Source: Linanthus parryae (lineage: Eukaryota; Streptophyta; Magnoliopsida; Ericales; Polemoniaceae). From it: a DNA stretch of 64,000 bases. This document shows, piece by piece, positions 1 through 64,000 of this stretch. The stretch spans positions 19,751,363 through 19,815,362 of the forward strand of contig JALGPY010000010.1 in the NCBI GenBank assembly GCA_023055425.1, written 5' to 3'. Below the pieces are notes generated by a model. It had not been told where the DNA came from and made no database searches. It saw nothing but the letters and a program-made list of their open reading frames with translations. The first letter of the stretch is position 1. Each line of letters begins with the position of its first letter. Position numbers and translations under genes: made by a program.

Positions 1-2450
1 TTGGAATACATGGATTCCATATCGTATCTCATGGCTCCATACCATTTATGAAAGTATGGCGCACTCGTGGCCATCTCATAGGTTATAGGCTCATCACCAT
101 GAGCAACACATCAACGGGGTCATGAGAAATCCATATTTCTCTAGCCTCTTGACATATTTAACTTACGAGGTTCTTGTGTTACCTGAGTAGGTTGCTCCAC
201 AACTCCTTGTGATCCTGCTCATGTTCCATTAGAACGATCAATGTTCTTTTGTGGTTCTTGAACTCCTTCATGTTCTACTGTCCTCCCACTGTTTCTTTTA
301 GAGACAATCTCTATATAAAAACACAGCGGTTCGAGCAACAAAAAATTTGTTCTCGATTGGAGTGTAGAGATAATATCCAATGTTTCCTTAGGATACCCCA
401 CATAGTACATGTAGCCGACTTGGGTTCAAGTTTATCAGTAAACTATTTACATAAACTTCACAACCCAAATTCTTTATGAATGACATACTAGGACACTTCC
501 TAGTCCATATCTCATATGGTGTGTTAATTTAGATGGAACAAGGTTAAGGGCGAAATTTGCTGTAATTGAACATGGCCCTTAAATGTAAACTGGAAGTTCT
601 GTTTGACACATCCCTTTAGACATGCCATTCCATAATGGTGTTCTAGGTAGAGTGGGTTGGGATCGCATACCATACTCCTTTAGATGTTCAAACTATTGGC
701 TTAAGTATTCTCCTCCACGATCCTATCGTAGAGCCATGATACTTTTTCCAAGCTGGCTTTCTACTTCATTCTTAAATTCCTTGAACTCTTCAAAGGATTC
801 TGATTCGTTTCTTCATAAGATACACAAATCCATATTTCTCTGATCCCATCTAGTTAATATGATGAAGTACTAAAAACCACCTTTAGCATTTGTGATTAGC
901 GGCCTACGTACATCAATATGTATGATTCCAAAATATCATATATTTGCCTAATAAATAAGTTTTACATGTCTCATATGATTCAATAATCAAAATTAGTCCA
1001 GAAATACATCCTCATGGAGTCTAGATATGTATTTCTTATTTATGTTGCCTAAACAACAATGCCAAAAATAAGTGAGGTTCATATCATTATATGCAAAACT
1101 CTTGGTTTTATGTTATAGATGAAATTATCATGATCAAGGATATACAATCCACTTAGACAAAAGTGCATTACAGTAATGCATTTTATCAAAATTATTGAAA
1201 CAACATTTATCCATTATTTTTATAAAATATTTTTCTTGTCAAAACAAGAAACTGTGATAATGTCCCTACTCAAAGCAGTGACACAATCGTATTTGTCTAA
1301 TTCATGGATAATTCCAAAATGTATAAATAATTTCCTACGACTAATTCAGCAACCCCTTGCATCATTGCCCTACGTGTACGTTTATTTCTTCCTTATCCAA
1401 CTGTCTACATCTCTTGAGATCCTCCGCATTTCTACAAATGTGAGATCCTCATCTAGTATCATATAATCATGATGATGAGATGGATTGACTTCTATAACAA
1501 AAATACCTAATTTCGAATTCATAATTCCCTTATTATTTCATTTCAGGTACTTTGGGCAGTTTCTCTTCCTCCACACCACCTATGGGACCTTTAAGGTAAC
1601 TTGGTTTTAGCAACAGGCTTGCTTTATCCCATGGGGTCGGCGCAAACCTTTTGCCCTTACCCATGCTGGTAACCATTAACATGTTTTACCTTTAGCCCTT
1701 TATGAGTTCTTTGTATAGCGATTCTCAATCATATTGAGTAAATCACCTTTGAACAAAAACTATAATTGCATCCAATCCAATTCTCGGTCCATTTGGGAGA
1801 ATAACTATTTATTCTTTATCTATTTCATAGATAACTCCCAGTCTCTAAGCTTTCAATCATATTGAAGTAGCTTAGTTGCGCTTCACCTCTTGCTTCAGCA
1901 GTCGCACATTACTAGCTTGTGTCCTCGCGTCATATCTCGATGAATCAAGTCGCCAAACTTTGGCAAGCCCGAACTCATTCCATCTTGATCTTGACGAGTG
2001 CTAAGGAAGAGTGTGCAAATTGAAGCAACACTTCAAGTCTTTCATGTCAAGCTCGCTCTTTGAAAGAGCTTATTTTAATGTATGATCGTATCATACGCCT
2101 CCATAATTCCCATCTTGCTTCCAAAGCTCAGAGTTCATGGAAGCTGACATGAGGCAAGTTACATCCAAAGAAACATTCTTTGATGTTTCTTAGGCTTTAG
2201 TGTGTCTTGGTAGTCCGTGGGAAAAGAACTTTATGTTCTACGATGTACAACATTTTTCCTTTCATTTGAGAATCATTCTCAATTTTATACCAGACTAGAA
2301 ATTTTATTTCAGACAGCTTGGCCTTCCTCAGGACATAAAGTCGCGTTTTGTTTGTTTCATGCCATGGGTATTAAACACAATAGGATTATGTAAAGTATTG
2401 TGACATTGTACTATATTTAATAAGGACTTAAATTATTAACATAGCTCCCA
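1..2450 (-). mobile_element. Degenerate Ty1/copia internal region (gag to integrase/RT junction)
   Basis: Minus-strand translation resembles copia polyprotein in the expected order. At 219-410 a stretch beginning MYYVGYPKETLD matches the link between integrase and reverse transcriptase. At about 600-860 there is an integrase-core remnant, at about 1000-1460 a gag-pre-integrase-like stretch, and at about 1720-2340 gag-like sequence. Every part is broken by stops and frameshifts, so no protein is made. The element is cut by the left edge of the window. The segment around 1765-2000 is similar to 3880-4110, so two copies of one family overlap here. The right limit is approximate. Confidence 0.7.
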
Positions 2451-2459
2451 CTATTTTCC

Positions 2460-3770
2460 TCGGATTAACAACTGTAAATTCACAGGTTGTCAAATGCTTG
2501 AAATAGCTTGAATCAGCTTTCAAAGCCTTGAATCAGTTATCATAGGCTTGAAAATAGTATAACTATTTTCAAGGCCTTGAAACTGGATTCAAAGCCTTGA
2601 AACTATTTAACCGATATGAACATTCTCAGGGGGAGTTCTCTGTAAACTCTTCTAAGTTGATTTCATATCCCTCATTCATATGATTTATTTACTTTTATTT
2701 GATGATGAAAGACAAATTATTCTAAAATTTTTGAACATAAAATATCATCTGTTTGACTATGATTTTGCAGGGAATTTTATTTCCTAGTTTGCAGGGATTG
2801 TTTCCTAATCTGACTTTTGCAGGGAAGGAAATAATTGAGAAGATGATTCTGTGTTTAATCTGACTGGTATGACAGCTTCTCAATCTATTGAAATGAAAGA
2901 TCATGACATTATCTCTGGAGATTGTGATCACTTAACCGTTGGAGAAGATTGTCAAAAAGTCAAAGTTTGTTGCCTACAAAATAGTAGTTTTGTTGCTGAA
3001 AATCTGGGAAGATTTGCAGAGATGTATGAAGTTTAAATAGAGCTCATTTCTAAAGCAACACACACAACACTCAACGGGCAAACAGAGAGATACAAGTCTG
3101 GATTGACAAAAATCAAAGAAGATCATCAATCTCACAATCCATTTCACAGAAGTTCATTGCATACTTCACTGCAGTTTCCACACTCTAGTGTTCTTCTGTA
3201 TTGTGCTTTATTGGTAGTTCATTTCTGTAATATTCTATCTTTATTCTCGAGGATTGTTCAAAGTAAAAAATAGAGAATTCTTAGTTAATCTGTTAGCTAG
3301 AGCATGTACTAGATAGGTTAGGGAGAACCACAAGCTGTAACAGAGTAAGGCATCTCTCAGTGCTTGAGATGTAGGGCTTAACTTTTGATTAATAAGAATT
3401 GTGTTGAAAATCCTGCAGGGATCATATCCCTGAGGTAGAGATTAGGTCCAAGTGGACTGAACTCTATAAATCACTTGTCTATTGCATTTACAGTTTCTTT
3501 ACTTATTCAATTTTTACAGCATTCAAACTTGTCTGTTTTTCGAGGGTTTGAAACTCTTTTCAAGGCCTTGAAAAAGACTTGACTGATCTGTTCCAAACTA
3601 TATTTCATTCCAAAGGCTTGAACTTGTTTTAAAGGCCTTGAACTTTACTAGCTTTCACAAGATCTTATTATCTTAGCAAGTTTTACAACATACTCTATTC
3701 AACCCCCCCCCCCTTCTCGAGTATCTTAGCTGCATTACCACCTGCACACTCACACTTTCAACAACCCTCC
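2460..3770 (+). mobile_element. LTR-like sequence, possibly a solo LTR of a second copia family
   Basis: This block separates two copia gag fragments and has LTR-like traits on the plus strand. There is a purine-rich CAGGGGGAGTT at about 2628, a TATA-like TTTAAATAGAG at about 3030, and near the right end a poly-C tract after CTATTCAA at about 3700, as in the 3' ends of some plant LTRs. The motif CAAAGCCTTGAA recurs at both ends (about 2510-2610 and 3555-3640). I could not fix a TG...CA pair or a target duplication, so identity and limits are tentative. Confidence 0.4.
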
Positions 3771-4559
3771 ATATTAATGTGGAAAATATCATCATATTTT
3801 CTAGTGTGCCAAGATCCATATTTCACTTCTCTTGAGCTTGCTTTGCCAAATCACCCAAAATTAGTTATTTAGGTAGGAACAATTCCAATTGCATCCCATG
3901 AAACTCTTGGTTCAATTGGGCAAATATCTCCTTATTTATCCATCACATGGATAATCCCATTGGTTGCCTCTAGGATTTTAATCTTATTAAAACCACGTAG
4001 TTGCGTCCAACCTCTTACTTAAACAGTTGCACATTACTTGCTTGTGCCATTGCAACACACCTATGACAAACCAAGTCGCCCTGCTTTGGCACGCACGAGC
4101 TTGGTGATCATGATGATGATGATTGTTTAAGTAACGAGAAGGCAAAACGCAATATTTATATTGAGGTATTTTTCTTTTCCAATTTTAATTGTTTCGTTGA
4201 TCCATATCAACTGATCTACTTATTTTGAGTTGGGCAAACTCACAAATAAAAGATCTGGGTTGTAATTATCTTATTATCAATATTGCATGCAACAACCATA
4301 CACCAACAATAAAATAATAAGACAATGAATAAACAACCACAAACAAAATTAAATATGATATGGATATGGCCTCTAAAATAAGATATTTTCAAGCCAATGA
4401 GAATATCTATGAACCCTAAAATTAGCAAGCTCATCTCCATGTTACCCCATCTTTTGGTCCATGCTCCATTGCTTGTGGAAAGCTCCATGCTCCTTAGCCT
4501 TGTGGAATGCTCCATCTTGTGGTTTCTTTAATTCTTTAGGCTTCTTCTTCTCCATCTTT
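3771..4559 (-). mobile_element. Second copia gag fragment, same family as 1-2450
   Basis: The stretch 3880-4110 aligns by eye with 1765-2000, including the shared AACCAAGTCGCC. It adjoins the LTR at 4560-6013 in the order expected for a minus-strand copia element (5' LTR at the right, then gag). No open frame survives. Confidence 0.55.
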
Positions 4560-6013
4560 ACTATCATCTATTTTATCTAATAATAGCTAGCATCTATACT
4601 AAATAAAAAGATCTAACAAGTTGAGAAGAAGACCTCCTCGCAGGCCGTAAAACCTAATTAACTTTGGGTTCTCCTGTGATGACTTCTCACGTGAAATAGT
4701 ATTCACGTCTCTATGGATAGTCCACTCCTAGGATTGAAACCGGGTATTCCAACACCTTGTGCTAGCTAGGAATCTATTCAAGAAGAAGAAGAAGAAGAAG
4801 AAGAAGAAGAAGAAGAAGAAGAAGAAGAAGAAGAAGAAGATCACACAAGGAACCCCATAGAGGGGCTCGACCCTCTTTGTGGCCGACGGGGTAGTGGTAG
4901 TCCCAAGGGGATTCGGCCTCCTTGGGATTTTCTCTCTATCCTTGCTTTTCTCTCCCACTCAATGTGTTATGAGCATTAGTTTTGGAAGGAATCTAGGAGT
5001 GTCCTTTATATAGTCCAACAACTCCTTGTTGACTGCATAAAAGTCCCTATTCTAATCATGTCCATACATGAATTGATCAAACTTGAAAATTATTCCTACT
5101 AAGTTTGAAAGTAGTTGCGCATTGATCCTTCTAACTAATTAATCATATTAATTATTTTCAAGTCCGGTCTAATCCATAGGGAGTGTCACCCCATAGGTTT
5201 CTACTTAGTTTGTAGTAACTTATTACTAACACGGAGCAGTGCCTAGCAACACATCCATGTCACCCAACTAATAGAAATAAGTCAGTGATCTCGACAAACC
5301 TTGTGCCCAATATCACATATTGTATTATCCCTTTGTCTCCAATCCGGATTGGACACGAGACATAATAGTCACACTGGTATATCCAATCCATAGTTTCTCG
5401 ATCCTGGGAATAGGCTTATGCAAGCAGATAACATCAATTTCTCCATATTGATTTATCTGAGTCTGGCCTGACATTCAATAGGCCTCATCCCTCGAGTGGC
5501 CATGGATATTTTCTCACATTATGTGGGAGGGACAAATCCTCTCGGCGTCACTACGATCTCTAAGCTTGCTTCCTATCATGCCCGATAACTATCTTTATAG
5601 TTGCCCGGTTAAGGTGCAACGTTGGATAACATCAAAGCATGATATTTCACAACTAGAGTATCTAGTGACTTCAAGTCTAAGGATTACAATATTATTAGCA
5701 CTATGAGAAGCGATTGTGACTTTGACATAATCTAATGTAATCTTCTCGTTGTGGGTCAATCCAGTATGTCATTACTCCTAATGCATACCCATGTGTTAGA
5801 CTTGATATCTCCATATCAATCTACACACATACTAGTCTATATTTGATTGTCCTATTAACCAATATAATGGACTAGGGATAGTTAAGATAAACAACACATT
5901 GTATCTAAGGACTTCATTATATTAAATATCACAATAATTAATAAATGGATATTCTAGTCAAAACATCGTTCATACTAAATATAGATTGCCTCTAGGGCAC
6001 CTATTCCAATACA
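4560..6013 (-). mobile_element. Copia LTR (5' LTR of the minus-strand element to its left)
   Basis: It is homologous over most of its length to the LTR at 11476-12919: shared blocks include TATGGATAGTCCA-like text near 4711, the TATATAGTCCAACAACTCC near 5010 and GATTGCCTCTAGGGCA near 5985. Read on the minus strand it begins TGTATTGGAATAG, close to TGTTGGAATAG in the sister LTR. The left limit is approximate. It contains an expanded AAG microsatellite where the sister copy has a CT microsatellite further in. Confidence 0.65.
4781..4840. repeat. (AAG)n microsatellite
   Basis: Twenty nearly uninterrupted AAG units inside the copia LTR. The apparent poly-Phe reading frame across it is an artefact. 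Confidence 0.95.
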
Positions 6014-6560
6014 GAGTTCATGGGAAAGTGAATATCCCTCATGACATAATTTGGATTTTTGATTGCCCAAGCTAGAAGAGTGGCAACAAGTTTTTTGTGC
6101 ACCTCAATGAAGTCAGCATATTACTAAGATTAGTCAAATTCGAAAAACCTTGTGTTCAAAATTTGAAATTGAACGTGGATTTTGCTCTCTCCAACCACTC
6201 TGCAGCTGTTGATTGTGTCTGTGGGGACCATGATGGGAGGTGGGTGTGGGGATTCCAAACAGGAGTAATGTGCAGTGTTGAGTGGTGAGATCTTGGCAGG
6301 TTTGGAGGACTCGGCTGCTGCAGATGATTTGAATCTAACTAATTTAGTTGTAGAATCCAATTCGCAAGAAGCTGTGCAGATAGTCAACAAGAGGGATCCA
6401 TCTCTTCCTTTTTAGGGTTTTGTGCAGAGAATCCAATTTCTATTAATCAAGACTGATAGATCTTTGATAAAAATTTATAGGGAAGCGAATTTGGTTGCAG
6501 ATGGTGTAGCTGGGTTAAAGCTTGTAAATTCTATGGATAGATGTAAGTATATCAACCTCC
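6014..6560 (+). mobile_element. LINE 3' fragment with RNase H-like remnant
   Basis: The plus strand reads, with frameshifts, KLNVDFALSNHSAAVDCV followed by a GDHDGRWVWGF-like block, then a LTNLVVESNSQEAVQIVN-like helix region and REANLVADGVAG. This is the order of the RNase H domain at the C-terminus of plant L1-type LINE ORF2. It is broken and lacks the rest of ORF2. Confidence 0.6.
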
Positions 6561-6823
6561 TTTTTTAGTTTTATTTTTGATGAACCTATCAACCTCCTTA
6601 TCAATGTCTAAAGTTGTTAGAATTGGATCAGGAGAGAGTGGGTTGTATTAGGTTGTAGTTTGGGCTTAGGCCCTTTGTTTTGCCCAAAAAAAGTATAACA
6701 AGACAAACAAAATTGGATAGAGGTGGATAACACATCCACAGTCTAAATCCTTTTACTACCCCAAGACGACGTAAGCCCATAATAAAAAGAAACCTCCACT
6801 CTTTTTGGGTTGCTGAAAGCCCA
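6561..6823. other. Short spacer, nothing coding seen
   Basis: AT-rich sequence with a purine-rich stretch near 6690. It may be the 3' untranslated end of the LINE fragment to the left or the 5' end of the LINE to the right. No open frame or repeat was recognised. Confidence 0.4.
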
Positions 6824-7285
6824 ATGAATCTATCTAGGTCGGACAAACCTGGAAAAAATATTAGTCCGATTGCAGAGGTGAGTCTATATCGGGTCTTCAA
6901 CAACTTTGTAACTTTGAAGAGGAAATCGGAAGAAAGGGTTCTGAATTCATCTCCGGGGGAGAAAATGATAAGGTTCGCTGACACGGAAGGCTCAATTGAG
7001 GTGAGGCGACAGTTAGATTTTACAGAAGAAGAATACAGATATGTTCTACTAGCAGAAGAGACTCTGAAAATGAATCAAGCTCCTTCACAATCTATCCCAG
7101 GCATCCATGTCAGAATCACTGAATGGGTGGAGAGAGAGGTGACTTTTTCTCGACCAGACTTAAGCAAAGATGACTACATATATGATCAATATAGGGATGA
7201 ATTTGATAAGATGATGGGTATTGATAAAGATAGTGCTGAAAAGGTGGTGGTGGCTGACCTCAAACAACCACAAGGAAAATGTTAG
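6824..7285 (+). pseudogene. LINE ORF1-like open frame
   Basis: An open frame of 153 codons lies directly upstream of a LINE endonuclease-like region on the same strand, the position of ORF1. The product is charged and shows no zinc knuckle that I can see. Its C-terminus (ends PQGKC) sits at the start of the next domain. Assignment rests on position, not on a recognised domain, and a captured host fragment cannot be excluded. Confidence 0.4.
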
Positions 7286-8446
7286 TGGACTCTTCGAACT
7301 GTCATGGAGTAGGGCAACCCCTGACATTCCAGCAATTGAGAGGGATTTGTAGCTCCCATCGTCCAAGCTTGGTTCTTGACGGAAACCAAGAATAAGAGAC
7401 ATAAGATGTTGGTTCTGCAAAGAAGAATGAGATCTCCACATACTGTGGTAGTTAATCCGGAAGGTCAATCAGGTGGCCTTGCTTTATAGTGGATGAATGA
7501 TCTGAATGTTTAGGTGTTATTTAGCTCTAGATATATGATAGATATTAACATAGAAGAGGAGAATGGTAATAGTGAAAATTGGATTTTTATTATGGTTGTC
7601 CTAGACTGAAAGATGGAAGAAGATTGTGGATGGAAGTCTCCCAGATTACTTCAAGCTGGGAGGGGGCATAGGTCCTTTGTGGGGATCTAAATGAGATTTC
7701 TAATCCAAGTGAAATTCAGGGGGAATATTCAACTAAAAATTAGAGGATAGCTAGATTTACTCAACAAATTTCTAATTGGGGAGTGATGGAATTGGAAGGG
7801 AAGGGACTCGACTACACTTGGTCTAACAACAGATGTGAGGGTAATGTGAGAGATAAGCTTGATAGAGTTGTCACTTTACCTTCTTGGAGACTGAATCACC
7901 CAAAAGCTACTCTTATAGGTAATGGTTGGATCTGATCATTGCCCTTTGGTGATTGATATTGAACCCGGGGGAAAGATTAGGCCCTACTGCTTTAAATTTG
8001 AAGAGAGGTGGATATCACAACCACAGTTTAAATCAGTAGTGGACAAGAGTCTTAATGAAGAGGTGGAAGGATCAGCCATGTTCAAGCTCAACTCCAATCT
8101 CCAGAAGTGCATAACAGAAGCTACCCTCAAAGGAGAATTAAAGAATTGCAATCTCAAATCTTTGCAATCCAGAAGCTACCCTCAAAGCCTGAGCTAGAAT
8201 GTCAACAAAAAGCTTTGAGAATTGAGCTTCAAAAGGATATCATTAAAGAAGAGCAATAATGGTTGCAGAGATCTAGATTGCAATATTTCAAAGAGGGAGA
8301 TAAAAATACCAGATTTTTCTTTGCATCCACTATCCAAAGAAGAAGCAGGAATGCTATCATAAAGATAAAAGACGCAGAAGGGAATTGGATTACTGGAGAA
8401 GTTGAAATTGAAATCCTCTTCAGAAAATACTTTATTGACCTATGAC
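7283..8446 (+). pseudogene. LINE ORF2 endonuclease and start of RT, degenerate
   Basis: The first residues read like the L1 APE endonuclease start (SSNCHGVGQPLTFQQL, then a SSHRPSLVLDGNQ-like strand). At 7922-7960 the frame reads VGSDHCPLVIDIEP, the SDH motif of the APE-type endonuclease. At 8263-8445 it reads SRLQYFKEGDKNTRFFF, the conserved block just before the reverse transcriptase. Several stops and frame changes interrupt it. The RT core is absent because a gypsy fragment begins at about 8450; LINE sequence resumes at 13416. Confidence 0.75.
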
Positions 8447-9061
8447 AAACCAAGTCTGCCCAAATTTACCCACAAGTCGGGTATTAATAGCTAGAAAGTC
8501 AATGTTTGCCAAAAATGGCAAAATTCTAAAACTGGCCCTAAATTATAGGCCTTATTGAAATAATCACGCAGATGGAATACTTGACTAAAATCCGTCTTAA
8601 AACCAAGCCAAAATACGAAAAGGAAAAAATGCCAAAAATAGCAAAAAAATATCTTTGAAGCTTTCGTTGACTGGTCAAACGGACTTTTTTGGGACTGAAA
8701 TGTTGCGAGATGGGGCCAAGCCCATCCTTCTTGTCTGTCTCGCCGAGAGCTTCCCGAAAACATGCTGTGATTGTCATTCTGATACCTGTAGCTCAAGTTA
8801 CCCCCAAAAAAGTGTGGCGTAACCAAAAATGACGATTTCCCCCTCTTTTGCACTCGTCCTCCCCTTTGTGGTAGAGAAGTCCCAAATTGGTCGTGTCTGA
8901 TAAATCGGCCTCATCTGATTCATCCGATCCTGCATTTGTCTCCCCTGGTTGGAAAGAACTCGTCCTCGAGTTCACTCCTTCGTCTTCAGAATCCACAAAG
9001 CACCGCGTGAAGGGCTTGACATTAAACACGTCGGACGTCTTCAGATGACTAGGCAGTCGCA

Positions 9062-10178
9062 ACCGCTAGGCATTGTCATTGATCTTCTTCACAATCTCGC
9101 AAGGTCCAATCTTCCTGTCCTTAAACTTATTGTATTCGCCCACACGAAAACGATCACGAGTCAACACAGCCCATACATAATCACCAACATCAAAAAGTAC
9201 CTGACGACGATGCTTGTCGACCCGCTCCTTGTACTTGCTATTGCTCTCCTCAATCTTGCTCTTCACTTGGTCATGAATGTTCTTCAAACGTTATGGCATC
9301 CCCTCAGCCTTAGGATGAACACGCCCCACACGTGGAATAGGAGCCAAGTCCAATACCCCTGACGGGTTCAGACCATAGACAATCTGGGAAGGACTCATCC
9401 CAATGGTCCTGCTCACTGACCTGTTATAAGCAAACTCCGCATGAGCAAGCGCCAAATCCCACTACTTTGGCTTGGAACCTGCCAAACACCTGAGAAGATT
9501 CCCCACGCTGCGATTCACTAACTTGGTATGCCCGCCGGTCTGCGGGTGATACGCACTGCTGAAGTTCAGCTGAGTACCCAATTTCTCCCAAAGGCTCTTC
9601 CAGAATCGGCTCATGAACTTCGTGTCACGATCAGAAGTGATGGATCGTGTCACCCCATGCAACTTCACAACTTCTCTGAAATAAAGATGGGCTATTCGCA
9701 GTCCATCCATGGTCTTCCGGCATGGTACAAAATGTGCCTTCTTGGAAAACCTGTCAACAACAACAAGGACAGAATCTGCCTCTCTCTGGGTGCAGGGTAA
9801 GCCAAGCACGAAATCCATACTAACATCAAACCAAGGCGTCCCAGAGACATGTAAAGGAGTGTAAAGACCTGCATTAGTGAGAGCTCCCTTCGAACGCTGA
9901 CACACATAACAACAGTCCACATAGTGTGCCACATCCGCACCCAAATTTGGCCAATAAAAGTCAGCAGACAGAAGAGCCAACGTCTTGTCTCTACCAAAGT
10001 TCCCTTTCTGGTGGAGCTCCCTGATAATCTGCTGCCGCAAAGAACAATCTGGAATGCACAAACGCCATCGTAGAAACAGATAACCATTGTGCAAAACAAA
10101 ATCATGGCGCTGACTAGAAGTTACCTCAGATCTTCCCGAAGGAAGGGTCAGCTTCATACAACTCTGCAAATGCCTCAA
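9062..10178 (-). pseudogene. Gypsy integrase, catalytic Glu replaced
   Basis: The HHCC zinc region (HYVDCCYVCQRSKG) is followed by the catalytic core. The first Asp lies in DVSMDFVLG and the second in TSDRDTKFMS. The third acidic residue should be the Glu of the GQTE-type motif; here the frame reads GGHTKLVNRS, with Lys in its place. The C-terminal part (DVGDYVWAVL to about 9066) continues after a frame break as LRLPSHLKTSDVFNVK (9062-9020). Loss of the acidic residue alone would stop strand transfer. Confidence 0.75.
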
Positions 10179-10216
10179 ACCCAGGAACTTGGTTGCTCAT
10201 AGAGGTAAGAAGCATA

Positions 10217-11460
10217 TTACGATGAATCAAAGCATCGACTACCCTGCTTCAATGCAAAGGTGAATTCCTGCAAATAGGCCACCCACTTGGCATGTCGTCT
10301 ACTCAGCTTGTGATGCCCATTAACGTATTTCAAAGCCTCATTATCAGTAAACAAGATGAACTCTTCCTGCACTAAAGGTCTGAATAATGGCGTATAACTC
10401 CAGTTCATAAATTGAGTAATTCTTCCTGGGCCCGGACAGCTTCTCACTGAAAAATGCAATCGGATGCCCTGCCTGACTTAGAACGCCCCCAATGCCCAAA
10501 CCTGAGGCATCACAGTTAACCTCGAACATCTTGTCAAAATCAGGGAGGGCAAGAACTTGTGCCTCTTTCATCCTCTTCTTAACCAGATTGAAACTGGCCT
10601 CTGCTTCATCTTTCCACTTGAAATCACGCCCTTTCAAACACTCAAAGATGGGTTCCACCAAAGTACTGAAATTCCTGATGAATCTACGGTAGAACGACGC
10701 TAACCATGGAAACTGCGCACATCGTGCAGCGTCTTAGGCCTAGGCCGGTCCACAATTTCCCCAATCTTCGAAGGATATGCATGTATACCATCTGTAGCCA
10801 CGATGAATCCCAAAAATTGCATAGAAGTAGTGAAAATGAAGCACTTCTTCCTGTTAATGAACATATTCTCTGCCTTCAATGCTTCAAAGACTGCTCGCAG
10901 ATGCCCAAAGTGAACAGACCATGTAGGACTGTAAATAAGAATGTCATCGAAATAAATGACAACAAACTTCCCAATGAAAGGCTCCAGAACCCGATGCATG
11001 AACCGCATGAACGTGCTAGGCGCGTTGGAGAGGCCGAAAGGTATCACCATCCATTCGTACAACCCATGCTGCTTCTTAAATGTGGTTTTCCATTCGTCTC
11101 CCTGTTTTATCCGAATCTGATAGTATCCACTCTTGAGGTCAATTTTTGAGAAAACCTTACAGCCGGACAGTTGATCTAGCATGATCCAGCCGCGGTATGG
11201 GAAACATGTACTTCACAGTGATCCGATTGATGGCTCTGCTATCAACACACATGCGTCAAGAACCATCCTTCTTTGGAACTAACAGGGCAGGTACTGCGCA
11301 AGCACTCATACTCTCCCTGATGTAACCCCTCTCAAGTAATTGGACCACCTGTCTCTGCAACTCTTATTCTTCCTTCGAACTGAGACGATAGGCAGGTTTG
11401 TTTGGCAGACTAAAACCTGGAACTAGGTATATCTGGTGCTGGATATCCGTCAATGGTGGC
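10217..11460 (-). pseudogene. Gypsy reverse transcriptase and RNase H
   Basis: The RT block 11182-10700 is open: [13 protein letters not shown], then [16 protein letters not shown] and the catalytic [12 protein letters not shown]. RNase H follows ([29 protein letters not shown]) but is split between two frames at about 10350-10460. Upstream of 11182 RT sequence continues in broken frames ([16 protein letters not shown]) up to the copia LTR. Confidence 0.75.
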
Positions 11461-11475
11461 AACCCAGGAGGGAAG

Positions 11476-11816
11476 TGTAGGGTTTTGATCATGAATACTC
11501 AACGGAAGAAAGAATTATCCATTCAAGACCCTCCAAGTATCACAGGAAGAGAATCATAACGATGGTAAAGGAAGAAACAAGTAACACACCTTAGAGATCT
11601 CATGTGATGACTTGTAATGTAAATTGCGTCATGTCTCTACGGTTGATCCACGCCTAGGTTTGATGTCTAGATCTTCCTACTCCTTTGTGCTAGCTTGGAC
11701 CGGAGAAAGAGGAAGAAGAAATCACGCAACGAGAATCAAATAGGAGGCTCGGCCTCTCTTTGATGGCTGACGGGTAGGGGGCGGGCGGCTAGGGGCGGTC
11801 GGCCTCTAGTTGTCTT

Positions 11817-11858
<42 letters not shown>

Positions 11859-12919
11859 GTTTCCTTCCCACTCAACTTATGTTATGAGCATTAGTATTGG
11901 AAGGAAGCTAGGAGCATCATTTATATAGTCCAACAACTCCTTGTCAACTACCTAAAGGCCCTTCCTAATCCTACATGAATTCGGATTAGTCCCTTCCTTG
12001 CATATTAGTCCTACTAAGTTTGCAAGCTGTTGCAAAGTGATCCTTCCAATTGATTAATCATATTAATTAATTCCCAAATATAGTTCAACCTTATTGGGAG
12101 TGTGACCCCATAGGTTCTATCTAGTTGGTAGCAACAATTTGCTAATATGGAGCGGTCTCTAGCAAGACATCCATTCTAGCCAAATAATAGAATAGTCATC
12201 CGACAAACCTTTTGCAAGTAATTGTCACATCCCTTTGTCCCCATACCCGGATTGGAAACGAGACATACAAGTCACACTCGTATATCCAATCCATAGTTTA
12301 TCGATCCTGGGAATAGCCTTATTCGTGCAAATAACATCAATATCCTATATTGATTTATTTTAATCTGGCCAAACATTCCATAAGCACTATCCCTCGAGTG
12401 ACCTAGGATATTTTATCCGGTTATGTGGGAGGGAAAAATTCTATATACGTCTACTACGATTTCTAAGCTTGCTTCTTATTGTATCTGGTACGCGCTTTTA
12501 TAGCTACCCAGTCACGGTGTAGCGTGCGACGCTACCAATATCACAATAATCCACATCTAGACAATCTAGTGACTTCAAGTCTAAGGATGAAAATACCGTT
12601 GTCACCACGAGAAGCTCTTGTGACTTTACATATCATGTATGAAGCCTTCTCGGAGATGGGTCAATCTAGCATGACATTACCCTTAATGCAAACCCATGTG
12701 TTGGATCATGATATCTCCATATCAATAAAACCCCATACTAGTCTATAGATGATTGTCCCACTTAATCATTATAATGGACTACGAATATTTAAGATAAAAA
12801 AACACAATTGTAAATCTAAGGACTTCATTATATTAAATATTCAATAATAATACAATGAATATTCTAGCCATAATAAGTTCATACTAAAATAGATTGCCTC
12901 TAGGGCATCTATTCCAACA
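11476..12919 (-). mobile_element. Copia LTR (3' LTR of a truncated minus-strand element)
   Basis: On the minus strand it begins TGTTGGAATAGATGCCC at 12919 and ends ACCCTACA at 11476, about 1444 bp. It is preceded by a polypurine tract (GTGCAAGTGGGAGACTG, 12920-12936 on the plus strand) and by the 3' end of pol, so it is a 3' LTR. It is homologous to 4560-6013. The left base pair of the TG/CA ends is inferred from that comparison and the flank. Confidence 0.75.
11819..11855. repeat. (CT)n microsatellite
   Basis: About 18 CT units inside the copia LTR. Confidence 0.9.
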
Positions 12920-13415
12920 GTCTCCCACTTGCACTAGAGACAATCTGATGCATCCTGTATGCCAATGCTCCTAGTGTGCCCTTCATGCTTGCGCTGAACA
13001 AGCGGCTTTGTAAGTGGATCTGACAGATTCTCATCTATTGGAATCTTGCATATTTGAACGTCTCCTCTATCGATAATATCTCGAATAAGATGGAACTTAC
13101 TGAGCACGTGTTTGGATATCTGTTGTGTGACCGGGGCTCCTTTTATTGCGCAATCGCCCCAGTGTTGTCACAATACAACTCTACTGTATCCACAATGCTA
13201 GGAACCACACCAAGTTCAGAAACAAATTTCCTAATCCAAACAGCTTTTTTTGCTGCGCTATTCGCAGCATGTACTCAGCCTCTGTTGTAGAATCAGCCAC
13301 CGTCTCTTTCTTGGAACACTTCCATTTCACCGCTGCTCCATTCAGGCAAAACACATATCCCGATTGTGATCTGAAATCACCGCTGCTCCATTCAGGCAAA
13401 ACACATATCCCGATT
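12920..13415 (-). pseudogene. Copia RNase H remnant with polypurine tract
   Basis: The minus frame 13399-13181 reads SQSGYVFCLNGAAVKWKCSK, then TVADSTTEAEY, the hallmark end of copia RNase H. The region runs in broken frames to the polypurine tract and the LTR. At the right the element stops abruptly where LINE sequence begins, and the last RNase H block is duplicated (13327-13365 and 13377-13415). Confidence 0.75.
13327..13415. repeat. 39-bp direct duplication with 11-bp spacer
   Basis: A perfect 39-bp copy (TCACCGCTGCTCCATTC start, ATATCCCGATT end) lies at 13327-13365 and again at 13377-13415. The second copy ends exactly where the LINE reading begins, so it marks the breakpoint. Confidence 0.9.
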
Positions 13416-14520
13416 TGTTTACTGTCAAATCAGGTTATTGGGTGGCTAAGAGGAAAAAAACACTCCCAAAGAGCTGAAACCTCAGTTAGATTGACTGATA
13501 ATGAGTGGAAGGAGTTTTGGGCTATGAATATTCCCTATAGAGTGAAACATTTCCATTGAAGGTTATGGCATGATGCTATAGCAACAAAAGAGGGTTTGAC
13601 AAAGAGAAAGTGCTCTCCTAACCCCATGTGTCCTATTTGTCACCCTGAAGTGGAAACTAGCACACATATGCTGTTTCAGTGCAACTTGACTACCCCCACA
13701 TGGTTTGGATTGGGGTGGAGGGTTGGAGATAATTCCCTTCCAACTAATTCCTATAGAAGATAGCTTCAAACTCTGATGGAAATAAGACATGAAGATAATA
13801 TCCCAGACCTATTTTTTGGAAAAACTTCTGTTGGGGTGCTGGCATATTTGGAAAAGCAGAAACATGTCTTGCTTTGAAGATATTAAGGTGAACCCAGCGC
13901 AAGTTATTAACCAATATTTAAATGACTATGCTTCTCTGAGTGGTATGGCGCAAGAAAAGAAAAAGTTTCAGACCATTATTCAGGAGGCAATTCCAAATCA
14001 GAGAGATACTGTGAAGTGCACTAAGCTTAGCCAAAACTCTCTAAAAGTGAACTGTGATGCCAGCTGGAGAAAAAAGGAGATGGAAGCCACAATGGGTTGG
14101 ATTATGAGAGACTCTGAAGGTAAAGTTATTTCAGGCCAATGTTTTAATGTATTTGCCTCTTCGGCTTCTTTGGCAGAAGCTCTAGCTATCAGAGCAGCTC
14201 TGGCTGGAACAATTGAGTACTCTCAAGAGGTAGAAGTGGAGAATAACTGCAAAGAAGTGGTGGAAGCTGTAAAGGAAGCCAAAGACCCTCCTTGGGAAGG
14301 AAGACAGAGAGTTGAAGATGCCAGAAAATATATGTTGCGGAGAAATAGGACCATTAGCTGGATTCCTAGAATCTGTTAACAGGTGATAGATTGGGTAGTT
14401 AAGAATGGTATAAATGGAGATTTGGGTTGGAACCGGTTGTTTAATCCCCCAAAGGCTCTGGATATTTTGTTAAAGAATGATTGTACTATTCTGTCTGGTT
14501 GAAATATATTAGGTTGGAAC
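13416..14520 (+). pseudogene. LINE ORF2 C-terminal part: zf-RVT and RNase H
   Basis: The sequence opens with TVKSGYWVAKR and continues in shifted frames through HWRLWHDAIATKEGL and CPICHPEVETSTHMLFQC, the zinc-binding zf-RVT region of plant LINE ORF2. The frame 13789-14379 holds the RNase H domain (KVNCDASWRKKEMEATMGWI with Asp, later AEALAIRAAL and a late VEVENNCKEVVEA block). The LINE ends with an A-rich tract near 14520-14550. It plausibly is the other half of the LINE at 6824-8446. Confidence 0.75.
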
Positions 14521-14566
14521 AAAAAAAAAGCGAAACAAAATAAAACAAAATTAGACCAAGGGAGTA

Positions 14567-15635
14567 CTCCCTCCGTCCCAGCCATTTCTTGAAAAACTAG
14601 GGGGAGTAGCTTTAATAAAAACGTGATGAAAAGTCTATAATACCCCTCTCCTTCAAACAAATTTCCCTCTGTGTCCCTCTATCTCTCTCCCTCTCTCATC
14701 ACTGTGATCTTGATTAACAGCAACAACAAACACACTGACAACAACCCACAACCACCACCAGCTTAACCAATTTGATCTGCCAAGGCCACGACCACCACCA
14801 TGCCCTGTTGTCGGAGAACCACCATCTCCACCACCACTAATGCCGCCTCTACCAGATCTGCTCCTTTGGTATAGAGAGAGGAGTCGCCGCCTCAGATCTA
14901 AAATCGGATCTTAAAATAAAAAAACAATAACAAAATGAAGAAGAGATGAAGAAGATGAAGAATAGAGGAAGAGTGAGAGGAGAAGAAGATCTACCTTTGG
15001 TACAGAGAGAGGAGTCGCCGCCTCGTTGCTTCCGTCGCCGCTCGCTTCGATCTTTAGAAGACGAAGAGAGATAGAGAGATGGAGATGGAGGCGGCGGCGG
15101 GCTTCTACCGTCTGCCTCTCTCTCTCCCCCTCTCCTCCTTATGACAGAGAGAAGGACATGGATTCTTGAGTTAGAAATGGTGTGAATCAAACAACAAAGC
15201 TGCAGAAGAGGAAGAGAGACGGACATATGGAGATGGAGGCGGCGTTGTTCTCTATATATCTCCAGGTCTCTTGTGTCCCGCGGCGGCGACTGGCGACGGA
15301 GGGGATGAAGATCTGCTCCTAACTCTCTCCCCCTAACTTCTCTCATGAGCGGCTGTGAAGTGTGAAAGAACAATGTGAAGGAAAGGCTCTGATGTTGAAC
15401 TTAGGGTTATGAATTAGGCCGAATGGGTTTCATTAGCGAGAGCTAATCTGTTTTGGGCCTAATTAAATTGGATTATTTAATTAGGTCCAATTGAAATGAG
15501 ATGATGTATTTTTATTAGGAGTAAGATGGTATTTTGGTGTAATGAAACTTTTCATTTTAGGAAAGTTTAAAGAAATGATTGGGACGTCTCAAAAAAGAAA
15601 AAAAAAATTCAAGAATTGACTGGGGGCGGAGGGAG
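14567..15635. mobile_element. Stowaway/mariner-type non-autonomous element, 1069 bp
   Basis: The left end CTCCCTCCGTCCCAGCC (14567) pairs with the right end GGGGGCGGAGGGAG (15635), flanked by TA on both sides (14565-14566 and 15636-15637). The CTCCCTCCGT terminus with TA duplication is the Stowaway signature. It is longer than a usual Stowaway MITE (a few hundred bp). The interior has two copies of a TTTGGTA(T/C)AGAGAGAGGAGTC block (about 14872 and 14995) and two of ATGGAGATGGAGGCGGCG. No transposase frame remains. Confidence 0.75.
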
Positions 15636-15799
15636 TATTTTCAGGGAGTATCTTTCGCACAGGAAAAAACGGGGCAATTGGAAATATGCCAGTCTGTGAA
15701 TTGGTCTTAGAAAAATGCATTCGGGTGAATTGGTCTTTGAAAAATACCCTCATTTTTAAACACTAGGTAACAAGTGGTTGTTAGCAGCGTAGTGGGGCC

Positions 15800-16030
15800 A
15801 TCTGTCTCTCTCGTCTCCATTCTCTCTCTCTCGTCTCCATCTGCCTCTCGTCTCCATATCTCTCTCTCGTCTCCATCTGTCTCTCGTCTCCATCTCTCTC
15901 TCTCGTCTCCAACTGTCTCTCGTCTCCAACTCTCTCTCTCGTCTCCAACTCTCTCTCTCGTCTCCAACTGTCTCTCGTCTCCAACTCTCTCTCTAGTCTC
16001 CAAATACAGTATGTCTCGTCTCCAAACACA
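15800..16030 (+). repeat. CTCGTCTCC minisatellite in the MULE-1 left end
   Basis: About eleven copies of CTCGTCTCCA(T/A)CT spaced 16-22 bp apart, with one variant (CTAGTCTCC). The complement contains GAGACGAG, the MULE-1 motif, so this is a tandem extension of the array. Confidence 0.9.
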
Positions 16031-16489
16031 ATAGTTAAATGACTCTAAAAACAAACCCTAAAAACGCGTACTCTCTCTCTCCAACATTGAATTGTTTCTA
16101 TCTACCTCAACCTACCAAGTATAGTTGAATTTACTCCAACTGTAAACTTTATGAATGTATACCTTAAACTCCTCAAGAATATGGCTCATTTGTCACTCTC
16201 ATTGGCTCCAGTTCTCCCATAGAAGTATCCCATTTGTCTGTACAAGTCTCTCTCTTTCCTCACTTTTGTTCTTCAGCTACGGTAAAAACTTAAACTCTAA
16301 TCTCTCTGCTTTTGTCCTTATTATATGTTGATCACAGTACTCTGAAATGTATGGTATTCTCATTTATTTACTTTCATCCTTCCAATATTTTTATCACATT
16401 ACTCTAAAATGTAGGTTATGTTCGTTATATTTCTGCTCTGTTCTTCATTATTATTGGTTTGATGTGTGTTGTTGTATGTGGAGAGACTG

Positions 16490-16775
16490 GGACGAGTAAA
16501 GACTGAGACTGAGACGTGAACTATGCTCGTACCAGTCTTCCCCATGCACAACTGGGAAGAGCAAGGCCTGCCAAACTGGGACGAGAAATCTCTCGTCTGG
16601 CATTCAAATCACAGACGAGGACTCGTCCCGGTCTGGCATTTGATAGACTCGTGGGACGAGTAATCTCTCGTCTGGCCTTCCAATCTCAGACGAAAGATCA
16701 CTCGTCCCAGTCCGGGGTGTGATAGACTCGTACGAGTACGATACCCAAAGATGACAAGACAGGGACGACAGAGAC
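16490..16775. repeat. MULE-1 motif array A (GGGACGAG / CTCGTCCC)
   Basis: More than a dozen copies of (G/A)GACGAG in both orientations, often as facing pairs separated by about 6-10 bp (for example ACGAGAAATCTCTCGTC near 16580). The motif is much rarer in neighbouring DNA. A role as a protein-binding array is inferred. Confidence 0.8.
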
Positions 16776-16841
16776 GAGCATACCCTAAACCCTGAAATCC
16801 TCTCTTATCATGAAAAAATGGTATTCAATATTAAAAATGTA

Positions 16842-17220
16842 AATTGTAAGTCCTAAACCATATAATAATGTAATCTAAACTATAAACTCAAAATCATACA
16901 ATCATCATATCTTAATCATGTAATGCCTAAACCTTATACATACCATTAAACCAACTATCATCCTCCCAAAATCCTACATTTGTAGACACTAAACACTATA
17001 ACCAACTAAGTATCATTCCTATAGCCACTAAAGATGTTAATTGTAAGTCCTAAACCATATAATAATGTAATCTAAACTATAAACTCAAAATCATACAATC
17101 ATCATATCTTAATCATGTAATGCCTAAACCTTATACATACCATTAAACCAACTAACATCCTCCCAAAATCCTACATTTGTAGACACTAAACACTATAACC
17201 AACTAAGTATCATTCCTATA
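16842..17220. repeat. Tandem duplication, period 197 bp
   Basis: The AT-rich block 16842-17023 is repeated almost exactly at 17039-17220 (both begin AATTGTAAGTCCTAAACC). It occupies the place between two motif arrays where MULE-2 has its acidic gene. No coding frame is present. Confidence 0.9.
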
Positions 17221-17377
17221 ACCATTAAACCAACTAAGTATCATCTAAACACTAGAACCAACTAATTATCATTCCTATGGCTACTTAAAGTGTTATTAAA
17301 TAATACTTAACATGAATCCCTAAATCATAGAACATCCAAGCATTTTAAGTAAACCCTAAGATTGTACACCTAAGATT

Positions 17378-17516
17378 GGGACGAGTATACTCTCGTCCCA
17401 GTTGTAAATACAGGGACGAGTATTCTCTCGTCCCAGTTGGAAATACTAGGACGAGCATTTACTCGTCTCATTATTGGAAATACTGGGACGAGCATTTCCT
17501 CGTCCCATTATTAAAA
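17378..17516. repeat. MULE-1 motif array B, upstream of MURA
   Basis: Four facing pairs of the form GGGACGAGTATTCTCTCGTCCC-like (17378, 17413, 17449, 17485 approximately), spaced about 36 bp apart. They lie about 200 bp before the MURA start codon, in the probable promoter. Confidence 0.85.
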
Positions 17517-17619
17517 TAAATATATTGTCTGAGATGGTGGTGGTCCCTCTCCTTCCTGAAAAAAGTACAGAACATTCTGTTACCCATCATATGGTGAGAG
17601 AAAACCTTTTTTCTTTGTC

Positions 17620-17705
17620 AGACCAAACCCTAATTTCATCCAAACCCTAAAATCATTCTCTCTCTTTCTACTATCCGAACCCTAAACCCTAAAATCATTC
17701 TCTCT
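17620..17705 (+). promoter_or_regulatory. Telo-box cluster before MURA-1
   Basis: Four AAACCCTAA/AACCCTAAA copies lie between array B and the MURA start codon, including a tandem pair at about 17677-17692, and the block CCCTAAAATCATTCTCTCTC is duplicated. Telo-boxes are known plant promoter elements bound by TRB-type proteins. MULE-2 has a telomeric repeat in the same position. Confidence 0.6.
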
Positions 17706-17719
17706 CTTGACATGTAGAA

Positions 17720-20167
17720 ATGGTGAGAAAATTGATTTTCCGTGCTGTTTGGAATGGTGAATGGACGCGTGCCGAAGGTAGACACATATGCATAGGTCAG
17801 GCAGTGAAGAATGCAGTTTTCAAGATAATTCAAGGCATTATCGTGGAATCTTTGCAGCACGAAGTTTCGGTCAGAATGGATACAGATTGTCCGCCTACCA
17901 AAAAGGTTGTCTTATGTTATCATTTACAATTTACAGATGCTAACCTGATCGAGCCTAATATCCTCACTAAAGATTTAGAAATCAAAGATATCTTTGATAC
18001 TACGGAAAAGGGATCTATTGTAACCATGTACGTCACGTTAAAGGATTTGGTGGATCAACCATACATTAATGCTGACGTTGCTGACCACGATTTGATGGAT
18101 CAAACTGAAACCCTTAACAATCAGTTGGTTCCTTTGAGCCCCCCCCCTTACATACCGCGAAGATTACTTTCAGGGTATAGAGATATCGTCGAGGATCATG
18201 ACGAAGACAGGGTAGCATATAACGCAATAGATCTCACTCCGTCTCCGGATCACTGTAACGACATTGTGCAATTAGCTGACAAAGTTATGGTTGCCACTAA
18301 TGAGTCAATGGGGCAAACTAATCTTGCATTGGCAACTGTTGCGGTAGATTGTACAGAGAGTCGTGGACAGACTGGTGTGGGGACGGTCTGGAAATAGAGA
18401 TGAAAGGTTCGTATACTGGGAGGGCGTTGTCCCACCATATCAGAAGGGTTGCAGGTTTGAAGAGATGGACTTTTTACGTTTATAAGCGAGACCAGACTCG
18501 TATTATACTGCGGTGCTTGAATCGGGAATGCAAATGGATGCTTGGGGCTTACAAGCAAAAAGATTCCGTGCACTACCAGGTGAAGAAACATAACCCCATT
18601 CATACATGTACACCGTAACATTAATAGCGAAGTGATCGCGCAGGAATTGCTGGGAATGATGGGCCAAACAAAAAAGGCACCCACAATCAATGAAGTACAG
18701 AACATTGCCTTAAGAATGGGAAGTAGAATATCGTACTGGCCGGCATGGTATGCACGTCAAAGAGCCAAACAGATGATCCAGGGTATTCGTGCTCAAAATT
18801 ACGCTGATCTTCCCGTGTTCATGTCATTATGTGAAATCCTGAACCCTGGTACTAAATGGGATATGGGAGTGGACGAAGGTGGTGTTTTCTTGTACTGTTT
18901 CCTTGCGTTCGGGGCACAAATTCAGGGGATACCGTATATGCGACCCGTAATTGTCATCGACATGTCGCACATGAAGAAAGAACCCCTACAATTGGTCGTA
19001 TGCACAATGGTTGATAGCCAGAAACAGTGCTATTCCATTGCATGGGGACTAGTGGACAAGGAAAACACCGCTGCATGGACTTGGTTCTTACACAGACTGA
19101 GGTTAATTGTCCAGGATCATGACGAGTTGACGTTCGTTTCAGATCGGCACGAGGCTATCATCAATTCAGTCAAGGCCGTGTACCCCTTATCCAACCACGT
19201 CCACTGCTATTACCATTTGAAAATGAACGCTCTGAAGCATTACAATACACAAAAGTGGGTGCCTCATTACCACGATGCGGCCTACACATTTGATAAGGAT
19301 GCGTGTGAGTCACATCTGATAGACATGGGTATTGAGTGCGACAAAGTAAACATCGTTAACGACAAGACCGTCGAACGTTACTTCCGGGATGCCGGTCTAG
19401 AGAAATGGGCAAGGTCCCATTGTAAAACAGCACGGTTTGAGATGCTTACATCCAACTATGCTGAGTCTATTAACTCGTGCCTGCTGCCGACCAGGTCTGA
19501 CAAAGCTCTTACAATGTTCTCCCAAATATGCGACCATCAGAGCGAGTGGCACCTTAAAAAACAAAACTTCGGCATTGACATGGGCAACACCTACCTGACT
19601 GCGAAAATGGAGAAAAGAATGTTGAGTCGTTCTATAAAGTGTATAGATTTTCGCGTGCGACCAATTTCAGAGTCTCTGTATGAAGTCCGCGGTAATCATC
19701 TGAAAACCCATATCGTGGAATTCAAACCTGGACATTGCCTCGGAACCTGCACGTGCGGCAAATACCAACAGATGTGGTTCCCGTGTGTACATGCGTGTGC
19801 TTGTGCAAAATAACTTAGAAAACTTGGCCGTTACAATGCCGACCATGATATGAAGGTCATGTACGACCACACCAGCAGGTTCTATTCACTGGAATTCTAC
19901 AATCTGGCTTATGCAGGTACAATTAAGACTCCTCCCAACCCAGCAACGTGGAGCAGCGAAGTCACAAGCGAAGTACCTGCACACATAATAAACATTCGCC
20001 CACTTCCACCGAACAAAGTGGTAACAGTTGGGAGGGACAAGGAGAAAAGACACAAGACAATGGTCGAAATCGTTCGTGAAAAGAAGCGAGGAAAGGGAAC
20101 GTACGGATGTAGCCATTGCCATGTAAAAGGGCATACCAGAAAGATTTTCCCTCAATTGAAAAATTAA
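17720..20167 (+). pseudogene. MURA transposase, MULE-1 copy (broken)
   Basis: The product would be a MURA-type DDE transposase acting on the MULE ends. The order is: N-terminal PB1-like domain (17720 on, VIFRAVWNGEWTRAEGR-like), MuDR DNA-binding-type region (18400-18600, FYVYKRDQTRIILRC), MULE catalytic domain (18632-19500), SWIM zinc finger (GTCTCGKYQQMWFPCVHAC, about 19745-19800) and a C-terminal zinc knuckle. The acidic triad looks intact (VIVIDMSHMK, FVSDRHEAI, SNYAESINS). Damage: frame change near 18350-18400; a deletion near 18612 relative to MULE-2; a TAA at 19811-19813 where MULE-2 has a Gln codon; and the knuckle CSHCHVKGHTRKIF has Phe in place of the last Cys. It is not translatable as one protein. 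Confidence 0.85.
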
Positions 20168-20239
20168 TGTTGTGATAGAAGCCGTTGTTCTTCGTTCTTT
20201 GTAATGTAATTCGAAGTTCGCAACCTTTTATGATGATTG

Positions 20240-20462
20240 CGCAAACAATATATCTTTTGTTTCGATCAATTATTGTGTTTTTTAATATGAATATGCATTT
20301 TATTACATAAATAAACAATATATCTTTTGTTTGGATCAATTATTGTGTTTTTTTAATATGAATATGCATTTTAATACATAAATAAACAATATATCTTTTA
20401 TTTCGATCAATTCTTGTGTCTTTTAATATGAATAAATTGTTTATTACATAAATAAACAATTT
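20240..20462. repeat. Three tandem AT-rich units after MURA-1
   Basis: About three copies of a unit of roughly 71-73 bp containing AAACAATATATCTTTTGTTT and ATATGAATATGCATTTTA. They follow the MURA stop and probably form its 3' end. Confidence 0.85.
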
Positions 20463-20728
20463 ATTTTTTAAATTTATTGGCAAAGAGGAAAACTATGATA
20501 CATTGTAAAACTGTTACATGTTTTAAATTTTGATACATTTCTTACAAAAATGTTACATTTTTCAAGAATGTTTGAAAATTATTACAATTTCTAGAAAACA
20601 TACATGCCATGTTTTCTAGAAAATGTAATAATACCCGGCACATGAACCTAAATCTCTCTCCGTCTCTTCATCTACCCAGAAAGCACTACAAAAGCCATTG
20701 TTCTCTCCAAAACTCACCACATTCTGAA

Positions 20729-21055
20729 ATGCCAAAGAAGAAGATACCAAAGGAGTGGGAAAGCGACAAGGAGGAGGATAGTGAAAGGTCCGAGGACGAG
20801 GACGAGGAAGAGGATGAAGACAGTGAAGAGGACAGTGAAGAAACTGAAAGTGATGCAGAAGTCACAGCCTCTTTCAGGGAAAAAAGGGGCTCTGAAACTA
20901 CTCAGTACACTGAAGATGAAGACGAAGAAGATGATGATGACTCCGTGGATTGGCCGCCATCTCCGCCGCTGAAGAAAAGAAACAGAGACAACAGCAGTGA
21001 AGAAGAAGATCCAGAGCTCAGGCCTCGCAAACCCAAAAAATCCAAAAAAATTTAA
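20729..21055 (+). CDS. Small acidic accessory protein of MULE-1
   Basis: The frame starts at ATG 20729 (MPKKKIPKEWESDKEED) and gives 108 residues. The middle is Asp/Glu/Ser-rich, followed by a DEDEEDDDDSVDWPPSPP stretch and a Lys-rich tail (RPRKPKKSKKI), which could be a nuclear signal. It shares the pattern Gly-Ser-x-Thr-Thr, acidic run, Trp, Pro-Pro, Lys/Arg-Lys-Arg with the minus-strand gene at 22942-23331 in MULE-2, so it is a conserved MULE gene, not random low complexity. An upstream in-frame ATG at 20609 exists, but similarity to MULE-2 starts near 20729. No known domain recognised; a chromatin or partner-binding role is a guess. Confidence 0.6.
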   Translation: MPKKKIPKEWESDKEEDSERSEDEDEEEDEDSEEDSEETESDAEVTASFREKRGSETTQYTEDEDEEDDDDSVDWPPSPPLKKRNRDNSSEEEDPELRPRKPKKSKKI

Positions 21056-21187
21056 TCTTTCTTCATGTTTTTAAGTTTTTAATGTAATGAAATCTTTTGT
21101 TTCTGAACTTTTTCTTCTTTCTGATTATGACTGTTCATCTTTCCGAAGTTTTTCGTAGTTTTTTTTCTGGAAAAACACAGTTTCTGT

Positions 21188-21376
21188 GTAAGACGAGCAG
21201 TTGCTCGTCCCGGTGTTGACCTGCTCGTCTCAGTATCAGTATGACAATATACTTAGACGAGCAGAACTCTCGTCTCAGTATATTTCCACACTGAGACGAG
21301 CAATACAAACATGGACGAGCATTAACTGGGACGAGAAACAACTGGGACGAGCACACAAGTCTCACGTCCCAGTTGT
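21188..21376. repeat. MULE-1 motif array C, right arm
   Basis: About ten copies of GACGAG/CTCGTC in both orientations, including GGGACGAGAAACAACTGGGA near 21333. It lies between the acidic gene and the right terminal region. Confidence 0.8.
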
Positions 21377-22147
21377 TAAGAAGAGAGAAGAGAGAGTTTA
21401 GTTTTAAAAAGAAAGTTAATCAAAAGATAATTGAATTAGTTACAATGGTTAACCCTAAGCCAGGTCAACAAATAAACATAAGTGAGAGACGGGTATTTTT
21501 CAAAGACCAATTCACCAGAGGGGTTTTTGTTCAAATGCCTTTCTGGCAAGTTGTCTTTACTTTATACCCTTGGCCAAACTTTGTTTTCCAATCTACCCGG
21601 CTGGGTAATTTCATCTCTAAAGAAATCATTAACAACCATGTGGTCCCTTGTTGTCAGCCAAAAGTGCATGTTGTCAGCCAAGAGTTTTGTTCAATTACTT
21701 CTATGCCCTTGCAACCCTAATATTCAATACCCTTCCATTTTTTTCTCTCACTACAATCTTCACTGCTTTTTTTTCTCCCTCACGAACATTCAATTTTTTT
21801 CATCTACCTCTACCTAACAAAGTACAAGAAGAAATTACTCCAACCGTATCATTTATGATTTCAGAGTACTCCAACCTTAATGCTATGAAACATTTCTCAT
21901 TTTTCACTCTCACTTGCTCTTGTTTTATCCAGTTCTCACATTTTCTCTCATCTGAGTCTCTCATCTCCATTTGTTCTTGAACCTGCTCAGAGTGCAGGTA
22001 AACTGTAATTTTGTTGAGATTGTTGTATTTGTTGTGTCTTTTCATCCTAATGTCAGCTTATCACTTAAAATTTCTGCTTTTTATCTTGATTTGTTCAATT
22101 TTATGTGTTCATAATCATCTGTTCTTCCTGTGTTTTCTTATGCCAAT

Positions 22148-22505
22148 GTAACACTCGTCGGGGACGATTTGAGTAAGACCACGACGACCACGCAGTGGGC
22201 TTAGTCGTCGTGGTCTTCATTCACTAAAACACAGAGACGACCTATGTAGTATATGGATCGTCGGGGGAAACCACAGAGGGCACACCAGGACGACCCTGAC
22301 GACCCTGACGACCCACCATGGCCGTCTCGGTGAGTCTAGGTCGTCACTGTGTGAGTGAACTGGAAAAACACTTAGGTTACACCCGACGACCCTGCTAGGT
22401 CGTCTCTGTGATTCTAGATCGTCCTGTCTGAGTGAAGTAGTTTGTGCTCAGACGATCCGATATAAACGCTGACAACCGGGTATAAATGCAGACGACCTGG
22501 TCCAG
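22148..22505. repeat. MULE-2 motif array A, left arm
   Basis: About fifteen copies of GACGA(C/T)C or its complement, including a tandem trio GACGACCCTGACGACCCTGA near 22293. The consensus is AGACGA(C/T)C, differing from the MULE-1 GGGACGAG by the base after GACGA. Confidence 0.8.
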
Positions 22506-22519
22506 AACAGTTTGACACA

Positions 22520-22941
22520 AAAATTTTAAATTGCTTAAATAAGAGTTAAAATAAAACTCCCACAATCAAATACAACATAATTCCAATAATCAAATACTGT
22601 AAATAAGAATTACATGTTTATTGTGAAGAACCCCAACATTAATCAATAATCAACAAATAGATTACATTAATCAACAAATAATTCAGAAATTATATCAACA
22701 AATAGATTACAATAATCAACAGTTCCAAAAACACAAAAACTGGAACATGGGTTCAATCAAGATCAAGGTAAATAATATCAACCTATTTCAAAAAAAAAAA
22801 GGTAAATAATATCAAACCAACATTAATCGAGACCCTAACACAAAAATTTGAACATTAAACATTAAAATTTTCATTGAACTTGCATTAAAATTCAAATAAA
22901 TTGCAAAATACATTGAAATTTAAAAACTTAAAAGACACAAA
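22520..22941. other. AT-rich non-coding stretch of MULE-2 left arm
   Basis: A/T-rich DNA with repeated ATTACAATAATCAACA-like text. It would be the 3' region of the minus-strand acidic gene. Nothing else was recognised. Confidence 0.5.
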
Positions 22942-23331
22942 CTACATTTTTTTTTGCTTCTTCTTATACCTAGGAGGACTCTCTTCTTCTGGGTCCCATT
23001 CCGAACCGGTGCTCGAATCTTCACTAGCACTGTCTCTTTTACGTGGAGGAGGTGGGAGACTAGTCCAGTGAGCCGTGTCTTCTTCGTCTTCATCGGATGA
23101 GTGAATGGTTGTTTGGGAACCCCTTTTATAGGAATAAGCAGGTTCGTCATCGGAATAAGCAGGTTCGTCATCCTCTTCACTCTTTTCTTCTTCACTTCCC
23201 TCCTCTTCACTTTTTTCTTCTTCATCAGTTTCCTTTTCCTTACTTGTTTCTTCTTCATCAGTTCCCACCTCCTCTTCTTCTTCACCGTGGTTAGTTTCGT
23301 ACTCCTTAGGTGGGGAGCTTGGCTTGGACAT
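22942..23331 (-). CDS. Small acidic accessory protein of MULE-2
   Basis: The frame starts at ATG 23331 (MSKPSSPPKEYETNHG) and gives 129 residues. A long Glu-rich first half with several Glu/Lys runs is followed by a duplicated DDEPAYS, then GSQTTIHSSDEDEED, a Trp, a Pro run and a Lys-rich C-terminus (PPRYKKKQKKM). It is homologous to 20729-21055 in MULE-1. It is transcribed divergently from MURA-2, and array B lies between the two. The frame is intact. Function unknown; the acidic core plus basic tail suggests a nuclear binding partner of DNA-bound or histone-like proteins. Confidence 0.6.
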   Translation of the reverse strand: MSKPSSPPKEYETNHGEEEEEVGTDEEETSKEKETDEEEKSEEEGSEEEKSEEDDEPAYSDDEPAYSYKRGSQTTIHSSDEDEEDTAHWTSLPPPPRKRDSASEDSSTGSEWDPEEESPPRYKKKQKKM

Positions 23332-23519
23332 TTTGATGGAGTGATTTTTCGTGTGAATAGGTCGTGGTTTAGGAGTATAATTTTACCTACATTTATAGTG
23401 GTGGAGGGTAGACGAAGAGACTCGGCAGTTTCTTTTGTTTCTTGTGCCGTGCATGCTTGTAATAATGTGGATACATTTTCTAGATGATTCCTTCTTGAAA
23501 ATGTATCCACATTTGATGT

Positions 23520-23745
23520 CGGCTTATCAATTTCCAAGGCGACCCGTGAAGTTCCTCAACAATCGAGACGACCAAGGTTCGGTCGTCCGTGTCATTCACC
23601 AGTGAAGACCCTGATGACCAAGGTCGTCTGGTTCGTTCACTGTTGAAGACAGAGACGACCATGGTCGTTGGTTCGTCAGTGTAATTCACTTGGGAAGACA
23701 GAGACGCCCAAAGGACATTGGTCGTCTCTGTCTTCCCTACCAACT
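23520..23745. repeat. MULE-2 motif array B, between divergent genes
   Basis: About nine copies of GAGACGACC/GGTCGTCT type, plus near-matches, in the region between the acidic gene and MURA-2. The spacing is about 20-30 bp. Confidence 0.8.
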
Positions 23746-23765
23746 GTTTATTATTAAAAAAAACT

Positions 23766-23795
23766 TAAACCCTAAACCCTAAACCCTAAACCCTT
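23766..23795 (+). repeat. Interstitial telomeric repeat, (CCCTAAA)4
   Basis: Four perfect plant telomere units, with a further pair at about 23836-23850. They lie about 100 bp before the MURA-2 start codon, matching the telo-box cluster before MURA-1. They are too short and too internal to be a chromosome end. Confidence 0.9.
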
Positions 23796-23898
23796 ATTAT
23801 TAAAAATTAACTATTATCACAATATGGTTATTATTAAACCCTAAACCCTAATTAAGAAAAACAAACATTACCTTGTAACATGTGAAGTTTGTTTATAT

Positions 23899-25455
23899 AT
23901 GACAGAGATGGTGAAGAAATTAGGAGTACTTGTCATCTGGAACGGTGCATGGGATCGTGTCGAAGGTAGGTACAAATATTTGGGTGAAAGATTGAAGACC
24001 GCGAATTTCAAGATATGCAAAGGCATTACTGTAGAGTCATTGAAGGAAGATGTCTCCGTTAGAATGGGTGGTGATCATGAGTCTACTAAGAAGATTGTCT
24101 TACACTATCATCACTTGATAGACGATGCAGACTTGTTCCCCCCTAACGTACTTTCTGATGACCTACAAATCGATGATTTGTTTGATTGGTGTTCTGCGGG
24201 GTATACTGTTAGAATGTACGTTACTTTGGAGGATGAGGTTCAAGGAAACGTAGTTTCAGATATTGTTCTTGATGGAGTACATAACGGCCCGACTCCAATG
24301 GATGACCACAATTTGCAGCCGATTCCGATAGATGACAACAATATGCAGCTGATCCCAGTGGTTGAACACAATAGCCCACATGCATTGATTGAAGAAGAAT
24401 ACTTCCCCGGTGTGCAGATCATCCCCGAGGGCTATGCTGACGACATGGACCCTCCATTGGTCCTCACAGACACAACCACCAATGCGGTCAATGACTATGA
24501 TGTGTATGATAGAGAGGAACCAAATGTGCATAACAATCTTGCATTGGAAACTGTGCAGATAGACCGCAATCGTTTTGTTGATGCGGCCGGTGGTAGTGGT
24601 TGTAGTAGTGATGGCATTGGTAGGTTTGACGGACTGGTTCTGAAGATTGGCGATTTGTTCAACGGACCCGACGCGCTATTAATGCCTATTAGGTTAGCTG
24701 CTGCTAACAGCGGATGGTCTTTTCACGTCTACAAGCGAAAGGCTGTGCGGATAGTGTTGCGTTGTAGTGATGAGAACTGTAAGTGGATGGTGGGGGCGTA
24801 AAAGATCAAAGAGGCTGTGAACTATGTCCTTAAGAAACACAATCCCATTCACACATGTACCTTAATTACGATTGACGGTAAGCACCGTAACATCACTAGC
24901 ATGGTTGTAGCCAAGCAATTGCTGGGATGGTTTAAAGATCTCTCAAAGTCACCCTCAATCGCTGAGGTTCAGGCTAAGGCGAAAGATATGGGCACCGAAT
25001 TCTTGTACCATACGTCGTGGATTGCAATTCAAAAGCGTAAAAGTCTTATTAGCGGCACTAGGGCCCAAAATTATGCAGATCTACCTGCGTTCATGCATTT
25101 AACCGCTGAGTTGAACCCCGGTTCGAAGTGGGATATTTATGTGAGCCAAGATAATGTATTCCAGTACTGCTTCATGGCCCTCGGTGCATGCATTGCAGGT
25201 ATACGGTATATGAGACATGTAATTGTGATTGATATGTCGCACATGAAGAAAGAACCGGTTCAGTTGGTTGTGTGCACAATGGTTGATAGCGAGCAACACT
25301 GCTATCCCATTGCGTGGGGATTGGTGGATCGCGAGAATACAGATACATGGACATGGTTCTTGACTAAACTACGACAAATTAGGCCCGACATGCATGACCT
25401 GACTTTTGTTTCCGATCGACACCAAGCTATAATTAATTCAGTTAAGGCGGTGTAT
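23899..25455 (+). pseudogene. MURA transposase of MULE-2, N-terminal 519 codons
   Basis: The frame begins MTEMVKKLGVLVIWNGAW and contains the N-terminal PB1-like domain (about residues 1-110), an acidic variable linker, the MuDR DNA-binding-type region (about 240-330, FHVYKRKAVRIVLRC) and the start of the MULE catalytic domain. The first catalytic Asp is at about residue 445 (VIVIDMSHMK) and the second at about 506 (FVSDRHQAI). A TAA at 24799-24801 interrupts the MuDR region where MULE-1 has a Tyr codon. The gene is then split by the Athila element at codon 519; the frame resumes exactly at 39315. Apart from these two lesions the frame is intact over about 842 codons, so it was disabled recently. 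Confidence 0.85.
25451..25455. repeat. Athila target-site duplication, left copy (TGTAT)
   Basis: TGTAT here matches TGTAC at 39310-39314 with one change. MULE-1 has an uninterrupted GTGTACCCC at the homologous place (19178), which shows the original target was TGTAC. Confidence 0.85.
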
Positions 25456-27079
25456 TGATGCGCAAACTAACGTGCTGTCCGCAAGTATACGAATCTTGTA
25501 ATACCGGGTGTAATTAAACTCGGGTGATCGTTCCCACGAGGACTATTTCGGGTTTTTCGAGAAATCAGTTTTAACTTGCAGAGTGTAAAAGGAAGAGTAG
25601 TTTAGGATTGTGATTAACTATAAACTAAAAATAAGCAAAATAAAACGCAAATATTTTTTTGTGACGTTTTTTGAAAATCTTTAAAGTTGTAAATCTAGGG
25701 TTTGGAATACTAGGTCCTGGATCCCCTAGGGTTTCTTCAGAATTATGTTCTTTGGTTTGATATGAAAACACTCAGCAGTTTTAATTATCCGTGCCACGTA
25801 CCGATTGTGCAGTAACCTTTCAGATTCCACACGCTGTCACGATCCTGCAGACTTTCGGGTTCCTGTTAAGCTGCCTAAGTCTGCAGTCTCGTTCTAAGTC
25901 TGCTAGGGTTTCTAACCTGTCCTGATGGCCCGGGTCAAATTCTCTAACAGTTGGTCTATACGTTTTGGCTAGCCCTATCTCCCTTTCTCTGGTCGGTCTA
26001 TCAGGGTAAGGTACTAAATCATGTCTTTTCTTCCTAACCCTAACCTGACGTTTTCACCTACAGGCTCGGGTCTATAGCAATTCTGGTTCGCGACTCCGAT
26101 CATGCATAAACAGATATAATCAAAGACAGAATAACTGATAATACTGCTGAATTAAGATAACGTAATCATGAATTCATACTCAACTGCAGAAATAATGTCT
26201 GAAAACGAAACCCTAGGTTCACCGAGAACCTAGGTAAAATGTTTAGCTACTAAACGACATAACTAATTAACAAAGTTTCTGAATTTAAAAGAGAGAATAA
26301 GATCAAACTAAGTCTTCGGATCTGGATGAGTGCTTCCGTGCTCTCCCGGGATGCTCAGACTTGTCCTTGGATGAATTGTCTTGTGTATTATGTCTTCAAA
26401 ACGAGTCTGGACGAGTCTTTTTATATTGCTGGCGAAGTTTCTGGAACTTGTCATTATTTACGAAACTGCCACTGCCCGAAACCGCCTCAGTTTTTGTGCT
26501 GTCTGCGTATAATACGCAGCCTGCTGCGTATAATACGGCAGACAGGGTCTTCTGTTGCTGCTTTTTCTCCTCTTTGTGCTTGCTGTCTGCGTATAATACG
26601 CAGGCCCTGCGTATAATACGCAGACAGGGACCCTCCTGTGCCTTCCTCTTCCTTCTTTCTGCATATTTTACCTCCTGGCTGCGTATAATACGCAAGGGGC
26701 TGCGTATATTACGCAGACAGGGAAGAAAAACTGTCCAAAACCCCTCTCCCTCCTTGCTGCCTGCGTATTTTACGCAGGGTCTGCGTATTATACGCAGACA
26801 GCAAGCCAGGATGCTCTTTTCTGCCTCTGTTTGCCTCCTGCTGCATTCCCGATCCATTCCTGCTGCATTCCCGGGCCCTGTTCCTGCATAGACAACATGA
26901 ACACACCCGCGATCATATCCAATAAAAGTACGGAAAATGCAGAAATTTATAAAGAGCAAATAACTGTCTCGTTCCTAAAACCGAGGCTTCCCGAGGGTGA
27001 AAATTGGCTAAAACGTGAGTTTTCCGGCACAAATGCACAAAAACCGAGCTATAAGATAACCCCTATTTGGGCGTTATCA
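25456..27079 (-). repeat. Athila 3' LTR (left copy)
   Basis: It is 1624 bp, TG...CA bounded (plus strand TGATGCGCAAACT to GGGCGTTATCA). Four double-palindrome modules lie at 26499-26801. The frames seen across that array are artefacts. Confidence 0.92.
26499..26801. repeat. Double-palindrome modules, 4 copies, left LTR
   Basis: Modules at 26499-26545, 26583-26627, 26675-26720 and 26757-26801. Each has two 15-bp palindromes of the type TGCGTATAATACGCA in a larger inverted repeat that opens CTGTCTGCG and closes CGCAGACAG. Confidence 0.9.
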
Positions 27080-27097
27080 AATACCCCCGCACTAAAT
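27080..27097 (-). other. Athila polypurine tract
   Basis: On the minus strand TTTAGTGCGGGGGTATT directly precedes the 3' LTR. Close relatives of this string occur at 28000-28013, 28971-28983 and 31071-31083. Confidence 0.7.
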
Positions 27098-28997
27098 ATT
27101 GCTCGTCCCGAGCAATCCCCTTGCATACCAATCTGCTTGCATACCTCTCGGTTTTTTCAAAACCGCCCCTGCCGTGCATACACTACCTTTGCATACTCCC
27201 TGCAATTGCATACTATTTCGACCTGAACCGTATAACCAGACGACTCGATAGAAAGACTGACTCAGATAGAATATACACAGACTCAATGTACACGACTCAA
27301 AAAGTACTAAAACAATTTATTTTTGGTGTGAGATTGGGAAATCTCAAAAACATAACCGAGTGTCCTCAAAATCTCACCCTTTTTCCTGAAATTACTTCCC
27401 TGCAATCGATCGGTAAGTCTGAACAGATTTCTTTGGTGGATTTAAGCACTGGACCCGAGTACTGTTACTTTTGCTATCAACCTGAGCGAATCCCTAGTTA
27501 ACCGACCGTCCGAGCTATTTCCGAATCAAGGTTCTAAATCTAACAGGTAGGATATATATGTGTAAAGGTACGGCATGATCCTACTCGTTATGACATTCTC
27601 ACAATTCCCCAAACTCACACCCCTCACCGAGTTCCCGAAAAACTGCCTGAAACACCTAAGTTTCTGCCATATCAATCTTCCTGTCCCCCGGTGTGTCTTC
27701 GCCGTTCTCGCGGCCACAAATGTGAAGCGGTGTAACTTGTCTCGAAAATTGTGCCACTCACTCAGCTCTTTGACTCAATAACATAAACAACATAAATAAC
27801 TGAAAAACTGCAAAACTAGATCATTTTCTTTTTTTCTTTTTTTTTTTCTTTTTCTTTTTTTTTATCTGATTTTTTTTTTCATAATAATAAGACTCTATAT
27901 ACACATAGATACACGAATAACAATAAATAAACTGACTAAAGCTGAGTGAGTAAAAATAAACTGTCGTCGTGGGGTATGAAAGATGTCCTCATATGGAATA
28001 CCCCCACACTAATCCTGAAGCGCTGATCCTGTAGTCGAAATAATACTGTGTAGTCCCACCGAACCTCCTCATCACCAAAAGATGTAGAAAAACGGCACAA
28101 CCACCAATTAACCTCTCAACCCCCCCCCCCGGACCCCATTGTGTGCGGAAAGATGTCTCGCACGCGACTAACTCCTCCTGTGGTCACTATGTAATGCAGT
28201 GATCCACCTCCGCAATTTAATGCACTGTCGCCTCTCGCTCACCCTGTCCTCCCCTCAAAAAATGTGTCAATGTCAAAACTGTCCAAAACTGATATGTCAT
28301 GAAGTGCTCCATCTAAAACCCCCCCCAACTCACTCCCTCCGTCATAACTCGTAGAATAGCCAACTAACGACTGATGAGGTCTCAAAGAAGGCTTCCTAGG
28401 CTAAAGTGGCTGAGAATAAAAGGGGTAAATGGCTTCAAACGGGTTTACTAGTTGGACCTAGGGGTAAGAAACAGGACGTGAGGTCCCTTGATAGCCAGTC
28501 ACTCCACCGAAAGATGCGATGACCGTGACGGCGCCCGTGGGCGGGTTGTCGACTACCTAGATGACGGCGGTGTGGCAACTAGTCGGATCCTTTGCTCAGG
28601 TGATAACTACTTGCGGTTTCCAAGGGTCACTGGCTCTCACCTATCTACTATACCTCGGTGCAAGCTTTCTTTTCTGTCAAAGGGTTTAACCTCGATTTCT
28701 TCCCAGTTTCTGTTATCTTGATTGCCCTTTCTCAAATTTTCTGATTTTTTTTTTTTATTTTTTTTTTTGAAATTTTATATTTTTTTATTATTTTTTTATT
28801 ATTTTTTATTATTTTTTATTATTTTTTTTTAAATATACACAATGCAAGGTCAGAATGGTGTGGTGGGTCGACTCAAATAAAGAAAAATATGCTGACTCAA
28901 AAAAAAATAAATAAAAACTGCAAATAAATATGAAAAAATGTGCAGACCGGGTTATGCAGACACGACTCCCACCCCCACACTAAGAGGTGGCATGCCC
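27098..28997 (-). other. Athila non-coding region between third gene and 3' LTR
   Basis: About 1.9 kb without a convincing frame. It holds two T-rich low-complexity tracts (27818-27885 and 28742-28832, the latter with TTTTTTATTA units) and two polypurine-like copies (28000-28013 and 28971-28983). Confidence 0.7.
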
Positions 28998-30634
28998 TCA
29001 TGGCACTGACTCGTCTAGACTAAACGGCGGGTCTGACCCGGTCTCGGATGAACCGGACATGCTGCTGGGTGAGCTGCTGGTCTGCCTGAATCTGGCACTA
29101 CTCGACTGTCGTGGGTGCGAGCTCGACGACTGGCGGGACCGTGAGCTCGATGACTTTCGGGACTGTGTCCGGGATCCTGACCGACTGCTAGGTGGGTGTG
29201 GGACCGGCTCTGTGGCATGCTCACTCGAGCTCGCCTCGTCCGACCAGCTGGTAGTGTAGTCACTGGAATAGGAGGGAGGGAAAATGATAGGCAATGGCAC
29301 CTCTCGGCCCTCATGGCGAGCTGCCTCTCGCTGCTCCTCTCGGAGTGCAGTAATCGCATCGCCATGGTCTTTGGCTATCTTCTTCGTGGTCTTCTTGAGG
29401 TGCTTTAGGTATCGGAAAACTTTCCCTAACTTGTTAAGAACCTTCTCACCTAAAGACTCTTGGCCAGCACGGCACCCCTCAAGTCCCTCCTCAACTCGGG
29501 CCAATCGACGGTTCATGACCGACTGTGGCGGTGGACCGGTCATACCTCTCGTACCTCTCGTACTAGGTCTAGCTCTCTGACTCGGCCCGGCTCTCTGGCT
29601 CGGCTCCCCGTGGTCATGGGTGGACTGAGAACGCCTAAGTTTAGACGCTCCCGTCCCCCGAGTAGGTCTGTCCTGGGTCGATCGCCTCCTAGGGGCAGGG
29701 GCAGGGGCGGGCTCGTCCTCCTCCATAGGGTCTGCATCAAGGTCGATGACTGGGTCATTCGGTCCCGGACCTCCCCCTCTAATCTTCCTATAGGCCTTTA
29801 GAAGAGGAGGCATCCAGTCACCCTCGTGCTCTGAGAGGGGAATTTGATAAATACGAGCCAGTTGGATAATCAGGTTGCTATACCCGAGCCCCTTCCGGCT
29901 CCCTGCGACGTTCCTCTCCTGAATATAGGCCCAAGTGAGCTGGGCTATATCAATCCGTCTCCTCATCATCAAACAGTACACTATAAGGGTCGACTCATTC
30001 TCTAGGTAGGTAAAGTGTTGGATCCCCACAATGCGGTTCACCACCCAGTCAGCCCACCACTTGGCAGGTTTGCACAAAAATCCTGAGTGCAGTTTCAGCC
30101 CCACGTTTCCTTCCTCCTCAAAGTGGACCCCCGCGTTTCCACCTGTCAGAACCCTCAAAATTTCCCCAGCTGACGGAGGGTTACTCATAGCTAACTGGTA
30201 TGCACACGGCTCTTGGGATGGTGGAATCCCGTAAGCCTGCCTAATAGAGTCGGGGTCAGCAAGATATAGTCACGACGGCAATAGACCCACCGCACATCAG
30301 TGTTTTCGGCATCGCCAGCATGCATAAGGTTGCAAAAGAACTCCCTAGTCAGCCTGGAACTAGACGTACCCTCAAATCCAGCTAGTGAAGTGCAAAAAAT
30401 GTCTGCTCGACGGGCAAAATTCACCATCTGGATCGGCATCCTATCATCATCTACCTCGAAACGGTGGTCCTTAGCCAACCTATAGTTCGGCTTTTTACCA
30501 GTCAGATAATAGGTATGGGCATGGTGGGTCACGAACCGGTAACTGTCAAAGTTATACAGTGTGATGTCGCTGACAGGGATATCAATCGGCTCATGCCTAC
30601 GGTTCGGGTCAATGACAGGTTTGACTAAAGCCAT
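28998..30634 (-). pseudogene. Athila third gene (env position), 'putative plant transposon protein' type
   Basis: It starts at ATG 30634 (MALVKPVIDPNRRHEP). The first part (30634-30191) contains YYLTGKKPNYRLAKDHRF and SRLTREFFCNLMH; the second (30188-28998) contains CKPAKWWADWVVNRIVG and LTWAYIQERN, then a charged Ser/Arg/Pro-rich tail with a short coiled-coil-like stretch. This N-terminal region resembles the 'putative plant transposon protein' family found in Athila-like elements. The two parts are in different frames: a 1- or 2-base change lies near 30250-30270. No signal peptide or membrane segment is visible within this gene, so an envelope role is not supported by sequence. Function unknown. 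Confidence 0.7.
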
Positions 30635-30892
30635 GATTAAAAATGCCAAAACGAGCAGAAACAGAAATCTAGAGTACGTGCGCGTGAAATATTGCGTCTC
30701 AGCAAATAAGCCCCCTAAATCTACCAGAGGTCCACACGGCACGGAAACCGAGAAAAATTTCAAAAAAATGACCCGGCTACGGGTCGTGCTTAAAACTGAA
30801 AAATTAAAGAGAGAGAAGAAAGTTGGACCTTCCCACAACGGGGGTGAAGTGCAGAATCGGGCAAGGTTATCGCCGGATAAGTCGCCGGAAAA

Positions 30893-30937
30893 CCGCCGGT
30901 AAAGCCGCCGGAAAAGCCGCCGGAAAAGTCAACTTTG
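30893..30937. repeat. GCCGCCGGAAAA tandem repeat
   Basis: Three to four 12-bp units (AAAGCCGCCGGAAAAGCCGC) in the leader of the third gene. Confidence 0.85.
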
Positions 30938-31335
30938 CCGGAATTTCGGGCACACCCACACGTAGCTTTCTTCCTCCTCTTCAACGTTCCCTTCTGCGAA
31001 ATTTTCCGGTTTGGCCTCAAACTCAACAAATCTGGGATTTTTCCTCAAGAACACCCTTCACTTTCCTTCCACCCCCACACTAGCTCGGTTGGAATTTCTG
31101 AAAACCGAGAGTAGTTCCGTGCTCCTTGCGACGAGGGGATTCCAAAAATTCCTTCAATTTTCGATTCCGAGCACTTTTGAAAAATTGGTGTGTTGGTGCT
31201 AGAGAGGAATGGAGGTAGAGAGAGAAAGCTTCAAGCCAACAATGGCTTCTCCATGGCCGGACCCCCCCTTATAAACCCTAGGTGCCAAAATGACGAAAAT
31301 GCCCCTGGCTTAAAATGGTCAAAAACTGCTTATTT

Positions 31336-31852
31336 TGTGCGTATAATACGTATATATTGCGTATTTTACGAAAACAGGGGTACCGGGTGATCAAAAAAGT
31401 GAAAAAAATTGCAATTTCCTTCTCTGTTTGCGTATAATACGCAGGAAGCTGCGTATTTTACGCAGACAGGGAGGAAATTGAATTTTTGATTTTTTTTTTA
31501 TAAAAACTTATTTTTCAGAACTGTCTGCGTATAATACGCAGAAACCTGCGTAAAATACGCAGAAAGTTCTGAAAATAATTTTTCAAGTTTTTCAAAAAAA
31601 TCAATTTTTGGTGCTGTCTGCGTATAATACGCAGGATGCTGCGTAAAATACGCAGACAGAAGCAAAATAAATTTTTCAATTTTTTTTTTTTTAGAAAAAT
31701 ACAGTTTATGCTGCTGGCTGCGTATAATACGCAGAAACCTGCGTAAAATACGCAGACAGCAGCTAAAATAATTTTTCAAAAATTTTCAAAAGTCAGTTTT
31801 TCTTTGCTGGGTGCGTATAATACGCAGAAAGCTGCGTAAAATACGCAGACAG
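31336..31852. repeat. Double-palindrome modules, 6 copies, downstream of pol
   Basis: Modules at 31336-31375 (degenerate), 31424-31469, 31521-31565, 31614-31659, 31714-31759 and 31807-31852, spaced 93-100 bp start to start. The halves are TGCGTATAATACGCA and mostly TGCGTAAAATACGCA. The DNA between modules is T-rich and less conserved than the modules. Confidence 0.9.
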
Positions 31853-32061
31853 CAGAGAAAAATAATTTTCAATTTTTTTTTTCACCTCGGTTATTTTGAC
31901 ACTGTGGGTAAAAGGGGGTAATTTTTCTCTCTCTCCTTTCTGTTTCTTTTCGTCTGCTTCTTCTGGATCTGCACATGCTGAATTTTCATTAAATACCCAC
32001 TCATCTCACCTCTCTCAAAATTCAAAACTTAAAATAAAAGCTATAAAATAATTTAAACTTA

Positions 32062-32086
32062 CTACGTTGGGTTGCCTCCCAACCAG
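32062..32086. promoter_or_regulatory. Stem-loop GTTGGG...CCCAAC after pol
   Basis: GTTGGGTTGCCTCCCAAC is a 6-bp stem with a 6-base loop just after the pol stop. I recall similar text in other plant gypsy elements; role unknown. Confidence 0.4.
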
Positions 32087-32135
32087 CGCTTTGTAATTTA
32101 CGGTCGACGGCCCGACCCAGTTACCTCAGGTTCGA

Positions 32136-35102
32136 TCACGGGTCGTCGAAGTAGATTGGATCTACCTTGGCGACCTCGGCGTTCTCGAGATATGGCTTGA
32201 TTCGGTTTCCGTTCACCCTGAAGCTTGAGTTGTCTTTTGGATTCTCTAGCTCAAATGCGCCCCATGCGAATATCTTCCTGATGATGAACGGTCCCGACCA
32301 ACGAGATCTCAACTTTCCCGGAAAGAACCTCATTCTTGTGTTATAGAGAAGTACCTTGTCTCCTTCGTTGAACTGCTTTGGCGTGATACGCTGATCATGC
32401 CACTTCTTCGTCTTCTCTTTGTAAATTTTGGCGCTCTCAAATGCCGTCCTGCGGAACTCCTCTAATTCCAGCAGCGCCGTCTTTCTCTTATCTCCGGCCA
32501 GACTCTCATCCATGTTGAGCAGTTTGATAGCCCAATAGGCCTTATGTTCCAGCTCAACCGGGAGGTGACACGCTTTCCCAAACACGAGCTGGTATGGTGA
32601 TATTCCCAGCGGTGTTTTGAAAGCTGTCCTGTATGCCCATAACGCATCATCCAGTCTTATCGACCAATCCTTCCGGCCCAGATTTACGGTTTTCTCGAGA
32701 ATGCCCTTGATCTCTCGGTTTGACACCTCTGCCTGCCCGTTAGTCTGGGGGTGATAAGGCAGTGATACCTTATGGATAGATACCCCGTACTGCTTAAGTA
32801 CCCTTGCAAACACTTAGTTGATAAAGTGTGACCCTTCATCGCTGATCATTGCTCTGGGGGTCCCGAATCGTGTGAATATGTTGCGTTTCAGAAAACGTTC
32901 AACTGTCGCTGCATCGTTTTTCTGACACGCTATCGCCTCGATCCACTTTGTAACATAGTCCACTGCCAGCAATATGTACAGATTTCCCATAGAAGACGGG
33001 AACGGCCCCATGAAGTCAATCCCCCATACATCGAAGGGTTCAACCTCCTGCCAAATAGTCAAAGGCATCTCGTCCCTATGTGACGTACTCCCTGTCCTCT
33101 GGCATCTATCGCATCCCTGTACATAATCATGACAGTCCTTGAAAAGTGTTGGCCAAAAGAAACCTGACTGCAGTACCTTGTGTGCCGTGCGGGTCCCTCC
33201 GAAGTGACCCCCACACTGAGCCGAGTGACAGTGCCTGATCACGTTCCAGGCCTCGTGGGTCGGAACACACTTCCTCAGAATGTTGTCGGCTCCCTGCTTG
33301 AACAGATACGGGTCGTCCCAGAAATACTGCCGGCTCTGAGAAATAAACCGTTTCCGCTGTGACGGGGTTAGGTCCTCGGGAAGCGTGCCACTCACCAGAT
33401 AGTTGGCTATAGCATAGTACCACGGTCTCCCCAGTTTGACCGCCATGATGTGCTCGTCCGGGAAGTTTTCCTGTATCGGTACCGGGTCCACCTCAGCATT
33501 CTCAAGCCTGGACAGGTGGTCCGCTACTACGTTCTCGACTCCCTTCTTATCCCGGATTTCCACATCAAATTCCTGCATCAGCAATACCCACCTCAGCAGT
33601 CTTGGCTTTGCGTCCTTCTTGTCCAGCAGATATTTCAGGGCACTATGGTTGGTAAAAACGATGACTTTTGACCCGACCAAGTACGGCCTCAATTTATCCA
33701 GGGCATATACCACAGCAAGCAGCTCCTTCTCAGTAGTGCCGTAGTTGATCTGGGCATCGTTGAGCACCCGACTTGCATAATAAATCACATGGCACACCTT
33801 GTCCTTCCGCTGCCCCAAAACTGCACCGACTGCATAGTCGCTTGCGTCACACATTAGCTCAAACGGAAGTGACCAGTCCGGTGTAGTGATAACCGGGGTT
33901 GTGGTCAGCTTCTCCTTCAAATGGTCAAAGGCCAGCTGACAAGCTGCATTAAAGTCAAAGGGCACGTCTTTTCCAAGTAAAGCACAGAGTGGCTTCGTGA
34001 TGTTGGAAAAGTCTTTGATGAACCTCCGGTAAAATCCTGCATGTCCCAGAAAACTTTTGATTGCCTTTACGGTTGTCGGATAAGGGAGCTGTTTTATCAC
34101 CTCGATCTTGGCTCTGTCCACCTCGAGTCCCTTGCTGGAAATTTTGTGACCCAGCACGATCCCCTCGGTGACCATAAAATGACACTTTTCCCAGTTCAGC
34201 ACCAAATTCGCCTTCTTGCATCGGATCAGGACCTGTCCCAGGTGGTGCAGGAAGTCGTCAAAACTGTCCCCAAACAGTGAAAAGTCGTCCATAAAGACCT
34301 CCAGATTTTTCTCGATCATGTCGGAGAATATCGCCATCATGCATCTCTGGAACTTGGCTGGAGCGTTACACAACCCGAATGGCATGCGCCGGAACGCAAA
34401 CGTACCGTACAGGCAGGTAAACGTTGTCTTCTCCTGATCTTCCTGGGCTATGCAAATTTGGTTGTATCCGGAGTACCCGTCCAGAAAACAGTAATAGGCG
34501 TGATGGGCTAGCCTGTCCAACATCTGGTCCATGAAGGGTAGCGGGAAGTGGTCTTTCAATGTTGCATCGTTTAGCCTCCGATAGTCCATACAGATCCGCC
34601 AGCCTGTAACCGTGCGCTGCGCAATCTGTTCCTGGTCCTCATTCTGTACCACCGTAATACCCCCCTTTTTGGGCACGCACTGGACCGGGCTGATCCAAGT
34701 GCTGTCTGATATGGGGTATATGATTCCTTCTTCCAGCCACTTCATGACCTCCTTGCGCACAACATCCTTCATGTTCGGGTTCAGTCTCCGCTGGGGCTGA
34801 ATCACCGGTTTCTTGCCTTCTTCGATCCTGATCTTGTGCATGCAATAGGAGGGGCTGATCCCCTTAATATCTGCAATCGTCCAGGCGATTGCTTCTTTGT
34901 GCTCTCGCAATACTTCCAGCAGTTTCTCTTCCTGTTCTAGAGATAGAAGAGAAGAAACAATTACGGGCAGAGTATTATTATTACCAATGTACGCATACCT
35001 GAGATGGTTCGGGAGCGGTTTAAGCTCGAGTGCAGGTGGCTCCTTGAGTGACGGAACCAGGATCATCTTCTGCCCGCCATCTTCGTCCCGGTGCAAAGTG
35101 GT
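32136..35102 (-). pseudogene. Athila RT, RNase H and integrase
   Basis: The frame is open from 35102 to 32814 and resumes in the same frame to the TGA at 32136. [36 protein letters not shown] and the catalytic [12 protein letters not shown]. RNase [17 protein letters not shown], with [11 protein letters not shown] where the family has Asp (Asn in place of a catalytic Asp). Integrase: zinc region [13 protein letters not shown]...CQRTG and the DDE residues in [20 protein letters not shown] and [15 protein letters not shown] at 32814-32816 cuts the integrase core between the second and third acidic residues. The change fits a C-to-T transition in a Gln codon. Confidence 0.85.
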
Positions 35103-36188
35103 TCAGTCCTCGGCTCTCATGGCCTGCTCGCACCGAGTCATCTCCTTCTCTTCTCCGTACATGCTATCAATTTCTTCCCATAACTGGTCCATCTCCTCGT
35201 TTTCCCAGCCATCATCAACTACATCTATGGCGAAGATATCTTCGTGATCATAATAATTTGGCAGTTGCAGATTTTTGAAAACATTAAATTTAACCTTGTC
35301 CTCGTTAATCTGCATGGTCAGTTCCCCGCTCTTGCAATTTATCATAGCTTCTCCAGTGGCCAAAAACGGTCTGCCCAGTATGAGCGGTACCTCCCCTGCC
35401 TCCATGTCCAGGATCACGAAATCTGCTGGAAAAATGAGCTCACCGACCTTCACCAAAATATCCTCGATAACTCCATAAGCCTGTTTTACGGACCTGTCTG
35501 CCATCTGCAGCATGATTCTGGTGGGCCGGGGCTCCCCGACTTTCAAACTCTTGAAAATCGTCAATGGCATCAGGTTGATGCTGGCCTCTAGGTCACACAG
35601 AGCCTTTCCTGTGTAAGCGTTACCTAGGGTGACCGGTATTACAAAACTGCCAGGATCTTTTCTCTTCCTCGGTAGCCCATTCTTCACACAGTTGCTCACT
35701 TCTGCCGTCAGGTTTATAGTCTCGAAGTCGCTCATTCTCCTCCTCCCATACAAGATGTCCTTGAGGAATTTGGCGTAAGTGGGCATCTTAGCCAAAGCCT
35801 CGGCAAAAGGTATGTTAATCTGCTGCTGCTTGAACATCTCGAGAAACCTGGCGTTGTCCTTGCTATCGTCCCTCTTTCGTGTCTTCAATGGGTATGGTAC
35901 CTCCTTGGAGACAGGTACCGTTTCTGCATCTGTCTCATTCTGCACTGCATCCTGCTCAACCGAGCCCTTCGGCTGGGGGCGGTCGATTGAGCTGTTATCC
36001 TGGCCAGACAGTTTGCGTTCTACTTCTTTCGACTTTTCTGCGCGTGCGTGGCTAGGATACGGTGGATCCTGTAGTGCTACTCCACTCCGAGTGGTGATAG
36101 CATTGATCTGAGCACGTGGATTATTCACTGTATTCGAGGGCAAGTTTCCTGGCTGTCTTTCTGTTAGTTGTTGTGCTAACTGCCCCAC
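35103..36188 (-). pseudogene. Athila gag C-terminus and protease
   Basis: It lies in the same frame as gag and RT. It begins with the linker GQLAQQLTERQPGNLP and AITTRSG, then an aspartic protease fold (FVIPVTLGNAYTGKALCD...ILGRPFLATG). The active site should read Asp-Leu-Gly; here it is Asp-Leu-Glu (CDLEASINLMP), a one-base change. A TGA at 35103-35105 separates it from RT; it fits a G-to-A change in a Trp codon. Confidence 0.8.
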
Positions 36189-37547
36189 TTATACCTCCAA
36201 AGCACGCAGTGACGTTTTGGTCATCTGCATGTCGGCTGTCAGGGCGTCCATGTGCTTGAATCGGGACTCCATGGTCTGGAACATGGACTTGATCTCTTTA
36301 ATCTGGGCGTCGTACTGCTGCGCAGATGGGACTAACTGAGCCTGCTGGGCCGGGGCAGCCTGCTGGGCTGGTGGCCTGTGCTGGAATCCCGGTGCATAAA
36401 CTGCTGCGTTCGGGTTTCCGTACCGAAACCCGGGATGGTCTCTCGTACCCGGTCGGTACCGGCTCGGGTCCCACTGCTGCTGTACGTAATTGGTGTCTTC
36501 GGTCCTTAGCTCCTCAATGGCTGTGTCCAGATCAGGTTCTTCGACTTCTGCAATAGTCTTCTTATCCGAGTAGACTTTCTTGACCAAGTCGTGAACGATC
36601 TTGGCCAGGTTGTCTATCCGGTCATCCTCTGCGGGTTCGGCTCTAGCCGCCATCCTGCGATCGTCAAACAGTCGGGTGTCCTGCTTGGCCAACTGCTTCA
36701 TCAGGTCATACGCACCTTCTTTGTCCACGTGATACAGGAAGTTTCCCCCGTCCTCTCTGTCAATCCTGTCGGCGTTCTCCCTGTCTAGGGCATGGTAGAA
36801 AACCTGCAGAATTTTCGCGTCTCCAAAGCCGTGGTTAGGGCACCGTTTGACCAATCTCATGAGCCTGTCCCATGCGTCCACCACCGTCTCCCCCATCTTC
36901 TGCCTGAATGACAGAATCTCGCTCTGTAACTGTATGACTCGGGAGGCGGGATAGAACTTTGCCAGAAAATCTGCGACACACTCCTCCCATGTGGTGATGG
37001 ATCGGGGTGGTCGAGATTCGAGCCAGTCTTTGGCTACTCCGTAAAGACAGTATGGAAATAAGATCAGCATGAGTGCCTCTGCTTCTACCCCCTTGTATCT
37101 GACCTTGTTGCAGTAATCTTCGAATTTCCCGATAAAATCGTTCGGGTCTTCGTCGGCCCTGCCATGAAACGGGCAGAGAGTTTGCACCGTCTGGATGGTG
37201 GATGGTTTGATGTCAAAGTGCTCGACGGTGATCTCGGGCACCACAATAGCTCGCTCATGCCCCCCGGTGGGGACTTCGAAATTTTCCACCAACGCCTTCC
37301 CAGATCGGTTATATGTTCTCTGGTTGCTTCGGGCAGCCAGTCCCGCTGTGACAAGTTCCTCAATGTACCGAGCCATCTGGGCTGGGGTACGTGTCTCTCG
37401 TTCCTGTCCACCGGCTTCGGTGTTCTCGGGCGTATCTCTCTGGTTGGTTGCCATCCTGCTTTCTCGGTTTCTGCGGTTCTGTTCGGTATACAGTTTTTCC
37501 GGGTTGTCGAGTGGTGACACCAAATCGCGAGGCAATATGGGCATCAA
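36189..37547 (-). pseudogene. Athila gag
   Basis: The frame starts at ATG 37547 (MMPILPRDLVSPLDN). The Retrotrans_gag domain is clear: FHGRADEDPNDFIGKFEDYC, KDWLESRPPRSITTWEE and RLMRLVKRCPNHGF. A second possible start is the ATG in ESRMATNQRD. A Gln/Ala-rich stretch precedes a TAA at 36189-36191. Translation in the same frame continues beyond, so the stop is a recent mutation (C to T in a Gln codon would explain it) and not the natural gag end. Confidence 0.85.
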
Positions 37548-37662
37548 CTGAACAGTCCTGAAAAACGCAGATTCAAAAAGCAGTGAGATAAAAGAAAAAT
37601 AACGAAACTGAAAAATAAAAATTCCGAAAACTAATTCTGATAACTAAATTAACCATAAAAAA

Positions 37663-37680
37663 TCCCCGGCAACGGCGCCA
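37663..37680 (-). other. Athila primer-binding site, tRNA-Asp
   Basis: On the minus strand TGGCGCCGTTGCCGGGGA, 6 bases from the 5' LTR, is complementary to the 3' end of plant tRNA-Asp. Confidence 0.85.
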
Positions 37681-37686
37681 AAAACT

Positions 37687-39309
37687 TGATGCGCAAACTA
37701 ACGTGCTGTCCGCAAGTATACGAATCTTGTAATACCGGGTGTAATTAAACTCGGGTGATCGTTCCCACGAGGACTATTTCGGGTTTTTCGAGAAATCAGT
37801 TTTAACTTGCAGAGTGTAAAAGGAAGAGTAGTTTAGGATTGTGATTAACTATAAACTAAAAATAAGCAAAATAAAACGCAAATATTTTTTTGTGACGTTT
37901 TTTGAAAATCTTTAAAGTTGTAAATCTAGGGTTTGGAATACTAGGTCCTGGATCCCCTAGGGTTTCTTCAGAATTATGTTCTTTGGTTTGATATGAAAAC
38001 ACTCAGCAGTTTTAATTATCCGTGCCACGTACCGATTGTGCAGTAACCTTTCAGATTCCACACGCTGTCACGATCCTGCAGACTTTCGGGTTCCTGTTAA
38101 GCTGCCTAAGTCTGCAGTCTCGTTCTAAGTCTGCTAGGGTTTCTAACCTGGCCTGATGGCTCGGGTCAAATTCTCTAACAGTTGGTCTATACGTTTTGGC
38201 TAGCCCTATCTCCCTTTCTCTGGTCGGTCTATCAGGGTAAGGTACTAAATCATGTCTTTTCTTCCTAACCCTAACCTGACGTTTTCACCTACAGGCTCGG
38301 GTCTATAGCAATTCTGGTTCGCCACTCCGATCATGCATAAACAGATATAATCAAAGACAGAATAACTGATAATACTGCTGAATTAAGATAACGTAATCAT
38401 GAATTCATACTCAACTGCAGAAATAATGTCTGAAAACGAAACCCTAGGTTCACCGAGAACCTAGGTAAAAAGTTTAGCTACTAAACGACATAACTAATTA
38501 ACAAAGTTTCTGAATTTAAAAGAGAGAATAAGATCAAACTAAGTCTTCGGATCTGGATGAGTGCTTCCGTGCTCTCCCGGGATGCTCAGACTTGTCCTTG
38601 GATGAATTGTCTTGTGTGTTGTGTCTTCAAAATGAGTCTGGACGAGTCTTTTTATAGTGCTGGCGAAGTTTCTGGAACTTGTCATTATTTACGAAACTGC
38701 CACTGCCCGAAACCGCCTCAGTTTTTGTGCTGTCTGCGTATTATACGCAGCCTGCTGCGTATAATACGCAGACAGGGTCTTCTGTTGCTGCTTTTTCTCC
38801 TCTTTGTGCTTGCTGTCTGCGTATAATACGCAGGCCCTGCGTATAATACGCAGACAGGGACCCTCCTGTGCCTTCCTCTTCCTTCTTTCTGGGTATTTTA
38901 CCTCCTGGCTGCGTATAATACGCAGGGGGCTGCGTATAATACGCAGACAGGGAAGAAAAACTGTCCAAAACCCCTCTCCCTCCTTGCTGCCTGCGTATTT
39001 TACGCAGGGTCTGCGTATTATACGCTGACAGCAAGGCAGGATGCTCTTTTCTGCCTCTGTTTGCCTCCTGTTGCATTCCCGATCCATTCCTGCTGCATTC
39101 CCGGGCCTTGTTCCTGCATAGACAACATGAACACACCCGCGATCATATTCAATAAAAGTACGGAAAATGCAGAAATTTATAAAGAGCAAATAACTGTCTC
39201 GTTCCTAAAACCGAGGCTTCCCGAGGGTGAAAATTGGCTAAAACGTGAGTTTTCCGGCACAAATGCACAAAAACCGAGCTATAAGATAACCCATATTTGG
39301 GCGTTATCA
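37687..39309 (-). repeat. Athila 5' LTR (right copy)
   Basis: It is 1623 bp with the same ends as the left copy. Four modules lie at 38730-39031, which is about 280-580 bp into the LTR read in the element sense, the likely U3 region. Confidence 0.92.
38730..39031. repeat. Double-palindrome modules, 4 copies, right LTR
   Basis: Same four modules as the left LTR. At several of the sites where the LTRs differ the right copy keeps the perfect palindrome and the left does not (CGCAGGGGGC against CGCAAGGGGC; TAATACGCAGAC against TAATACGGCAGAC); at two others the left copy is the better match. Confidence 0.9.
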
Positions 39310-40286
39310 TGTACCCCCTTTCCAACCATGTCCATTGCTATCATCACCTGAAGATGAACGGGCTGTCGCATTACCCCACAAAGAAGTGGGATAAATATTT
39401 CTTTAAAGCTGCATATACCTTCGACCGGGAGATCTGTGATACATCTTTGAAGGACATGGGCATTGTTGTATCGCACGTGCATAGCGTGAAGAAAATGACG
39501 GTTGAAGGTTACTTTCGCGATGCCGGATTGGAGAAGTGGGCTAGGTCTTTTTGCAAGACATCCCGGTTCGAACAATTATGTTCCAACCATGCAGAGTCCA
39601 TTAACTCATGCTTTCTGGATGCACGGAATGGCAAACCTCTTCAATTATTCGCTTTCGCATGCGACACAGTGGCTCAATGGTTCATATTAAGAAATGTGGA
39701 ACTGGAGAAAATGGGAAGGATGTTTCTGACTAAGCTGCGGGAAGAAAAAATGTTGGAGAATTGGGCCAACTCTCGAGGGCTGCATGTACGTCCCATCACA
39801 TGCACAGAGTACGAAGTCAGAGACCGTGACCTGAAATGTTACGTGGTGGATTTTAGCCCTGGAAATGTCGTTGGGAGCTGCACGTGTGGCGAATACCAAC
39901 AGATGTGGTTCCCATGCGTACATGCTTGTGCATGTGCATCTCAACTTAGGAAGCTGGGCCATTACGACGTGCAACACGACATGGAGGTCATGTACAACCA
40001 TACTAGCAGGTACTGCTCAAGAGAATACTTTAAGGAGGCCTATAGCGGAACGGTTTATACTGCTCCCAACCACACACAGTGGGACAGCGACAATTTACCT
40101 GAGAGTATAAGAGCACTCCGGCCATTTCCTCCGAAGAAATTGGTGACACCAGGGAGGGACCAGGAGACCAGATTCAAGTCCACGACTGAAAAAATATTTA
40201 AAAATCAAGGAGGAAAGGGTTCATACAGATGCAGCAAGTGCGGTCGACTAGGACACTCAATAAGAACTTGCACTTATGAACCTTAA
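39310..40286 (+). pseudogene. MURA transposase of MULE-2, C-terminal part
   Basis: After the target duplication (TGTAC, 39310-39314) the MURA frame resumes at CCC 39315 in phase with codon 519 at 25455. It reads PLSNHVHCYHHLKMNGLS, carries the third catalytic residue (Glu in SNHAESINSC, about residue 613), a SWIM finger (GSCTCGEYQQMWFPCVHAC) and an intact C-terminal zinc knuckle (CSKCGRLGHSIRTC), ending at TAA 40284-40286. The frame is undamaged from 39315 on. The apparent start upstream at 39297 lies in the Athila LTR and is not real. Confidence 0.85.
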
Positions 40287-40290
40287 TAAG

Positions 40291-40470
40291 TTTGTAATCG
40301 GTAGTCGTTGTTTGTAATTGATAGTCGTTGTTTGTAATCGATAGTCGTTGTTTGTAATCGATAGTCGTTGTTTGTAATCGGTAGTCGTTGTTTGTAATCG
40401 ATAGTCGTTGTTTGTAATCGGTTGTCGTTGTTTGTAATCGATAGTCGTTGTTCGTTGTTTGTAATCGATA
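40291..40470. repeat. 20-bp minisatellite between convergent MULE-2 genes
   Basis: Eight exact-length 20-bp units (TTTGTAATCGATAGTCGTTG) run from 40291 to 40450, then a partial unit. It starts five bases after the MURA stop and ends about 50 bp before the Ulp1-like stop. Confidence 0.95.
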
Positions 40471-41789
40471 TACAATTGGAAAAAAACAAAAGTTTCATTA
40501 AATTACTAAAATAAATATCATTGGAAGCTTACTTTTTCCACTCTCACACCCTTTCCAGTGACAATAGGGAAGTGAAAAGCGACCATACAAATCAAAGTAC
40601 AGTAATCTAACTTCTTTTTCAGTACTATGTCTTCCACACATATCCAACCCCTAATCGGATTTGACTGAATTAAGCACTCAATCATTTGAAGTACATACCA
40701 GGCTGTCATATACCTTTTTTGGGTCACAAACCTCTTCTCTCTTGTCTTCAATAGATGTTTTTTATCCAATTTCTCCACTTCCAACAATTCAGGCCCCGCT
40801 CTACAGCCACCGAAGTCCTTCAGAAGCCTAGGTAAATCCGTGAGAAGACGCTCAAAATCCCATTGCTTGAACCCAGAGTACTGATGCAGATCGTACACTT
40901 TCAACACCATGTCTTTCACTTCAATGTAAATGAAAATCCAATGCCCTGGACCTTTAGCCGTTCTCTTTGTAAACCATGGCATGAACCACCTACTAGCCTT
41001 GGCGAGCTCAGTTCCCCGATAGGGCTGATTTCCTGCAAAATATGGGGCAACTTTGAAGCTCCTCGTAAGTGAGTGCCAGATTCATGAACGCATGATACCA
41101 ACCATAGTCAGTAATGACAGTGTCTGTTCTAGCTTCACGCACTTTCTTGGAATACATGCGCCTAATCACATACGTCATCTCGTCCATATGATACCAAAGA
41201 ATAGTAGAATATTCTGCTTTAAGGTACTTACAAAATTCCCTCCCAAGTATATTAATTCCACAATATATACCTGCCCACCCCTCTTCAGGATCATATAACC
41301 ACGCTTGGAAGGCTTTTACTAGAGGTGGTTTGGGTTGCATCATGAGGTTGAACGTTGGCATTCCGGTAGACGCACTATATAAAAACTTCACAGGGTGAAT
41401 TCCTTCTTTAGCAAGTGCAGCCGCATACTTGATTCTCTCCCACTCAATTCTTGCGCAATCACGCCGCCACTTCACTGCCACACCACCTTCTCGAACAATA
41501 AACAACTTATCACGACCATGTATCTTGTCATACAAACCTAGCTTATCATAACTGTACGTTGACTGAGGAGTCCAACACTCTTATTGGTATGTATGCTCTG
41601 GAGCCTCGAAGTACGGTATCTAATCTTCCGGTACATGTAACTTCAATTTTGGCAACACTACTTCTACATCTTCTTCTACACCTCCTTCTTCTTTGCCTCC
41701 TTCTTCTTCTCCTCCTTCTTCTCCTGCAAGGGTTGAGTAATCTGCATCAAACCAACTTTTGAGTTCAGGATCACTCTGATCTTCCACTG

Positions 41790-41885
41790 CTTGCTGGGAT
41801 GGCCCTGCTTGCTGGGATCCCCCTGCTTGCTGGGATCCCCCTGCTTGCTCGGATCCCCCTGCTTGCTCGAATCCCCCTCCTTCTT
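41790..41885 (-). repeat. 18-bp coding repeats (GGSQQA units)
   Basis: Five units of about 18 bp encode tandem GGSQQA/GGSEQA in exon 3 of the DUF1985/Ulp1-like gene. Confidence 0.85.
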
Positions 41886-43873
41886 CGAACCTTGACGGGG
41901 CTGAACCCCTAGATCTTTCAGCTGCCGCTGCAAGCACAATTTGATTGGATTCATCTGCTTTTGGCTCGGATCCCCCTACATGCTCGTTTGACTCGGGTTG
42001 GTTGGATCTACGGGTAGCTTCGAGCTCTGCATACTAACAAGAATATTACATTAAAATTAGGAACATTTTAAAATTAAAAACGTACTTAATTGAATACCAA
42101 TCATACTTGTAAGTATACCTGTCCGGGAGGTCCAACATTCTGAGTTCGTGTCTCATCCGGCATTCCTTTTGTTGCCACCTTCCACACTTCCGTCAACATA
42201 GTTCCCGAAACGTGTGTCATTTTCCCAATTTTGTCCAACTTATCAAGCGTGTTGGCCTGATTGTACGCGGCTGTCTTCAATAATGCGGTCGCTTGCTGGT
42301 TAGCCAACGTTCGCAAGTCTCTGATTTCCTGCTCGACACTGTCTAATCGTTCGCCAAACTTGTCGACTTTGTCGTTCACTGTCTTGAACTCCCCCCGGAC
42401 CAGGGAAAACAAATCTTGCTTGAACGATTCCAAGTCCCCAATCTGAACAGAAGCTCTAGGGATCTCAGGTGCAGGAGTTGCATCATTTTGCTGGTCAGGC
42501 ACTTCCGCAGGGGGGATAAAGGCTTCTCTAATTGTTTCTCTTCCCCCTTGTTCTTCTTCTGATTCATCGATGAGAAGAGTCTTCTGCTTCTTCCTCGTCG
42601 GACTAGCATCACTAGTTTGGGGTACATTCTTCTTCTTCCTTTGTGGGCCAACCGCAGCGACATTCTTGCCCTTCTTCTTCCGCTTCTTACTAGCCTCCAC
42701 ATCAACATCACCTTCTTCCACTTCAACGTCATCTTCTTCCGCTTCAACATCATCTTCCGTCTGTACCTTACCAAAGTTGTAGGAAGGTTCGAAAGCACGA
42801 TTCTCATGTTGATCATCCAATATTATAGTCTTTTCTTGAAAGACCGCAGTCCACCGCGGGAAAAGAGGCCTGCCAGGGTTACTACGATGGTGCTCAATGA
42901 AGCTTTCCCAGTAGGGTTCCGTCTTCTCTTCCTCCGTTGGCAAAAGAGTTGGATATACTTTCTTCACAGATTTCCAATAAGCGGAGGCTTCTTCCAAGGT
43001 TGCATTGCAATTTCTCCACTCCCAGTTATTCAACCTCGGTCGTATCGGTGCACCTTCCTTCTTCTTGCCCACATTGTCACCGAGCTCCGGTATGGCCTCG
43101 CAAATCCATGCCAGAAAGATGTGTGGGAAGCAATGCATGTTATACTTCCTGCGACGGTCGGGATCGAAATTGCAATTCCAAACCTCTGTCTTCACTTGAT
43201 CAAGGGAATCTTTCCACAAATAACTCCCCCATGCGAAACTGTTAGCCCAATCGAGATCCGAGAACAACCCGAATGCATCCATGCACATCTCATACTTAGA
43301 GCTTTTCGTGTACACCAGCCTACCCATTATGCAAGCCATCGCCAACTTAGCATAATCAGTGAGTTTATCAGGGCTCAAGTCCTTTTCTTCTTGCAACTTC
43401 TTAAGTGCATCTTCAACCTTACTGATTTTGATGTTAGTTCCCATCTTGTGGTTTTTGAGGTACTTCTTAGCCCAACCATATTCAGTGATTTTCTCACCTA
43501 CCCCATCGATTTTTCCGATTCTCAACCCCGACACCAAGCAAAACTCCTGCAATCCAAAACGAACCGGCATGTTGTTTACGTTGAACCACAACTCAGTGTC
43601 TTCTTTCTCCGTGTTGATCTTCGCATGCTGAACAAGATTTACTATCTGCCCCGGATAGTTGAACGGGCCACCATTAAGGTGCAACAAGAACTTCAACTGC
43701 GGGAGCCTAGTCCGTATCACTGCCCGTACCTCCTCACTAAGGCATTTCATAGTCCGCTCATAGTATTTCAGATGGAACCTTGTAGTGATGTTCCCTCTTT
43801 CAATCAATTTCTTACACAAGGGGAGCGGTACGTGTCCTCCCAAATATTGAGCCAAGTTCGAAACCTTAAGTAA

Positions 43874-44643
43874 CTGAACCTACATTATAAAACACAAATC
43901 GGTAAAATAACTGTCATACATAAGTTAATGAGTTTTAATCTAAGTTATAAACTGTGTAGGTAAGTTATCAATGTTAATCTAAGTTATAAACTTTGTATCT
44001 AATTTATTAATGATTTTAAGCTAATGATTTCAATTTATAGCTAATCTAAGTTATAAACTGTCTTGTTAATGTTTTGGTGTCAATCCTAAGAGTTCAGCTG
44101 TTCTTGTTAAAAAAAGTGTTCAGGGTGTGTTCAATTTAGTATACAGTGTTGAACAATTCAAAATTTTTGTGTCAAAGTGTTCAGTAGTTCTGTATAAGAC
44201 AGACGATATAAGAAAAATACACAGACGATACGGGAAAGGCACAGACGACCGAGAGGCCATTCACAGAGACGAACTCTGGCAAGGTCGTCTGCGTTTATAC
44301 CCGGTCGTCTGCGTTTATATAGGATCGTCTGGTGCTACACCGGATCGTCTGGACTAGGTCGTCTCGGTAAATATAATTTCAACCGAGAAGACCATGTCCA
44401 GACGATCTGGTCTAGCACCAGACGATCCGGTTTAAACGCAGACGATCCGGTCCAGACTAGATCGTCTCGTAAAAATGCCATAGGCAGGTGTTTCGTCTCC
44501 CTATCCACAAAAATTAGATCTAAGATCGTCACAACACAATCACCCAGATCGTCTAAGTTTTAACAAACACAAACTTGAATCATACTAGTACACAAAGTTG
44601 AATTATAGTACACAACAAATCAAACAGAAACTAAAATTCTAAC
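43874..44643 (-). other. Intron 1 of the DUF1985/Ulp1-like gene
   Basis: The intron is bounded by GTTAG (44643) and TTCAG (43874). Its first half holds motif array C (44185-44560); the rest is AT-rich with repeated TAATCTAAGTTATAAACT. Confidence 0.7.
44185..44560. repeat. MULE-2 motif array C, in intron 1 of the DUF1985 gene
   Basis: About fifteen copies of AGACGA(C/T)(C/A) or its complement in both orientations, with repeated companions such as GTCTGCGTTTATA and GTCTGGTGCTA. This is the densest array of MULE-2. Confidence 0.85.
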
Positions 44644-44826
44644 CTCATCATTCCCAACACGAATTGTGGGAATTGGGCGGTTGAGGAAGCCGATAGTCCC
44701 GACGGTGGGGTGGGTAACAATGGCCAACTGAGTTTGATCAACACCGGCAGGGAGTGAGCCGGAGCCGGTGGCAGCCATGGACGGCGATGATGAAGAGGAG
44801 GGAGCAGTTGTGGAGGACGACGCCAT

Positions 44827-45186
44827 GGAGGAGGAAGAGAGAGCAAGGGTCGGTTGTTTTCGCACTTGCAGAGAGAGAGAGGAAGCAGAGTGATTGTGAT
44901 GGGTTGGAGGGGTTGGAAAAGAAAAAAGTAACCGTCTGTTTTTTTATTAATAAAACCTGTTTAATTTTCAAAATTGTGTTTATTTTTTTGGTTAAACCCT
45001 AATCATAAAGGACCCCACCATCACTTATACTCCACCGGGTAGATTGGAAAGACCAAGTTCGTAGGCGGTTTAAAGACCAATTTTTTCTTCACCAAACCGG
45101 TAGGACGCCAATTTTTTCGGAAAAAACTCGTGCGGTGGTTAGGAATCAGAAACTTTGAGACGCCGGCCTCACTGGTGAATTACTAA
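44827..45186. other. MULE-2 right end and flank
   Basis: From the DUF1985 start codon to about 45130 is the promoter and terminal region, with CCGGGTAGATTGGAA at 45040 and two CCAATTTTTTC units. From 45131 to 45186 is flanking host DNA before the first MITE. Confidence 0.55.
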
Positions 45187-45632
45187 GGGTGAGTTTGGGA
45201 ATGCTTCTGCTGCCAGCACAGCTGCTTTCCGACAGCAGAAGCAGTTTTAGTGTGTTTGGTAAAAATAAAATTTCTGCTTTTCTGGACAGTTTCTGCTGTC
45301 CCACAGCAGCTTTCAGGAAGCAAGGGGGGAGATGCTTTTCTAGAAAGTGCTTTTGATTAATTTATCTACAACCGATTTTGACCTTACAATTTTGTAAAAT
45401 ATCAATAGTTATCTTTACGGAAATGACAAGTGTCATATATTTTTGTCATTTTACCCTCTCACAGCAACTTCACAGTTGATTTTATCAAACACAAAATTAC
45501 TATATCAATATTTCACAACAACTTCTACGTAATATTTACCAAACAACATTTTATCAAGAACTCACAGCACCTTTCTACAGCGTTTCCACACAGCAGCTTT
45601 CTACCACCGCCACAGCATTCCCAAACTAGCCC
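45187..45632. mobile_element. Harbinger-type MITE, 446 bp, copy 1
   Basis: It begins GGGTGAGTTTGGGAATGC and ends GCATTCCCAAACTAGCCC, with near-inverted ends, and is flanked by TAA (45184) and TAC (45633). It is the inverse of copy 2 over its whole length. Confidence 0.8.
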
Positions 45633-45675
45633 TACCTCGACGGTTTAAGGACTGCTGTCTCGCCGGAGGTATTTA

Positions 45676-46121
45676 GGGCTAGTTTGGAAATGCTGTGGCG
45701 GTGGTAGAAAGCTGCTGTGTGAAAACACTGTAGAAAGCTGCTGTGAGTTTTTGATAAAATATTGTTTGGTAAATATTACGTAAAAGCTGCTGTGAAATAT
45801 TGATATAGTAATTTTGTGTTTGGTAAAATCAACTGTGAAGTTGCTGTGAGAGGGTGAAATGACAAAAATATATGACACGTGTCATTTCCGGAAAGATAAC
45901 TATCGCTATTTAAAAAAATTGTAAGGTCAAAATCGGTTGTAGATAAATTAATCAAAAGCACTTTCTGGAAAAGCATCTCCCCCCATGCTTCCTAAAAACT
46001 GCTGTGGGACAGCGGAAACTGTCCGAAAAAGCAGAAATTTTATTATTACCAAACACACTAAAACTGCTTCTGCTGTCAGAAAGCAGCTGTGCTGGCGGCA
46101 GAAGCATTCCCAAACTCACCC
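45676..46121. mobile_element. Harbinger-type MITE, 446 bp, copy 2, inverted
   Basis: It begins GGGCTAGTTTGGAAATGC and ends GCATTCCCAAACTCACCC, flanked by a perfect TTA duplication (45673-45675 and 46122-46124). Same length as copy 1 and opposite orientation, separated by 43 bp. The 3-bp TTA/TAA site is typical of PIF/Harbinger MITEs. Confidence 0.85.
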
Positions 46122-46160
46122 TTAATCCTTCGACCCATATTTGCGTTTCTCCCCCAAGAT

Positions 46161-49100
46161 ATGGAGTTGATTAGAGCTCATACACCGAGACTCATATCAA
46201 CCGTCGTTAAATTGGAAGCCTATAGTATTAGCAGTAGTACGGAATCCAGCAACGGTGCTCTTCCTCCGCCACAGAGCTATCAATTCCCCAGTCTCTCTGT
46301 CCGCAAGCCCTCTTGGATTGTCAGGACTGAGGTCACCCCTCTTTCTCTTTCACGCTTGTGTGTTTTTTGACTTTTTTTTTTTTTTTTTTTTGGCATTTGA
46401 CAACACATTTTTGTATTCCGCTATTTAGTAAATTGATCCAAAAATGAAACCCTATGAACGAATGGATTTGTACAACTAGGAACTGTCTACGCAAAAGATC
46501 AATTGGGCACTTGCTTGGTAGCTGCTACTGTGTGAAATTAGAAAGAGAATTGAAAGGAAGAGACTATAAAACTAGAAACCTCAAACCTGTTACTGAAAAC
46601 ATAAAATCAATCACGAGAGGTAGGCACAGATTGTAGGGAATAGTGTCTACAGATACTTTGTAACATTAAGCGCCCTCAGTCTACTTCTCCAGAGGACTGA
46701 CTGTTAGGCCATTAATACTACGGCGATAAATATGCTATCAATGATACAAGACTAAGCCTTTGTATTCGATGAACATTCACAAGGCTATAGTGGTACTTGT
46801 AATGTGATGTTGGAGTTATGACTTCCGGATTACTAGCGATCTAGCATCCAAACAGTGCCGTGCCTTCACTTTTCCTTCTCCTTTACATCGCATTGTGTTG
46901 CTTTTTACTTTATACCAGTTTTCTAATTTCCTTTTCATATCTTCTTACAGATATCATATATGATACATCACAACTGATGATGAATTTTATAGTGTTTTCT
47001 GGATAAGGTTTTCAGCATCAGTATCAGTAAATTTTTCTTCCCTCGTGTTGCAGTCAAATGTACGAAGAGAACGGAGAAAGAAACCTGAACCGCCCTGTGT
47101 GGTTTGCTCAGGAAGTGGCAGAGTTGATTGTCATCAGTGTCACGGAAAAGGTCGCCCTCTCTCTCTAAAAAGCAATATAAATGCTAAAAGCTTATCTGAA
47201 ATTGTGGGTCTATTGAATGTGTCGTTGCATTCTGAATGTGTCGTGTTCTATTGTATAAGATGAACTCAAAGTAAAACTACTTTAGAGAGTGAACAATTTG
47301 AAGTTAATTGAAAAGGTGCTAAATTTTGTTCTAATCTAATAGGAACTTGTGATTTCTTTGAACCAAAAGTTGAAAACTTTCGTTTCATAGAAGCTTCTTT
47401 TGGTTCAATTTCGAATGTGGTCTAGGGTAGTAAGTAGTAACACGGGATTTGCAGATGTTTTGATAAGACGTACTTTAATATAACCCAAAAGTTAACATTA
47501 CGTGGTTTGTAATATTGAAAGGCCTAACAAGATGTGAACTGTGAAGGTGATGCAGTTTCCGGTGCTTCATTTTGTCTCATTAGGGATATGTTTTTTTCTA
47601 ACTCAAATGCTAATTGCGTTGAAGAACCAGTTGAATAGTTGAATCTCTTTTTATTATTTGGTAAATATTAGAAAATTTGAAATTTCCCTGTTATGAAACG
47701 GCATTGGTTGAACGGTGGAGTTACCTCTCTATCCTTAACTAGCCGAATGTTGTTGAAGTTGAATGATTAGCGGTGTGTATTTCAAACCAGTCTACAATAA
47801 TGTGATGTCTTTAAGGGAGAACCGCGCTTTAATCAAGGAAAGAACAATTTCTCCCAGTGGAGATACAGAAGAATTTGACTGAAACTTCTCATGAGTTCCA
47901 GCTATTGCCATAGTGAAATGGTTTATTTTTCTATGCTACTAAAAGCTACCCTTGTGGACAGTTGTAGCCATTTCAGAAAGCAAGCCTTTTATTGTGTGAC
48001 TTTTAAATCACTCGCTCATCAAAACATAGGAAAGGTCCAAATGGTGCGCCAATTATCATTATATAGGATGGTTAAGTAACTATCACCCGCCAAATACTTG
48101 ATCAAAGGTTGCTTCTCCGTGTTTGAGTAACTATCACCCACTTGTTATACTATTTTTTTTTTTTTTTTTATGAGTTATACCAAGTTATGTTAGCATCTTT
48201 ACGAAGTGAGAGACAGGAGCTGCCAATTTCATTGTCGTTGAGACTTTGACTCTTTGTAATAAACTATTATCTCCAGATTTTGGCTAGTTGAACAATTAAT
48301 AGGTCTAGTCGAGAAATGTATATCTATCCAGAGTTTGATAGGTCTCCATTTCGAATCATTGGAGTAGGAAGTTTCCATACTTGGGCTCTGCACACCACCA
48401 CTTAACATTAAGCAATTAAACTAATTCCTCTTCAAATCATCTGTAACCAGCAAGCATTAAACATAGTACTTGCTGAAGCATTTATTCTAGTGCATATTAT
48501 ATGATAGAACTCTTCAAAAATAATCTTCATCACTGGGGGAGAATGCACCTCAATTCCACTATGTAGAAAATAATTCATCCCCCAAACTGTGATGAGGCGT
48601 TAAAGAGCTTAACAGTGCTCTCAGATGTTCAACTTTGCACCTTCATAAGCTATAAATTCCCTTTCGGTCTGTCTGGATGACCCTGGATTTGGAGGTGAAT
48701 TTGGATTTGGGACCAACTTTCATGTTTGGATACATTTTAGGGCTTGGATTTGATTTGGAACAAATCCAGCCCTTTCAGCTGTGAATAATTTGAAATTCCG
48801 TCAAAACACATGTAATTTGAAATTCTCTCGTGGAGTGGTCCGCTTTAGTTGTAAAGCCGCGGGATCGATACTTGGCTTTAATTTTTGAAACCGGCTGTTC
48901 ACCTTTTGTTTTCAAAGATATCTACAATAATAAGAAAGGTTCTCTATTTCTACTTATATAGTGGTTCGAACCTGATCCTTTCGTTCCGATGGCACGATAA
49001 GTATGACCAATTGACCACTGGGAGAATTTCACTCAAATGAGCTAGTCAAGGCCGAAAAAAACAGAAATAACCCTCATCTGGAGAAAAACACCAAAATAGG

Positions 49101-50562
49101 CTCGTTTTGAAACCAACATTTGGATTATCGGTTTCAAGCTATGAAACCGACACATCAAGTCTCGGTTTCAAAGCTTGAAACCGATACTCCAAGTGTCGGT
49201 TCTTACATTCTCAACAACAAATTCAAAACCGACATTTGGAGTGATTCTTTCAAAGCTTGAAACCGAGAGTTGACGTGTCGATTTCAGAGCCGAAAACCTA
49301 TACTCCAAGTGTCGGTTTCCAAACGAGCCTATTTTGGTGTTTTTCTCCCAATGAGGGTTATTTTCGGCCTTGACAAGCTCATTTGAGTGGAAGTTTCTGA
49401 CCACTGGGCTACAACTAGGATTTATGTTCTGCTAAGAATCGAAAAAACTAACAATAAACGGAACTAGAAAATTTATATTTATTTTAGTTGTTCAAAAAGC
49501 TCATTGTTATAGTCACTTGGCTTCTTAAAGGAAATCGAGTTTTGTTCAATTGGCTTCCACCTCATGATCTAGAAGCCAGAGTTTTGAAATTCAAATTCAA
49601 TTTTGTGTTTACTTGGAAACCAAACAACATATATCAAATTCAGTATTTTAAATTCTAGATTATTAATACAATCCAAACAAAAGAATTTGAATCCTCCCGT
49701 ATTTCAAATTTCAGAATTTGAAAATTTGGATTTGAAATCCAAATCCAAATTCTAGTGGGCAAATGCAGCCTTAGTGAATAAATGTGATAAACGAAATGAT
49801 TCTCCTATAGAGCACAACTAAAGGATCTGTAGCCTCTATGATAATTGCAGACTGCTTCATGGACACGAGTATACGTAAAAAACTAAGTTGCCCCCTCTCG
49901 GATGTTAGCAGTATATCTTGCCTCCAATTGATCGTGTTGTCAACGAAAACCAACGACTAGCGTTGAAGCACCTTCAGGATCGCTAATATAGTAGCATACT
50001 GTATACTGTGGCTGGAAATATGGAACATTCCTGTGCTTCTCATAATCCAAACAAACTGGAGGTGTGATCATGTAATTCCAAACATCTGCTTCAATTCTAG
50101 TCCAATTCATTGGGAACTTAAAGTCATGATGATCTTTTGCTTAGACCAATTGCTATTTGGGACCCTCCTGTGTTCTCAGAGCTGAATAGTAAGCAACGGT
50201 GGTCTATCCAGTCAGAATTGTCTGTGAGCAGAAAGTTTTACTAGACATTTTCTTTGTATCACGATTCAATTCTTACTTTTTAAGTCCGCAGGCAGGACAA
50301 ACTATGTCAACGTAGAAATTCTTCCAAAAGGTGAATGGCCAAAATGGTTAGTGTCCGAACTCTGTCAACTTTTAACTTCACAATGTTTGTGCTCCTGATG
50401 GCCTTTGAATCGCAATGTTGAAGGTGCAAGACCTGTGGTGGCAGCGGCCTTGGCTATTGTTCTCGTTGTCTTGGGACTGGAGAGTACAGGTACATAATGG
50501 GATTTCAATTCATGAAGAGAGAAGAAGAAGAAATAAATGATGGCCCCGATCACCAAAAGTAG
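46161..50562 (+). CDS. DnaJ-type cysteine-rich zinc-finger protein, 153 aa, 4 exons
   Basis: Exons by GT-AG signals and phase: 46161-46331, 47054-47150, 50292-50346, 50424-50562 (TAG). The protein has four CxxCxGxG repeats: CVVCSGSG, CHQCHGKG, CKTCGGSG and CSRCLGTG, which pair to form two zinc sites as in the DnaJ central domain, and ends EYRYIMGFQFMKREEEE. No J domain is present. The first 57 residues (MELIRAHTPRLISTVVK) are Ser/Arg-rich and look like a chloroplast transit peptide. Small plant proteins of this class (BSD2/LQY1-like) are plastid thiol or assembly factors. The start is the first ATG, only 40 bp after the MITE pair. All splice phases join cleanly, so the gene looks functional. 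Confidence 0.85.
48963..49411 (-). mobile_element. tRNA-derived SINE head, split by a MITE
   Basis: On the minus strand TAGCCCAGTGG (49411-49401) matches a pol III A box and GGTTCGAACC (48972-48963) a B box. With the MITE at 49023-49397 and one copy of its 11-bp duplication removed the boxes are about 42 bp apart, as in tRNA-type SINEs. The full SINE length is not defined. Confidence 0.55.
49023..49397. mobile_element. Fold-back MITE, 375 bp, with 11-bp target duplication
   Basis: Long inverted ends of about 90 bp (GCTAGTCAAGGCCGA at the left; TCGGCCTTGACAAGC at the right). TGACCACTGGG flanks both sides (49012-49022 and 49398-49408). The long inverted repeat and duplication size suggest a Mutator-type MITE. 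The middle has repeated AAGTGTCGGTTTC text. Confidence 0.75.
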
Positions 50563-51650
50563 AAGAGGCCTCAGGAAATTTACCCCGGTATCCTGAACCA
50601 AGCTCATATCATTTACCGGCAGGTGAGGTAGGGAGCTGAAAGAGAGGCAGATAATTATAGTGTTTTGTCATGAAGCTCGGTGGTAGTAGTTCTCTATATG
50701 CTGAAGTCAAAATTAAGATGTATGTTATGTTATTTGGTTTGCTATTTGCCTTGTAAAATGATTTACACATTTCAAATTCGTATGCCATTTTTCGGAAAGT
50801 GAAGGAGCATGACAACAACTCATACTGTTGCCGCCACCCACCACACCACTGTCGCCAACACTACCTCTCATACCGCTCCACCACCACAAACTGCATTCAC
50901 TCCACCATGACTCCACCATTTGGCCATTAACAGTTTAACACCTTTAAAATTCATTTTTTGGGACTTCAACCTACAATTTAATCCCAATCAACTCAACTCA
51001 AACTTGCTTCAAACTAACCGTTGAAGCAATTAATTTATTTATTGTAAGATGTAATTTTTTTAACAATATAAAATATTTTGGAAGTGTCAACCAAACAAGA
51101 GAAAACGGTTGCAGAAAAAACTTTCTCACCAAAAAGTATTTTACACGTAACGTATTTTCCTTCATAAAACATTTTACTGTCAACCAAACAGAGACTAGAG
51201 AAACTTATTGTCATTTTTAGACCAACAGTTCATAATAATCCCAATTGAAGTGATTGAAGTAGGATAATTAAAGAAAAACCAGACAGGGCCCGAAGCGGTA
51301 TTTCACAACTATGGTTGATACCAGGAATCAAGGACACCAACCAGGAACACTAAACAAACAATCAAATATCCATATTTCTTAAATGTTCTATACATATCTT
51401 GCTTTTATGGTGGTTCTTGAGAACATAAGCCCCACCAACCCTATATAACCGTCGATGCTTCTACATCAACTTGTAATACAAATAATAGGAGTTGAAATGA
51501 TGTGGACCTTACAAAATCAACAAACAAAACGATGTTCGTTTGGCCCCGATAAGAAAAATCAGCAAAAATACACCACGACCTGATAGAGAGTATAAATGAC
51601 CATCACAACGTCATTCTTTATTCATAAATAAATACAAGAAAAAACTATCC
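50563..51650. other. Region between the zinc-finger gene and COX10
   Basis: The two genes converge here. It holds their 3' untranslated ends and, at about 50990-51200, an AT-rich MITE-like stretch whose complement starts GTTTGGTTGACAGTAAAA. No gene seen. Confidence 0.5.
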
Positions 51651-54600
51651 TCAGAAGGTGACGTCTGGGTTTGGCATAAGTGGAGCTGGCAAGAACGGGA
51701 ATGGAGCAATAGAAGCATATGCCACCGGCGCCTGTTTCCGACCGGCTGCACGTTTAAACTCCTTTTCACGGCTCATTGTTCTATCTTCTTGATCTAATGT
51801 TTCTGAGGAAGACAATCTCCCGTCAAGTATCTCTATAGTCTCTTCGGCTTGTAACTTCTGGTCGTCAGGAATACGGTGCAACAAAAGCCCAGACATAAAT
51901 ACAGGAAGATACAGAAGGCTGGCATGGAACATTCTCCTCGCATTTTTCGTAGTACGATTTAGGTAAAAGGAGAGACACGTTGCGGCAATTGCAAGAGCGA
52001 GGATAGTTGATTCAAGACAAAACCATCCGGAAGTTATACCCCCCTGCACAGAGATGAACGAATATTCACAACCGTGATATACAGTGTGAATCATAAACAT
52101 GAAATTGGAATCTATGAGACTATGACATTGCTACTCTCGCTTTTCAATTCACCTTCAAGAGGAAGACGGACAAAAAGGCGTAAAAGAAGGGAGCTATGTC
52201 TGGTAAACATTACAAGAGAGAAGATTGCATCACACCAGAACCAGGTTTCTCGTGACATTATCAGACTCGACTCACAAAGCATGGTCCACAGCACAGAATA
52301 CAATATGAAAACAAAATGACAAGTAGATAATTTTTGTCTAGATAGAAGAAGAATCAGACTCACAATCATATGCTATGTAGCCCAACGGAGTCAGGTACAG
52401 GCAGTTCCTGAGAGATACCAATGCAGTTCTTCTTCCTGAAGCATCAGCAAGAGAAAACATCTTGAACCTGAAAATTCAGCAATCAAATAACCTCGGCTTC
52501 AGATTTCAGAGAGAACGTACAAAGTGTAAAAGAAGAAAACTGAAGATCATGCAAAATCTTTGAGGTTCATTAATTTCTTAGGACTACCACGGAAATTCAT
52601 CTCACAATCACAAAATTGTCACAAAGAAAAAATCCATGTTTGATACAGCATCGTAGCGATGTACTTCTGCTACATAAAACTAATAATGTAACGAGTTTCA
52701 CAGTAATGACATAGGTAAAGAGAAACCAGACAGAATACACCTCTTATCATATGCTCCTTTTGTCCAAAATGAGTGTCGACGTGGACTTTTCACGGAGTTT
52801 AAGGATGCTTTTTTACTTGAATGACTACTTTGTTTTATGTGGTATTTTTCTTGGGAAGTGAAAATGTAAGTTTGAAAAAGAGTTTGGAGGGAACGTTAAA
52901 AAAAAAAAAAAAAAAAAAAATCAACTTTATCATAGGAAGACACTTATTTTGTTTAGGAAAAGAAAGACACACTTAAAGTGGGACGGAGGGAGTATAGAAA
53001 AGTCATAAAACACGAGTAAATGTATGGTCTCAAGTGCAAAATGAGATGGAAGGAAAACGATCGTGACAAATAGATTAATGTCTCAAATGAAAAATCAGAT
53101 TGAACGCAAACAATCATGAACCCAGTTGCATATCCAAATGCATTGAAGAAGACTCTTCATGCAACGATCTATTTATAAATACGCATCCAAATGTTACAGG
53201 CGGATTTAGCCTACAAACCAAGACTACTTAAAATACATACCCTCCAGCAGCATAATCCCCTCGACATAAGTATGCAAGGGCCATAAAGTGAGGAATTTGC
53301 CAAAAATATAGGGCAGCTGGAAGAACCATTGCATTGAGTGAAATCTGGCCCGAGGCTGCAACCCACCTAAGAACACACAAAAATTATATAAGATGCGTAG
53401 GAAATATTTTTTACAAAAAGATAAAGCTATTGGCTAATGATTTGGCATATAATAGATGTTATTGAATTGAATTGTCCGAGCTAAAAGACATGAGATCCAA
53501 CTAAATTGGAAACAACTGAACAGAGAAACAGTAGCATTATTTACTGAAGAGCAGACTGGACAACGCTACTTTTCAAATATTTGAAGCCTACCCGAACATG
53601 GTCGGAGTCATTCATCTTTCTAGCAATTCAAGTGAAGAAAATGTAGCATCGATCTACAACAGAGTGTTGTCATAGAAAGGTCTTCAACCATATTTATAAA
53701 CATCTAGACATAAAGAATCTGCAAAATTGTCAAATCTGCATTGTTGGCATGTCTTAATGAATGAAGCTAAGATATAATTTACAGGAGATGTGGAATGATT
53801 CAGTAACGCACCAAAATTGATTAAATTCAGCACCGTAACGATACACTTCTTTTGATCAGTCAGTTGGTACAATATACAGTTCCCTGATTTTAGAAAACCA
53901 CAAGACCAATTTCCTATACCTACTCACGCTCCATATTACTGATTCTAGGAAATACAAAAATTGTTTTCCCCTCGAAAACCAAAAAGGATGTCCACAAGAA
54001 AGTTACCGGGTTTCCTTTGGGTTGCCAAACATTTACTAATGCATTGTTCTACATACCAAGTTTTACATATACCAATTTGCAACTTGCGCAAGAACGAGAA
54101 AACAGTGCTCTCTACTGCATTTCCGATACTTGCTTCCAGTGAAGTCCAAAAGCTGGACTTCCATAGTGATTTTGTATCTAATGCTCTACATCAAAATAAC
54201 ATTCAGCATGACATTCAAAGGTAACCACATTCACATCTATAGAGGTTTCACCAACCAAATCTCCTTCTGCAATGGCTAGCTGCAATCATCAGGGATTTTT
54301 CATATTTACTACCCACCATACAAATGTTCAAACTCCATCAAGTTAGGATAAGGATCCAATTCAGAATAGTAATTGAAAACTTATGAGACTCTGTTACCAG
54401 ACTACATTCAGGAAACCTAATTTTGCTTTCTGAAAGGAGAGAGATAGAGATAGAGATAGAGATAGAGATAGAGATAGAGATAGAGATAGAGATAGAGATA
54501 GAGATAGACATATCAATGAGAGGGTAATGGGTTGCCTTTTGGATAATAGGTTGCAAAATGGTAGTTTGACAACAAGACAGAGATGTAAGCGTACTGAAAT

Positions 54601-55287
54601 GGAAAAAAGAACGACAAGAAAAAAAAATAGTATAGGTGTTAATAAGGTTGTGAGAATAATTATTTCCTAAAGGTCACTTTTCCCATAGTACCAGCTTTTT
54701 TTTAAACTATATCTCTCTCCTCAGAGATTAAACAAAGCTGGAAAACCTAGGAGAAAAGTAGTTTGGAATAATAAGTACTGGCTTCTAATACAGATGCCCC
54801 TATAACAAGAGCAACAACAAAAATATTGACCTAGTCACATAAACATGAAGAAGCGAAGGCGAACGGAGGCCTTGATCATCATATGAAATACAAAAGAAAG
54901 CTCATTGTAAAGAATTACCCAAGAAGGGGTGGGATAGCACCAACAATGGCTCCAACCCATGTATTAACTGGATGTATCTGTTTTAGAGGAGTGTATACAA
55001 ATGCATATAGAACCAGGTTGGACGCTGCGAGACCAGCTGCCAATGCATTAGTCTGCAAAGACCTTGTCATGAAAATCATCACATTAGACTCTTCAACCTT
55101 AAATAATAGGTATAATAGTAATACGAAAACTGTCAAACAGCTCAGCCACCTGATACGCCAATAAAGCTGTTCCGGCAGCACCAGCTGAAGCTGCCCAGCT
55201 GATTGCATGAGTTCTGGTAATACGTCCTGAAGGCAGTGGCCTCAGCATTGTTCTTTTCATTTTGGCATCGTTGTTTATCTCAAACAC
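51651..55287 (-). CDS. COX10: COX10, protoheme IX farnesyltransferase (heme O synthase), 3' part
   Basis: COX10 adds a farnesyl group to heme B to make heme O for cytochrome oxidase, in the inner mitochondrial membrane. Five exons fit: 55287-55150, 55052-54919, 53366-53241, 52467-52364, 52043-51651. The first opens [20 protein letters not shown], part of the UbiA substrate site; later exons give [32 protein letters not shown] and [20 protein letters not shown], and the end is [17 protein letters not shown]. The N-terminal exons with the transit peptide and the NSLNQ part are not found up to 64000. The last junction is out of phase: the donor leaves one base (52364) and the acceptor adds five Gs where four are needed (C6 tract 52039-52044). 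This may be a sequencing slip or a lesion. Confidence 0.85.
52752..52992. mobile_element. Stowaway-type MITE, about 241 bp, in a COX10 intron
   Basis: The right end read inward is CTCCCTCCGTCCCACTTTAAG; the left is the decayed TGCTCCTTTTGTCCAAAATG. TA flanks both sides. It contains a 24-base A run. Confidence 0.75.
53367..54918 (-). other. COX10 intron with (GAGATA)n
   Basis: An intron of about 1.55 kb with GT and AG at its ends. Only the microsatellite was recognised inside. Confidence 0.75.
54436..54508. repeat. (GAGATA)12 microsatellite
   Basis: Twelve near-perfect 6-bp units. Confidence 0.95.
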
Positions 55288-56036
55288 CTGACATACACAA
55301 TTGCAATCTTCAGCATTATTGTGCACAAGCTCGTGAAGATGAAATAAAGAACAAAACATGAATGGGTCCTGATAACAGTAAACTTGTAAGAGCATCTCCA
55401 ATAGGTCATACAAAATGCATTATTAGCAAAAAAATAGTTAAGTTGATGAAATATTGAGGTCCAATAACTTATGCAAGTAATCATGCATTTTAGAAATCAT
55501 GCATCCTCTTCCATATTTAGCGAGCAAGAAAGTAGGGAGGCAAACTTATGCGTCTATCTCTCTCCTCTCTTGCATTTACCTTTGCATAGTTTAATCACCC
55601 TTCACTAGAAAACTTCATACTTGAAACATAACAGGAGCAGCCCCACAAATCCCAAAGGTCGGTAGGACCAGACCTGGAAAGACCGCACAACTTTGAGCTA
55701 GATTTGCACAAACAATGCCAATTTCCTTGCATTTCACGGAGGCAAACCAAGTTGTCAATAGTCAAGATCATTTGCGGGTTAAACACCAAACAAAGAAAGC
55801 GGAGCCCCTACTGTCCAAGTTAAAGGAGCTGGGACCATGGTTACAGGTGCCTGATATGAAGAATAATAGGATCGAACCTAGAACATAACAGTCTCAGACA
55901 TACGTCATTCTAGAGTGTCAAAACCCCTTCGCGGATGATGAATAAGATGAATTGTATAAAAAAGTTTCAAATAATTCAGCACCTCCCAGTCATTAAAGTC
56001 CTGCCCAAACCGAACATACCGCACCACATTCCCGTC
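55288..56036. other. No gene seen (COX10 intron or upstream region)
   Basis: The stretch upstream of the first COX10 exon found. It starts with an intron-like acceptor (TATGTCAG on the minus strand). No further COX10 exon or other frame was recognised. Confidence 0.5.
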
Positions 56037-56104
56037 CCTACACCCTCACCCTTTCGCACACATGTAGTCCCCTTACACCCTCGGCCCCTGCACACATGTA
56101 GTCC
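56037..56104. repeat. 34-bp tandem repeat, interrupted by an LTR element
   Basis: Two units of CCTACACCCTCACCC...CACACATGTAGTCC lie at 56037-56070 and 56071-56104. A third, shortened unit follows the LTR element at 57752-57780. Confidence 0.85.
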
Positions 56105-57746
56105 TGATAGCTATTGCTATCGATAGAGAAGCAGTTCGAGAAGCTTTGGTCTCCAATTCAGCAATTCGAGAAGCTGAGATCTCCAAAACTAGGGTTTCTA
56201 CTAAATTAACTTAATTCTTCTTCATTCATTGATTAAAATAAACTGACCCGGACACGTCTTTAAATACTAATGGCTAGACAATTAATTACCCAAGACCCTC
56301 TCTAAAAATTTACCTAATAACGATAAAACCCCCAAACAAAAAAAGTACTCCCTAATTCTTAATAATTAAGATAAACGACTAAATTAATCAAGCACGACGC
56401 ATCCGGTTCCCACGCCGTGTCCTCATACCCGTATCAGACCTCCCTCCCGTTGACTTTCACGTCGACCTCAAGGTGAAATGGTTGTTTGGTTTTTCCAGGA
56501 TCAAACTAGCGTCACACGAGCGTTGTAATTAGCAGCTGGAGGTGCGGCTGGAGGTGCGGCTGTAGTGCATCCCCTGCTCGTTTGGTTAGCACAAGAAATC
56601 CAAAAACAGCAGCGAAAGGGCCAATAATCAACTTCGGATCTGATTTTTGTAAGAACTCCTCAGTCTTGTCAAGAGCTAGGGTTTCAGCATCGAGCCCGAG
56701 ATGCTGGGCCGGCGGCTTCTGGGCTGAGTTGTAGTGCCGGCGGAAAACCCTGGCTAGGGTTTGCTGCTGGGTCGGCGACAGTGGCGATGGAAGAGCCAGC
56801 TGTTGCTGTGGCGGTTGTCCCTGCGGCAGTGGTGCAATAACGGATGACTGTTGCGGCTGCGGCTTCTCCTGCAACGGCCGTAGCTGCTGCTGTGGCTGAA
56901 GCGGTGGCTGGTAGCTCAGCTTGACCGCCGACTGCTGTAGGTCATGCTGGGACGCCGGCTGCGAGAAAGCTGATTGGAGCGGCGTGGAAACAAGCGGCTG
57001 CAGCGGCTGTGGTTGCAGCTGTAGCTGCAGCTGTTGTGGTTGTGCCTGCTGTAGCCCTTCTGGCGGCTGGATCTTGTCACTGCCTGTTGATGGCGCCGGC
57101 TGGTACGGCTGTGGTGGCTGCGGTGGCTGCTGCGTCTGTTGCAGCGACTTCAATTGCTTTTGCAGCTGTGGCGGCTGCAGTTGTGGCGGCTGCTGGAAAC
57201 GAGCCTCCAGGGCTGCAACACGAGTGTCCAAACGTGTCTCCAGGTTAGAGAACTGTGCCTCTAGGGCTGCGATCCGATTGCCGAGAGTGATCTGCAGGTC
57301 ATTAATGGCGGCAAGTAATTTTGCGCCCAGATCTTCCGAAATTTCTCGTGTTTGTCATGGATGAAAGCACCAGTTGATTGGTGAAATTCAATGAAAGCAC
57401 CCGTTGATAGCTGTTGCTATCGACAGAGAAGTAGTTGAGAAGCTTGGGTCTCCAATTCAGCAATCCGAGAAGCTGAGATCTCCAAAACTAGGGTTTCTAA
57501 TACATTAACTTAATTCTTCTTCATTCATTGATTAAAATAAACTGACCCGGACACTTCTTTGGATACTAATGGCTAGACAACTTATTACCCAAGACGCTCT
57601 CTAACAATTTACCTAATAGCGATAAAACCCCCAAACAAATAAAGTACTCTCTAAACTCTTAATAATTAAAATAAACGACTAAATTAATTAACCACGACGC
57701 ATCCGGTTCCCACGCCTTGTCCTGATACAGGTTCGTACCCGTATCA
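56105..57746 (-). mobile_element. Non-autonomous LTR retrotransposon, 1.64 kb
   Basis: LTRs at 56105-56436 (332 bp) and 57405-57746 (342 bp), both TGATAGCT...CCCGTATCA, flanked by a perfect AGTCC duplication (56100-56104 and 57747-57751). A purine tract (CGGGAGGGAGGTC, minus) next to the left LTR sets the minus orientation. The interior has one Gln/Pro-rich frame and no pol. Confidence 0.85.
56512..57231 (-). CDS. Gln/Pro-rich gag-like frame of the small LTR element
   Basis: A frame of 239 codons. The N-terminal part (TRVAALEARF), with the preceding in-frame text read from 57350 (NRIAALEAQFSNLETR), forms a coiled coil like the start of some plant gypsy gag proteins. A long Gln/Pro/Leu-rich tract follows, then TLARVFRRHYNSAQK and a short hydrophobic stretch (IIGPFAAVFGFLVL). 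No capsid or zinc knuckle is seen. The upstream frame has no ATG before a stop, so expression is doubtful. Confidence 0.45.
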   Translation of the reverse strand: MDTRVAALEARFQQPPQLQPPQLQKQLKSLQQTQQPPQPPQPYQPAPSTGSDKIQPPEGLQQAQPQQLQLQLQPQPLQPLVSTPLQSAFSQPASQHDLQQSAVKLSYQPPLQPQQQLRPLQEKPQPQQSSVIAPLPQGQPPQQQLALPSPLSPTQQQTLARVFRRHYNSAQKPPAQHLGLDAETLALDKTEEFLQKSDPKLIIGPFAAVFGFLVLTKRAGDALQPHLQPHLQLLITTLV

Positions 57747-57799
57747 AGTCCCCTACACACTCACCCCCTGCACACATGTACAGACATGACCGACAATGG

Positions 57800-58430
57800 C
57801 TTAATTATCAATAACAAGGTGAAAAAGAGGTGGAGTGACGGGACAATGACCCCACCCAAACACAACAATCCTCCTGAAAACAAACATGATTGATTTCCTG
57901 ACCCAATCCTAAACCTAAACTTATCTTAATAGTGATCCCACATACGCTTGTATCATTCCATAGCCCAGACAGTAACACTTTGGTCCTACAACTGCCATAG
58001 AATACCAAGCTCTCTAGCGCCTATCACCAAAGCCATAGACTCTTTCTCTCTAGCCCATACCGTCACACAACCACTTTCCTAATAAACCCTGAGTGAAATG
58101 AATCATCTATCTAATACCAAAACCACCAATCTCCACCAGGTGACACAGTGTGCCCGCAAATGATTAAATGATACTTAAACTCACCCCATCCAACGCCACA
58201 AGAAATCCCATCAAATTTTCTCTAACCACCAAGCCACAAACACCGGAAAAATGAACAAAGACAGAATGTAGGGAGCCGTCATCAATTGTTCGGCCAACCT
58301 TTCAAGAGATACTGCCTCTTCCAACCTGACGACCTACAATGATGCCGCTCCACAATTTGGTTCCACACCCGGTATACTTATACATAGCCCGAAAAGGCAG
58401 CACGAAAATCTTATCATGAGATGTGCGACG
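57800..58430 (-). mobile_element. Degenerate LINE ORF2 fragment
   Basis: The minus strand reads in broken frames LMTAPYILSLFIFPVFVAWW, a FLWRWMG-like block, then GCVTVWARERVYGFGD, similar to the region after the RT core of plant L1 elements (the GKWLWR and LW segments). Many stops. Confidence 0.5.
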
Positions 58431-59450
58431 TAACACCCCATTTCCCTTACACGCTGGGACATTTGCAAACTAATAATTTTTGGGCAGTCTCAATTATAAT
58501 AACCTTATACTTAATAAGAGACATCACGCACACCCAACAAATACCCCCACATAACTAAAGTTCTCCTAAGAGATACCACTTGTATTATCCTCAAATAACA
58601 AATAGGAAAGTTGAACCTGAAACCTCCCCTCATGACCCACCTGAAACCATTCAAAAACACTCCATGCACCACTATATCTAGAGGGCATCCACAAAAATGA
58701 TAAAAAGTAAAGGAGAGAGAGAGAGAGAATTAGGCTGGCATCTGCTAGGCATGTGAGCTTTCTAAAAGAAAAGTTGACCAGAATTTAATTTTCTGGCGGA
58801 TTTTGTGAGGCATCGTGGGATTTTACTCTATTAGTGTGGAGTAATTGTAGCGTTAGTGGGAGTCTACTACTCTTTTTTTTTTAAATAGTGGGAGTCTAGT
58901 AGCTAACTTTAGTCATTAAAAAAAATCAATATCTTACGTAATATAATTATTTTAGTCATATCATAATTACACATATTTTTCTTTAGTAATGTGGGTACTA
59001 TTCTATTGCCTGCATAAGTTTGATTTTTTAAGATCATTATTTCAAACTTTTTGTGTTGTAAGGGCCAAGTTCTTTAAACTTTTTATAGGGGGTTATGCTT
59101 CCCAAGAAATATTCGCCTTCTTAATAATAAGTGGGGTTTATGCCGCCCTACCACGCTGGAAGATTCATTTAAAACAATAACACACTAAAAATATTCTTAA
59201 AATTTGTTAAATTGTCGAAAGAGTAATAAGTTTAATATTTTTATCAATTTGATAAATAAAGTTCAATATAATAAAAAGCAAAATTAAACAAGCTACACAC
59301 TTCATAAATTGATTTTAGTAAAGCGTGCACGCGCACACACGCACACATATAAGAACGATCCTAAAAATCGTTCCGTGAGGCGGACAAGCGAATTTTGAAG
59401 CATACCCTCGCGTACCCCGATTCGGTCACCTTAGTGCATGGTTGTCAAAA
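58431..59450. other. AT-rich DNA, nothing recognised
   Basis: No convincing frame, repeat or inverted ends, apart from a short GAGA tract near 58715 and a CACACG tract near 59330. Confidence 0.5.
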
Positions 59451-60262
59451 TCGAGCGATTCGCGATTCGATTCGTACGATTCGGTTCGATTCATACCCCA
59501 TTGATTCAGAATCGTGCATAGAATCGAGTAATAGCTGAATCGTGCCTCTGAATCGCGAATCGCGTTTCGATTCGCTGAATCGTGAATCGTGAATCGAGCG
59601 AATCGAAATAGTACTTGTTTGGAGGCAGGTCTGGGTTAGAAAAGCAAGTAAAAACGCAAAACGATATGGGTCATCACCAAAAGGTAACGTCACTACTTGA
59701 AATCCTAATCTACCGTCTCTTTTCTTAAAAAAATCCTTCAATCGACGCACTCTGTTGCAACACTCGAACAATTATGGGGGCTGTACTGATCATGTGGATG
59801 ATTTTGAGTCTTTTAGGATGGAACCTCTTTTCGTTTACATGGAACTGATGTATTTAGATGCTATTTATACTCAACCACTTTTGCATGGAACTTATTTAGT
59901 TAACCTTTTTGGATGCTATGTATGATTTTATGCTATTCGTACTCATTAGTTTTGGAGCAAACTTATGCAGTATTATCACTTGATGATAATTATGATTTTA
60001 CATTATTTCGTACTCACTAGTTTCAGATGGAACTTATGCAGTACTCTCACTTGGATGCCATTTATGATTTATATAATTGCATTTACCACCTTAAATAATT
60101 ATATATTGCTTCAAAATAGAGGGTTGATGATTGGGAATCTGAATGGGTGTTTTATTAGTAAGAAAAAAATTAGAACGAACCGTTACGATTCACGATTCGA
60201 TACGATTTACGATTCGAAAATTGAGGTTTCGATTCACGATTCGAATCATGATTTGACAAGTA
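59451..60262. mobile_element. GATTCG-rich DNA element, about 0.8 kb
   Basis: The left end TTGTCAAAATCGAGCGATTCG pairs with the right end CGAATCATGATTTGACAA, and both arms are packed with GATTCG/CGAATC. The interior has a diverged repeat of ACTCA(T/C)TAGTTT(T/C)GGA near 59940 and 60013. A non-autonomous terminal-inverted-repeat element is likely; the superfamily is unclear. The LTR element at 60265 inserted just at its right end. Confidence 0.55.
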
Positions 60263-60264
60263 TG

Positions 60265-60584
60265 TGGTGTAGAACGGAGATAACAAATAAAAACTGAATC
60301 GCAGTGGATTCACAATGAGAAATCACAATTCTCAACAATATCAAAATAATCTCAAGTTTATTCAATAATCAAGTCTGCCAAAAGTGGTAGAGGACAACCC
60401 CATATATAGGCAGCTAGAAAGACTCCTAAACAACTTAAACTCTAAACTAGATAAGCTCTCTAAAAGATAAATATCCTAGCAGATAACTAATGATTTTAAA
60501 GATAAAGATAATCTCTAACAAATTTAAATTTCTATTGCATAATGATTTGGATAGAATCCAAATATATTATTTTATCCTCCATCA
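60265..60584 (-). repeat. 3' LTR of the PDS5-carrying element
   Basis: Plus strand TGGTGTAGAACGG to CCTCCATCA; contains CATATATAGG, the likely TATA box read on the minus strand as CCTATATATG. Confidence 0.9.
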
Positions 60585-60666
60585 TTCTCTCCCACTCAGA
60601 GAACTCTACTCCGTAGAGTTGAAAGAGAAACTTTGGTGGGCGTCTTTTCCAATGCATCAAATACCT

Positions 60667-61893
60667 TCATATGCCATCGCAGACTAATTTTTTTGGGCGA
60701 TTAGTCCAATGCACCAAGTATTTCCACAAATTAGTGTCAACAAGAACCTTTGGTCGATTCTTCCAGTGAACGAAATATCGTAGTAAATCACCAAAAAGTT
60801 TACAACAATTCCTCCAAAAATACAGAGACTTCAAACTTTCACCACGGAGTGTGTGAGATGGGTAACCCGTCCAGTACACCAGATACTTCCAAATATCATC
60901 ACCAATTTGAAATCTTTTAGCAACTTGTCTCAACTGTTTGGAGGATGATATTTCGTCTTTTAAAACTATCGTCCCTGACGAACATGTTTCTACACCATTC
61001 CCTCTCGTTTGAGTTTGCTGAATGGTTTCATGACCAATGACTGAACATGGTCGAGGCTTGAATGAATTATTGTTTAACATTGGATAGGACACTATGGCAT
61101 GATCATCCGTTCGAAAACACTCGTGAGCTACAGTAGGACTTGGTGGAGCAAGTTCTGCACGCTCCCTGTAAGGACAAAGTCTAGTTGAACAGTGGTCAAA
61201 AACATTCTTAGCCAACTGTTGTGCGAGTCCCGTGATTTCTAGATTACGTGCTTCCATAAAAAAGAGGATAGGATGCACCAACTCCATCGAAATATCATCG
61301 CTTTCTTCAAGCAAAGTACACATGATACTCTCCATATCTTCAAATACCGAGTGAGGATGCTCGAATGAGATAGTACTGAGAAATAAGTGAAACATGACGA
61401 TGATCAAATTGTCAGAGTCAAGATCCAGCATTATAACGAATAGTTTGAAACTTGCAAAGATTTTGAGGATGCCGATTGCCTTGGTGTAAGAGCGGCCTGA
61501 AGGATAAGATAAAGCCCCTATAGAAAATATGATGAACTTGAAAATTCTCTTGATTTGCTCATCATTATATGGAAGTTTTGGAGCAGTAATCCTAGTTAAC
61601 TCACAAATGCAAGAGATTGCTTTAATTTTTACATCGTTGTCCGGATGCTCTATAAGTTCATCTTGAATTAATGCATTTGCATACGGAGAGAGCACTTCGC
61701 GCAGATCCTCGGACTGAGATTGACACACTCTCTTAAGCAAGTGTTCAACCCTATCAAGCAATATCTGAATTTCATGACTCGATGCAGGCAAGTGCACAAG
61801 TTTATTTCCAAGATCTGAAAGTTGTTGGGGAAGATCTTTCTCCTTCAACCAAATAGGTTTCAATTTTAACCAAGTAGGTCGTAATTCCAACAT
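60667..61893 (-). CDS. Captured PDS5-like cohesion-factor fragment with added C-terminus
   Basis: PDS5 proteins bind cohesin and are built of HEAT repeats. The first ~240 residues follow the plant PDS5 N-terminus: LGNKLVHLPASSHEIQILLD, ELIEHPDNDVKIKAISCICE, LTRITAPKLPYNDEQIKRIF, a SRSYTKAIGILK helix and FMEARNLEITGLAQQLAKNV. The region is intronless, so it came through spliced RNA. From about residue 310 it no longer resembles PDS5 and carries three imperfect repeats of WKYLVYWTGYP / RYFVHWKNRP / WKYLVHWTNRP, which recall the chromodomain strand but are too short to be sure. The frame is open throughout, unusual for junk. Start ATG 61893; stop TGA 60667. Confidence 0.75.
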   Translation of the reverse strand: MLELRPTWLKLKPIWLKEKDLPQQLSDLGNKLVHLPASSHEIQILLDRVEHLLKRVCQSQSEDLREVLSPYANALIQDELIEHPDNDVKIKAISCICELTRITAPKLPYNDEQIKRIFKFIIFSIGALSYPSGRSYTKAIGILKIFASFKLFVIMLDLDSDNLIIVMFHLFLSTISFEHPHSVFEDMESIMCTLLEESDDISMELVHPILFFMEARNLEITGLAQQLAKNVFDHCSTRLCPYRERAELAPPSPTVAHECFRTDDHAIVSYPMLNNNSFKPRPCSVIGHETIQQTQTRGNGVETCSSGTIVLKDEISSSKQLRQVAKRFQIGDDIWKYLVYWTGYPSHTLRGESLKSLYFWRNCCKLFGDLLRYFVHWKNRPKVLVDTNLWKYLVHWTNRPKKLVCDGI

Positions 61894-62825
61894 TCTTCAC
61901 GAATGTAGGAAACTTTGACACAGTGTATGAGTACGGGTAATTAAGGGCACATGTAGTGGATTCTTATAAGTGAGTTAGGTGAAATGGGTCGTGGTCTGCT
62001 TCTATTGGGCTTAAATTCTGCTGGGTAAAGTGATGACTGACTCTAACGAGTTCAAGTAAAAGGGTTGCTGTATTGGGCTTGCTGTCTCAGCAGTAGCCCT
62101 TCCACTTGTTGTATTGTGGAATGAGACACACACAAATGGAACAGATCATCTCTGTTTCTTCTTCTAGTTCAATAGCGATGAGCTTCTCGTCCTGTTGGTG
62201 ATGCTGGCGGCGATCAGTGAGGGGCGCAAACGTGGGTCGCCGGTACAATTGAAATCCACGGGGAAATAAGCGCCGATTCTCGGAATAGCAACATAAACGG
62301 TCGGAAGTACAACAAATTTTTTTTTCCGGATCAGATCTTATTGATTTCTTCGGTGAAGTCAGTAACTTCGCTGTGCTTATGCTTCTTTCCTCCTTCGTCG
62401 GGTTCGAACTGGTCTCCTCCCTCTTTGTCTCGTCCTCTTCTCGCTCTGGTTTTGTCAACAATGGCTGGCCTTTTCCGTTCTGATGAACCTCTGCTTCAAT
62501 CAGGTGAGTGGATCCTATTCTGGCATTGGTAGCGGCAACCAGGATCAGCTGTTGGGGGCGGTGTCACTGAGACAACCACCTACGGCAGTGCCTCTGGCGC
62601 GGTATGATGGCGGCCTGGGTCTTGTTGCGGCCGGCGGAGCCGGCGGATAAGAGGTTGCCTGATCTTCTTCTCCTGCTTGATGCTTCTTTTCGGAACAGTG
62701 AGAAGAGGGATTGATTCTGGCTTCGGTAACCAAGGCAGTGAAGGGAGTGCCCTGGTTGGCTGGTAGTACTGTTTGGTGTTGGCTCGGAGTTGGCGGCGCG
62801 TGGTGATGGCGGGGAACGGAGTTGG
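61894..62825 (-). other. Leader of the PDS5-carrying element
   Basis: Between the primer site and the captured frame. It contains several short frames on both strands without known similarity; GC-rich parts (62560-62820) may be further captured host sequence. Confidence 0.5.
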
Positions 62826-62837
62826 GCTCTGATACCA
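62826..62837 (-). other. Primer-binding site, initiator tRNA-Met
   Basis: The minus strand reads TGGTATCAGAGC, two bases from the LTR, the standard plant copia and TRIM primer site. Confidence 0.9.
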
Positions 62838-62839
62838 AA

Positions 62840-63160
62840 TGGTGTGGAACGGAGATAACAAATAAAAACTGAATCGCAGTGGATTCACAATGAGAAATCA
62901 CAATTCTCAACAATCTCAAAATAATCTCAAGTTTATTCAATAATCAAGTCTGCCAAATGTGGTAGAGGACACAACCCCATATATAGGCAGCTAGAAAGAC
63001 TTCTAACAACTTAAATTCTAAACTAGATAAGCCCTCTAAAAGATAAATATCCTAGCAGATAACTAATGATTTTAAAGATAAAGATAATCTCTAACAAATT
63101 TAAATTTCTATTGCATAATGATTTGGATAGAATCCAAATATATTATTTTATCCTCCATCA
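62840..63160 (-). repeat. 5' LTR of the PDS5-carrying element
   Basis: Plus strand TGGTGTGGAACGG to CCTCCATCA; differs from the left copy at a handful of positions. Confidence 0.9.
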
Positions 63161-63339
63161 GTATGCCTTAGCGTACCGCAATTCCGAACCTGTACCGGAC
63201 CGAACTACAATCCTGGTAACCTTGCTTAGAATCCCTCGCTCTATTTCTTCCACGAAAACACAGATGGGAGACAACTAAGGGTTGAGAAGATATTGGTCTG
63301 AGGGAAATAAGTGAGAGAGAGCTTGACATAGCAAACACG

Positions 63340-63624
63340 ATGGTGACTGTTTCCGCCAACTTCCATCACGGCGGAGTCCGGAATGGGACAAGTATGACAT
63401 TTCTTCGGAATGTTGAAACAATTCCATCATCAACGTCGTCCACCTTGGTGCCGATCCTTCTTAGATCGCCGGAACCAACATCTCTGACTTCAACCGAATC
63501 GCATACAACACCACTTAATGAACATGCTTCCCTAGTTTCTCTTTTGACCAGATCCCTATTCTTGTTCTACTGTATTCCATTTTTGAAACTACTGAGTTTG
63601 AATTTGGAGTCGCTGCCACACTAA
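63340..63624 (+). CDS. Hypothetical short frame
   Basis: An open frame of 94 codons from ATG 63340 (MVTVSANFHHGGVRNGTS), Ser/Thr-rich, with a hydrophobic stretch LFLFYCIPFLKLLSL near the end. It could be the first exon of a gene running out of the window or chance. I recognise no family. Nothing else was seen from 63166 to 64000. Confidence 0.25.
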   Translation: MVTVSANFHHGGVRNGTSMTFLRNVETIPSSTSSTLVPILLRSPEPTSLTSTESHTTPLNEHASLVSLLTRSLFLFYCIPFLKLLSLNLESLPH

Positions 63625-64000
63625 AAACAAGAGAGAACAATATGCAGAAAACGAGAGAGACTGATAACTGAGAGACGGAGAGAACAAGAGAGATCTAAAA
63701 AGACTGTGCAGTTCCCCTACAACACCATCTTAATCATCCCATGTTTCTCTTCTCTTCCAACTTCCCAAAATAATCGTCTTCATGTTGAATCAGAACGACG
63801 GAGACCGGAAAAGAGGGAGAGAATACAATACACAGATAGATCGAGAGAGAACGACGGAGGAAACAAGATATCCCCAAATGCCATGTTATTGTTACACGGT
63901 TTTTCCACTTACTTGTTATACTGTGTAACTGTTACACAGTATCAAAGCTTATTTAAAAAGGCATTTCAGTGGTTTTGGGTCCACTGAGGGGCATTGTCGT

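Follow-up and report, generated by a model that had tools for sequence, protein, structure and literature searches.

Two neighbouring Mutator-like elements, MULE-1 and MULE-2, lie in the window (the whole 64,000-nucleotide stretch of Linanthus parryae DNA that was analysed) and carry arrays of the word GACGA whose following base is specific to each element: it is G in 37 of the 39 core copies in the MULE-1 arrays and in 1 of the 37 in those of MULE-2, where C (19) and T (14) predominate and A follows 3 copies, which bears out the element-specific arrays proposed in the initial annotation. We consider it probable that both are VANDAL-like elements and that the arrays are putative docking sites of an element-encoded, VANC-type protein that would remove silencing marks from its own family.

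Pfam searches found the MULE transposase domain PF10551 above its curated cut-off in each element (1.8e-16 in MULE-1, within 18584–19810, and 2.9e-11 in MULE-2), and by these matches both are Mutator-like elements (MULEs). MULE-1 (15671–21553, plus strand) has a 26-bp perfect inverted pair, GGTGAATTGGTCTTTGAAAAATACCC, at both ends, lying inside a degenerate end that scored 59 versus 43 for the best of 300 shuffles; its right end is uncertain and overlaps the likewise uncertain left end of MULE-2 (21520–45118, plus strand), which has an inverted 16-bp pair, TTTCCAATCTACCCGG, and a best end alignment score of 55, barely above the top shuffle score (52, from 300). Terminal inverted repeats of this short or degenerate kind are a VANDAL feature. 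An exact 9-mer, GGAAAAAAC, is found at 15662–15670, at the MULE-1 left end, and again at 45119–45127, at the MULE-2 right end, a possible target-site duplication that brackets the two elements as one unit; possible duplications of the single elements were limited to one-mismatch pairs for MULE-1 and to exact pairs falling inside repeated end sequence (AAAGACCAATT) for MULE-2. As a gauge of chance for the possibility that the two elements moved jointly as a single unit, random pairs of stretches of matching length shared a 9-mer in 485 of ~5000 cases, the fair figure for the search as run, and in 44 of ~20000 with only 20 start positions per side (both counts skip pairs less than 2 kb apart).

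The two had been described as sisters; they are indeed both MULEs with related MURA transposases, but close-sister status was rejected, as MURA segments (pieces M2_N, M2_M, M1_C and M1_C2) are 42–64% identical, one 20-residue piece reaching 70%, and nucleotide matches are 67–73% identical except for one 52-bp match at 79%. By these comparisons the two are anciently related, and the MURA gene of each is broken. That of MULE-1 (17720–20168, plus strand; Pfam MULE) is broken by frameshifts and stops, and that of MULE-2 consists of a 5' part (23908–25454, plus strand) with one internal stop and a 3' part (39319–40290, plus strand) with a SWIM match below the curated cut-off, split by a nested Ty3/gypsy retroelement (25455–39318, minus strand) whose LTRs are 98.65% identical. 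Each element also has an acidic protein gene, that of MULE-1 (20729–21055, plus strand, 108 aa) being homologous to that of MULE-2 (22942–23331, minus strand, 129 aa) but on the opposite side of MURA. Protein database searches with the MULE-2 DUF1985 exon (described below) and the MULE-1 MURA core returned no relatives, the MURA core and the acidic protein of MULE-1 had no PDB match by sequence at E-values up to 0.01, and related-locus searches identified no relatives, whether of the MURA core and the DUF1985 exon in viral contigs or of the MURA core alone in genome contigs; no plant transposases were returned from the collections searched.

Counting against shuffled sequence, the check suggested with the initial annotation, upheld the difference between the elements. 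In MULE-1 (15673–21541, both strands) GACGAG occurs 40 times versus a mean of 1.76 and a maximum of 6 in 200 dinucleotide shuffles, and GACGAC or GACGAT twice versus 4.2 expected; in MULE-2 without its nested retroelement, GACGAC or GACGAT occur 36 times versus 6.8 (maximum of 13 in shuffles) and GACGAG 3 times versus 3.0. Fisher's test of G versus not-G by element gave a P of 8e-18, which is overstated as the copies are not independent. We rejected the possibility that the word is general across the window, as its 33.5 kb of flanks have no core excess (GACGA 24 versus 31.1 expected), and there is likewise none in the nested gypsy element (25 versus 23.0). A small exception within the gypsy element is the longer GGACGAG, seen 7 times versus 1.4 (maximum of 5 in shuffles).

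When the 5-mers present in non-coding DNA were ranked blindly, with larger tandem repeats left out, GACGA came first in both elements (z of 15.8 and 15.7), and the top 6-mers were GACGAG in MULE-1 and AGACGA, ACGACC and GACGAC in MULE-2. The element words can be written RGACGAG in MULE-1 and AGACGAYC in MULE-2. As the base before the core is mixed in MULE-1 (A 56%, G 44%; n = 39), the originally named motif GGGACGAG accounts for just some of its copies, and in the minisatellite all 11 of 11 copies read GGAGACGAG. Of the one-letter variants of GACGA, most do not exceed what shuffling predicts; GACCA is enriched in the MULE-2 arrays (11 versus 3.1 expected), so that GACGA is not the sole enriched word there.

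Scanning the whole window for 300-bp spans with 5 or more cores identified seven GACGA clusters, all inside the two elements. In MULE-1 the arrays are the minisatellite (15780–16040, its GGAGACGAG copies on the minus strand), a left-arm array (16480–16785, 11 cores in both orientations), an array upstream of MURA (17370–17520, 8 cores, with units of ~35 bp in 3.7 copies and four GACGA-N8-TCGTC dyads) and a right-arm array (21180–21400, 9 cores); in MULE-2 they are a left-arm array (22140–22510, 15 cores), an array upstream of MURA (23530–23750, 6 cores) that precedes the start codon at 23908, and a right-arm array (44180–44560, 16 cores) within the probable first intron (43880–44643) of the DUF1985 gene. 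The claim that arrays fill all the non-coding arms was too broad, as 1,595 bp of non-coding DNA outside the arrays of MULE-1 hold no core and 2,246 bp in MULE-2 hold one. Sites lie on both strands in six of the seven arrays, and MULE-1 has 8 copies of the GACGA-N8-TCGTC dyad, MULE-2 none. Same-strand sites of MULE-2 show 10.5-bp phasing (jitter P of 0.0005, best period 10.2), part of which comes from tandem 20-bp units, and no such phasing was found for same-strand sites of MULE-1 (P of 0.79 at 60 bp) or for its minisatellite (P of 0.97). Helical spacing of the words is reportedly found in VANC systems.

The last cores lie 216 and 182 bp upstream of the two MURA ATGs, and two arrays ending ~200 bp upstream of start codons together with one in a probable first intron could be taken as promoter or enhancer parts, bound by a host factor and spread by tandem duplication; we judge this very unlikely, as a host factor gives no reason for the element-specific last base or the differing geometries, and the flanks are not enriched for the word. 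The tandem units in several arrays (35, 20 and 17–19 bp) would also be consistent with functionless by-products of tandem duplication that share a core from a common ancestor, and the core copies compared base by base had been picked by GACGA, so that invariance of the core among them proves nothing. However, GACGA heads the 5-mer ranking of each element although a blastn comparison between their arrays gave no match, the two orientations are not given by simple tandem duplication, and most one-letter variants stay within expectation, which makes such by-products extremely unlikely.

A VANC-type protein as the reader of the arrays is suggested by the DUF1985 gene of MULE-2. Its main exon (42104–43879, minus strand, 592 aa) matches PF09331 (1.4e-12) and the solved Arabidopsis VANC21 chain 9lnj/9lnk (3.6e-11 over 252 residues, spanning only residues 28–279 of the 592), which makes it related by sequence to VANC21 itself, a protein that binds such words and thereby reactivates silenced transposons in Arabidopsis. 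A probable first exon (44644–44826, minus strand, beginning MASSSTTAP) is predicted from a donor at GATGAG/GTTAGA and an acceptor at AATGTAG/GTTCAG. A single-sequence structure prediction of the main exon had a mean pLDDT of 38.9 and was set aside. The coding stretch that follows (40521–42005, minus strand), with in-frame stops, is either the C-terminal coding region of this gene or a separate gene, and contains GGSQQA-like peptide repeats (41787–41882); tandem peptide repeats are described as frequent in VANC variable regions (PMC5735166). The initial annotation labelled this stretch an Ulp1 gene, a label that was not confirmed and cannot be treated as established, since two open pieces had no Peptidase_C48 match in Pfam at E-values up to 10 and a PDB sequence search of one of them had none either (both searches covered open pieces only). 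The comparison with Arabidopsis VANC proteins is, on the other hand, strengthened, both by the VANC21 match and by the placement of the arrays, the VANC21-target tandem repeats being described upstream of VANA21 and in the VANB21 and VANC21 introns (PMC5735166). A tblastn search of the window with the main exon alone (E-values up to 1) found only itself and no relative in MULE-1, although a diverged copy could escape; as no DUF1985 exon was detected in MULE-1, the proposed joint change of motif and binding protein cannot be read from this pair for DUF1985.

Spm has subterminal TnpA sites in short-word arrays near its ends. The arrays could similarly be sites of the MURA transposase, alone or with a partner, the last base tracking MURA divergence: MURA is in both elements and the DUF1985 exon was found only in MULE-2, the divergence between the MURA segments is enough for altered specificity, and TnpA and MURA, which are non-VANC transposon proteins, are reported to hypomethylate their own elements (PMC10398659). 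Spm/En resembles the present system in having an element-encoded protein whose activity is described as going with demethylation of its own element, but it belongs to another transposon superfamily (CACTA), and the present pair has arrays in internal positions as well, directly ahead of MURA and inside the probable DUF1985 intron. As the DUF1985 protein moreover has a direct relative in VANC21, and maize MURA binds within terminal inverted repeats, we regard MURA as an unlikely reader of the arrays.

The explanation that we prefer, a VANC-type protein docking at the arrays, draws on the PF09331 and VANC21 matches, the VANDAL21-like array placement, the one-letter word types, the peptide repeats, the MULE-2 phasing and the lack of excess CpG decay. 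For the last of these, GATGA and GACAA, the decayed forms of the core, together number 3 versus 3.8 expected in the MULE-1 arrays, 0 versus 3.2 in the minisatellite and 2 versus 5.8 in MULE-2, and none of the 32 one-mismatch neighbours of the 7-base words (10 in MULE-1, 1 in the minisatellite and 21 in MULE-2) is a C-to-T or G-to-A change at the core CpG. Counted against it are the undetected DUF1985 exon in MULE-1, the presence in both elements of MURA, which could equally read the word, the lack of a CpG in the two Arabidopsis words compared, the unphased MULE-1 sites, the contribution of 20-bp units to the MULE-2 phasing, the partial span of the VANC21 match and the GACCA enrichment. Under the preferred explanation the DUF1985 protein would bind the GACGA arrays and strip methylation from its own family, and because MULE-2 has sites in its left arm, ahead of MURA and within the probable first intron of the protein's own gene, expression of the protein would keep itself unsilenced. 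RGACGAG would be the sister version of AGACGAYC, the last-base difference being read by different proteins, and MULE-1, having lost or never had the protein gene, would need a full-length relative to supply the protein in trans.

The closest known counterpart is VANDAL21 (Hiun) of Arabidopsis thaliana with VANC21, likewise Mutator-like with short degenerate ends, a MURA-type transposase, a DUF1985 protein, non-coding word arrays both ahead of the transposase gene and within a DUF1985-gene intron (a predicted intron here), and one-letter word variants (GACGAC and GACGAT here). It differs in its word, YAGTATTAY versus a GACGA-based word with a central CpG, and an acidic gene is present here. One-letter types are described for the words of both VANC21 (YAGTATTAC/T) and VANC6 (AGTTGTCC/AC) (PMC5735166); VANDAL6 with VANC6 shares with our pair the two word types one letter apart in related elements (AGTTGTCC and AGTTGTAC), the word itself being different. 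VANC6 also hypomethylates AT9TSD1, which is unrelated to VANDAL but carries the word, and by analogy MULE-1 could be served in trans as AT9TSD1 is by VANC6. The KAONASHI/KIU MULEs, which are non-TIR elements bearing Ulp1, resemble the pair in having a coding region opposite to that of the transposase; no Ulp1 was detected in the pieces searched here. Our best reading, from sequence comparison, is a sequence-specific anti-silencing system of the known VANC kind whose CpG-centred word is unlike the two Arabidopsis words compared (VANC21 and VANC6).

With a CpG at the centre of its target word, the anti-silencing protein could even sense methylation of its own sites, binding unmethylated sites and by binding keeping them so, as a self-reinforcing switch; and as both the last base and the geometry differ between the elements (N8 dyad versus 20-bp same-strand phasing), the word and its reader's dimer arrangement may have diverged in step, beyond the cases known from Arabidopsis. 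We offer this extension only as a tentative and rather doubtful speculation. With such a word the system could be gated by CG methylation itself, a possibility that the two Arabidopsis words compared do not offer. Since the VANC21 relative lies next to the arrays presumed to be its targets, and only a few kilobases separate the two variants of the word, MULE-1 and MULE-2 are a ready pair for testing the joint change of an anti-silencing protein and its docking word, and with the solved VANC21 structure in the PDB, changes in specificity could be mapped to residues.

MULE-1 and MULE-2 are neighbouring Mutator-like elements arranged head to tail, in a window whose Pfam matches (to MULE, DUF1985, PDS5 and plant transposon protein) mark it as plant DNA. 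In MULE-1 (about 15671–21553), the gene for the transposase MURA is broken and is accompanied by a small acidic gene. In MULE-2 (about 21520–45118), the MURA gene is interrupted by a gypsy element (25455–39318, LTRs 98.65% identical), and the minus strand carries an acidic gene and, in a further region, a DUF1985 exon. Tblastn comparisons showed the MURA pieces of the two elements to be 42–64% identical, with N-terminal pieces at 42% and 46%, the catalytic core at 63–64%, later pieces at 55% and 48%, and a single 20-residue piece at 70%. The acidic proteins are likewise homologous (local score 178 vs 130 for the best of 2000 shuffles; 109 vs 78 in shuffles for the KRGS.TT region alone), and their genes (20729–21055 in MULE-1, 22942–23331 in MULE-2) lie on opposite sides and strands relative to MURA, an internal rearrangement. 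Directly after the MURA stop of MULE-2, a 20-bp unit, GTTTGTAATCGATAGTCGTT, is repeated eight times (40290–40452), and the counterpart position in MULE-1 is occupied by a 70-bp triplicate (20243–20469).

When 5-mers were ranked separately for the non-coding DNA of each element, excluding the MULE-1 minisatellite (15780–16040) and longer tandem repeats, GACGA came first in both (28 vs 3.0 expected in MULE-1; 38 vs 4.4 expected in MULE-2). The initial annotation had described GACGA arrays specific to each element, and this holds: all seven core clusters in the 64 kb fall inside the two MULEs, and the base 3' of the core is G in 37 of 39 MULE-1 sites and C or T in 33 of 37 MULE-2 sites. The MULE-1 consensus without the minisatellite is about CTGRGACGAG, and that of MULE-2 about AC(C/A)CAGACGAYC, being weak 5' of the core and having C as the second base 3' of it in 84% of sites. 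The left arms are homologous just beyond the arrays (16072–16208 vs 21774–21919, 71% identical); blastn identified no match between MULE-1 and MULE-2 arrays.

The arrangement of sites also differs. The convergent pair GACGA-N8-TCGTC occurs eight times in the window, always in MULE-1 (three separate arrays, with varying spacer letters) and never in MULE-2; since four of these dyads are in a single tandem array and three others in a stretch that by eye resembles imperfect duplicates, they represent fewer than eight independent events. Same-strand sites in MULE-2 are most commonly separated by 20, 40 and 53 bp and showed 10.5-bp phasing: the 35 pairs no more than 60 bp apart score 0.40 (jitter P 0.0005), and widening the limit to 110 bp gives 55 pairs and a score of 0.31 (P 0.0015). 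These and all following P values are nominal across fourteen tests (eighteen set up, four without pairs). No such phase was seen for MULE-1 same-strand sites (P 0.79 and 0.56 at 60 and 110 bp, respectively) or its minisatellite (0.97 and 0.96). Convergent pairs in MULE-1 gave P 0.0095 and 0.0235, values that reflect the fixed N8 dyad, and had no peak at 10.5; the remaining values were 0.29 and 0.19 for MULE-1 divergent pairs, 0.52 and 0.089 for MULE-2 convergent pairs, and 0.06 and 0.026 for MULE-2 divergent pairs. Work by Sasaki in EMBO J (2022) reportedly gives a role to word density and helical periodicity, and is said to describe how DUF1985, DUF287 and Ulp1 are rapidly gained and lost.

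CpG observed/expected was 0.89–1.35 in the arrays, partly because GACGA itself contains CpG, against 0.24 (MULE-1) and 0.67 (MULE-2) in other non-coding DNA; coding parts gave 0.86 and 0.71, respectively. Deamination products of the core showed no excess over shuffles and numbered 0 among 32 one-mismatch neighbours, a result no more than suggestive, shuffles being no model of neutral decay.

The DUF1985 exon of MULE-2 (592 aa) has a Pfam match to PF09331 (E 1.4e-12), and a plain phmmer search of the PDB matched it (E 3.6e-11) to residues 41–288 of the chain named VANC21 (9lnj, 9lnk), the Arabidopsis VANDAL21 anti-silencing protein, with no other chain below E 0.3. According to a meeting report, a VANC21 crystal structure, then unpublished, was presented in 2021 (PMC8756742). 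Splice signals, by our count in phase 0 at either end, mark a probable first exon of the DUF1985 gene at 44644–44826, and therefore the MULE-2 right-arm array (44180–44560) probably sits within its first intron. Beyond the peptide-repeat stretch the reading frame is broken by stops. An Ulp1 gene had also been proposed for MULE-2; neither of the two open pieces of its minus-strand region gave an Ulp1 match. One piece aligned weakly by tblastn with the right array of MULE-1 (E 0.041), which we took as chance.

Most likely, the MULE-2 DUF1985 protein would bind its own family's AGACGAYC arrays and strip silencing marks, also at the sites before MURA and in the intron of its own gene. The arrays and the homology of the protein are observed; its binding, the loss of methylation and any match of word to protein are inferred. 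MULE-1 would be a relative with a sister word, dependent on a protein from another copy. The main rival is that MURA reads the word, since MURA is present in MULE-1, where we found no DUF1985 exon.

In the nested gypsy element, a palindrome, CTGCGTATAATACGCAG, forms arrays within each LTR and within an internal stretch (26578–26806, 31424–31882, 38728–39035), and TACGCA is the top 6-mer (54 vs 4.1 expected); a transposon of another class thus also has a word array of its own. The MULE-1 left end and MULE-2 right end align from the first base, and an exact 9-bp repeat, GGAAAAAAC (15662–15670 and 45119–45127), flanks the whole, so that the pair looks as if it had moved as one composite element, the chance of a shared 9-mer being about 1 in 10 for stretches as long as those searched. 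Between MULE-2 and the next gene is a fold-back element (45177–46131; 458-bp arms, 93% complementary, 39 bp apart). That probable gene, as read by eye, starts at 46161 and has a CxxCxGxG zinc-finger-like exon near 47100; the transposon cluster sits immediately 5' of it.

This kind of system is already known. In the literature surveyed, the VANC21 word is YAGTATTAY, of C and T types, frequently in tandem repeats; it occurs upstream of the transposase gene VANA21 and within introns of VANB21 and VANC21. VANC proteins combine DUF1985 and DUF287 with frequent tandem peptide repeats in variable regions; and VANC6, with the words AGTTGTCC and AGTTGTAC, also acts on a word-carrying element unrelated to VANDAL (PMC5735166). 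RdDM and VANCs share non-coding target DNA, on which they act in opposite directions (PMC10398659), and KIU-bearing VANDALs are reviewed as recognising motifs of their own kind and, in eudicots, strongly conserving Ulp1 (PMC13317346). GACGA words were not met in the passages of the VANDAL/VANC literature surveyed by topic; any novelty would lie in the CpG-centred word and the altered geometry.
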